A program made the translations under genes and the position numbers. From contig CANOQG010000007.1 in NCBI GenBank assembly GCA_947568835.1, positions 2,728,001 through 2,792,000 on the forward strand: a stretch of 64,000 nucleotides of DNA, written 5' to 3'. The notes under the pieces are model-generated. The model saw only the letters and a list, made by a program, of their open reading frames with translations, had not been told where the DNA came from and made no database searches. Below, one piece after another: positions 1-64,000 of the stretch (the stretch's first letter is position 1; the number at the start of each line of letters is the position of its first letter). This DNA comes from Protonemura montana. Its lineage: Eukaryota; Arthropoda; Insecta; Plecoptera; Nemouridae.

Positions 1-513
1 ACATGGGGCAGGACATGGGGCAGGACATGGGGCAGGACATGGGGTAGGACATGGGGCAGGACATGGGGCAGGACATGGGGCAGGACATAGGGCAGGACAT
101 GGGGCAGGACATGGGGCAGGACATGGAGCAGGACATGGGACATGACATGGGACAGGACATGGGGCAGGACATGGGGCAGGACATGGGGAAGGACATAGGG
201 CAGGACATGGGGCAGGACATGGGGCAGGACATGGGGCAGGACATAGGGCAGGACATGGGGCAGGACATGGGGCAGGACATGGAGCAGGACATGGGGCAGG
301 ACATTGGGCAGGACATGGGACAGGACATGGGGCAGGACATGGGGCAGGACATGGGGCAGGATATGGGGCAGGACATGGGGCAGGACATGAGGCAGGACAT
401 GGGACATGAGGTAAGACATGGAGCAGGACATGGAGCAGGACATGGGACAGGACATGGGGCAGGACATGGGGCAGGACATGGGGCATGACATGGGACATGG
501 GGCAGGACATGGG

Positions 514-548
514 GTGGAACATGGAGCAGAAAATGGGGCACGACATGG
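514..548. repeat. Landmark variant GTGGAACATGGAGC plus GGGGCACGACATGG (25 sites)
   Basis: A three-unit string with several linked changes: GGGGTGGAACAT, GGAGCAGAAAAT and GGGGCACGACAT. It starts at 514, 5699, 10860, 14426, 17027, 18606, 22340, 25044, 26563, 28082, 31852, 33371, 33631, 34885, 38036, 42099 (with GATGG), 43618, 43878, 45132, 48283, 51679, 56422, 58031, 61499 and 63108. It is nearly always preceded by GGGGCATGACAT and a 7-bp unit. It holds one of the few CpG sites of the array (CACGAC). Spacing between sites gives the higher-order periods directly. Confidence 0.95.
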
Positions 549-1227
549 GGCAGGACATAGGGCAGGACATGGGGCAGGACATGGGGCAGGACATGGGGCA
601 GGACATGGGACATGGGGCAAGACATGGGGCAGGACATAGGGCAGGACATGGGGCAGGACATGGGGAAGGACATGGGGCAGGACATGGGGCAGGACATGGG
701 ACATGGGGCAGGACAGGGGGAGGACATGGAGCAGGACATGGGGCAGGACATGGGGCAGGACATGGGGCAGGACATGGGGCAGGACATGGGGCAGGAAATG
801 GGACAGGACAAAGGGCAGGACATGGGGCAGGACATGGGACATGGGGCAGGACATGGGGCAGGACATGGGGCATGACATGGGGCAGGACATGGGACAGGAC
901 ATGGGGCAGGACATGGGGCAGGACATGGGGCAGGACATGGGGCAGGACATGAGGCAGGACATGGGACAGGACATGGGGCAGGACATGGGGCAGGACATGG
1001 GACATGGAGCAGGACATGGGGCAGGACATGGAGCAGGACATGGGGCAGGACATGGGGCAGGACATAAGACAGGACATAGGGCAGGACATGGGGTAGGACA
1101 TGGGGCAGGACATGGGGCAGGACATGGGACATGGGGCAAGACATGGGGCAGGACATGGGGCAGGACATGGGGCAGGACATGGGGCAGGACATGGGGCAGG
1201 ACATGGGGCAGGAAATGGGGCAGGACA

Positions 1228-2105
1228 TAGGGTAGGACATGAGGCAGGACATGGGACAGGACATGGGGCAGGACATGGGGCAGGACATGGGACAGGACAT
1301 AGGGCAGGACATGGGGCAGGACATGGGGCAAAACATGGGGCAGGACATGGGACAGGACATGGGGCAGGACATTGGCCAGGCTATGGGGCAGGACATGGGG
1401 CAGGACATGAGGCTGGACATGGGACATGGGGAAAGACATGGGGCAGGACATGGGGCAGGACATGGGGCAGGACATGGGGCAGGACATGGGACAGGACATA
1501 GGGCAGGACATGGGGCAGGACATGGGGCAGGACATGGGGCAGGACATAGGGAAGGACATGGGGCAGGACATGGGGCAGGACATGGGACAGGACATGGGAC
1601 AGGACATAGGGCAGGACATGGGGCAGGACATGGGGCAGGACATGGGGCAGGACATAGGGCAGGACATGGGGTAGGACATGAGGCAGGACATGGGACAGGT
1701 CATGGGGCAGGACATGGGGCAGGACATGGGACAGGACATAGGGCAGGACATGGGGCAGGACATGGGGCAAAACATGGGGCAGGACATGGGACAGGACATG
1801 GGGCAGGACATTGGCCAGGCTATGGGGCAGGACATGGGGCAGGACATGAGGCAGGACATGGGACATGGGGAAAGACATGGAGCAGGACATGGGGCAGGAC
1901 ATGGGGCAGGACATGGGGCAGGACATGGGACAGGACATAGGGCAGGACATGGGGCAGGACATGGGGCAGGACATGGGGCAGGACATGGGACAGGACATGG
2001 AGCAGGACATGGGGCAGGACATGGGGCAGGACATGGGACAGGACATAGGGAAGGACATGGGGCAGGACATGGGGCAGGACATGGGACAGGACATGGGACA
2101 GGACA
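1228..2105. repeat. 439-bp tandem doubling nested in 5.2-kb copy 1
   Basis: Two adjacent strings are offset by 439 bp (1,228-1,666 and from 1,667). Both start at GGTAGGACATGAGGC and include the ATTGGCCAGGCTATGG landmark (1,371 and 1,810) and the GGGGAAAGACATGG landmark that follows. The length equals 36 twelve-bp units plus one 7-bp unit. The second copy has its own variants, including CAGGTCATGG near 1,699, and the match fades before 2,000. The same doubling is present at 6,413-7,290 in copy 2, so it predates the 5.2-kb duplication. Confidence 0.85.
1371..1386. repeat. Landmark variant ATTGGCCAGGCTATGG (33 sites)
   Basis: A unit pair carrying four linked changes, so it cannot arise often by chance. 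Starts: 1371, 1810, 3533, 6556, 6995, 8718, 12248, 17884, 19463, 20265, 23197, 25901, 27420, 28939, 29741, 32709, 34223, 35742, 36544, 38893, 40126, 42956, 44470, 45989, 46791, 49140, 50373, 52488, 53721, 54978, 59020, 59995 and 63965. Its CTA makes a TAG stop in one - strand frame and ends many long open frames there. A weaker relative, CATAGGGCAGGCTATGG, occurs near 39,838, 50,085 and 53,433. Confidence 0.95.
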
Positions 2106-2318
2106 TAGGGCAGGACATGGGGCAGGACATGGGGCAGGACATAGGGCAGGACATGGGGCAGGACATGGGGCAGGACATGGGGCAGGACATGGGGCAGGAC
2201 ATGAGGCAGGACATTGGACAGGACATGGGGCAAAACATGGGGCAGGACATGGGACTGGACATGGGGCAGGACATGGGGCAGGACATGGGGCAGGACATGG
2301 GGCAGGACATGGGACATG

Positions 2319-2348
2319 AGGCAGGACAGGGGGAGGACATGGAGCGGG
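2319..2348. repeat. 7-bp and 11-bp phase-shifting units with the GAGCGGG CpG variant
   Basis: Here GGACATGGGACATGAGGC holds a 7-bp unit (GGGACAT), followed by GGACAGGGGGAGGACATGG, where one base is lost so that a unit is 11 bp, followed by GGAGCGGGACATGG. This trio is repeated at each sister site (for example near 4,772, 7,502, 9,957, 13,487, 16,089, 21,506, 24,210, 30,243 and 40,630). The 7- and 11-bp units are not multiples of three, so any reading frame shifts at each. GAGCGGG gives a rare CpG. The fixed positions of these short units act as punctuation of the higher-order repeats. Confidence 0.9.
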
Positions 2349-2511
2349 ACATGGGGCAGGACATGGGGCAGGACATGGAGCAGGACATGGGGCAGGAAAT
2401 GGGGCAGGACATGGGACAGGACATAGGGCAGGACATGGGGCAGGACATGAGGCAGGACATAGGGCAGGACATAAGACATAGGGCAGGACAGGGGGAGGAC
2501 ATGGAGCAGGA

Positions 2512-2526
2512 CATGGGGCATTACAT
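2512..2526. repeat. Landmark variant GGGGCATTACATGG (18 sites)
   Basis: A unit with GG to TT change. The TTA lies at 2521, 4978, 7706, 10139, 13693, 16294, 21710, 24414, 31186, 40838, 41433, 51085, 54432, 55689, 57298, 59449, 60706 and 62375. It follows the string CATAAGACATAGGGCAGGAC and the 11-bp unit, and precedes CATAAGACAGG. TTA reads as the stop TAA on the - strand, so it ends the other main class of long - strand open frames. At 57,298 and 62,375 the next unit has CATTGGG, linking those two modules. Confidence 0.95.
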
Positions 2527-5199
2527 GGGGCAGGACATAAGACAGGACATAGGGCAGGACATGGGGCAGGACATGGGGCAGGACATGGGGCAGGACATGG
2601 GACATGGGGCAAGACATGGGGCAGGACATGAGGCAGGACATGGGGCAGGACATGGGGCAGGACATGGGGCAGGACATGGGGTAGGACATGGGGCAGGAAA
2701 TGGGACAGGACAAGGGGCAGGACATGGGGCAGGACATGGGACATGGGGCAGGACATGGGGCAGGACATGGGACATGGGGCAAGACATGGGGCAGGACATA
2801 GGGCAGGACATGGGGCAGGACATGGGGAAGGACATGGGGCAGGACATGGGGCAGGACATGGGACATGGGGCAGGACAGGGGGAGGACATGGAGCAGGACA
2901 TGGGGCAGGACATGGGGCAGGACATGGGGCAGGACATGGGGCAGGACATGGGGCAGGAAATGGGACAGGACAAAGGGCAGGACATGGGGCAGGACATGGG
3001 ACATGGGGCAGGACATGGGGCAGGACATGGGGCATGACATGGGGCAGGACATGGGACAGGACATGGGGCAGGACATGGGGCAGGACATGGGGCAGGACAT
3101 GGGGCAGGACATGAGGCAGGACATGGGACAGGACATGGGGCAGGACATGGGGCAGGACATGGGACATGGAGCAGGACATGGGGCAGGACATGGAGCAGGA
3201 CATGGGGCAGGACATGGGGCAGGACATAAGACAGGACATAGGGCAGGACATGGGGTAGGACATGGGGCAGGACATGGGGCAGGACATGGGACATGGGGCA
3301 AGACATGGGGCAGGACATGGGGCAGGACATGGGGCAGGACATGGGGCAGGACATGGGGCAGGACATGGGGCAGGAAATGGGGCAGGACATAGGGTAGGAC
3401 ATGAGGCAGGACATGGGACAGGACATGGGGCAGGACATGGGGCAGGACATGGGACAGGACATAGGGCAGGACATGGGGCAGGACATGGGGCAAAACATGG
3501 GGCAGGACATGGGACAACACATGGGGCAGGACATTGGCCAGGCTATGGCGCAGGACATGGGGCAGGACATGAGGCAGGACATGGGACATGGGGAAAGACA
3601 TGGGGCAGGACATGGGGCAGGACATGGGGCAGGACATGGGGCAGGACATGGGACAGGACATAGGGCAGGACATGGGGCAGGACATGGGGCAGGACATGGG
3701 GCAGGATATGGGACAGGACATGGAGCAGGACATGGGGCAGGACATGGGGCAGGACATGGGACAGGACATAGGGAAGGACATGGGGCAGGACATGGGGCAG
3801 GACATGGGACAGGACATGGGACAGGACATAGGGCAGGACATGGGGCAGGACATGGGGCAGGACATAGGGCAGGACATGGGGCAGGACATGGGGCAGGACA
3901 TGGGGCAGGACATGGGGCAGGACATAAGGCAGGACATTGGACAGGACATGGGGCAAAACATGGGGCAGGACATGGGACAGGACATGGGGCAGGACATGGG
4001 GCAGGACATGGGGCAGGACATGGGGCAGGACATGGGACATGAGGCAGGACAGGGGGAGGACATGGAGCGGGACATGGGGCAGGACATGGGGCAGGACATG
4101 GAGCAGGACATGGGGCAGGAAATGGGGCAGGACATGGGACAGGACATAGGGCAGGACATGGGGCAGGACATGAGGCAAGACATGGGGCAGGACATGGGAT
4201 ATAGGGCAGGACAGGGGAAGGACATGGAGCAGGACATGGGGCAGGACATGGGGCAGGACATAAGACAGGACATAGGGCAGGACATGGGGTAGGACATGGG
4301 GCAGGACATGGGGCAGGACATGGGACATGGGGCAAGACATGGGGCAGGACATGGGGCAGGACATGGGGCAGGACATGGGGCAGGACATGGGGCAGGACAT
4401 GGGACATGGGGCAGGACATGGGGCAGGACATGGGGCAGGACATGGGACAGGACATGGAGCAGGACATGGGGCAGGACATGGGGCAGGACATGGGACAGGA
4501 CATAGGGAAGGACATGGGGCAGGACATGGGGCAGGACATGGGACAGGACATGGGACAGGACATAGGGCAGGACATGGGGCAGGACATGGGGCAGGACATA
4601 GGGCAGGACATGGGGCAGGACATGGGGCAGGACATGGGGCAGGACATGGGGCAGGACATGAGGCAGGACATTGGACAGGACATGGGGCAAAACATGGGGC
4701 AGGACATGGGACTGGACATGGGGCAGGACATGGGGCAGGACATGGGGCAGGACATGGGGCAGGACATGGGACATGAGGCAGGACAGGGGGAGGACATGGA
4801 GCGGGACATGGGGCAGGACATGGGGCAGGACATGGAGCAGGACATGGGGCAGGAAATGGGGCAGGACATGGGACAGGACATAGGGCAGGACATGGGGCAG
4901 GACATGAGGCAGGACATAGGGCAGGACATAAGACATAGGGCAGGACAGGGGGAGGACATGGAGCAGGACATGGGGCATTACATGGGGCAGGACATAAGAC
5001 AGGACATAGGGCAGGACATGGGGCAGGACATGGGGCAGGACATGGGGCAGGACATGGGACATGGGGCAAGACATGGGGCAGGACATGAGGCAGGACATGG
5101 GGCAGGACATGGGGCAGGACATGGGGCAGGACATGGGGTAGGACATGGGGCAGGAAATGGGACAGGACAAGGGGCAGGACATGGGGCAGGACATGGGAC

Positions 5200-5283
5200 A
5201 TGGGGCAGGACATGGGGCAGGACATGGGGCAGGACATGGGGCAGGACATGGGGCAGGACATGGGGCAGGACATGGGGCAGGAC
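5200..5283. repeat. Reference run of seven perfect 12-bp consensus units
   Basis: This stretch is seven successive copies of the consensus unit without a change, written in the phase ATGGGGCAGGAC. It is one of the longest perfect runs in the window and serves as a reference for the founding monomer. The same run recurs at the equivalent place in sister copies, for example from 10,361, 13,915, 16,516 and 55,911. It is followed by an ATAGGG variant that starts the next conserved variant string. Confidence 0.97.
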
Positions 5284-8200
5284 ATAGGGCAGGACATGGG
5301 GCAGGACATGGGGCAGGACATGGAGCAGGACATGGGACATGACATGGGACAGGACATGGGGCAGGACATGGGGAAGGACATAGGGCAGGACATGGGGCAG
5401 GACATGGGGCAGGACATGGGGCAGGACATAGGGCAGGACATGGGGCAGGACATGGGGCAGGACATGGAGCAGGACATGGGGCAGGACATTGGGCAGGACA
5501 TGGGACAGGACATGGGGCAGGACATGGGGCAGGACATGGGGCAGGATATGGGGCAGGACATGGGGCAGGACATGAGGCAGGACATGGGACATGAGGTAAG
5601 ACATGGAGCAGGACATGGAGCAGGACATGGGACAGGACATGGGGCAGGACATGGGGCAGGACATGGGGCATGACATGGGACATGGGGCAGGACATGGGGT
5701 GGAACATGGAGCAGAAAATGGGGCACGACATGGGGCAGGACATAGGGCAGGACATGGGGCAGGACATGGGGCAGGACATGGGGCAGGACATGGGACATGG
5801 GGCAAGACATGGGGCAGGACATAGGGCAGGACATGGGGCAGGACATGGGGAAGGACATGGGGCAGGACATGGGGCAGGACATGGGACATGGGGCAGGACA
5901 GGGGGAGGACATGGAGCAGGACATGGGGCAGGACATGGGGCAGGACATGGGGCAGGACATGGGGCAGGACATGGGGCAGGAAATGGGACAGGACAAAGGG
6001 CAGGACATGGGGCAGGACATGGGACATGGGGCAGGACATGGGGCAGGACATGGGGCATGACATGGGGCAGGACATGGGACAGGACATGGGGCAGGACATG
6101 GGGCAGGACATGGGGCAGGACATGGGGCAGGACATGAGGCAGGACATGGGACAGGACATGGGGCAGGACATGGGGCAGGACATGGGACATGGAGCAGGAC
6201 ATGGGGCAGGACATGGAGCAGGACATGGGGCAGGACATGGGGCAGGACATAAGACAGGACATAGGGCAGGACATGGGGTAGGACATGGGGCAGGACATGG
6301 GGCAGGACATGGGACATGGGGCAAGACATGGGGCAGGACATGGGGCAGGACATGGGGCAGGACATGGGGCAGGACATGGGGCAGGACATGGGGCAGGAAA
6401 TGGGGCAGGACATAGGGTAGGACATGAGGCAGGACATGGGACAGGACATGGGGCAGGACATGGGGCAGGACATGGGACAGGACATAGGGCAGGACATGGG
6501 GCAGGACATGGGGCAAAACATGGGGCAGGACATGGGACAGGACATGGGGCAGGACATTGGCCAGGCTATGGGGCAGGACATGGGGCAGGACATGAGGCAG
6601 GACATGGGACATGGGGAAAGACATGGGGCAGGACATGGGGCAGGACATGGGGCAGGACATGGGGCAGGACATGGGACAGGACATAGGGCAGGACATGGGG
6701 CAGGACATGGGGCAGGACATGGGGCAGGACATAGGGAAGGACATGGGGCAGGACATGGGGCAGGACATGGGACAGGACATGGGACAGGACATAGGGCAGG
6801 ACATGGGGCAGGACATGGGGCAGGACATGGGGCAGGACATAGGGCAGGACATGGGGTAGGACATGAGGCAGGACATGGGACAGGTCATGGGGCAGGACAT
6901 GGGGCAGGACATGGGACAGGACATAGGGCAGGACATGGGGCAGGACATGGGGCAAAACATGGGGCAGGACATGGGACAGGACATGGGGCAGGACATTGGC
7001 CAGGCTATGGGGCAGGACATGGGGCAGGACATGAGGCAGGACATGGGACATGGGGAAAGACATGGAGCAGGACATGGGGCAGGACATGGGGCAGGACATG
7101 GGGCAGGACATGGGACAGGACATAGGGCAGGACATGGGGCAGGACATGGGGCAGGACATGGGGCAGGACATGGGACAGGACATGGAGCAGGACATGGGGC
7201 AGGACATGGGGCAGGACATGGGACAGGACATAGGGAAGGACATGGGGCAGGACATGGGGCAGGACATGGGACAGGACATGGGACAGGACATAGGGCAGGA
7301 CATGGGGCAGGACATGGGGCAGGACATAGGGCAGGACATGGGGCAGGACATGGGGCAGGACATGGGGCAGGACATGGGGCAGGACATGAGGCAGGACATT
7401 GGACAGGACATGGGGCAAAACATGGGGCAGGACATGGGACTGGACATGGGGCAGGACATGGGGCAGGACATGGGGCAGGACATGGGGCAGGACATGGGAC
7501 ATGAGGCAGGACAGGGGGAGGACATGGAGCGGGACATGGGGCAGGACATGGGGCAGGACATGGAGCAGGACATGGGGCAGGAAATGGGGCAGGACATGGG
7601 ACAGGACATAGGGCAGGACATGGGGCAGGACATGAGGCAGGACATAGGGCAGGACATAAGACATAGGGCAGGACAGGGGGAGGACATGGAGCAGGACATG
7701 GGGCATTACATGGGGCAGGACATAAGACAGGACATAGGGCAGGACATGGGGCAGGACATGGGGCAGGACATGGGGCAGGACATGGGACATGGGGCAAGAC
7801 ATGGGGCAGGACATGAGGCAGGACATGGGGCAGGACATGGGGCAGGACATGGGGCAGGACATGGGGTAGGACATGGGGCAGGAAATGGGACAGGACAAGG
7901 GGCAGGACATGGGGCAGGACATGGGACATGGGGCAGGACATGGGGCAGGACATGGGACATGGGGCAAGACATGGGGCAGGACATAGGGCAGGACATGGGG
8001 CAGGACATGGGGAAGGACATGGGGCAGGACATGGGGCAGGACATGGGACATGGGGCAGGACAGGGGGAGGACATGGAGCAGGACATGGGGCAGGACATGG
8101 GGCAGGACATGGGGCAGGACATGGGGCAGGACATGGGGCAGGAAATGGGACAGGACAAAGGGCAGGACATGGGGCAGGACATGGGACATGGGGCAGGACA

Positions 8201-10444
8201 TGGGGCAGGACATGGGGCATGACATGGGGCAGGACATGGGACAGGACATGGGGCAGGACATGGGGCAGGACATGGGGCAGGACATGGGGCAGGACATGAG
8301 GCAGGACATGGGACAGGACATGGGGCAGGACATGGGGCAGGACATGGGACATGGAGCAGGACATGGGGCAGGACATGGAGCAGGACATGGGGCAGGACAT
8401 GGGGCAGGACATAAGACAGGACATAGGGCAGGACATGGGGTAGGACATGGGGCAGGACATGGGGCAGGACATGGGACATGGGGCAAGACATGGGGCAGGA
8501 CATGGGGCAGGACATGGGGCAGGACATGGGGCAGGACATGGGGCAGGACATGGGGCAGGAAATGGGGCAGGACATAGGGTAGGACATGAGGCAGGACATG
8601 GGACAGGACATGGGGCAGGACATGGGGCAGGACATGGGACAGGACATAGGGCAGGACATGGGGCAGGACATGGGGCAAAACATGGGGCAGGACATGGGAC
8701 AACACATGGGGCAGGACATTGGCCAGGCTATGGGGCAGGACATGGGGCAGGACATGAGGCAGGACATGGGACATGGGGAAAGACATGGGGCAGGACATGG
8801 GGCAGGACATGGGGCAGGACATGGGGCAGGACATGGGACAGGACATAGGGCAGGACATGGGGCAGGACATGGGGCAGGACATGGGGCAGGATATGGGACA
8901 GGACATGGAGCAGGACATGGGGCAGGACATGGGGCAGGACATGGGACAGGACATAGTGAAGGACATGGGGCAGGACATGGGGCAGGACATGGGACAGGAC
9001 ATGGGACAGGACATAGGGCAGGACATGGGGCAGGACATGGGGCAGGACATAGGGCAGGACATGGGGCAGGACATGGGGCAGGACATGGGGCAGGACATGG
9101 GGCAGGACATAAGGCAGGACATTGGACAGGACATGGGGCAAAACATGGGGCAGGACATGGGACAGGACATGGGGCAGGACATGGGGCAGGACATGGGGCA
9201 GGACATGGGGCAGGACATGGGACATGAGGCAGGACAGGGGGAGGACATGGAGCGGGACATGGGGCAGGACATGGGGCAGGACATGGAGCAGGACATGGGG
9301 CAGGAAATGGGGCAGGACATGGGACAGGACATAGGGCAGGACATGGGGCAGGACATGAGGCAAGACATGGGGCAGGACATGGGATATAGGGCAGGACAGG
9401 GGAAGGACATGGAGCAGGACATGGGGCAGGACATGGGGCAGGACATAAGACAGGACATAGGGCAGGACATGGGGTAGGACATGGGGCAGGACATGGGGCA
9501 GGACATGGGACATGGGGCAAGACATGGGGCAGGACATGGGGCAGGACATGGGGCAGGACATGGGGCAGGACATGGGGCAGGACATGGGACATGGGGCAGG
9601 ACATGGGGCAGGACATGGGGCAGGACATGGGACAGGACATGGAGCAGGACATGGGGCAGGACATGGGGCAGGACATGGGACAGGACATAGGGAAGGACAT
9701 GGGGCAGGACATGGGGCAGGACATGGGACAGGACATGGGACAGGACATAGGGCAGGACATGGGGCAGGACATGGGGCAGGACATAGGGCAGGACATGGGG
9801 CAGGACATGGGGCAGGACATGGGGCAGGACATGGGGCAGGACATGAGGCAGGACATTGGACAGGACATGGGGCAAAACATGGGGCAGGACATGGGACTGG
9901 ACATGGGGCAGGACATGGGGCAGGACATGGGGCAGGACATGGGGCAGGACATGGGACATGAGGCAGGACAGGGGGAGGACATGGAGCGGGACATGGGGCA
10001 GGACATGGGGCAGGACATGGAGCAGGACATGGGGCAGGAAATGGGGCAGGACATGGGACAGGACATAGGGCAGGACATAGGGCAGGACATAAGACATAGG
10101 GCAGGACAGGGGGAGGACATGGAGCAGGACATGGGGCATTACATGGGGCAGGACATAAGACAGGACATAGGGCAGGACATGGGGCAGGACATGGGGCAGG
10201 ACATGGGGCAGGACATGGGACATGGGGCAAGACATGGGGCAGGACATGAGGCAGGACATGGGGCAGGACATGGGGCAGGACATGGGGCAGGACATGGGGT
10301 AGGACATGGGGCAGGAAATGGGACAGGACAAGGGGCAGGACATGGGGCAGGACATGGGACATGGGGCAGGACATGGGGCAGGACATGGGGCAGGACATGG
10401 GGCAGGACATGGGGCAGGACATGGGGCAGGACATGGGGCAGGAC
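5284..10444. repeat. 5.2-kb higher-order repeat, copy 2
   Basis: Directly adjacent to copy 1 and colinear with it at an offset of 5,185 bp up to about 10,065. There it lacks two units (24 bp) present in copy 1 near 4,890, so later landmarks are offset by 5,161. Differences from copy 1 are scattered single bases (for example ATAGTGAAGG near 8,953 where copy 1 has ATAGGGAAGG) and whole-unit gains or losses. That makes this an older duplication than the 10.2-kb one further right. Confidence 0.88.
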
Positions 10445-11524
10445 ATAGGGCAGGACATGGGGCAGGACATGGGGCAGGACATGGAGCAGGACATGGGACA
10501 TGACATGGGACAGGACATGGGGCAGGACATGGGGAAGGACATAGGGCAGGACATGGGGCAGGACATGGGGCAGGACATGGGGCAGGACATAGGGCAGGAC
10601 ATGGGGCAGGACATGGGGCAGGACATGGAGCAGGACATGGGGCAGGACATTGGGCAGGACATGGGACAGGACATGGGGCAGGACATGGGGCAGGACATGG
10701 GGCAGGATATGGGGCAGGACATGGGGCAGGACATGAGGCAGGACATGGGACATGAGGTAAGACATGGAGCAGGACATGGAGCAGGACATGGGACAGGACA
10801 TGGGGCAGGACATGGGGCAGGACATGGGGCATGACATGGGACATGGGGCAGGACATGGGGTGGAACATGGAGCAGAAAATGGGGCACGACATGGGGCAGG
10901 ACATAGGGCAGGACATGGGGCAGGACATGGGGCAGGACATGGGGCAGGACATGGGACATGGGGCAAGACATGGGGCAGGACATAGGGCAGGACATGGGGC
11001 AGGACATGGGGAAGGACATGGGGCAGGACATGGGGCAGGACATGGGACATGGGGCAGGACAGGGGGAGGACATGGAGCAGGACATGGGGCAGGACATGGG
11101 GCAGGACATGGGGCAGGACATGGGGCAGGAAATGGGACAGGACAAAGGGCAGGACATGGGGCAGGACATGGGACATGGGGCAGGACATGGGGCAGGACAT
11201 GGGGCATGACATGGGGCAGGACATGGGACAGGACATGGGGCAGAACATGGGGCAGGACATGGGGCAGGACATGGGGCAGGACATGAGGCAGGACATGGGA
11301 CAGGACATGGGGCAGGACATGGGGCAGGACATGGGACATGGAGCAGGACATGGGGCAGGACATGGAGCAGGACATGGGGCAGGACATGGGGCAGGACATA
11401 AGACAGGACATAGGGCAGGACATGGGGTAGGACATGGGGCAGGACATGGGGCAGGACATGGGACATGGGGCAAGACATGGGGCAGGACATGGGGCAGGAC
11501 ATGGGGCAGGACATGGGGCAGGAC
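10445..11524. repeat. 5.2-kb higher-order repeat, partial copy 3
   Basis: Continues the 5.2-kb string with the same landmarks in order (ATGAGGTAAGACATGG near 10,752; GTGGAACATGGAGC at 10,860). One 12-bp unit is missing near 11,120, and a private C-GAACATGG change is present near 11,243. The string is cut short where a local 543-bp doubling begins. Beyond about 11,970 the sequence matches the second half of copy 2 (offset 3,530), so the register of the higher-order repeat jumps here. Confidence 0.8.
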
Positions 11525-12067
11525 ATAGGGCAGGACATGGGGCAGGACATGGGGAAGGACATGGGGCAGGACATGGGGCAGGACATGGGACATGGGGCAG
11601 GACAGGGGGAGGACATGGAGCAGGACATGGGGCAGGACATGGGGCAGGACATGGGGCAGGACATGGGGCAGGAAATGGGACAGGACAAAGGGCAGGACAT
11701 GGGGCAGGACATGGGACATGGGGCAGGACATGGGGCAGGACATGGGGCATGACATGGGGCAGGACATGGGACAGGACATGGGGCAGAACATGGGGCAGGA
11801 CATGGGGCAGGACATGGGGCAGGACATGAGGCAGGACATGGGACAGGACATGGGGCAGGACATGGGGCAGGACATGGGACATGGAGCAGGACATGGGGCA
11901 GGACATGGAGCAGGACATGGGGCAGGACATGGGGCAGGACATAAGACAGGACATAGGGCAGGACATGGGGTAGGACATGGGGCAGGACATGGGGCAGGAC
12001 ATGGGACATGGGGCAAGACATGGGGCAGGACATGGGGCAGGACATGGGGCAGGACATGGGGCAGGAC
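10982..12067. repeat. 543-bp tandem doubling
   Basis: The string 10,982-11,524 is repeated at 11,525-12,067. Both carry the same private change, GGGGCAGAACATGG (near 11,243 and 11,786), and the same loss of a 12-bp unit relative to sister segments elsewhere. Shared private changes show that the doubling is local and later than those changes. It adds one extra interval to the array between copies of the common string. Confidence 0.88.
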
Positions 12068-14890
12068 ATGGGGCAGGACATGGGGCAGGAAATGGGGCAG
12101 GACATAGGGTAGGACATGAGGCAGGACATGGGACAGGACATGGGGCAGGACATGGGGCAGGACATGGGACAGGACATAGGGCAGGACATGGGGCAGGACA
12201 TGGGGCAAAACATGGGGCAGGACATGGGACAACACATGGGGCAGGACATTGGCCAGGCTATGGGGCAGGACATGGGGCAGGACATGAGGCAGGACATGGG
12301 ACATGGGGAAAGACATGGGGCAGGACATGGGGCAGGACATGGGGCAGGACATGGGGCAGGACATGGGACAGGACATAGGGCAGGACATGGGGCAGGACAT
12401 GGGGCAGGACATGGGGCAGGACATGGGACAGGACATGGAGCAGGACATGGGGCAGGACATGGGGCAGGACATGGGACAGGACATAGGGAAGGACATGGGG
12501 CAGGACATGGGGCAGGACATGGGACAGGACATGGGACATGACATAGGGCAGGACATGGGGCAGGACATGGGGCAGGACATAGGGCAGGACATGGGGCAGG
12601 ACATGGGGCAGGACATGGGGCAGGACATGGGGCAGGACATAAGGCAGGACATTGGACAGGACATGGGGCAAAACATGGGGCAGGACATGGGACAGGACAT
12701 GGGGCAGGACATGGGGCAGGACATGGGGCAGGACATGGGGCAGGACATGGGACATGAGGCAGGACAGGGGGAGGACATGGAGCGGGACATGGGGCAGGAC
12801 ATGGGGCAGGACATGGAGCAGGACATGGGGCAGGAAATGGGGCAGGACATGGGACAGGACATAGGGCAGGACATGGGGCAGGACATGAGGCAAGACATGG
12901 GGCAGGACATGGGATATAGGGCAGGACAGGGGAAGGACATGGAGCAGGACATGGGGCAGGACATGGGGCAGGACATAAGACAGGACATAGGGCAGGACAT
13001 GGGGTAGGACATGGGACAGGACATGGGGCAGGACATGGGACATGGGGCAAGACATGGGGCAGGACATGGGGCAGGACATGGGGCAGGACATGGGGCAGGA
13101 CATGGGGCAGGACATGGGACATGGGGCAGGACATGGGGCAGGACATGGGGCAGGACATGGGACAGGACATGGAGCAGGACATGGGGCAGGACATGGGGCA
13201 GGACATGGGACAGGACATAGGGAAGGACATGGGGCAGGACATGGGGCAGGACATGGGACAGGACATGGGACAGGACATAGGGCAGGACATGGGGCAGGAC
13301 ATGGGGCAGGACATAGGGCAGGACATGGGGCAGGACATGGGGCAGGACATGGGGCAGGACATGGGGCAGGACATGAGGCAGGACATTGGACAGGACATGG
13401 GGCAAAACATGGGGCAGGACATGGGACTGGACATGGGGCAGGACATGGGGCAGGACATGGGGCAGGACATGGGGCAGGACATGGGACATGAGGCAGGACA
13501 GGGGGAGGACATGGAGCGGGACATGGGGCAGGACATGGGGCAGGACATGGAGCAGGACATGGGGCAGGAAATGGGGCAGGACATGGGACAGGACATAGGG
13601 CAGGACATGGGGCAGGACATGAGGCAGGACATAGGGCAGGACATAAGACATAGGGCAGGACAGGGGGAGGACATGGAGCAGGACATGGGGCATTACATGG
13701 GGCAGGACATAAGACAGGACATAGGGCAGGACATGGGGCAGGACATGGGGCAGGACATGGGGCAGGACATGGGACATGGGGCAAGACATGGGGCAGGACA
13801 TGAGGCAGGACATGGGGCAGGACATGGGGCAGGACATGGGGCAGGACATGGGGTAGGACATGGGGCAGGAAATGGGACAGGACAAGGGGCAGGACATGGG
13901 GCAGGACATGGGACATGGGGCAGGACATGGGGCAGGACATGGGGCAGGACATGGGGCAGGACATGGGGCAGGACATGGGGCAGGACATGGGGCAGGACAT
14001 AGGGCAGGACATGGGGCAGGACATGGGGCAGGACATGGAGCAGGACATGGGACATGACATGGGACAGGACATGGGGCAGGACATGGGGCAGGACATGGGG
14101 AAGGACATAGGGCAGGTCATGGGGCAGGACATGGGGCAGGACATGGGGCAGGACATAGGGCAGGACATGGGGCAGGACATGGGGCAGGACATGGAGCAGG
14201 ACATGGGGCAGGACATTGGGCAGGACATGGGACAGGACATGGGGCAGGACATGGGGCAGGACATGGGGCAGGATATGGGGCAGGACATGGGGCAGGACAT
14301 GAGGCAGGACATGGGACATGAGGTAAGACATGGAGCAGGACATGGAGCAGGACATGGGACAGGACATGGGGCAGGACATGGGGCAGGACATGGGGCATGA
14401 CATGGGACATGGGGCAGGACATGGGGTGGAACATGGAGCAGAAAATGGGGCACGACATGGGGCAGGACATAGGGCAGGACATGGGGCAGGACATGGGGCA
14501 GGACATGGGGCAGGACATGGGACATGGGGCAAGACATGGGGCAGGACATAGGGCAGGACATGGGGCAGGACATGGGGAAGGACATGGGGCAGGACATGGG
14601 GCAGGACATGGGACATGGGGCAGGACAGGGGGAGGACATGGAGCAGGACATGGGGCAGGACATGGGGCAGGACATGGGGCAGGACATGGGGCAGGACATG
14701 GGGCAGGAAATGGGACAGGACAAAGGGCAGGACATGGGGCAGGACATGGGACATGGGGCAGGACATGGGGCAGGACATGGGGCATGACATGGGGCAGGAC
14801 ATGGGACAGGACATGGGGCAGGACATGGGGCAGGACATGGGGCAGGACATGGGGCAGGACATGAGGCAGGACATGGGACAGGACATGGGG
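11977..14890. repeat. Paralogous string matching 8,447-11,330 (offset about 3,530)
   Basis: From 11,977 the order of variants follows that of 8,447 onward. It shares GGGACAACACATGG (near 8,698 and 12,228), the GGCCAGGCTATGG landmark (8,718 and 12,248) and the GATATAGGGCAGGACAGG string (near 9,383 and 12,913). The offset grows to 3,554 and then 3,566 because this segment keeps whole units lost in the upstream one. This is the downstream half of the 5.2-kb unit re-used after the register jump at 11.5-12.0 kb. Confidence 0.8.
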
Positions 14891-17735
14891 CAGGACATGG
14901 GGCAGGACATGGAGCAGGACATGGGGCAGGACATGGGGCAGGACATAAGACAGGACATAGGGCAGGACATGGGGTAGGACATGGGGCAGGACATAAGGCA
15001 GGACATGGGACATGGGGCAAGACATGGGGCAGGACATGGGGCAGGACATGGGGCAGGACATGGGGCAGGACATGGGGCAGGACATGGGGCAGGAAATGGG
15101 GCAGGACATGGGACAGGACATAGGGCAGGACATGGGGCAGGACATGGGGCAGGACATGGGGCAGGACATGGGGCAGGACATAGGGCAGGACATGGGGCAG
15201 GACATGGGGCAGGACATGGGGCAGGACATGGGGCAGGACATAAGGCAGGACATTGGACAGGACATGGGGCAAAACATGGGGCAGGACATGGGACAGGACA
15301 TGGGGCAGGACATGGGGCAGGACATGGGGCAGGACATGGGGCAGGACATGGGACATGAGGCAGGACAGGGGGAGGACATGGAGCGGGACATGGGGCAGGA
15401 CATGGGGCAGGACATGGAGCAGGACATGAGGCAGGAAATGGGGCAGGACATGGGACAGGACATAGGGCAGGACATGGGGCAGGACATGAGGCAAGACATG
15501 GGGCAGGACATGGGATATAGGGCAGGACAGGGGAAGGACATGGAGCAGGACATGGGGCAGGACATGGGGCAGGACATAAGACAGGACATAGGGCAGGACA
15601 TGGGGTAGGACATGGGGCAGGACATGGGGCAGGACATGGGACATGGGGCAAGACATGGGGCAGGACATGGGGCAGGACATGGGGCAGGACATGGGGCAGG
15701 ACATGGGGCAGGACATGGGACATGGGGCAGGACATGGGGCAGGACATGGGGCAGGACATGGGACAGGACATGGAGCAGGACATGGGGCAGGACATGGGGC
15801 AGGACATGGGACAGGACATAGGGAAGGACATGGGGCAGGACATGGGGCAGGACATGGGACAGGACATGGGACAGGACATAGGGCAGGACATGGGGCAGGA
15901 CATGGGGCAGGACATAGGGCAGGACATGGGGCAGGACATGGGGCAGGACATGGGGCAGGACATGGGGCAGGACATGAGGCAGGACATTGGACAGGACATG
16001 GGGCAAAACATGGGGCAGGACATGGGACTGGACATGGGGCAGGACATGGGGCAGGACATGGGGCAGGACATGGGGCAGGACATGGGACATGAGGCAGGAC
16101 AGGGGGAGGACATGGAGCGGGACATGGGGCAGGACATGGGGCAGGACATGGAGCAGGACATGGGGCAGGAAATGGGGCAGGACATGGGACAGGACATAGG
16201 GCAGGACATGGGGCAGGACATGAGGCAGGACATAGGGCAGGACATAAGACATAGGGCAGGACAGGGGGAGGACATGGAGCAGGACATGGGGCATTACATG
16301 GGGCAGGACATAAGACAGGACATAGGGCAGGACATGGGGCAGGACATGGGGCAGGACATGGGGCAGGACATGGGACATGGGGCAAGACATGGGGCAGGAC
16401 ATGAGGCAGGACATGGGGCAGGACATGGGGCAGGACATGGGGCAGGACATGGGGTAGGACATGGGGCAGGAAATGGGACAGGACAAGGGGCAGGACATGG
16501 GGCAGGACATGGGACATGGGGCAGGACATGGGGCAGGACATGGGGCAGGACATGGGGCAGGACATGGGGCAGGACATGGGGCAGGACATGGGGCAGGACA
16601 TAGGGCAGGACATGGGGCAGGACATGGGGCAGGACATGGAGCAGGACATGGGACATGACATGGGACAGGACATGGGGCAGGACATGGGGCAGGACATGGG
16701 GAAGGACATAGGGCAGGACATGGGGCAGGACATGGGGCAGGACATGGGGCAGGACATAGGGCAGGACATGGGGCAGGACATGGGGCAGGACATGGAGCAG
16801 GACATGGGGCAGGACATTGGGCAGGACATGGGACAGGACATGGGGCAGGACATGGGGCAGGACATGGGGCAGGATATGGGGCAGGACATGGGGCAGGACA
16901 TGAGGCAGGACATGGGACATGAGGTAAGACATGGAGCAGGACATGGAGCAGGACATGGGACAGGACATGGGGCAGGACATGGGGCAGGACATGGGGCATG
17001 ACATGGGACATGGGGCAGGACATGGGGTGGAACATGGAGCAGAAAATGGGGCACGACATGGGGCAGGACATAGGGCAGGACATGGGGCAGGACATGGGGC
17101 AGGACATGGGGCAGGACATGGGACATGGGGCAAGACATGGGGCAGGACATAGGGCAGGACATGGGGCAGGACATGGGGAAGGACATGGGGCAGGACATGG
17201 GGCAGGACATGGGACATGGGGCAGGACAGGGGGAGGACATGGAGCAGGACATGGGGCAGGACATGGGGCAGGACATGGGGCAGGACATGGGGCAGGACAT
17301 GGGGCAGGAAATGGGACAGGACAAAGGGCAGGACATGGGGCAGGACATGGGACATGGGGCAGGACATGGGGCAGGACATGGGGCATGACATGGGGCAGGA
17401 CATGGGACAGGACATGGGGCAGGACATGGGGCAGGACATGGGGCAGGACATGGGGCAGGACATGAGGCAGGACATGGGACAGGACATGGGGCAGGACATG
17501 GGGCAGGACATGGGACATGGAGCAGGACATGGGGCAGGACATGGAGCAGGACATGGGGCAGGACATGGGGCAGGACATAAGACAGGACATAGGGCATGAC
17601 ATGGGGTAGGACATGGGGCAGGACATAAGGCAGGACATGGGACATGGGGCAAGACATGGGGCAGGACATGGGGCAGGACATGGGGCAGGACATGGGGCAG
17701 GACATGGGGCAGGACATGGGGCAGGAAATGGGGCA
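12560..17735. repeat. 2.6-kb tandem doubling
   Basis: Landmarks are offset by 2,601 bp: CATAAGGCAGGACATTGG (12,638 and 15,239), CATTACATGG (13,693 and 16,294) and GTGGAACATGGAGC (14,426 and 17,027). A 31-bp string containing one 7-bp unit, present near 17,513 in copy 2, is absent from copy 1 near 14,905, so the offset becomes 2,632 after that. Junction between copies is near 15,160. The copy 1 end carries a rare GGACATAAGGCAGGACATGG string (near 14,991) that is shared by copy 2 (near 17,623). Confidence 0.78.
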
Positions 17736-19580
17736 GGACATAGGGTAGGACATGAGGCAGGACATGGGACAGGACATGGGGCAGGACATGGGGCAGGACA
17801 TGGGACAGGACATAGGGCAGGACATGGGGCAGGACATGGGGCAAAACATGGGGCAGGACATGGGACAGGACATGGGGCAGGACATTGGCCAGGCTATGGG
17901 GCAGGACATGGGGCAGGACATGAGGCAGGACATGGGACATGGGGAAAGACATGGGGCAGGACATGGGGCAGGACATGGGGCAGGACATGGGGCAGGACAT
18001 GGGACAGGACATAGGGCAGGACATGGGGCAGGACATGGGGCAGGACATGAGGCAGGACATGGGACAGGACATGGAGCAGGACATGGGGCAGGACATGGGG
18101 CAGGACATGGGACAGGACATAGGGAAGGACATGGGGCAGGACATGGGGCAGGACATGGGACAGGACATGGGACAGGACATAGGGCAGGACATGGGGCAGG
18201 ACATGGGGCAGGACATAGGGCAGGACATGGGGCAGGACATGGGGCAGGACATGGGGCAGGACATGGGGCAGGACATAAGGCAGGACATTGGACAGGACAT
18301 GGGGCAAAACATGGGGCAGGACATGGGGCAGGACATAGGGCAGGACATGGGGCAGGACATGGGGCAGGACATGGAGCAGGACATGGGGCAGGACATTGGG
18401 CAGGACATGGGACAGGACATGGGGCAGGACATGGGGCAGGACATGGGGCAGGATATGGGGCAGGACATGGGGCAGGACATGAGGCAGGACATGGGACATG
18501 AGGTAAGACATGGAGCAGGACATGGAGCAGGACATGGGACAGGACATGGGGCAGGACATGGGGCAGGACATGGGGCATGACATGGGACATGGGGCAGGAC
18601 ATGGGGTGGAACATGGAGCAGAAAATGGGGCACGACATGGGGCAGGACATAGGGCAGGACATGGGGCAGGACATGGGGCAGGACATGGGGCAGGACATGG
18701 GACATGGGGCAAGACATGGGGCAGGACATAGGGCAGGACATGGGGCAGGACATGGGGAAGGACATGGGGCAGGACATGGGGCAGGACATGGGACATGGGG
18801 CAGGACAGGGGGAGGACATGGAGCAGGACATGGGGCAGGACATGGGGCAGGACATGGGGCAGGACATGGGGCAGGACATGGGGCAGGAAATGGGACAGGA
18901 CAAAGGGCAGGACATGGGGCAGGACATGGGACATGGGGCAGGACATGGGGCAGGACATGGGGCATGACATGGGGCAGGACATGGGACAGGACATGGGGCA
19001 GGACATGGGGCAGGACATGGGGCAGGACATGGGGCAGGACATGAGGCAGGACATGGGACAGGACATGGGGCAGGACATGGGGCAGGACATAGGACATGGA
19101 GCAGGACATGGGGCAGGACATGGAGCAGGACATGGGGCAGGACATGGGGCAGGACATAAGACAGGACATAGGGCAGGACATGGGGTAGGACATGGGGCAG
19201 GACATGGGGCAGGACATGGGACATGGGGCAAGACATGGGGCAGGACATGGGGCAGGACATGGGGCAGGACATGGGGCAGGACATGGGGCAGGACATGGGG
19301 CAGGAAATGGGGCAGGACATAGGGTAGGACATGAGGCAGGACATGGGACAGGACATGGGGCAGGACATGGGGCAGGACATGGGACAGGACATAGGGCAGG
19401 ACATGGGGCAGGACATGGGGCAAAACATGGGGCAGGACATGGGACAACACATGGGGCAGGACATTGGCCAGGCTATGGGGCAGGACATGGGGCAGGACAT
19501 GAGGCAGGACATGGGACATGGGGAAAGACATGGGGCAGGACATGGGGCAGGACATGGGGCAGGACATGGGGCAGGACATG
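16755..19580. repeat. 1,579-bp tandem doubling
   Basis: Starting from a CATAGGGCAGG unit at 16,755 and again at 18,334, the variant string repeats with an offset of 1,579 bp. Landmarks: GTGGAACATGGAGC at 17,027 and 18,606, and ATTGGCCAGG at 17,884 and 19,463. The copy joint near 18,325 fuses a GGGGCAAAACATGG unit directly to the CATAGGG unit. The same joint appears near 26,282, 27,801, 33,090 and 44,853, so this recombined module was itself spread. Confidence 0.82.
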
Positions 19581-20375
19581 GGGCAGGACATGGGACATGG
19601 GGCAGGACAGGGGGAGGACATGGAGCAGGACATGGGGCAGGACATGGGGCAGGACATGGGGCAGGACATGGGGCAGGACATGGGGCAGGAAATGGGACAG
19701 GACAAAGGGCAGGACATGGGGCAGGACATGGGACATGGGGCAGGACATGGGGCAGGACATGGGGCATGACATGGGGCAGGACATGGGACAGGACATGGGG
19801 CAGGACATGGGGCAGGACATGGGGCAGGACATGGGGCAGGACATGAGGCAGGACATGGGACAGGACATGGGGCAGGACATGGGGCAGGACATGGGACATG
19901 GAGCAGGACATGGGGCAGGACATGGAGCAGGACATGGGGCAGGACATGGGGCAGGACATAAGACAGGACATAGGGCAGGACATGGGGTAGGACATGGGGC
20001 AGGACATGGGGCAGGACATGGGACATGGGGCAAGACATGGGGCAGGACATGGGGCAGGACATGGGGCAGGACATGGGGCAGGACATGGGGCAGGACATGG
20101 GGCAGGAAATGGGGCAGGACATAGGGTAGGACATGAGGCAGGACATGGGACAGGACATGGGGCAGGACATGGGGCAGGACATGGGACAGGACATAGGGCA
20201 GGACATGGGGCAGGACATGGGGCAAAACATGGGGCAGGACATGGGACAACACATGGGGCAGGACATTGGCCAGGCTATGGGGCAGGACATGGGGCAGGAC
20301 ATGAGGCAGGACATGGGACATGGGGAAAGACATGGGGCAGGACATGGGGCAGGACATGGGGCAGGACATGGGGCA
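18770..20375. repeat. 802-bp tandem doubling
   Basis: The module running from GGACAGGGGGAGGACATGG to the GGGGAAAGACATGG string is repeated with an offset of 802 bp (ATTGGCCAGG at 19,463 and 20,265; GGGACAACACATGG near 19,441 and 20,243). Equivalent 802-bp doublings occur at 28,939/29,741, 35,742/36,544 and 45,989/46,791. The first copy has its own change, CATAGGACATGG near 19,090. One original doubling spread by larger duplications explains the four occurrences best. Confidence 0.85.
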
Positions 20376-20719
20376 GGACATGGGACAGGACATAGGGCAG
20401 GACATGGGGCAGGACATGGGGCAGGACATGGGGCAGGACATGGGACAGGACATGGAGCAGGACATGGGGCAGGACATGGGGCAGGACATGGGACAGGACA
20501 TAGGGAAGGACATGGGGCAGGACATGGGGCAGGACATGGGACAGGACATGGGACAGGACATAGGGCAGGACATGGGTCAGGACATGGGGCAGGACATAGG
20601 GCAGGACATGGGGCAGGACATGGGGCAGGACATGGGGCAGGACATGGGGCAGGACATAAGGCAGGACATTGGACAGGACATGGGGCAAAACATGGGGCAG
20701 GACATGGGACAGGACATGG

Positions 20720-23700
20720 GGCAGGACATGGGGCAGGACATGGGGCAGGACATGGGGCAGGACATGGGACATGAGGCAGGACAGGGGGAGGACATGGAGC
20801 GGGACATGGGGCAGGACATGGGGCAGGACATGGAGCAGGACATGGGGCAGGAAATGGGGCAGGACATGGGACAGGACATAGGGCAGGACATGGGGCAGGA
20901 CATGAGGCAAGACATGGGGCAGGACATGGGATATAGGGCAGGACAGGGGAAGGACATGGAGCAGGACATGGGGCAGGACATGGGGCAGGACATAAGACAG
21001 GACATAGGGCAGGACATGGGGTAGGACATGGGGCAGGACATGGGGCAGGACATGGGACATGGGGCAAGACATGGGGCAGGACATGGGGCAGGACATGGGG
21101 CAGGACATGGGGCAGGACATGGGGCAGGACATGGGACATGGGGCAGGACATGGGGCAGGACATGGGGCAGGACATGGGACAGGACATGGAGCAGGACATG
21201 GGGCAGGACATGGGGCAGGACATGGGACAGGACATAGGGAAGGACATGGGGCAGGACATGGGGCAGGACATGGGACAGGACATGGGACAGGACATAGGGC
21301 AGGACATGGGGCAGGACATGGGGCAGGACATAGGGCAGGACATGGGGCAGGACATGGGGCAGGACATGGGGCAGGACATGGGGCAGGACATGAGGCAGGA
21401 CATTGGACAGGACATGGGGCAAAACATGGGGCAGGACATGGGACTGGACATGGGGCAGGACATGGGGCAGGACATGGGGCAGGACATGGGGCAGGACATG
21501 GGACATGAGGCAGGACAGGGGGAGGACATGGAGCGGGACAAGGGGCAGGACATGGGGCAGGACATGGAGCAGGACATGGGGCAGGAAATGGGGCAGGACA
21601 TGGGACAGGACATAGGGCAGGACATGGGGCAGGACATGAGGCAGGACATAGGGCAGGACATAAGACATAGGGCAGGACAGGGGGAGGACATGGAGCAGGA
21701 CATGGGGCATTACATGGGGCAGGACATAAGACAGGACATAGGGCAGGACATGGGGCAGGACATGGGGCAGGACATGGGGCAGGACATGGGACATGGGGCA
21801 AGACATGGGGCAGGACATGAGGCAGGACATGGGGCAGGACATGGGGCAGGACATGGGGCAGGACATGGGGTAGGACATGGGGCAGGACATGGGGCAGGAC
21901 ATGGGGCAGGACATAGGGCAGGACATGGGGCAGGACATGGGGCAGGACATGGAGCAGGACATGGGACATGACATGGGACAGGACATGGGGCAGGACATGG
22001 GGCAGGACATGGGGAAGGACATAGGGCAGGACATGGGGCAGAACATGGGGCAGGACATGGGGCAGGACATAGGGCAGGACATGGGGCAGGACATGGGGCA
22101 GGACATGGAGCAGGACATGGGGCAGGACATTGGGCAGGACATGGGACAGGACATGGGGCAGGACATGGGGCAGGACATGGGGCAGGATATGGGGCAGGAC
22201 ATGGGGCAGGACATGAGGCAGGACATGGGACATGAGGTAAGACATGGAGCAGGACATGGAGCAGGACATGGGACAGGACATGGGGCAGGACATGGGGCAG
22301 GACATGGGGCATGACATGGGACATGGGGCAGGACATGGGGTGGAACATGGAGCAGAAAATGGGGCACGACATGGGGCAGGACATAGGGCAGGACATGGGG
22401 CAGGACATGGGGCAGGACATGGGGCAGGACATGGGACATGGGGCAAGACATGGGGCAGGACATAGGGCAGGACATGGGGCAGGACATGGGGAAGGACATG
22501 GGGCAGGACATGGGGCAGGACATGGGACATGGGGCAGGACACGGGGAGGACATGGAGCAGGACATGGGGCAGGACATGGGGCAGGACATGGGGCAGGACA
22601 TGGGGCAGGACATGGGGCAGGAAATGGGACAGGACAAAGGGCAGGACATGGGGCAGGACATGGGACATGGGGCAGGACATGGGGCAGGACATGGGGCATG
22701 ACATGGGGCAGGACATGGGACAGGACATGGGGCAGGACATGGGGCAGGACATGGGGCAGGACATGGGGCAGGACATGAGGCAGGACATGGGACAGGACAT
22801 GGGGCAGGACATGGGGCAGGACATGGGACATGGAGCAGGACATGGGGCAGGACATGGAGCAGGACATGGGGCAGGACATGGGGCAGGACATAAGACAGGA
22901 CATAGGGCAGGACATGGGGTAGGACATGGGGCAGGACATGGGGCAGGACATGGGACATGGGGCAAGACATGGGGCAGGACATGGGGCAGGACATGGGGCA
23001 GGACATGGGGCAGGACATGGGGCAGGACATGGGGCAGGAAATGGGGCAGGACATAGGGTAGGACATGAGGCAGGACATGGGACAGGACATGGGGCAGGAC
23101 ATGGGGCAGGACATGGGACAGGACATAGGGCAGGACATGGGGCAGGACATGGGGCAAAACATGGGGCAGGACATGGGACAGGACATGGGGCAGGACATTG
23201 GCCAGGCTATGGGGCAGGACATGGGGCAGGACATGAGGCAGGACATGGGACATGGGGAAAGACATGGGGCAGGACATGGGGCAGGACATGGGGCAGGACA
23301 TGGGGCAGGACATGGGACAGGACATAGGGCAGGACATGGGGCAGGACATGGGGCAGGACATGGGGCAGGACATAGGGAAGGACATGGGGCAGGACATGGG
23401 GCAGGACATGGGACAGGACATGGGACAGGACATGGGGTAGGACATGGGGCAGGACATGGGGCAGGACATGGGACATGAGGCAGGACAGGGGGAGGACATG
23501 GAGCGGGACATGGGGCAGGACATGGGGCAGGACATGGAGCAGGACATGGGGCAGGAAATGGGGCAGGACATGGGACAGGACATAGGGCAGGACATGGGGC
23601 AGGACATGAGGCAAGACATGGGGCAGGACATGGGATATAGGGCAGGACAGGGGAAGGACATGGAGCAGGACATGGGGCAGGACATGGGGCAGGACATAAG

Positions 23701-26127
23701 ACAGGACATAGGGCAGGACATGGGGTAGGACATGGGGCAGGACATGGGGCAGGACATGGGACATGGGGCAAGACATGGGGCAGGACATGGGGCAGGACAT
23801 GGGGCAGGACATGGGGCAGGACATGGGGCAGGACATGGGACATGGGGCAGGACATGGGGCAGGACATGGGGCAGGACATGGGACAGGACATGGAGCAGGA
23901 CATGGGGCAGGACATGGGGCAGGACATGGGACAGGACATAGGGAAGGACATGGGGCAGGACATGGGGCAGGACATGGGACAGGACATGGGACAGGACATA
24001 GGGCAGGACATGGGGCAGGACATGGGGCAGGACATAGGGCAGGACATGGGGCAGGACATGGGGCAGGACATGGGGCAGGACATGGGGCAGGACATGAGGC
24101 AGGACATTGGACAGGACATGGGGCAAAACATGGGGCAGGACATGGGACTGGACATGGGGCAGGACATGGGGCAGGACATGGGGCAGGACATGGGGCAGGA
24201 CATGGGACATGAGGCAGGACAGGGGGAGGACATGGAGCGGGACATGGGGCAGGACATGGGGCAGGACATGGAGCAGGACATGGGGCAGGAAATGGGGCAG
24301 GACATGGGACAGGACATAGGGCAGGACATGGGGCAGGACATGAGGCAGGACATAGGGCAGGACATAAGACATAGGGCAGGACAGGGGGAGGACATGGAGC
24401 AGGACATGGGGCATTACATGGGGCAGGACATAAGACAGGACATAGGGCAGGACATGGGGCAGGACATGGGGCAGGACATGGGGCAGGACATGGGACATGG
24501 GGCAAGACATGGGGCAGGACATGAGGCAGGACATGGGGCAGGACATGGGGCAGGACATGGGGCAGGACATGGGGTAGGACATGGGGCAGGACATGGGGCA
24601 GGACATGGGGCAGGACATAGGGCAGGACATGGGGCAGGACATGGGGCAGGACATGGAGCAGGACATGGGACATGACATGGGACAGGACATGGGGCAGGAC
24701 ATGGGGCAGGACATGGGGAAGGACATAGGGCAGGACATGGGGCAGGACATGGGGCAGGACATGGGGCAGGACATAGGGCAGGACATGGGGCAGGACATGG
24801 GGCAGGACATGGAGCAGGACATGGGGCAGGACATTGGGCAGGACATGGGACAGGACATGGGGCAGGACATGGGGCAGGACATGGGGCAGGATATGGGGCA
24901 GGACATGGGGCAGGACATGAGGCAGGACATGGGACATGAGGTAAGACATGGAGCAGGACATGGAGCAGGACATGGGACAGGACATGGGGCAGGACATGGG
25001 GCAGGACATGGGGCATGACATGGGACATGGGGCAGGACATGGGGTGGAACATGGAGCAGAAAATGGGGCACGACATGGGGCAGGACATAGGGCAGGACAT
25101 GGGGCAGGACATGGGGCAGGACATGGGGCAGGACATGGGACATGGGGCAAGACATGGGGCAGGACATAGGGCAGGACATGGGGCAGGACATGGGGAAGGA
25201 CATGGGGCAGGACATGGGGCAGGACATGGGACATGGGGCAGGACAGGGGGAGGACATGGAGCAGGACATGGGGCAGGACATGGGGCAGGACATGGGGCAG
25301 GACATGGGGCAGGACATGGGGCAGGAAATGGGACAGGACAAAGGGCAGGACATGGGGCAGGACATGGGACATGGGGCAGGACATGGGGCAGGACATGGGG
25401 CATGACATGGGGCAGGACATGGGACAGGACATGGGGCAGGACATGGGGCAGGACATGGGGCAGGACATGGGGCAGGACATGAGGCAGGACATGGGACAGG
25501 ACATGGGGCAGGACATGGGGCAGGACATGGGACATGGAGCAGGACATGGGGCAGGACATGGAGCAGGACATGGGGCAGGACATGGGGCAGGACATAAGAC
25601 AGGACATAGGGCAGGACATGGGGTAGGACATGGGGCAGGACATGGGGCAGGACATGGGACATGGGGCAAGACATGGGGCAGGACATGGGGCAGGACATGG
25701 GGCAGGACATGGGGCAGGACATGGGGCAGGACATGGGGCAGGAAATGGGGCAGGACATAGGGTAGGACATGAGGCAGGACATGGGACAGGACATGGGGCA
25801 GGACATGGGGCAGGACATGGGACAGGACATAGGGCAGGACATGGGGCAGGACATGGGGCAAAACATGGGGCAGGACATGGGACAGGACATGGGGCAGGAC
25901 ATTGGCCAGGCTATGGGGCAGGACATGGGGCAGGACATGAGGCAGGACATGGGACATGGGGAAAGACATGGGGCAGGACATGGGGCAGGACATGGGGCAG
26001 GACATGGGGCAGGACATGGGACAGGACATAGGGCAGGACATGGGGCAGGACATGGGGCAGGACATGGGGCAGGACATAGGGAAGGACATGGGGCAGGACA
26101 TGGGGCAGGACATGGGACAGGACATGG
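20720..26127. repeat. 2,704-bp tandem doubling
   Basis: Landmarks repeat with a constant offset of 2,704 bp: CATTACATGG at 21,710 and 24,414, GTGGAACATGGAGC at 22,340 and 25,044, and ATTGGCCAGG at 23,197 and 25,901. The joint near 23,424 has the string GGACATGGGGTAGGACATGG. Constant offset over the whole length means no unit gains or losses since the duplication. Private single-base differences in copy 1 include GGAGCGGGACAAGGGG near 21,540 and GGACACGGGGAGGACATGG near 22,540. Confidence 0.86.
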
Positions 26128-28920
26128 GACAGGACATAGGGCAGGACATGGGGCAGGACATGGGGCAGGACATAGGGCAGGACATGGGGCAGGACATGGG
26201 GCAGGACATGGGGCAGGACATGGGGCAGGACATAAGGCAGGACATTGGACAGGACATGGGGCAAAACATGGGGCAGGACATGGGGCAGGACATAGGGCAG
26301 GACATGGGGCAGGACATGGGGCAGGACATGGAGCAGGACATGGGGCAGGACATTGGGCAGGACATGGGACAGGACATGGGGCAGGACATGGGGCAGGACA
26401 TGGGGCAGGATATGGGGCAGGACATGGGGCAGGACATGAGGCAGGACATGGGACATGAGGTAAGACATGGAGCAGGACATGGAGCAGGACATGGGACAGG
26501 ACATGGGGCAGGACATGGGGCAGGACATGGGGCATGACATGGGACATGGGGCAGGACATGGGGTGGAACATGGAGCAGAAAATGGGGCACGACATGGGGC
26601 AGGACATAGGGCAGGACATGGGGCAGGACATGGGGCAGGACATGGGGCAGGACATGGGACATGGGGCAAGACATGGGGCAGGACATAGGGCAGGACATGG
26701 GGCAGGACATGGGGAAGGACATGGGGCAGGACATGGGGCAGGACATGGGACATGGGGCAGGACAGGGGGAGGACATGGAGCAGGACATGGGGCAGGACAT
26801 GGGGCAGGACATGGGGCAGGACATGGGGCAGGACATGGGGCAGGAAATGGGACAGGACAAAGGGCAGGACATGGGGCAGGACATGGGACATGGGGCAGGA
26901 CATGGGGCAGGACATGGGGCATGACATGGGGCAGGACATGGGACAGGACATGGGGCAGGACATGGGGCAGGACATGGGGCAGGACATGGGGCAGGACATG
27001 AGGCAGGACATGGGACAGGACATGGGGCAGGACATGGGGCAGGACATGGGACATGGAGCAGGACATGGGGCAGGACATGGAGCAGGACATGGGGCAGGAC
27101 ATGGGGCAGGACATAAGACAGGACATAGGGCAGGACATGGGGTAGGACATGGGGCAGGACATGGGGCAGGACATGGGACATGGGGCAAGACATGGGGCAG
27201 GACATGGGGCAGGACATGGGGCAGGACATGGGGCAGGACATGGGGCAGGACATGGGGCAGGAAATGGGGCAGGACATAGGGTAGGACATGAGGCAGGACA
27301 TGGGACAGGACATGGGGCAGGACATGGGGCAGGACATGGGACAGGACATAGGGCAGGACATGGGGCAGGACATGGGGCAAAACATGGGGCAGGACATGGG
27401 ACAGGACATGGGGCAGGACATTGGCCAGGCTATGGGGCAGGACATGGGGCAGGACATGAGGCAGGACATGGGACATGGGGAAAGACATGGGGCAGGACAT
27501 GGGGCAGGACATGGGGCAGGACATGGGGCAGGACATGGGACAGGACATAGGGCAGGACATGGGGCAGGACATGGGGCAGGACATGGGGCAGGACATAGGG
27601 AAGGACATGGGGCAGGACATGGGGCAGGACATGGGACAGGACATGGGACAGGACATAGGGCAGGACATGGGGCAGGACATGGGGCAGGACATAGGGCAGG
27701 ACATGGGGCAGGACATGGGGCAGGACATGGGGCAGGACATGGGGCAGGACATAAGGCAGGACATTGGACAGGACATGGGGCAAAACATGGGGCAGGACAT
27801 GGGGCAGGACATAGGGCAGGACATGGGGCAGGACATGGGGCAGGACATGGAGCAGGACATGGGGCAGGACATTGGGCAGGACATGGGACAGGACATGGGG
27901 CAGGACATGGGGCAGGACATGGGGCAGGATATGGGGCAGGACATGGGGCAGGACATGAGGCAGGACATGGGACATGAGGTAAGACATGGAGCAGGACATG
28001 GAGCAGGACATGGGACAGGACATGGGGCAGGACATGGGGCAGGACATGGGGCATGACATGGGACATGGGGCAGGACATGGGGTGGAACATGGAGCAGAAA
28101 ATGGGGCACGACATGGGGCAGGACATAGGGCAGGACATGGGGCAGGACATGGGGCAGGACATGGGGCAGGACATGGGACATGGGGCAAGACATGGGGCAG
28201 GACATAGGGCAGGACATGGGGCAGGACATGGGGAAGGACATGGGGCAGGACATGGGGCAGGACATGGGACATGGGGCAGGACAGGGGGAGGACATGGAGC
28301 AGGACATGGGGCAGGACATGGGGCAGGACATGGGGCAGGACATGGGGCAGGACATGGGGCAGGAAATGGGACAGGACAAAGGGCAGGACATGGGGCAGGA
28401 CATGGGACATGGGGCAGGACATGGGGCAGGACATGGGGCATGACATGGGGCAGGACATGGGACAGGACATGGGGCAGGACATGGGGCAGGACATGGGGCA
28501 GGACATGGGGCAGGACATGAGGCAGGACATGGGACAGGACATGGGGCAGGACATGGGGCAGGACATGGGACATGGAGCAGGACATGGGGCAGGACATGGA
28601 GCAGGACATGGGGCAGGACATGGGGCAGGACATAAGACAGGACATAGGGCAGGACATGGGGTAGGACATGGGGCAGGACATGGGGCAGGACATGGGACAT
28701 GGGGCAAGACATGGGGCAGGACATGGGGCAGGACATGGGGCAGGACATGGGGCAGGACATGGGGCAGGACATGGGGCAGGAAATGGGGCAGGACATAGGG
28801 TAGGACATGAGGCAGGACATGGGACAGGACATGGGGCAGGACATGGGGCAGGACATGGGACAGGACATAGGGCAGGACATGGGGCAGGACATGGGGCAAA
28901 ACATGGGGCAGGACATGGGA
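24772..28920. repeat. 1,519-bp tandem triplication
   Basis: Three successive modules begin with CATAGGGCAGG units at 24,772, 26,291 and 27,810. GTGGAACATGGAGC falls at 25,044, 26,563 and 28,082, and ATTGGCCAGG at 25,901, 27,420 and 28,939, each exactly 1,519 bp apart. The third module ends near 28,920, where GGGACAACACATGG replaces the GGGACAGGACATGG seen at that point in the first two. A related pair of modules lies at 33,371/34,885 with spacing 1,514, differing by exchange of a 12-bp for a 7-bp unit. Confidence 0.9.
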
Positions 28921-31300
28921 CAACACATGGGGCAGGACATTGGCCAGGCTATGGGGCAGGACATGGGGCAGGACATGAGGCAGGACATGGGACATGGGGA
29001 AAGACATGGGGCAGGACATGGGGCAGGACATGGGGCAGGACATGGGGCAGGACATGGGGCAGGACATGGGACATGGGGCAGGACAGGGGGAGGACATGGA
29101 GCAGGACATGGGGCAGGACATGGGGCAGGACATGGGGCAGGACATGGGGCAGGACATGGGGCAGGAAATGGGACAGGACAAAGGGCAGGACATGGGGCAG
29201 GACATGGGACATGGGGCAGGACATGGGGCAGGACATGGGGCATGACATGGGGCAGGACATGGGACAGGACATGGGGCAGGACATGGGGCAGGACATGGGG
29301 CAGGACATGGGGCAGGACATGAGGCAGGACATGGGACAGGACATGGGGCAGGACATGGGGCAGGACATGGGACATGGAGCAGGACATGGGGCAGGACATG
29401 GAGCAGGACATGGGGCAGGACATGGGGCAGGACATAAGACAGGACATAGGGCAGGACATGGGGTAGGACATGGGGCAGGACATGGGGCAGGACATGGGAC
29501 ATGGGGCAAGACATGGGGCAGGACATGGGGCAGGACATGGGGCAGGACATGGGGCAGGACATGGGGCAGGACATGGGGCAGGAAATGGGGCAGGACATAG
29601 GGTAGGACATGAGGCAGGACATGGGACAGGACATGGGGCAGGACATGGGGCAGGACATGGGACAGGACATAGGGCAGGACATGGGGCAGGACATGGGGCA
29701 AAACATGGGGCAGGACATGGGACAACACATGGGGCAGGACATTGGCCAGGCTATGGGGCAGGACATGGGGCAGGACATGAGGCAGGACATGGGACATGGG
29801 GAAAGACATGGGGCAGGACATGGGGCAGGACATGGGGCAGGACATGGGGCAGGACATGGGACAGGACATAGGGCAGGACATGGGGCAGGACATGGGGCAG
29901 GACATGGGGCAGGACATGGGACAGGACATGGAGCAGGACATGGGGCAGGACATGGGGCAGGACATGGGACAGGACATAGGGAAGGACATGGGGCAGGACA
30001 TGGGGCAGGACATGGGACAGGACATGGGACAGGACATAGGGCAGGACATGGGGCAGGACATGGGGCAGGACATAGGGCAGGACATGGGGCAGGACATGGG
30101 GCAGGACATGGGGCAGGACATGGGGCAGGACATAAGGCTGGACATTGGACAGGACATGGGGCAAAACATGGGGCAGGACATGGGACAGGACATGGGGCAG
30201 GACATGGGGCAGGACATGGGGCAGGACATGGGGCAGGACATGGGACATGAGGCAGGACAGGGGGAGGACATGGAGCGGGACATGGGGCAGGACATGGGGC
30301 AGGACATGGAGCAGGACATGGGGCAGGAAATGGGGCAGGACATGGGACAGGACATAGGGCAGGACATGGGGCAGGACATGAGGCAAGACATGGGGCAGGA
30401 CATGGGATATAGGGCAGGACAGGGGAAGGACATGGAGCAGGACATGGGGCAGGACATGGGGCAGGACATAAGACAGGACATAGGGCAGGACATGGGGTAG
30501 GACATGGGGCAGGACATGGGGCAGGACATGGGACATGGGGCAAGACATGGGGCAGGACATGGGGCAGGACATGGGGCAGGACATGGGGCAGGACATGGGG
30601 CAGGACATGGGACATGGGGCAGGACATGGGGCAGGACATGGGGCAGGACATGGGACAGGACATGGAGCAGGACATGGGGCAGGACATGGGGCAGGACATG
30701 GGACAGGACATAGGGAAGGACATGGGGCAGGACATGGGGCAGGACATGGGACAGGACATGGGACAGGACATAGGGCAGGACATGGGGCAGGACATGGGGC
30801 AGGACATAGGGCAGGACATGGGGCAGGACATGGGGCAGGACATGGGGCAGGACATGGGGCAGGACATGAGGCAGGACATTGGACAGGACATGGGGCAAAA
30901 CATGGGGCAGGACATGGGACTGGACATGGGGCAGGACATGGGGCAGGACATGGGGCAGGACATGGGGCAGGACATGGGACATGAGGCAGGACAGGGGGAG
31001 GACATGGAGCGGGACATGGGGCAGGACATGTGGCAGGACATGGAGCAGGACATGGGGCTGGAAATGGGGCAGGACATGGGACAGGACATAGGGCAGGACA
31101 TGGGGCAGGACATGAGGCAGGACATAGGGCAGGACATAAGACATAGGGCAGGACAGGGGGAGGACATGGAGCAGGACATGGGGCATTACATGGGGCAGGA
31201 CATAAGACAGGACATAGGGCAGGACATGGGGCAGGACATGGGGCAGGACATGGGGCAGGACATGGGACATGGGGCAAGACATGGGGCAGGACATGAGGCA
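27450..31300. repeat. Paralogous string matching 17,970-21,720 (offset 9,476)
   Basis: Several kilobases follow the order seen 9,476 bp upstream, including the 802-bp doubling (ATTGGCCAGG 19,463/20,265 against 28,939/29,741), the GATATAGGGCAGGACAGG string and the CATTACATGG landmark (21,710 and 31,186). Near 18,050 the upstream segment holds 60 bp more. A third, shorter match to this string lies 6,803 bp further on (35,471-37,240). This shows that a large module was copied over a distance, not only in tandem. Confidence 0.78.
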
Positions 31301-34300
31301 GGACATGGGGCAGGACATGGGGCAGGACATGGGGCAGGACATGGGGTAGGACATGGGGCAGGAAATGGGACAGGACAAGGGGCAGGACATGGGGCAGGAC
31401 ATGGGACATGGGGCAGGACATGGGGCAGGACATGGGGCAGGACATGGGGCAGGACATGGGGCAGGACATGGGGCAGGACATGGGGCAGGACATAGGGCAG
31501 GACATGTGGCAGGACATGGGGCAGGACATGGAGCAGGACATGGGACATGACATGGGACAGGACATGGGGCAGGACATGGGGCAGGACATGGGGAAGGACA
31601 TAGGGCAGGACATGGGGCAGGACATGGGGCAGGACATGGGGCAGGACATAGTGCAGGACATGGGGCAGGACATGGGGCAGGACATGGAGCAGGACATGGG
31701 GCAGGACATTGGGCAGGACATGGGACAGGACATGGGGCAGGACATGGGGCAGGACATGGGGCAGGATATGGGGCAGGACATGGGGCAGGACATGAGGCAG
31801 GACATGGGGCAGGACATGGGGCATGACATGGGACATGGGGCAGGACATGGGGTGGAACATGGAGCAGAAAATGGGGCACGACATGGGGCAGGACATAGGG
31901 CAGGACATGGGGCAGGACATGGGGCAGGACATGGGGCAGGACATGGGACATGGGGCAAGACATGGGGCAGGACATAGGGCAGGACATGGGGCAGGACATG
32001 GGGAAGGACATGGGGCAGGACATGGGGCAGGACATGGGACATGGGGCAGGACAGGGGGAGGACATGGAGCAGGACATGGGGCAGGACATGGGGCAGGACA
32101 TGGGGCAGGACATGGGGCAGGACATGGGGCAGGAAATGGGACAGGACAAAGGGCAGGACATGGGGCAGGACATGGGACATGGGGCAGGACATGGGGCAGG
32201 ACATGGGGCATGACATGGGGCAGGACATGGGACAGGACATGGGGCAGGACATGGGGCAGGACATGGGGCAGGACATGGGGCAGGACATGAGGCAGGACAT
32301 GGGACAGGACATGGGGCAGGACATGGGGCAGGACATGGGACATGGAGCAGGACATGGGGCAGGACATGGAGCAGGACATGGGGCAGGACATGGGGCAGGA
32401 CATAAGACAGGACATAGGGCAGGACATGGGGTAGGACATGGGGCAGGACATGGGGCAGGACATGGGACATGGGGCAAGACATGGGGCAGGACATGGGGCA
32501 GGACATGGGGCAGGACATGGGGCAGGACATGGGGCAGGACATGGGGCAGGAAATGGGGCAGGACATAGGGTAGGACATGAGGCAGGACATGGGACAGGAC
32601 ATGGGGCAGGACATGGGGCAGGACATGGGACAGGACATAGGGCAGGACATGGGGCAGGACATGGGGCAAAACATGGGGCAGGACATGGGACAGGACATGG
32701 GGCAGGACATTGGCCAGGCTATGGGGCAGGACATGGGGCAGGACATGAGGCAGGACATGGGACATGGGGAAAGACATGGGGCAGGACATGGGGCAGGACA
32801 TGGGGCAGGACATGGGGCAGGACATGGGACAGGACATAGGGCAGGACATGGGGCAGGACATGGGGCAGGACATGGGGCAGGACATAGGGAAGGACATGGG
32901 GCAGGACATGGGGCAGGACATGGGACAGGACATGGGACAGGACATAGGGCAGGACATGGGGCAGGACATGGGGCAGGACATAGGGCAGGACATGGGGCAG
33001 GACATGGGGCAGGACATGGGGCAGGACATGGGGCAGGACATAAGGCAGGACATTGGACAGGACATGGGGCAAAACATGGGGCAGGACATGGGGCAGGACA
33101 TAGGGCAGGACATGGGGCAGGACATGGGGCAGGACATGGAGCAGGACATGGGGCAGGACATTGGGCAGGACATGGGACAGGACATGGGGCAGGACATGGG
33201 GCAGGACATGGGGCAGGATATGGGGCAGGACATGGGGCAGGACATGAGGCAGGACATAGGACATGAGGTAAGACATGGAGCAGGACATGGAGCAGGACAT
33301 GGGACAGGACATGGGGCAGGACATGGGGCAGGACATGGGGCATGACATGGGACATGGGGCAGGACATGGGGTGGAACATGGAGCAGAAAATGGGGCACGA
33401 CATGGGGCAGGACATAGGGCAGGACATGGGGCAGGACATGGGGCAGGACATGGGGCAGGACATGGGACATGGGGCAAGACATGGGGCAGGACATAGGGCA
33501 GGACATGGGGCAGGACATGGGGAAGGACATGGGGCAGGACATGGGGCAGGACATGGGACATGGGGCAGGACAGGGGGAGGACATGGAGCAGGACATGGGG
33601 CAGGACATGGGACATGGGGCAGGACATGGGGTGGAACATGGAGCAGAAAATGGGGCACGACATGGGGCAGGACATAGGGCAGGACATGGTGCAGGACATG
33701 GGGCAGGACATGGGGCAGGACATGGGACATGGGGCAAGACATGGGGCAGGACATAGGGCAGGACATGGGGCAGGACATGGGGCAGGACATAAGACAGGAC
33801 ATAGGGCAGGACATGGGGTAGGACATGGGGCAGGACATGGGGCAGGACATGGGACATGGAGCAGGACATGGGGCAGGACATGGAGCAGGACATGGGGCAG
33901 GACATGGGGCAGGACATAAGACAGGACATAGGGCAGGACATGGGGTAGGACATGGGGCAGGACATGGGGCAGGACATGGGACATGGGGCAAGACATGGGG
34001 CAGGACATGGGGCAGGACATGGGGCAGGACATGGGGCAGGACATGGGGCAGGACATGGGGCAGGAAATGGGGCAGGACATAGGGTAGGACATGAGGCAGG
34101 ACATGGGACAGGACATGGGGCAGGACATGGGGCAGGACATGGGACAGGACATAGGGCAGGACATGGGGCAGGACATGGGGCAAAACATGGGGCAGGACAT
34201 GGGACAGGACATGGGGCAGGACATTGGCCAGGCTATGGGGCAGGACATGGGGCAGGACATGAGGCAGGACATGGGACATGGGGAAAGACATGGGGCAGGA

Positions 34301-37300
34301 CATGGGGCAGGACATGGGGCAGGACATGGGGCAGGACATGGGACAGGACATAGGGCAGGACATGGGGCAGGACATGGGGCAGGACATGGGGCAGGACATA
34401 GGGAAGGACATGGGGCAGGACATGGGGCAGGACATGGGACAGGACATGGGACAGGACATAGGGCAGGACATGGGGCAGGACATGGGGCAGGACATAGGGC
34501 AGGACATGGGGCAGGACATGGGGCAGGACATGGGGCAGGACATGGGGCAGGACATAAGGCAGGACATTGGACAGGACATGGGGCAAAACATGGGGCAGGA
34601 AATGGGGCAGGACATAGGGCAGGACATGGGGCAGGACATGGGGCAGGACATGGAGCAGGACATGGGGCAGGACATTGGGCAGGACATGGGACAGGACATG
34701 GGGCAGGACATGGGGCAGGACATGGGGCAGGATATGGGGCAGGACATGGGGCAGGACATGAGGCAGGACATGGGACATGAGGTAAGACATGGAGCAGGAC
34801 ATGGAGCAGGACATGGGACAGGACATGGGGCAGGACATGGGGCAGGACATGGGGCATGACATGGGACATGGGGCAGGACATGGGGTGGAACATGGAGCAG
34901 AAAATGGGGCACGACATGGGGCAGGACATAGGGCAGGACATGGGGCAGGACATGGGGCAGGACATGGGGCAGGACATGGGACATGGGGCAAGACATGGGG
35001 CAGGACATAGGGCAGGACATGGGGCAGGACATGGGGAAGGACATGGGGCAGGACATGGGGCAGGACATGGGACATGGGGCAGGACAGGGGGAGGACATGG
35101 AGCAGGACATGGGGCAGGACATGGGGCAGGACATGGGGCAGGACATGGGGCAGGACATGGGGCAGGAAATGGGACAGGACAAAGGGCAGGACATGGGGCA
35201 GGACATGGGACATGGGGCAGGACATGGGGCAGGACATGGGGCATGACATGGGGCAGGACATGGGACAGGACATGGGGCAGGACATGGGGCAGGACATGGG
35301 GCAGGACATGGGGCAGGACATGAGGCAGGACATGGGACAGGACATGGGGCAGGACATGGGGCAGGACATGGGACATGGAGCAGGACATGGGGCAGGACAT
35401 GGAGCAGGACATGGGGCAGGACATGGGGCAGGACATAAGACAGGACATAGGGCAGGACATGGGGTAGGACATGGGGCAGGACATGGGGCAGGACATGGGA
35501 CATGGGGCAAGACATGGGGCAGGACATGGGGCAGGACATGGGGCAGGACATGGGGCAGGACATGGGGCAGGACATGGGGCAGGAAATGGGGCAGGACATA
35601 GGGTAGGACATGAGGCAGGACATGGGACAGGACATGGGGCAGGACATGGGGCAGGACATGGGACAGGACATAGGGCAGGACATGGGGCAGGACATGGGGC
35701 AAAACATGGGGCAGGACATGGGACAACACATGGGGCAGGACATTGGCCAGGCTATGGGGCAGGACATGGGGCAGGACATGAGGCAGGACATGGGACATGG
35801 GGAAAGACATGGGGCAGGACATGGGGCAGGACATGGGGCAGGACATGGGGCAGGACATGGGGCAGGACATGGGACATGGGGCAGGACAGGGGGAGGACAT
35901 GGAGCAGGACATGGGGCAGGACATGGGGCAGGACATGGGGCAGGACATGGGGCAGGACATGGGGCAGGAAATGGGACAGGACAAAGGGCAGGACATGGGG
36001 CAGGACATGGGACATGGGGCAGGACATGGGGCAGGACATGGGGCATGACATGGGGCAGGACATGGGACAGGACATGGGGCAGGACATGGGGCAGGACATG
36101 GGGCAGGACATGGGGCAGGACATGAGGCAGGACATGGGACAGGACATGGGGCAGGACATGGGGCAGGACATGGGACATGGAGCAGGACATGGGGCAGGAC
36201 ATGGAGCAGGACATGGGGCAGGACATGGGGCAGGACATAAGACAGGACATAGGGCAGGACATGGGGTAGGACATGGGGCAGGACATGGGGCAGGACATGG
36301 GACATGGGGCAAGACATGGGGCAGGACATGGGGCAGGACATGGGGCAGGACATGGGGCAGGACATGGGGCAGGACATGGGGCAGGAAATGGGGCAGGACA
36401 TAGGGTAGGACATGAGGCAGGACATGGGACAGGACATGGGGCAGGACATGGGGCAGGACATGGGACAGGACATAGGGCAGGACATGGGGCAGGACATGGG
36501 GCAAAACATGGGGCAGGACATGGGACAACACATGGGGCAGGACATTGGCCAGGCTATGGGGCAGGACATGGGGCAGGACATGAGGCAGGACATGGGACAT
36601 GGGGAAAGACATGGGGCAGGACATGGGGCAGGACATGGGGCAGGACATGGGGCAGGACATGGGACAGGACATAGGGCAGGACATGGGGCAGGACATGGGG
36701 CAGGACATGGGGCAGGACATGGGACAGGACATGGAGCAGGACATGGGGCAGGACATGGGGCAGGACATGGGACAGGACATAGGGAAGGACATGGGGCAGG
36801 ACATGGGGCAGGACATGGGACAGGACATGGGACAGGACATAGGGCAGGACATGGGGCAGGACATGGGGCAGGACATAGGGCAGGACATGGGGCAGGACAT
36901 GGGGCAGGACATGGGGCAGGACATGGGGCAGGACATAAGGCAGGACATTGGACAGGACATGGGGCAAAACATGGGGCAGGACATGGGACAGGACATGGGG
37001 CAGGACATGGGGCAGGACATGGGGCAGGACATGGGGCAGGACATGGGACATGAGGCAGGACAGGGGGAGGACATGGAGCGGGACATGGGGCAGGACATGG
37101 GGCAGGACATGGAGCAGGACATGGGGCAGGAAATGGGGCAGGACATGGGACAGGACATAGGGCAGGACATGGGGCAGGACATGAGGCAAGACATGGGGCA
37201 GGACATGGGATATAGGGCAGGACAGGGGAAGGACATGGAGCAGGACATGGGGCAGGACATGGGGCAGGACATGGGGCAGGACATGGGGCAGGACATGGGG

Positions 37301-40300
37301 CAGGACATGGGGCAGGACATAAGGCAGGACATTGGACAGGACATGGGGCAAAACATGGGGCAGGACATGGGACAGGACATGGGACATGGGGCAAGACATG
37401 GGGCAGGACATGAGGCAGGACATGGGGCAGGACATGGGGCAGGACATGGGGCAGGACATGGGGTAGGACATGGGGCAGGAAATGGGACAGGACAAGGGGC
37501 AGGACATGGGGCAGGACATGGGACATGGGGCAGGACATGGGGCAGGACATGGGGCAGGACATGGGGCAGGACATGGGGCAGGACATGGGGCAGGACATGG
37601 GGCAGGACATAGGGCAGGACATGTGGCAGGACATGGGGCAGGACATGGAGCAGGACATGGGACATGACATGGGACAGGACATGGGGCAGGACATGGGGCA
37701 GGACATGGGGAAGGACATAGGGCAGGACATGGGGCAGGACATGGGGCAGGACATGGGGCAGGACATAGTGCAGGACATGGGGCAGGACATGGGGCAGGAC
37801 ATGGAGCAGGACATGGGGCAGGACATTGGGCAGGACATGGGACAGGACATGGGGCAGGACATGGGGCAGGACATGGGGCAGGATATGGGGCAGGACATGG
37901 GGCAGGACATGAGGCAGGACATGGGACATGAGGTAAGACATGGAGCAGGACATGGAGCAGGACATGGGACAGGACATGGGGCAGGACATGGGGCAGGACA
38001 TGGGGCATGACATGGGACATGGGGCAGGACATGGGGTGGAACATGGAGCAGAAAATGGGGCACGACATGGGGCAGGACATAGGGCAGGACATGGGGCAGG
38101 ACATGGGGCAGGACATGGGGCAGGACATGGGACATGGGGCAAGACATGGGGCAGGACATAGGGCAGGACATGGGGCAGGACATGGGGAAGGACATGGGGC
38201 AGGACATGGGGCAGGACATGGGACATGGGGCAGGACAGGGGGAGGACATGGAGCAGGACATGGGGCAGGACATGGGGCAGGACATGGGGCAGGACATGGG
38301 GCAGGACATGGGGCAGGAAATGGGACAGGACAAAGGGCAGGACATGGGGCAGGACATGGGACATGGGGCAGGACATGGGGCAGGACATGGGGCATGACAT
38401 GGGGCAGGACATGGGACAGGACATGGGGCAGGACATGGGGCAGGACATGGGGCAGGACATGGGGCAGGACATGAGGCAGGACATGGGACAGGACATGGGG
38501 CAGGACATGGGGCAGGACATGGGACATGGAGCAGGACATGGGGCAGGACATGGAGCAGGACATGGGGCAGGACATGGGGCAGGACATAAGACAGGACATA
38601 GGGCAGGACATGGGGTAGGACATGGGGCAGGACATGGGGCAGGACATGGGACATGGGGCAAGACATGGGGCAGGACATGGGGCAGGACATGGGGCAGGAC
38701 ATGGGGCAGGACATGGGGCAGGACATGGGGCAGGAAATGGGGCAGGACATAGGGTAGGACATGAGGCAGGACATGGGACAGGACATGGGGCAGGACATGG
38801 GGCAGGACATGGGACAGGACATAGGGCAGGACATGGGGCAGGACATGGGGCAAAACATGGGGCAGGACATGGGACAGGACATGGGGCAGGACATTGGCCA
38901 GGCTATGGGGCAGGACATGGGGCAGGACATGAGGCAGGACATGGGACATGGGGAAAGACATGGGGCAGGACATGGGGCAGGACATGGGGCAGGACATGGG
39001 GCAGGACATGGGACAGGACATAGGGCAGGACATGGGGCAGGACATGGGGCAGGACATGGGGCAGGACATGGGACAGGACATGGAGCAGGACATGGGGCAG
39101 GACATGGGGCAGGACATGGGACAGGACATAGGGAAGGACATGGGGCAGGACATGGGGCAGGACATGGGACAGGACATGGGACAGGACATAGGGCAGGACA
39201 TGGGGCAGGACATGGGGCAGGACATAGGGCAGGACATGGGGCAGGACATGGGGCAGGACATGGGGCAGGACATGGGGCAGGACATAAGGCAGGACATTGG
39301 ACAGGACATGGGGCAAAACATGGGGCAGGACATGGGACAGGACATGTTGCAGGACATGGGGCAGGACATGGGGCAGGACATGGGGCAGGACATGGGACAT
39401 GAGGCAGGACAGGGGGAGGACATGGAGCGGGACATGGGGCAGGACATGGGGCAGGACATGGAGCAGGACATGGGGCAGGAAATGGGGCAGGACATGGGAC
39501 AGGACATAGGGCAGGACATGGGGCAGGACATGAGGCAAGACATGGGGCAGGACATGGGACATAGGGCAGGACAGGGGAAGGACATGGAGCAGGACATGGG
39601 GCAGGACATGGGGCAGGACATAAGACAGGACATAGGGCAGGACATGGGGTAGGACATGGGGCAGGACATGGGGCAGGACATGGGACATGGGGCAAGACAT
39701 GGGGCAGGACATGGGGCAGGACATGGGGCAGGACATGGGGCAGGACATGGGGCAGGACATGGGACATGGGGCAGGACATGGGGCAGGACATGGGGCAGGA
39801 CATGGGGCAGGACATGGGGCAGGACATGGGGCAGGACATAGGGCAGGCTATGGGGCAGGACATGGGGCAGGACATGGAGCAGGACATGGGACATGACATG
39901 GGACAGGACATGGGGCAGGACATGGCGCAGGACATGGGGCAGGACATGGGGCAGGACATGGGGCAGGACATAGGGCAGGACATGGGGTAGGACATGAGGC
40001 AGGACATGGGACAGGACATGGGGCAGGACATGGGGCAGGACATGGGACAGGACATAGGGCAGGACATGGGGCAGGACATGGGGCAAAACATGGGGCAGGA
40101 CATGGGACAGGACATGGGGCAGGACATTGGCCAGGCTATGGGGCAGGACATGGGGCAGGACATGAGGCAGGACATGGGACATGGGGAAAGACATGGGGCA
40201 GGACATGGGGCAGGACATGGGGCAGGACATGGGGCAGGACATGGGACAGGACATAGGGCAGGACATGGGGCAGGACATGGGGCAGGACATGGGGCAGGAC

Positions 40301-41107
40301 ATGGGACAGGACATGGAGCAGGACATGGGGCAGGACATGGGGCAGGACATGGGACAGGACATAGGGAAGGACATGGGGCAGGACATGGGGCAGGACATGG
40401 GACAGGACATTGCACAGGACATAGGGCAGGACATGGGGCAGGACATGGGGCAGGACATAGGGCAGGACATGGGGCAGGACATGGGGCAGGACATGGGGCA
40501 GGACATGGGGCAGGACATGAGGCAGGACATTGGACAGGACATGGGGCAAAACATGGGGCAGGACATGGGACTGGACATGGGGCAGGACATGGGGCAGGAC
40601 ATGGGGCAGGACATGGGGCAGGACATGGGACATGAGGCAGGACAGGGGGAGGACATGGAGCGGGACATGGGGCAGGACATGGGGCAGGACATGGAGCAGG
40701 ACATGGGGCAGGAAATGGGGCAGGACATGAAAACAGGACATAGGGCAGGACATGGGGCAGGACATGAGGCAGGACATGGGGCAGGACATAAGACATAGGG
40801 CAGGACAGGGGGAGGACATGGAGCAGGACATGGGGCATTACATGGGGCAGGACATAAGACAGGACATAGGGCAGGACATGGGGCAGGACATGGGGCAGGA
40901 CATGGGGCAGGACATGGGACATGGGGCAAGACATGGGGCAGGACATGAGGCAGGACATGGGGCAGGACATGGGGCAGGACATGGGGCAGGACATGGGGCA
41001 GGACATAGGGCAGGACATGGGGCAGGACATGGGGCAGGACATGGAGCAGGACATGGGACATGACATGGGACAGGACATGGGGCAGGACATGGGGCAGGAC
41101 ATGGGGA
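30861..41107. repeat. 10,247-bp duplication, copy 1
   Basis: This block and the next are adjacent and nearly identical over 10,247 bp. The series of spacings between ATTGGCCAGG landmarks (1,514, 1,519, 802, 2,349, 1,233) occurs once in each. Rare changes such as GGACATGTGGCAGG (near 31,028), GGGGCTGGAAATGG (near 31,055), CATGTTGCAGG (near 39,344) and CATGAAAACAGG (near 40,728) are in both. I found only six single-base differences and no length difference. The left end is set where GGGGCAGGACATGAGG (copy 1) and GGGGAAGGACATGAGG (joint at 41,107) part ways. Confidence 0.93.
33339..33860. repeat. 260-bp doubling around the GTGGAACATGGAGC landmark
   Basis: The landmark string with its 7-bp flanking units occurs at 33,371 and again at 33,631, 260 bp apart, the shortest spacing of this landmark in the window. 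The second has its own change, GGACATGGTGCAGG near 33,688. The 10.2-kb duplication copied the pair to 43,618 and 43,878. The GGTGCAGG change also occurs at about 56,478 and 61,555, in a module with the same flanks, so those derive from the second of the pair. Confidence 0.85.
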
Positions 41108-44100
41108 AGGACATGAGGCAGGACATTGGACAGGACATGGGGCAAAACATGGGGCAGGACATGGGACTGGACATGGGGCAGGACATGGGGCAGGACATGG
41201 GGCAGGACATGGGGCAGGACATGGGACATGAGGCAGGACAGGGGGAGGACATGGAGCGGGACATGGGGCAGGACATGTGGCAGGACATGGAGCAGGACAT
41301 GGGGCTGGAAATGGGGCAGGACATGGGACAGGACATAGGGCAGGACATGGGGCAGGACATGAGGCAGGACATAGGGCAGGACATAAGACATAGGGCAGGA
41401 CAGGGGGAGGACATGGAGCAGGACATGGGGCATTACATGGGGCAGGACATAAGACAGGACATAGGGCAGGACATGGGGCAGGACATGGGGCAGGACATGG
41501 GGCAGGACATGGGACATGGGGCAAGACATGGGGCAGGACATGAGGCAGGACATGGGGCAGGACATGGGGCAGGACATGGGGCAGGACATGGGGTAGGACA
41601 TGGGGCAGGAAATGGGACAGGACAAGGGGCAGGACATGGGGCAGGACATGGGACATGGGGCAGGACATGGGGCAGGACATGGGGCAGGACATGGGGCAGG
41701 ACATGGGGCAGGACATGGGGCAGGACATGGGGCAGGACATAGGGCAGGACATGTGGCAGGACATGGGGCAGGACATGGAGCAGGACATGGGACATGACAT
41801 GGGACAGGACATGGGGCAGGACATGGGGCAGGACATGGGGAAGGACATAGGGCAGGACATGGGGCAGGACATGGGGCAGGACATGGGGCAGGACATAGTG
41901 CAGGACATGGGGCAGGACATGGGGCAGGACATGGAGCAGGACATGGGGCAGGACATTGGGCAGGACATGGGACAGGACATGGGGCAGGACATGGGGCAGG
42001 ACATGGGGCAGGATATGGGGCAGGACATGGGGCAGGACATGAGGCAGGACATGGGGCAGGACATGGGGCATGACATGGGACATGGGGCAGGACATGGGAT
42101 GGAACATGGAGCAGAAAATGGGGCACGACATGGGGCAGGACATAGGGCAGGACATGGGGCAGGACATGGGGCAGGACATGGGGCAGGACATGGGACATGG
42201 GGCAAGACATGGGGCAGGACATAGGGCAGGACATGGGGCAGGACATGGGGAAGGACATGGGGCAGGACATGGGGCAGGACATGGGACATGGGGCAGGACA
42301 GGGGGAGGACATGGAGCAGGACATGGGGCAGGACATGGGGCAGGACATGGGGCAGGACATGGGGCAGGACATGGGGCAGGAAATGGGACAGGACAAAGGG
42401 CAGGACATGGGGCAGGACATGGGACATGGGGCAGGACATGGGGCAGGACATGGGGCATGACATGGGGCAGGACATGGGACAGGACATGGGGCAGGACATG
42501 GGGCAGGACATGGGGCAGGACATGGGGCAGGACATGAGGCAGGACATGGGACAGGACATGGGGCAGGACATGGGGCAGGACATGGGACATGGAGAAGGAC
42601 ATGGGGCAGGACATGGAGCAGGACATGGGGCAGGACATGGGGCAGGACATAAGACAGGACATAGGGCAGGACATGGGGTAGGACATGGGGCAGGACATGG
42701 GGCAGGACATGGGACATGGGGCAAGACATGGGGCAGGACATGGGGCAGGACATGGGGCAGGACATGGGGCAGGACATGGGGCAGGACATGGGGCAGGAAA
42801 TGGGGCAGGACATAGGGTAGGACATGAGGCAGGACATGGGACAGGACATGGGGCAGGACATGGGGCAGGACATGGGACAGGACATAGGGCAGGACATGGG
42901 GCAGGACATGGGGCAAAACATGGGGCAGGACATGGGACAGGACATGGGGCAGGACATTGGCCAGGCTATGGGGCAGGACATGGGGCAGGACATGAGGCAG
43001 GACATGGGACATGGGGAAAGACATGGGGCAGGACATGGGGCAGGACATGGGGCAGGACATGGGGCAGGACATGGGACAGGACATAGGGCAGGACATGGGG
43101 CAGGACATGGGGCAGGACATGGGGCAGGACATAGGGAAGGACATGGGGCAGGACATGGGGCAGGACATGGGACAGGACATGGGACAGGACATAGGGCAGG
43201 ACATGGGGCAGGACATGGGGCAGGACATAGGGCAGGACATGGGGCAGGACATGGGGCAGGACATGGGGCAGGACATGGGGCAGGACATAAGGCAGGACAT
43301 TGGACAGGACATGGGGCAAAACATGGGGCAGGACATGGGGCAGGACATAGGGCAGGACATGGGGCAGGACATGGGGCAGGACATGGAGCAGGACATGGGG
43401 CAGGACATTGGGCAGGACATGGGACAGGACATGGGGCAGGACATGGGGCAGGACATGGGGCAGGATATGGGGCAGGACATGGGGCAGGACATGAGGCAGG
43501 ACATGGGACATGAGGTAAGACATGGAGCAGGACATGGAGCAGGACATGGGACAGGACATGGGGCAGGACATGGGGCAGGACATGGGGCATGACATGGGAC
43601 ATGGGGCAGGACATGGGGTGGAACATGGAGCAGAAAATGGGGCACGACATGGGGCAGGACATAGGGCAGGACATGGGGCAGGACATGGGGCAGGACATGG
43701 GGCAGGACATGGGACATGGGGCAAGACATGGGGCAGGACATAGGGCAGGACATGGGGCAGGACATGGGGAAGGACATGGGGCAGGACATGGGGCAGGACA
43801 TGGGACATGGGGCAGGACAGGGGGAGGACATGGAGCAGGACATGGGGCAGGACATGGGACATGGGGCAGGACATGGGGTGGAACATGGAGCAGAAAATGG
43901 GGCACGACATGGGGCAGGACATAGGGCAGGACATGGTGCAGGACATGGGGCAGGACATGGGGCAGGACATGGGACATGGGGCAAGACATGGGGCAGGACA
44001 TAGGGCAGGACATGGGGCAGGACATGGGGCAGGACATAAGACAGGACATAGGGCAGGACATGGGGTAGGACATGGGGCAGGACATGAGGCAGGACATGGG

Positions 44101-47100
44101 ACATGGAGCAGGACATGGGGCAGGACATGGAGCAGGACATGGGGCAGGACATGGGGCAGGACATAAGACAGGACATAGGGCAGGACATGGGGTAGGACAT
44201 GGGGCAGGACATGGGGCAGGACATGGGACATGGGGCAAGACATGGGGCAGGACATGGGGCAGGACATGGGGCAGGACATGGGGCAGGACATGGGGCAGGA
44301 CATGGGGCAGGAAATGGGGCAGGACATAGGGTAGGACATGAGGCAGGACATGGGACAGGACATGGGGCAGGACATGGGGCAGGACATGGGACAGGACATA
44401 GGGCAGGACATGGGGCAGGACATGGGGCAAAACATGGGGCAGGACATGGGACAGGACATGGGGCAGGACATTGGCCAGGCTATGGGGCAGGACATGGGGC
44501 AGGACATGAGGCAGGACATGGGACATGGGGAAAGACATGGGGCAGGACATGGGGCAGGACATGGGGCAGGACATGGGGCAGGACATGGGACAGGACATAG
44601 GGCAGGACATGGGGCAGGACATGGGGCAGGACATGGGGCAGGACATAGGGAAGGACATGGGGCAGGACATGGGGCAGGACATGGGACAGGACATGGGACA
44701 GGACATAGGGCAGGACATGGGGCAGGACATGGGGCAGGACATAGGGCAGGACATGGGGCAGGACATGGGGCAGGACATGGGGCAGGACATGGGGCAGGAC
44801 ATAAGGCAGGACATTGGACAGGACATGGGGCAAAACATGGGGCAGGACATGGGGCAGGACATAGGGCAGGACATGGGGCAGGACATGGGGCAGGACATGG
44901 AGCAGGACATGGGGCAGGACATTGGGCAGGACATGGGACAGGACATGGGGCAGGACATGGGGCAGGACATGGGGCAGGATATGGGGCAGGACATGGGGCA
45001 GGACATGAGGCAGGACATGGGACATGAGGTAAGACATGGAGCAGGACATGGAGCAGGACATGGGACAGGACATGGGGCAGGACATGGGGCAGGACATGGG
45101 GCATGACATGGGACATGGGGCAGGACATGGGGTGGAACATGGAGCAGAAAATGGGGCACGACATGGGGCAGGACATAGGGCAGGACATGGGGCAGGACAT
45201 GGGGCAGGACATGGGGCAGGACATGGGACATGGGGCAAGACATGGGGCAGGACATAGGGCAGGACATGGGGCAGGACATGGGGAAGGACATGGGGCAGGA
45301 CATGGGGCAGGACATGGGACATGGGGCAGGACAGGGGGAGGACATGGAGCAGGACATGGGGCAGGACATGGGGCAGGACATGGGGCAGGACATGGGGCAG
45401 GACATGGGGCAGGAAATGGGACAGGACAAAGGGCAGGACATGGGGCAGGACATGGGACATGGGGCAGGACATGGGGCAGGACATGGGGCATGACATGGGG
45501 CAGGACATGGGACAGGACATGGGGCAGGACATGGGGCAGGACATGGGGCAGGACATGGGGCAGGACATGAGGCAGGACATGGGACAGGACATGGGGCAGG
45601 ACATGGGGCAGGACATGGGACATGGAGCAGGACATGGGGCAGGACATGGAGCAGGACATGGGGCAGGACATGGGGCAGGACATAAGACAGGACATAGGGC
45701 AGGACATGGGGTAGGACATGGGGCAGGACATGGGGCAGGACATGGGACATGGGGCAAGACATGGGGCAGGACATGGGGCAGGACATGGGGCAGGACATGG
45801 GGCAGGACATGGGGCAGGACATGGGGCAGGAAATGGGGCAGGACATAGGGTAGGACATGAGGCAGGACATGGGACAGGACATGGGGCAGGACATGGGGCA
45901 GGACATGGGACAGGACATAGGGCAGGACATGGGGCAGGACATGGGGCAAAACATGGGGCAGGACATGGGACAACACATGGGGCAGGACATTGGCCAGGCT
46001 ATGGGGCAGGACATGGGGCAGGACATGAGGCAGGACATGGGACATGGGGAAAGACATGGGGCAGGACATGGGGCAGGACATGGGGCAGGACATGGGGCAG
46101 GACATGGGGCAGGACATGGGACATGGGGCAGGACAGGGGGAGGACATGGAGCAGGACATGGGGCAGGACATGGGGCAGGACATGGGGCAGGACATGGGGC
46201 AGGACATGGGGCAGGAAATGGGACAGGACAAAGGGCAGGACATGGGGCAGGACATGGGACATGGGGCAGGACATGGGGCAGGACATGGGGCATGACATGG
46301 GGCAGGACATGGGACAGGACATGGGGCAGGACATGGGGCAGGACATGGGGCAGGACATGGGGCAGGACATGAGGCAGGACATGGGACAGGACATGGGGCA
46401 GGACATGGGGCAGGACATGGGACATGGAGCAGGACATGGGGCAGGACATGGAGCAGGACATGGGGCAGGACATGGGGCAGGACATAAGACAGGACATAGG
46501 GCAGGACATGGGGTAGGACATGGGGCAGGACATGGGGCAGGACATGGGACATGGGGCAAGACATGGGGCAGGACATGGGGCAGGACATGGGGCAGGACAT
46601 GGGGCAGGACATGGGGCAGGACATGGGGCAGGAAATGGGGCAGGACATAGGGTAGGACATGAGGCAGGACATGGGACAGGACATGGGGCAGGACATGGGG
46701 CAGGACATGGGACAGGACATAGGGCAGGACATGGGGCAGGACATGGGGCAAAACATGGGGCAGGACATGGGACAACACATGGGGCAGGACATTGGCCAGG
46801 CTATGGGGCAGGACATGGGGCAGGACATGAGGCAGGACATGGGACATGGGGAAAGACATGGGGCAGGACATGGGGCAGGACATGGGGCAGGACATGGGGC
46901 AGGACATGGGACAGGACATAGGGCAGGACATGGGGCAGGACATGGGGCAGGACATGGGGCAGGACATGGGACAGGACATGGAGCAGGACATGGGGCAGGA
47001 CATGGGGCAGGACATGGGACAGGACATAGGGAAGGACATGGGGCAGGACATGGGGCAGGACATGGGACAGGACATGGGACAGGACATAGGGCAGGACATG

Positions 47101-50100
47101 GGGCAGGACATGGGGCAGGACATAGGGCAGGACATGGGGCAGGACATGGGGCAGGACATGGGGCAGGACATGGGGCAGGACATAAGGCAGGACATTGGAC
47201 AGGACATGGGGCAAAACATGGGGCAGGACATGGGACAGGACATGGGGCAGGACATGGGGCAGGACATGGGGCAGGACATGGGGCAGGACATGGGACATGA
47301 GGCAGGACAGGGGGAGGACATGGAGCGGGACATGGGGCAGGACATGGGGCAGGACATGGAGCAGGACATGGGGCAGGAAATGGGGCAGGACATGGGACAG
47401 GACATAGGGCAGGACATGGGGCAGGACATGAGGCAAGACATGGGGCAGGACATGGGATATAGGGCAGGACAGGGGAAGGACATGGAGCAGGACATGGGGC
47501 AGGACATGGGGCAGGACATGGGGCAGGACATGGGGCAGGACATGGGGCAGGACATGGGGCAGGACATAAGGCAGGACATTGGACAGGACATGGGGCAAAA
47601 CATGGGGCAGGACATGGGACAGGACATGGGACATGGGGCAAGACATGGGGCAGGACATGAGGCAGGACATGGGGCAGGACATGGGGCAGGACATGGGGCA
47701 GGACATGGGGTAGGACATGGGGCAGGAAATGGGACAGGACAAGGGGCAGGACATGGGGCAGGACATGGGACATGGGGCAGGACATGGGGCAGGACATGGG
47801 GCAGGACATGGGGCAGGACATGGGGCAGGACATGGGGCAGGACATGGGGCAGGACATAGGGCAGGACATGTGGCAGGACATGGGGCAGGACATGGAGCAG
47901 GACATGGGACATGACATGGGACAGGACATGGGGCAGGACATGGGGCAGGACATGGGGAAGGACATAGGGCAGGACATGGGGCAGGACATGGGGCAGGACA
48001 TGGGGCAGGACATAGTGCAGGACATGGGGCAGGACATGGGGCAGGACATGGAGCAGGACATGGGGCAGGACATTGGGCAGGACATGGGACAGGACATGGG
48101 GCAGGACATGGGGCAGGACATGGGGCAGGATATGGGGCAGGACATGGGGCAGGACATGAGGCAGGACATGGGACATGAGGTAAGACATGGAGCAGGACAT
48201 GGAGCAGGACATGGGACAGGACATGGGGCAGGACATGGGGCAGGACATGGGGCATGACATGGGACATGGGGCAGGACATGGGGTGGAACATGGAGCAGAA
48301 AATGGGGCACGACATGGGGCAGGACATAGGGCAGGACATGGGGCAGGACATGGGGCAGGACATGGGGCAGGACATGGGACATGGGGCAAGACATGGGGCA
48401 GGACATAGGGCAGGACATGGGGCAGGACATGGGGAAGGACATGGGGCAGGACATGGGGCAGGACATGGGACATGGGGCAGGACAGGGGGAGGACATGGAG
48501 CAGGACATGGGGCAGGACATGGGGCAGGACATGGGGCAGGACATGGGGCAGGACATGGGGCAGGAAATGGGACAGGACAAAGGGCAGGACATGGGGCAGG
48601 ACATGGGACATGGGGCAGGACATGGGGCAGGACATGGGGCATGACATGGGGCAGGACATGGGACAGGACATGGGGCAGGACATGGGGCAGGACATGGGGC
48701 AGGACATGGGGCAGGACATGAGGCAGGACATGGGACAGGACATGGGGCAGGACATGGGGCAGGACATGGGACATGGAGCAGGACATGGGGCAGGACATGG
48801 AGCAGGACATGGGGCAGGACATGGGGCAGGACATAAGACAGGACATAGGGCAGGACATGGGGTAGGACATGGGGCAGGACATGGGGCAGGACATGGGACA
48901 TGGGGCAAGACATGGGGCAGGACATGGGGCAGGACATGGGGCAGGACATGGGGCAGGACATGGGGCAGGACATGGGGCAGGAAATGGGGCAGGACATAGG
49001 GTAGGACATGAGGCAGGACATGGGACAGGACATGGGGCAGGACATGGGGCAGGACATGGGACAGGACATAGGGCAGGACATGGGGCAGGACATGGGGCAA
49101 AACATGGGGCAGGACATGGGACAGGACATGGGGCAGGACATTGGCCAGGCTATGGGGCAGGACATGGGGCAGGACATGAGGCAGGACATGGGACATGGGG
49201 AAAGACATGGGGCAGGACATGGGGCAGGACATGGGGCAGGACATGGGGCAGGACATGGGACAGGACATAGGGCAGGACATGGGGCAGGACATGGGGCAGG
49301 ACATGGGGCAGGACATGGGACAGGACATGGAGCAGGACATGGGGCAGGACATGGGGCAGGACATGGGACAGGACATAGGGAAGGACATGGGGCAGGACAT
49401 GGGGCAGGACATGGGACAGGACATGGGACAGGACATAGGGCAGGACATGGGGCAGGACATGGGGCAGGACATAGGGCAGGACATGGGGCAGGACATGGGG
49501 CAGGACATGGGGCAGGACATGGGGCAGGACATAAGGCAGGACATTGGACAGGACATGGGGCAAAACATGGGGCAGGACATGGGACAGGACATGTTGCAGG
49601 ACATGGGGCAGGACATGGGGCAGGACATGGGGCAGGACATGGGACATGAGGCAGGACAGGGGGAGGACATGGAGCGGGACATGGGGCAGGACATGGGGCA
49701 GGACATGGAGCAGGACATGGGGCAGGAAATGGGGCAGGACATGGGACAGGACATAGGGCAGGACATGGGGCAGGACATGAGGCAAGACATGGGGCAGGAC
49801 ATGGGACATAGGGCAGGACAGGGGAAGGACATGGAGCAGGACATGGGGCAGGACATGGGGCAGGACATAAGACAGGACATAGGGCAGGACATGGGGTAGG
49901 ACATGGGGCAGGACATGGGGCAGGACATGGGACATGGGGCAAGACATGGGGCAGGACATGGGGCAGGACATGGGGCAGGACATGGGGCAGGACATGGGGC
50001 AGGACATGGGACATGGGGCAGGACATGGGGCAGGACATGGGGCAGGACATGGGGCAGGACATGGGGCAGGACATGGGGCAGGACATAGGGCAGGCTATGG

Positions 50101-51354
50101 GGCAGGACATGGGGCAGGACATGGAGCAGGACATGGGACATGACATGGGACAGGACATGGGGCAGGACATGGCGCAGGACATGGGGCAGGACATGGGGCA
50201 GGACATGGGGCAGGACATAGGGCAGGACATGGGGTAGGACATGAGGCAGGACATGGGACAGGACATGGGGCAGGACATGGGGCAGGACATGGGACAGGAC
50301 ATAGGGCAGGACATGGGGCAGGACATGGGGCAAAACATGGGGCAGGACATGGGACAGGACATGGGGCAGGACATTGGCCAGGCTATGGGGCAGGACATGG
50401 GGCAGGACATGAGGCAGGACATGGGACATGGGGAAAGACATGGGGCAGGACATGGGGCAGGACATGGGGCAGGACATGGGGCAGGACATGGGACAGGACA
50501 TAGGGCAGGACATGGGGCAGGACATGGGGCAGGACATGGGGCAGGACATGGGACAGGACATGGAGCAGGACATGGGGCAGGACATGGGGCAGGACATGGG
50601 ACAGGACATAGGGAAGGACATGGGGCAGGACATGGGGCAGGACATGGGACAGGACATTGCACAGGACATAGGGCAGGACATGGGGCAGGACATGGGGCAG
50701 GACATAGGGCAGGACATGGGGCAGGACATGGGGCAGGACATGGGGCAGGACATGGGGCAGGACATGAGGCAGGACATTGGACAGGACATGGGGCAAAACA
50801 TGGGGCAGGACATGGGACTGGACATGGGGCAGGACATGGGGCAGGACATGGGGCAGGACATGGGGCAGGACATGGGACATGAGGCAGGACAGGGGGAGGA
50901 CATGGAGCGGGACATGGGGCAGGACATGGGGCAGGACATGGAGCAGGACATGGGGCAGGAAATGGGGCAGGACATGAAAACAGGACATAGGGCAGGACAT
51001 GGGGCAGGACATGAGGCAGGACATGGGGCAGGACATAAGACATAGGGCAGGACAGGGGGAGGACATGGAGCAGGACATGGGGCATTACATGGGGCAGGAC
51101 ATAAGACAGGACATAGGGCAGGACATGGGGCCGGACATGGGGCAGGACATGGGGCAGGACATGGGACATGGGGCAAGACATGGGGCAGGACATGAGGCAG
51201 GACATGGGGCAGGACATGGGGCAGGACATGGGGCAGGACATGGGGCAGGACATAGGGCAGGACATGGGGCAGGACATGGGGCAGGACATGGAGCAGGACA
51301 TGGGACATGACATGGGACAGGACATGGGGCAGGACATGGGGCAGGACATGGGGA
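41108..51354. repeat. 10,247-bp duplication, copy 2
   Basis: Second copy of the 10,247-bp block. Differences from copy 1 that I could read: 42,099 (A against G at 31,852), 42,595 (A against C at 32,348), 43,505 (G against A at 33,258), 44,087 (A against G at 33,840), 44,848 (C against A at 34,601) and 51,132 (C against A at 40,885). The joint at 41,108 and the right end share the string AGGACAT, so the exchange point is uncertain within about 7 bases. The module is a mosaic of strings also found elsewhere, so it formed from an already shuffled array. Confidence 0.93.
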
Positions 51355-54300
51355 AGGACATAGGGCAGGACATGGGGCAGGACATGGGGCAGGACATGGG
51401 GCAGGACATAGGGCAGGACATGGGGCAGGACATGGGGCAGGACATGGAGCAGGACATGGGGCAGGACATTGGGCAGGACATGGGACAGGACATGGGGCAG
51501 GACATGGGGCAGGACATGGGGCAGGATATGGGGCAGGACATGGGGCAGGACATGAGGCAGGACATGGGACATGAGGTAAGACATGGAGCAGGACATGGAG
51601 CAGGACATGGGACAGGACATGGGGCAGGACATGGGGCAGGACATGGGGAATGACATGGGACATGGGGCAGGACATGGGGTGGAACATGGAGCAGAAAATG
51701 GGGCACGACATGGGGTAGGACATAGGGCAGGACATGGGGCAGGACATGGGGCAGGACATGGGGCAGGACATGGGACATGGGGCAAGACATGGGGCAGGAC
51801 ATAGGGCAGGACATGGGGCAGGACATGGGGAAGGACATGGGGCAGGACATGGGGCAGGACATGGGACATGGGGCAGGACAGGGGGAGGACATGGAGCAGG
51901 ACATGGGGCAGGACATGGGGCAGGACATGGGGCAGGACATGGGGCAGGACATGGGGCAGGAAATGGGACAGGACAAAGGGCAGGACATGGGGCAGGACAT
52001 GGGACATGGGGCAGGACATGGGGCAGGACATGGGGCATGACATGGGGCAGGACATGGGACAGGACATGGGGCAGGACATGGGGCAGGACATGGGGCAGGA
52101 CATGGGGCAGGACATGGGACATGGAGCAGGACATGGGGCAGGACATGGAGCAGGACATGGGGCAGGACATGGGGCAGGACATAAGACAGGACATAGGGCA
52201 GGACATGGGGTAGGACATGGGGCAGGACATGGGGCAGGACATGGGACATGGGGCAAGACATGGGGCAGGACATGGGGCAGGACATGGGGCAGGACATGGG
52301 GCAGGACATGGGGCAGGACATGGGGCAGGAAATGGGGCAGGACATAGGGTAGGACATGAGGCAGGACATGGGACAGGACATGGGGCAGGACATGGGGCAG
52401 GACATGGGACAGGACATAGGGCAGGACATGGGGCAGGACATGGGGCAAAACATGGGGCAGGACATGGGACAGGACATGGGGCAGGACATTGGCCAGGCTA
52501 TGGGGCAGGACATGGGGCAGGACATGAGGCAGGACATGGGACATGGGGAAAGACATGGGGCAGGACATGGGGCAGGACATGGGGCAGGACATGGGGCAGG
52601 ACATGGGACAGGACATAGGGCAGGACATGGGGCAGGACATGGGGCAGGACATGGGGCAGGACATGGGACAGGACATGGAGCAGGACATGGGGCAGGACAT
52701 GGGGCAGGACATGGGACAGGACATAGGGAAGGACATGGGGCAGGACATGGGGCAGGACATGGGACAGGACATGGGACAGGACATAGGGCAGGACATGGGG
52801 CAGGACATGGGGCAGGACATAGGGCAGGACATGGGGCAGGACATGGGGCAGGACATGGGGCAGGACATGGGGCAGGACATAAGGCAGGACATTGGACAGG
52901 ACATGGGGCAAAACATGGGGCAGGACATGGGACAGGACATGTTGCAGGACATGGGGCAGGACATGGGGCAGGACATGGGGCAGGACATGGGACATGAGGC
53001 AGGACAGGGGGAGGACATGGAGCGGGACATGGGGCAGGACATGGGGCAGGACATGGAGCAGGACATGGGGCAGGAAATGGGGCAGGACATGGGACAGGAC
53101 ATAGGGCAGGACATGGGGCAGGACATGAGGCAAGACATGGGGCAGGACATGGGACATAGGGCAGGACAGGGGAAGGACATGGAGCAGGACATGGGGCAGG
53201 ACATGGGGCAGGACATAAGACAGGACATAGGGCAGGACATGGGGTAGGACATGGGGCAGGACATGGGGCAGGACATGGGACATGGGGCAAGACATGGGGC
53301 AGGACATGGGGCAGGACATGGGGCAGGACATGGGGCAGGACATGGGGCAGGACATGGGACATGGGGCAGGACATGGGGCAGGACATGGGGCAGGACATGG
53401 GGCAGGACATGGGGCAGGACATGGGGCAGGACATAGGGCAGGCTATGGGGCAGGACATGGGGCAGGACATGGAGCAGGACATGGGACATGACATGGGACA
53501 GGACATGGGGCAGGACATGGCGCAGGACATGGGGCAGGACATGGGGCAGGACATGGGGCAGGACATAGGGCAGGACATGGGGTAGGACATGAGGCAGGAC
53601 ATGGGACAGGACATGGGGCAGGACATGGGGCAGGACATGGGACAGGACATAGGGCAGGACATGGGGCAGGACATGGGGCAAAACATGGGGCAGGACATGG
53701 GACAGGACATGGGGCAGGAAATTGGCCAGGCTATGGGGCAGGACATGGGGCAGGACATGAGGCAGGACATGGGACATGGGGAAAGACATGGGGCAGGACA
53801 TGGGGCAGGACATGGGGCAGGACATGGGGCAGGACATGGGACAGGACATAGGGCAGGACATGGGGCAGGACATGGGGCAGGACATGGGGCAGGACATGGG
53901 ACAGGACATGGAGCAGGACATGGGGCAGGACATGGGGCAGGACATGGGACAGGACATAGGGAAGGACATGGGGCAGGACATGGGGCAGGACATGGGACAG
54001 GACATTGCACAGGACATAGGGCAGGACATGGGGCAGGACATGGGGCAGGACATAGGGCAGGACATGGGGCAGGACATGGGGCAGGACATGGGGCAGGACA
54101 TGGGGCAGGACATGAGGCAGGACATTGGACAGGACATGGGGCAAAACATGGGGCAGGACATGGGACTGGACATGGGGCAGGACATGGGGCAGGACATGGG
54201 GCAGGACATGGGGCAGGACATGGGACATGAGGCAGGACAGGGGGAGGACATGGAGCGGGACATGGGGCAGGACATGGGGCAGGACATGGAGCAGGACATG

Positions 54301-54590
54301 GGGCAGGAAATGGGGCAGGACATGAAACAGGACATAGGGCAGGACATGGGGCAGGACATGAGGCAGGACATGGGGCAGGACATAAGACATAGGGCAGGAC
54401 AGGGGGAGGACATGGAGCAGGACATGGGGCATTACATGGGGCAGGACATAAGACAGGACATAGGGCAGGACATGGGGCAGGACATGGGGCAGGACATGGG
54501 GCAGGACATGGGACATGGGGCAAGACATGGGGCAGGACATGAGGCAGGACATGGGGCAGGACATGGGGCAGGACATGGGGCAGGACATGG
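47855..54590. repeat. 3.4-kb tandem doubling
   Basis: From CATAGGGCAGG units at 47,855 and 51,251 the string repeats with an offset of 3,396 bp. A 48-bp loss near 52,110 lowers it to 3,348, as seen at ATTGGCCAGG 49,140/52,488 and 50,373/53,721. A one-base difference in the CATGAAACAGG string (four A near 50,975, three A near 54,324) then gives 3,347. Rare CATGTTGCAGG is in both copies (near 49,591 and 52,939). Copy 2 has private changes GGGGAATGACATGG (near 51,646) and GGAAATTGGCC (near 53,718). Confidence 0.86.
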
Positions 54591-57500
54591 GGTAGGACAT
54601 GGGGCAGGAAATGGGACAGGACAAGGGGCAGGACATGGGGCAGGACAAGGGACATGGGGCAGGACATGGGGCAGGACATGGGGCAGGACATGGGGCAGGA
54701 CATGGGGCAGGACATGGGGCAGGACATGGGGCAGGACATAGGGCAGGACATGGGGCAGGACATGGGGCAGGACATGGAGCAGGACATGGGACATGACATG
54801 GGACAGGACATGGGGCAGGACATGGGGCAGGACATGGGGAAGGACATAGGGCAGGACATGGGGCAGGACATGGGGCAGGACATGGGGCAGGACATGGGAC
54901 AGGACATAGGGCAGGACATGGGGCAGGACAGGGAGCAGGACATGGGGCAGGACATGGGACAGGACATGGGGCAGGACATTGGCCAGGCTATGGGGCAGGA
55001 CATGGGGCAGGACATGAGGCAGGACATGGGACATGGGGAAAGACATGGGGCAGGACATGGGGCAGGACATGGGGCAGGACATGGGGCAGGACATGGGACA
55101 GGACATAGGGCAGGACATGGGGCAGGACATGGGGCAGGACATGGGGCAGGACATGGGACAGGACATGGAGCAGTACATGGTGCAGGACATGGGGCAGGAC
55201 ATGGGACAGGACATAGGGAAGGACATGGGGCAGGACATGGGGCAGGACATGGGACAGGACATTGCACAGGACATAGGGCAGGACATGGGGCAGGACATGG
55301 GGCAGGACAAAGGGCAGGACATGGGGCAGGACATGGGGCAGGACATGGGGCAGGACATGGGGCAGGACATGAGGCAGGACATTGGACAGGACATGGGGCA
55401 AAACATGGGGCAGGACATGGGACTGGACATGGGGCAGGACATGGGGCAGGACATGGGGCAGGACATGGGGCAGGACATGGGACATGAGGCAGGACAGGGG
55501 GAGGACATGGAGCGGGACATGGGGCAGGACATGGGGCAGGACATGGAGCAGGACATGGGGCAGGAAATGGGGCAGGACATGAAACAGGACATAGGGCAGG
55601 ACATGGGGCAGGACATGAGGCAGGACATGGGGCAGGACATAAGACATAGGGCAGGACAGGGGGAGGACAAGGAGCAGGACATGGGGCATTACATGGGGCA
55701 GGACATAAGACAGGACATAGGGCAGGACATGGGGCAGGACATGGGGCAGGACATGGGGCAGGACATGGGACATGGGGCAAGACATGGGGCAGGACATGAG
55801 GCAGGACATGGGGCAGGACATGGGGCAGGACATGGGGCAGGACATGGGGTAGGACATGGGGCAGGAAATGGGACAGGACAAGGGGCAGGACATGGGGCAG
55901 GACATGGGACATGGGGCAGGACATGGGGCAGGACATGGGGCAGGACATGGGGCAGGACATGGGGCAGGACATGGGGCAGGACATGGGGCAGGACATAGGG
56001 CAGGACATGGGGCAGGACATGGGGCAGGACATGGAGCAGGACATGGGACATGACATGGGACAGGACATGGGGCAGGACATGGGGCAGGACATGGGGAAGG
56101 ACATAGGGCAGGACATGGGGCAGGACATGGGGCAGGACATGGGGCAGGACATAGGGCAGGACATGGGGCAGGACATGGGGCAGGACAGGGAGCAGGACAT
56201 GGGGCAGGACATTGGGCAGGACATGGGACAGGACATGGGGCAGGACATGGGGCAGGACATGGGGCAGGATATGGGGCAGGACATGGGGCAGGACATGAGG
56301 CAGGACATGGGACATGAGGTAAGACATGGGGCAGGACATGGAGCAGGACATGGGACAGGACATGGGGCAGGACATGGGGCAGGACATGGGGCATGACATG
56401 GGACATGGGGCAGGACATGGGGTGGAACATGGAGCAGAAAATGGGGCACGACATGGGGCAGGACATAGGGCAGGACATGGTGCAGGACATGGGGCAGGAC
56501 ATGGGGCAGGACATGGGACATGGGGCAAGACATGGGGCAGGACATAGGGCAGGACATGGGGCAGGACATGGGGCAGGACATAAGACAGGACATAGGGCAG
56601 GACATGGGGTAGGACATGGGGCAGGACATGGGGCAGGACATGGGACATGGGGCAAGACATGGGGCAGGACATGGGGCAGGACATGGGGCAGGACATGGGG
56701 CAGGACATGGGGCAGGACATGGGACATGGGGCAGGACATGGGGCAGGACATGGGGCAGGACATGGGACAGGACATGGAGCAGGACATGGGGCAGGACATG
56801 GGGCAGGACATGGGACAGGACATAGGGAAGGACATGGGGCAGGACATGGGGCAGGACATGGGACAGGACATGGGACAGGACATAGGGCAGGACATGGGGC
56901 AGGACATGGGGCAGGACATAGGGCAGGACATGGGGCAGGACATGGGGCAGGACATGGGGCAGGACATGGGGCAGGACATGAGGCAGGACATTGGACAGGA
57001 CATGGGGCAAAACATGGGGCAGGACATGGGACTGGACATGGGGCAGGACATGGGGCAGGACATGGGGCAGGACATGGGGCAGGACATGGGACATGAGGCA
57101 GGACAGGGGGAGGACATGGAGCGGGACATGGGGCAGGACATGGGGCAGGACATGGAGCAGGACATGGGGCAGGAAATGGGGCAGGACATGGGACAGGACA
57201 TAGGGCAGGACATGGGGCAGGACATGAGGCAGGACATAGGGCAGGACATAAGACATAGGGCAGGACAGGGGGAGGACATGGAGCAGGACATGGGGCATTA
57301 CATTGGGCAGGACATAAGACAGGACATAGGGCAGGACATGGGGCAGGACATGGGGCAGGACATGGGGCAGGACATGGGACATGGGGCAAGACATGGGGCA
57401 GGACATGAGGCAGGACATGGGGCAGGACATGGGGCAGGACATGGGGCAGGACATGGGGTAGGACATGGGGCAGGAAATGGGACAGGACAAGGGGCAGGAC

Positions 57501-59286
57501 ATGGGGCAGGACATGGGACATGGGGCAGGACATGGGGCAGGACATGGGGCAGGACATGGGGCAGGACATGGGGCAGGACATGGGGCAGGACATGGGGCAG
57601 GACATGGGGAAGGACATAGGGCAGGACATGGGGCAGGACATGGAGCAGGACATGGGACATGACATGGGACAGGACATGGGGCAGGACATGGGGCAGGACA
57701 TGGGGAAGGACATAGGGCAGGACATGGGGCAGGACATGGGGCAGGACATGGGGCAGGACATAGGGCAGGACATGGGGCAGGACATGGGGCAGGACATGGA
57801 GCAGGACATGGGGCAGGACATTGGGCAGGACATGGGACAGGACATGGGGCAGGACATGGGGCAGGACATGGGGCAGGATATGGGGCAGGACATGGGGCAG
57901 GACATGAGGCAGGACATGGGACATGAGGTAAGACATGGAGCAGGACATGGAGCAGGACATGGGACAGGTCATGGGGCAGGACATGGGGCAGGACATGGGG
58001 CATGACATGGGACATGGGGCAGGACATGGGGTGGAACATGGAGCAGAAAATGGGGCACGACATGGGGCAGGACATAGGGCAGGACATGGGGCAGGACATG
58101 GGGCAGGACATGGGGCAGGACATGGGACATGGGGCAAGACATGGGGCAGGACATAGGGCAGGACATGGGGCAGGACATGGGGAAGGACATGGGGCAGGAC
58201 ATGGGGCAGGACATGGGACATGGGGCAGGACAGGGGGAGGACATGGAGCAGGACATGGGGCAGGACATGGGGCAGGACATGGGGCAGGACATGGGGCAGG
58301 ACATGGGGCAGGAAATGGGACAGGACAAAGGGCAGGACATGGGGCAGGACATGGGACATGGGGCAGGACATGGGGCAGGACATGGGGCATGACATGGGGC
58401 AGGACATGGGACAGGACATGGGGCAGGACATGGGGCAGGACATGGGGCAGGACATGGGGCAGGACATGAGGCAGGACATGGGACAGGACATGGGGCAGGA
58501 CATGGGGCAGGACATGGGACATGGAGCAGGACATGGGGCAGGACATGGAGCAGGACATGGGGCAGGACATGGGGCAGGACATAAGACAGGACATAGGGCA
58601 GGACATGGGGTAGGACATGGGGCAGGACATGGGGCAGGACATGGGACATGGGGCAAGACATGGGGCAGGACATGGGGCAGGACATGGGGCAGGACATGGG
58701 GCAGGACATGGGGCAGGACATGGGGCAGGAAATGGGGCAGGACATAGGGTAGGACATGAGGCAGGACATGGGACAGGACATGGGGCAGGACATGGGACAG
58801 GACATGGGGCAGGACATGGCGCAGGACATGGGGCAGGACATGGGGCAGGACATGGGGCAGGACATAGGGCAGGACATGGGGTAGGACATGAGGCAGGACA
58901 TGGGACAGGACATGGGGCAGGACATGGGGCAGGACATGGGACAGGACATAGGGCAGGACATGGGGCAGGACATGGGGCAAAACATGGGGCAGGACATGGG
59001 ACAGGACATGGGGCAGGACATTGGCCAGGCTATGGGGCAGGACATGGGGCAGGACATGAGGCAGGACATGGGACATGGGGAAAGACATGGGGCAGGACAT
59101 GGGGCAGGACATGGGGCAGGACATGGGGCAGGACATGGGACAGGACATAGGGCAGGACATGGGGCAGGACATGGGGCAGGACATGGGGCAGGACATGGGA
59201 CAGGACATTGCACAGGACATAGGGCAGGACATGGGGCAGGACATGGGGCAGGACATAGGGCAGGACATGGGGCAGGACATGGGGCA
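54270..59286. repeat. 5,017-bp duplication, copy 1
   Basis: Landmarks repeat with an offset of 5,017 bp: CATGAAACAGG (near 54,322 and 59,339), CATTACATGG (54,432 and 59,449; 55,689 and 60,706) and ATTGGCCAGG (54,978 and 59,995). Both copies share the region-specific change GGACAGGGAGCAGG. Copy 1 includes a string of about 132 bp near 58,790-58,920, with GGCGCAGG, that copy 2 lacks. Private changes here include GGAGCAGTACATGG near 55,170. Confidence 0.87.
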
Positions 59287-62200
59287 GGACATGGGGCAGG
59301 ACATGGAGCAGGACATGGGGCAGGAAATGGGGCAGGACATGAAACAGGACATAGGGCAGGACATGGGGCAGGACATGAGGCAGGACATGGGGCAGGACAT
59401 AAGACATAGGGCAGGACAGGGGGAGGACATGGAGCAGGACATGGGGCATTACATGGGGCAGGACATAAGACAGGACATAGGGCAGGACATGGGGCAGGAC
59501 ATGGGGCAGGACATGGGGCAGGACATGGGACATGGGGCAAGACATGGGGCAGGACATGAGGCAGGACATGGGGCAGGACATGGGGCAGGACATGGGGCAG
59601 GACATGGGGTAGGACATGGGGCAGGAAATGGGACAGGACAAGGGGCAGGACATGGGGCAGGACATGGGACATGGGGCAGGACATGGGGCAGGACATGGGG
59701 CAGGACATGGGGCAGGACATGGGGCAGGACATGGGGCAGGACATGGGGCAGGACATAGGGCAGGACATGGGGCAGGACATGGGGCAGGACATGGAGCAGG
59801 ACATGGGACATGACATGGGACAGGACATGGGGCAGGACATGGGGCAGGACATGGGGAAGGACATAGGGCAGGACATGGGGCAGGACATGGGGCAGGACAT
59901 GGGGCAGGACATGGGACAGGACATAGGGCAGGACATGGGGCAGGACAGGGAGCAGGACATGGGGCAGGACATGGGACAGGACATGGGGCAGGACATTGGC
60001 CAGGCTATGGGGCAGGACATGGGGCAGGACATGAGGCAGGACATGGGACATGGGGAAAGACATGGGGCAGGACATGGGGCAGGACATGGGGCAGGACATG
60101 GGGCAGGACATGGGACAGGACATAGGGCAGGACATGGGGCAGGACATGGGGCAGGACATGGGGCAGGACATGGGACAGGACATGGAGCAGGACATGGGGC
60201 AGGACATGGGGCAGGACATGGGACAGGACATAGGGAAGGACATGGGGCAGGACATGGGGCAGGACATGGGACAGGACATTGCACAGGACATAGGGCAGGA
60301 CATGGGGCAGGACATGGGGCAGGACAAAGGGCAGGACATGGGGCAGGACATGGGGCAGGACATGGGGCAGGACATGGGGCAGGACATGAGGCAGGACATT
60401 GGACAGGACATGGGGCAAAACATGGGGCAGGACATGGGACTGGACATGGGGCAGGACATGGGGCAGGACATGGGGCAGGACATGGGGCAGGACATGGGAC
60501 ATGAGGCAGGACAGGGGGAGGACATGGAGCGGGACATGGGGCAGGACATGGGGCAGGACATGGAGCAGGACATGGGGCAGGAAATGGGGCAGGACATGAA
60601 ACAGGACATAGGGCAGGACATGGGGCAGGACATGAGGCAGGACATGGGGCAGGACATAAGACATAGGGCAGGACAGGGGGAGGACAAGGAGCAGGACATG
60701 GGGCATTACATGGGGCAGGACATAAGACAGGACATAGGGCAGGACATGGGGCAGGACATGGGGCAGGACATGGGGCAGGACATGGGACATGGGGCAAGAC
60801 ATGGGGCAGGACATGAGGCAGGACATGGGGCAGGACATGGGGCAGGACATGGGGCAGGACATGGGGTAGGACATGGGGCAGGAAATGGGACAGGACAAGG
60901 GGCAGGACATGGGGCAGGACATGGGACATGGGGCAGGACATGGGGCAGGACATGGGGCAGGACATGGGGCAGGACATGGGGCAGGACATGGGGCAGGACA
61001 TGGGGCAGGACATAGGGCAGGACATGGGGCAGGACATGGGGCAGGACATGGAGCAGGACATGGGACATGACATGGGACAGGACATGGGGCAGGACATGGG
61101 GCAGGACATGGGGAAGGACATAGGGCAGGACATGGGGCAGGACATGGGGCAGGACATGGGGCAGGACATAGGGCAGGACATGGGGCAGGACATGGGGCAG
61201 GACAGGGAGCAGGACATGGGGCAGGACATTGGGCAGGACATGGGACAGGACATGGGGCAGGACAGGGAGCAGGACATGGGGCAGGACATTGGGCAGGACA
61301 TGGGACAGGACATGGGGCAGGACATGGGGCAGGACATGGGGCAGGATATGGGGCAGGACATGGGGCAGGACATGAGGCAGGACATGGGACATGAGGTAAG
61401 ACATGGGGCAGGACATGGAGCAGGACATGGGACAGGACATGGGGCAGGACATGGGGCAGGACATGGGGCATGACATGGGACATGGGGCAGGACATGGGGT
61501 GGAACATGGAGCAGAAAATGGGGCACGACATGGGGCAGGACATAGGGCAGGACATGGTGCAGGACATGGGGCAGGACATGGGGCAGGACATGGGACATGG
61601 GGCAAGACATGGGGCAGGACATAGGGCAGGACATGGGGCAGGACATGGGGCAGGACATAAGACAGGACATAGGGCAGGACATGGGGTAGGACATGGGGCA
61701 GGACATGGGGCAGGACATGGGACATGGGGCAAGACATGGGGCAGGACATGGGGCAGGACATGGGGCAGGACATGGGGCAGGACATGGGGCAGGACATGGG
61801 ACATGGGGCAGGACATGGGGCAGGACATGGGGCAGGACATGGGACAGGACATGGAGCAGGACATGGGGCAGGACATGGGGCAGGACATGGGACAGGACAT
61901 AGGGAAGGACATGGGGCAGGACATGGGGCAGGACATGGGACAGGACATGGGACAGGACATAGGGCAGGACATGGGGCAGGACATGGGGCAGGACATAGGG
62001 CAGGACATGGGGCAGGACATGGGGCAGGACATGGGGCAGGACATGGGGCAGGACATGAGGCAGGACATTGGACAGGACATGGGGCAAAACATGGGGCAGG
62101 ACATGGGACTGGACATGGGGCAGGACATGGGGCAGGACATGGGGCAGGACATGGGGCAGGACATGGGACATGAGGCAGGACAGGGGGAGGACATGGAGCG

Positions 62201-64000
62201 GGACATGGGGCAGGACATGGGGCAGGACATGGAGCAGGACATGGGGCAGGAAATGGGGCAGGACATGGGACAGGACATAGGGCAGGACATGGGGCAGGAC
62301 ATGAGGCAGGACATAGGGCAGGACATAAGACATAGGGCAGGACAGGGGGAGGACATGGAGCAGGACATGGGGCATTACATTGGGCAGGACATAAGACAGG
62401 ACATAGGGCAGGACATGGGGCAGGACATGGGGCAGGACATGGGGCAGGACATGGGACATGGGGCAAGACATGGGGCAGGACATGAGGCAGGACATGGGGC
62501 AGGACATGGGGCAGGACATGGGGCAGGACATGGGGTAGGACATGGGGCAGGAAATGGGACAGGACAAGGGGCAGGACATGGGGCAGGACATGGGACATGG
62601 GGCAGGACATGGGGCAGGACATGGGGCAGGACATGGGGCAGGACATGGGGCAGGACATGGGGCAGGACATGGGGCAGGACATGGGGAAGGACATAGGGCA
62701 GGACATGGGGCAGGACATGGAGCAGGACATGGGACATGACATGGGACAGGACATGGGGCAGGACATGGGGCAGGACATGGGGAAGGACATAGGGCAGGAC
62801 ATGGGGCAGGACATGGGGCAGGACATGGGGCAGGACATAGGGCAGGACATGGGGCAGGACATGGGGCAGGACATGGAGCAGGACATGGGGCAGGACATTG
62901 GGCAGGACATGGGACAGGACATGGGGCAGGACATGGGGCAGGACATGGGGCAGGATATGGGGCAGGACATGGGGCAGGACATGAGGCAGGACATGGGACA
63001 TGAGGTAAGACATGGAGCAGGACATGGAGCAGGACATGGGACAGGACATGGGGCAGGACATGGGGCAGGACATGGGGCATGACATGGGACATGGGGCAGG
63101 ACATGGGGTGGAACATGGAGCAGAAAATGGGGCACGACATGGGGCAGGACATAGGGCAGGACATGGGGCAGGACATGGGGCAGGACATGGGGCAGGACAT
63201 GGGACATGGGGCAAGACATGGGGCAGGACATAGGGCAGGACATGGGGCAGGACATGGGGAAGGACATGGGGCAGGACATGTGGCAGGACATGGGACATGG
63301 GGCAGGACAGGGGGAGGACATGGAGCAGGACATGGGGCAGGACATGGGGCAGGACATGGGGCAGGACATGGGGCAGGACATGGGGCAGGAAATGGGACAG
63401 GACAAAGGGCAGGACATGGGGCAGGACATGGGACATGGGGCAGGACATGGGGCAGGACATGGGGCATGACATGGGGCAGGACATGGGACAGGACATGGGG
63501 CAGGACATGGGGCAGGACATGGGGCAGGACATGGGGCAGGACATGAGGCAGGACATGGGACAGGACATGGGGCAGGACATGGGGCAGGACATGGGACATG
63601 GAGCAGGACATGGGGCAGGACATGGAGCAGGACATGGGGCAGGACATGGGGCAGGACATAAGACAGGACATAGGGCAGGACATGGGGTAGGACATGGGGC
63701 AGGACATGGGGCAGGACATGGGACATGGGGCAAGACATGGGGCAGGACATGGGGCAGGACATGGGGCAGGACATGGGGCAGGACATGGGGCAGGACATGG
63801 GGCAGGAAATGGGGCAGGACATAGGGTAGGACATGAGGCAGGACATGGGACAGGACATGGGGCAGGACATGGGGCAGGACATGGGACAGGACATAGGGCA
63901 GGACATGGGGCAGGACATGGGGCAAAACATGGGGCAGGACATGGGACAGGACATGGGGCAGGACATTGGCCAGGCTATGGGGCAGGACATGGGGCAGGAC
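59287..64000. repeat. 5,017-bp duplication, copy 2 (cut by window end)
   Basis: Follows copy 1 at an offset of 5,017 bp to 61,260, then 5,077 bp because of an extra 60-bp doubling, then 4,945 bp after the 132-bp string of copy 1 is skipped near 63,870 (ATTGGCCAGG at 59,020 and 63,965). A rare CATTACATTGGG string is shared (57,298 and 62,375). The copy is still running at the last base of the window. Confidence 0.86.
61201..61320. repeat. Exact 60-bp tandem doubling
   Basis: Bases 61,201-61,260 and 61,261-61,320 are identical, each being five units starting GACAGGGAGCAGG and containing ACATTGGGCAGG. The sister copy of this place (near 56,184) holds the string once. With no differences and no sister, this is one of the youngest visible changes in the array, at the level of slippage of a few units. 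Confidence 0.97.

Follow-up and report, generated by a model that had tools for sequence, protein, structure and literature searches.

The window, by which we mean the whole 64,000-bp stretch of DNA analysed, is best read as a satellite array of eukaryote type in which block after block was duplicated next to its source, through in-register unequal exchange or an equivalent process based on replication, leaving the nested order behind; we put the probability of this reading at roughly 0.7. The unit, the module map, the adjacent copies, their near identity and the restricted set of unit lengths can be seen directly in the DNA. Beneath a long list of periods lies a simpler plan, in which modules of roughly 1.5 kb (family A) alternate with modules of roughly 1 kb (family B), commonly every 2.5-2.7 kb. 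The array as a whole is as follows:

1..64000, + strand (G-rich strand on +): satellite array with unit ACATGGGGCAGG, from one TRF row and the unit parse; both window ends cut the array.

TRF returned a single row for the full window (1-64000, period 12, 5,479.2 copies), and a parse of all 64,000 bp gave 5,482 units of ACATGGGGCAGG, grouped into 70 types. Unit lengths are 12 bp (5,057 units), 7 bp (333) and 11 bp (87), with five others, namely the two parts into which the parser divides a 13-bp unit, seen twice (once in each 10,247-bp copy described below), and the unit truncated at the window end. Phased units are 95.0% identical to the consensus, and no 60-bp stretch falls below 83%, so that the array contains no insert. 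The sequence-only reading, which described at least 64 kb of continuous 12-bp satellite free of unique sequence and mobile elements, is therefore borne out on both points. The parse follows a single strand across the full window; on the + strand one forward 10-mer occurs 2,896 times and one reverse-complement 10-mer never. With a single short unit repeated head to tail over such a length, and a G+C content of about 62%, the array has the general form of a short-unit satellite. Constraint on unit position 3, which is A wherever the unit is long enough, was considered and dropped, as A/T positions rarely vary and there are merely 70 unit types.

The DNA is probably eukaryotic and heterochromatic. 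An origin in a prokaryote, phage or plasmid was rejected, no exact 24-mer match being found in viral_contigs or genome_contigs. A blastn search of window positions 1-3000 (3,000 of the 64,000 bp) against plasmids and phages also gave no match, in a setting where the BLAST low-complexity filter could mask matches. Selection on a coding or structure-forming repeat, through long minus-strand frames or through hairpins and quadruplexes of the G-rich strand, has almost no chance of being the explanation. The longest stop-free minus frame does reach 4,849 codons and the unit length is divisible by 3, but among 100 unit shuffles 43 contain a frame of that length or more, and on the plus strand the longest frame (433) falls short of the shuffle mean (640); protein coding was rejected, the long minus frames being a composition effect that unit shuffles match. 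As to structure, the G4Hunter mean is 1.24, compared with 0.89 for a single mononucleotide shuffle, and 422 quadruplex-like matches are obtained with loops allowed up to 12, whereas loops of 1-7 yield zero motifs. Folding 120-nt DNA segments from both strands at three places gave six results, all inside their shuffle range, with z from -0.13 to 1.04, and secondary structure was rejected as none clearly beat its shuffles.

The order of the units is far from random. Distinct 20-unit words number 1,666, where shuffles average 5,463. The array is described by 190 LZ phrases; a unit shuffle needed 1,238, a first-order Markov copy 1,008 and a third-order Markov copy 610 (one of each). Periods were scored by exact 150-bp matches at a given offset, counted as pairs of 150-mers. 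Such pairs were found at offsets 439 (34), 543 (411), 802 (2,550), 1,519 (3,202), 1,579 (723), 2,601 (1,768), 2,704 (2,100), 3,396 (338), 5,017 (1,534), 5,185 (4,130) and 10,247 (9,205). Offset 260 gave pairs only with the match length lowered to 60 bp (120 pairs, against none for 150 bp). Identity declines steadily from 0.865 to 0.707 through offsets 12, 24, 36, 48, 60 and 72, and 60 bp is the five-unit difference in length between 1,519 and 1,579 as well as between 5,017 and 5,077; it is thus no separate level. Among 600 random offsets, 2.3% had any segment of at least 300 bp at the equal threshold. Of the 13 periods listed by the sequence-only reading, then, 11 carry exact 150-bp matches, 260 bp has 60-bp matches only and 60 bp is just five units; absence of the listed offsets, which that reading had named as evidence against itself, is for the most part not what we see. 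Other offsets of similar weight were missing from its list, for example 1,514, 5,077, 6,803, 8,017, 9,476, 17,050 and 26,526.

The modules and the pairs of adjacent blocks are as follows:

59837..61129, + strand: module B, reference copy; 21 pieces, 21,505 bp across the window.
18393..19665, + strand: module C, reference copy, closely related to A; 6 pieces totalling 6,060 bp.
24747..27784, + strand: module A, two adjacent 1,519-bp copies (24747-26265 and 26266-27784) with 0 mismatches; the match continues into a partial third copy.
30864..41110, + strand: 10,247-bp duplication, copy 1; 6 substitutions and no indel against 41111-51357.
41111..51357, + strand: 10,247-bp duplication, copy 2, adjoining copy 1.
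20738..26145, + strand: 2,704-bp tandem pair; copy 2 begins at 23442; 5 mismatches in 2,704 bp.
11..10105, + strand: 5,185-bp pair, near-complete (11-4920 against 5196-10105); 4,910 bp at 99.57%.
12477..17529, + strand: 2,601-bp pair, near-complete (12477-14928 against 15078-17529); 2,452 bp at 99.14%.
54234..63966, + strand: 5,017/5,077-bp pair; 54234-56318 at offset 5,017 and 56049-58889 at offset 5,077.
28238..29841, + strand: 802-bp tandem pair, identical.
Starts 45288 (identical) and 18762 (one mismatch), + strand: other 802-bp pairs; offset-802 run 34987-35885.
10968..12053, + strand: 543-bp tandem pair, identical.

The search for module A gave 20 matches with scores of 202-371, against 18-22 for the top match in each of three shuffled windows. 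Module C recurs at about 27.9 kb besides its copy at 18393, and smaller modules reappear in many contexts. The re-use of modules claimed by the sequence-only reading is accordingly present, while its several "levels" are better described as a single A-B higher-order repeat together with adjacent duplications of about 0.5-10 kb.

In seven of the ten inspected pairs, complete copies differ by 0-6 mismatches across the full offset, and the units flanking the junction are regular in length. The remaining three have 203 (1,579), 98 (5,185) and 126 (2,601) full-offset mismatches, for which reason their junctions are not fixed. We take the 5,017 and 5,077 matches to be a single pair interrupted by a five-unit indel. 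As in higher-order repeats generally, the units (95.0% to consensus) diverge more than the higher-order copies, which show 6 differences at 10,247 bp and 0 at 1,519 bp. Judged by their substitutions, about 0.06% in both where aligned, the 10,247-bp and 5,185-bp pairs look recent. The 10,247-bp duplication was considered as the youngest, a proposal dropped on finding that the 5,185-bp pair shows 3 differences before about 4,890, an equal rate.

Near identity on this scale could also come from false duplication or from misjoined near-identical reads. At offset 10,247 there are 6,283 bp exactly identical, and the 12-bp satellite of Drosophila subobscura is, in an excerpt of PMC6795482, largely collapsed in a long-read assembly. 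It is nevertheless quite improbable that part of the large-scale order is such an assembly artefact, given that the 10,247-bp copies carry six scattered differences and that small modules recur in more contexts than one misjoin can produce.

For several of the main offsets, matched run and offset are about equally long, as adjacent copies would give: 878 units at 878 (10,247 bp), 231 at 232 (2,704 bp), 48 at 47 (543 bp) and, in three places, 70 at 69 (802 bp). At 130 units (1,519 bp) the run is 239 units, that is, more than two copies. Relaxed tandem collapse reduces 5,482 units to 566 in 19 steps, a rule that also removes unmatched spacer (4,069 of the 4,916 removed units lie within matched runs). 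With seeds and event sizes taken from the data, so that the endpoint is partly built in, simulated pure tandem growth ended at 460-544 in 4/4 runs, dispersed copying without indels at 2,545-3,566 in 4/4, and shuffled controls gave zero collapses in 4/4. With indels, dispersed runs ended at 3,842-5,239 (6/6) and half-dispersed runs at 3,917-4,689 (6/6). Tandem simulations with indels or deletions ended at 2,150-3,775 (12/12), never reaching the observed 566 and overlapping indel-free dispersed copying, so that mechanisms can be told apart by this measure only provided that there were few indels. If the run must cover at least 95% of the offset (strict rule), only 8 steps are possible, ending at 3,853 units; this is below all 24 runs of the indel set (lowest 3,866), and pure tandem simulations collapse further, to 1,307-1,700.

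Rolling-circle amplification, in which excised circles are reinserted into the array, would also yield tandem copies, together with re-use of modules at a distance, such as C at 18393 and about 27.9 kb, and has been proposed for satellites in an excerpt of PMC8122249. We consider it unlikely as the source of the modules, since adjacent collapses alone are enough to get to 566 units, a level that dispersed copying does not reach in the simulations. Circles reinserted near their source would, for their part, look like adjacent duplication.

For repeated adjacent duplication, the exchange mechanism and order of events that we infer are these. The 12-bp unit would spread and gather variants, limited in number, and stretches of these would become modules A and B; the two together would form the A-B repeat (about 2.5-2.7 kb), and blocks with one to several A-B repeats would duplicate again. 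The route may be unequal sister-chromatid exchange or homology-directed replication, for example break-induced replication. Joins in register are suggested by the near-absence of unit lengths besides 12, 7 and 11 bp, phase-blind joins being expected to yield many odd lengths, with the proviso that the parser sets every cut at a unit boundary. Confidence in the mechanism is tempered by the junctions, fixed in seven of ten inspected pairs, and by the unmatched spacer dropped in relaxed collapse.

Treated as bar codes, the 12-bp variants make the array a log of how it was duplicated, resolved to 12 bp. Given long reads from several individuals, this log could help to distinguish circle reinsertion, break-induced replication and unequal exchange in register from one another. 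Apart from this record the array is a satellite of an expected kind. It is doubtful, if conceivable, that it represents an undescribed centromeric or pericentromeric satellite, with an A-B higher-order repeat of about 2.5-2.7 kb (about 220 twelve-bp units) and blocks of 5-10 kb very recently duplicated; if so, its hierarchy would match the depth of alpha satellite on a unit fourteen times shorter.

Satellites of such organisation are already known, while ACATGGGGCAGG matches no named satellite in the literature and collections searched, within which the earlier failure to recognise a named family stands. In the literature no report of it was recognised among titles, abstract starts and counts retrieved with ten-base pieces of both strands and phrases of the "12-bp satellite" type; PMC6309819, matched by such phrases, is not, in its excerpt, seen as a report of ACATGGGGCAGG. 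The known systems below are described from excerpts of the papers cited. The D. subobscura 12-bp satellite resembles the array in unit length; by FISH it lies at all centromeres but Muller F, and together with a 107-bp satellite it is inferred to span several Mb (PMC6795482). Drosophila dodeca has an 11/12-bp unit, with 11-bp alongside 12-bp units and G-rich and C-rich strands (PMC4542561), as here. Its unit, however, is CCCGTACTCGGT (or CCCGTACTGGT), which by eye differs from the consensus ACATGGGGCAGG, and its G strand makes hairpins with G:A pairs, whereas the folds here, with G:A pairs not modelled, are no better than shuffles. Human HSat1A likewise places a short unit in nested tandem repeats, but the unit is longer, 42 bp (PMC10505914), and one higher level, a 9-mer, is given (PMC9909926). 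Human DYZ1, the Y-chromosome satellite III (HSat3), sets the 5-bp TTCCA in a 3,564-bp repeat with thousands of copies (PMC3925983), given elsewhere as 3.6 kb (PMC8125562). Its unit is unrelated, with 40% G+C against about 62% here; compared by eye, our consensus lacks the (CATTC)n derivation of HSat2 and HSat3, DYZ1 included (PMC10505914), and one unit length is described for DYZ1, in contrast to the A-B repeat and larger duplications here. In both, a very short, many-variant unit is arranged into a kilobase repeat, and with DYZ1 in print as a precedent, the earlier statement that such order on so short a unit is unusual was too strong.

A single array occupies the whole window. A phase-tracking parse divides it into 5,482 units of 70 types, of which 2,780 carry the exact consensus. 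Unit lengths are 12 bp (5,057 units), 7 bp (333) and 11 bp (87), and the 7-bp units are mostly ACATGGG, the unit without five of its bases. The remaining five parse pieces are a 13-bp unit, present twice and split by the parser, and a unit truncated by the window end; this 13-bp unit is the sole full unit of any other length.

1-64000, satellite array, consensus ACATGGGGCAGG, period 12 (single TRF row)
40725-40737 and 50972-50984, 13-bp unit, 10,247 bp apart, once per 10,247-bp copy

Phased identity to the consensus is 95.0% and never below 83% in any 60-bp stretch, so the window contains no insert. The length of a module can depart from a multiple of 12, because the 7-bp and 11-bp units shift the phase; the 7-bp units recur at fixed distances, most frequently 91, 127, 126, 115, 163, 162, 138, 295 and 451 bp. 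G+C is about 62% in the window, with a GC skew steady at 0.48-0.50. The consensus lacks CpG, and since the array holds just 61 CpG where its base composition predicts 4,705, it offers few targets for CpG methylation. The A at unit position 3 is invariant in every unit long enough to contain it, possibly through chance combined with low mutability of A/T; the other 11 positions vary, most commonly by G>A.

The order of the units is real. The window has 1,666 distinct 20-unit words, whereas 10 shuffles average 5,463, 10 first-order Markov copies 5,463 and 10 second-order copies 5,462. LZ phrases number 190, against 1,238 in one shuffle, 1,008 in one first-order copy and 610 in one third-order copy. 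Thirteen module periods had been listed in the sequence-only reading, and 11 of these are borne out by exact 150-bp matches at precisely the stated offset. The 260-bp offset yields 60-bp matches only, and the 60-bp period is not a peak when identity is plotted by offset. Among 600 random offsets, a segment of at least 300 bp was obtained at the same threshold in 2.3%.

At several of the main offsets the copies adjoin each other and are complete.

Adjacent pairs of copies
10,247-bp pair, 30864-41110 and 41111-51357, 6 substitutions, zero indels
1,519-bp pair at 24747, copies identical
802-bp pair at 28238, copies identical
802-bp pair at 45288, copies identical
802-bp pair at 18762, one difference
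543-bp pair at 10968, copies identical
2,704-bp pair, five differences between copies
5,185-bp pair, match parting after 4,910 bp, hence 98 mismatches over the full offset
2,601-bp pair, match parting after 2,452 bp, hence 126 mismatches over the full offset
1,579-bp pair, 203 mismatches over the full offset

Similarity drops on both sides of the 10,247-bp pair (14 mismatches in 164 bp of left flank, 56 in 190 bp of right flank). Offsets 5,017 and 5,077 are taken to be a single pair whose copies differ by a five-unit indel.

The window was collapsed stepwise: each step deleted one member of an adjacent pair, where the matched run reached at least 95% (strict rule) or 60% (relaxed rule) of the offset. 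Strict collapse leaves 3,853 units after 8 steps and relaxed collapse 566 after 19. The relaxed rule removes the entire offset, even parts without a match; by our own count, 4,069 of the 4,916 units removed fall in matched runs. Simulated arrays were collapsed by the same two rules, and none of four shuffled arrays collapsed. In a first set, with seeds and event sizes taken from the data and the end point therefore partly built in, relaxed collapse ended at 460-544 units for tandem duplication (n=4) and 2,545-3,566 for dispersed copying (n=4); the strict value of 3,853 falls between pure tandem (1,307-1,700) and dispersed (4,880-5,433) arrays. A second set used shuffled 600-unit seeds and small indels, with six runs per model. 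Relaxed medians were 2,839 units for tandem growth, 3,180.5 for tandem growth with deletions, 4,289.5 for half-dispersed and 4,712.5 for dispersed copying, and the strict value lies slightly under all 24 runs (lowest 3,866). The observed 566 fits almost indel-free tandem growth and no other simulated model, on a measure that is not a clean test because tandem runs rich in indels share part of their range with dispersed runs free of them.

The 1,519-bp block at 24747-26265 (module A, 130 units), aligned to the window, gave 20 matches that together cover 27,133 bp, with unit identities of 88-100% and scores of 202-371 against 18-22 for the top match in each of three shuffled windows. Modules B (reference copy 59837-61129) and C (18393-19665) are further blocks of ordered unit variants.

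Greedy module map; the result depends on reference copies chosen by the script
Module A, 22 pieces, 27,943 bp
Module B, 21 pieces, 21,505 bp
Module C, 6 pieces, 6,060 bp
No module, 8,492 bp

C lies near A, with an alignment score of 285.7 where the highest of 200 shuffles reached 20.0. Similarity is distant between A and B (65.4; highest shuffle 21.0) and between B and C (38.4; 18.9), which hints at an even older shared block. A 69-unit (802-bp) repeat inside C is marginal (20.5 against 19.8 in shuffles), unlike the 802-bp tandem pairs themselves, which are clear. Start-to-start spacings of B pieces longer than 800 bp are 2,493-2,704 bp in 7 of 18 intervals, 981 bp in two and 3.1-6.7 kb in nine. 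From these spacings and the reference-dependent map, we read A-B as the base higher-order repeat, its length commonly 2.5-2.7 kb.

Since a 13-bp unit is the only departure from unit lengths of 12, 7 and 11 bp, joins that ignore phase must be rare, and the seven complete pairs have regular units beside the junction. Together these features point to array growth by homology-directed, in-register exchange; the choice of exchange pathway is one that we infer. Smith modelled such exchange, according to a review (PMC8122249).

The satellite gave zero records in the prokaryote, virus and plasmid sequences searched and no recognisable report in open-licence literature, a scope within which its absence means little. 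Judged by the kind of repeat, the array is probably eukaryotic. Twelve-bp centromeric satellites are already published: dodeca of D. melanogaster (PMC4542561) and a 12-mer of D. subobscura (PMC6795482). By inspection, the window unit is unlike the dodeca and HSat2/3 units. Kilobase repeats built on very short units are also already published, as in DYZ1, where TTCCA and variants of it make up a repeat of 3,564 bp (PMC3925983; 3.6 kb in PMC8125562).
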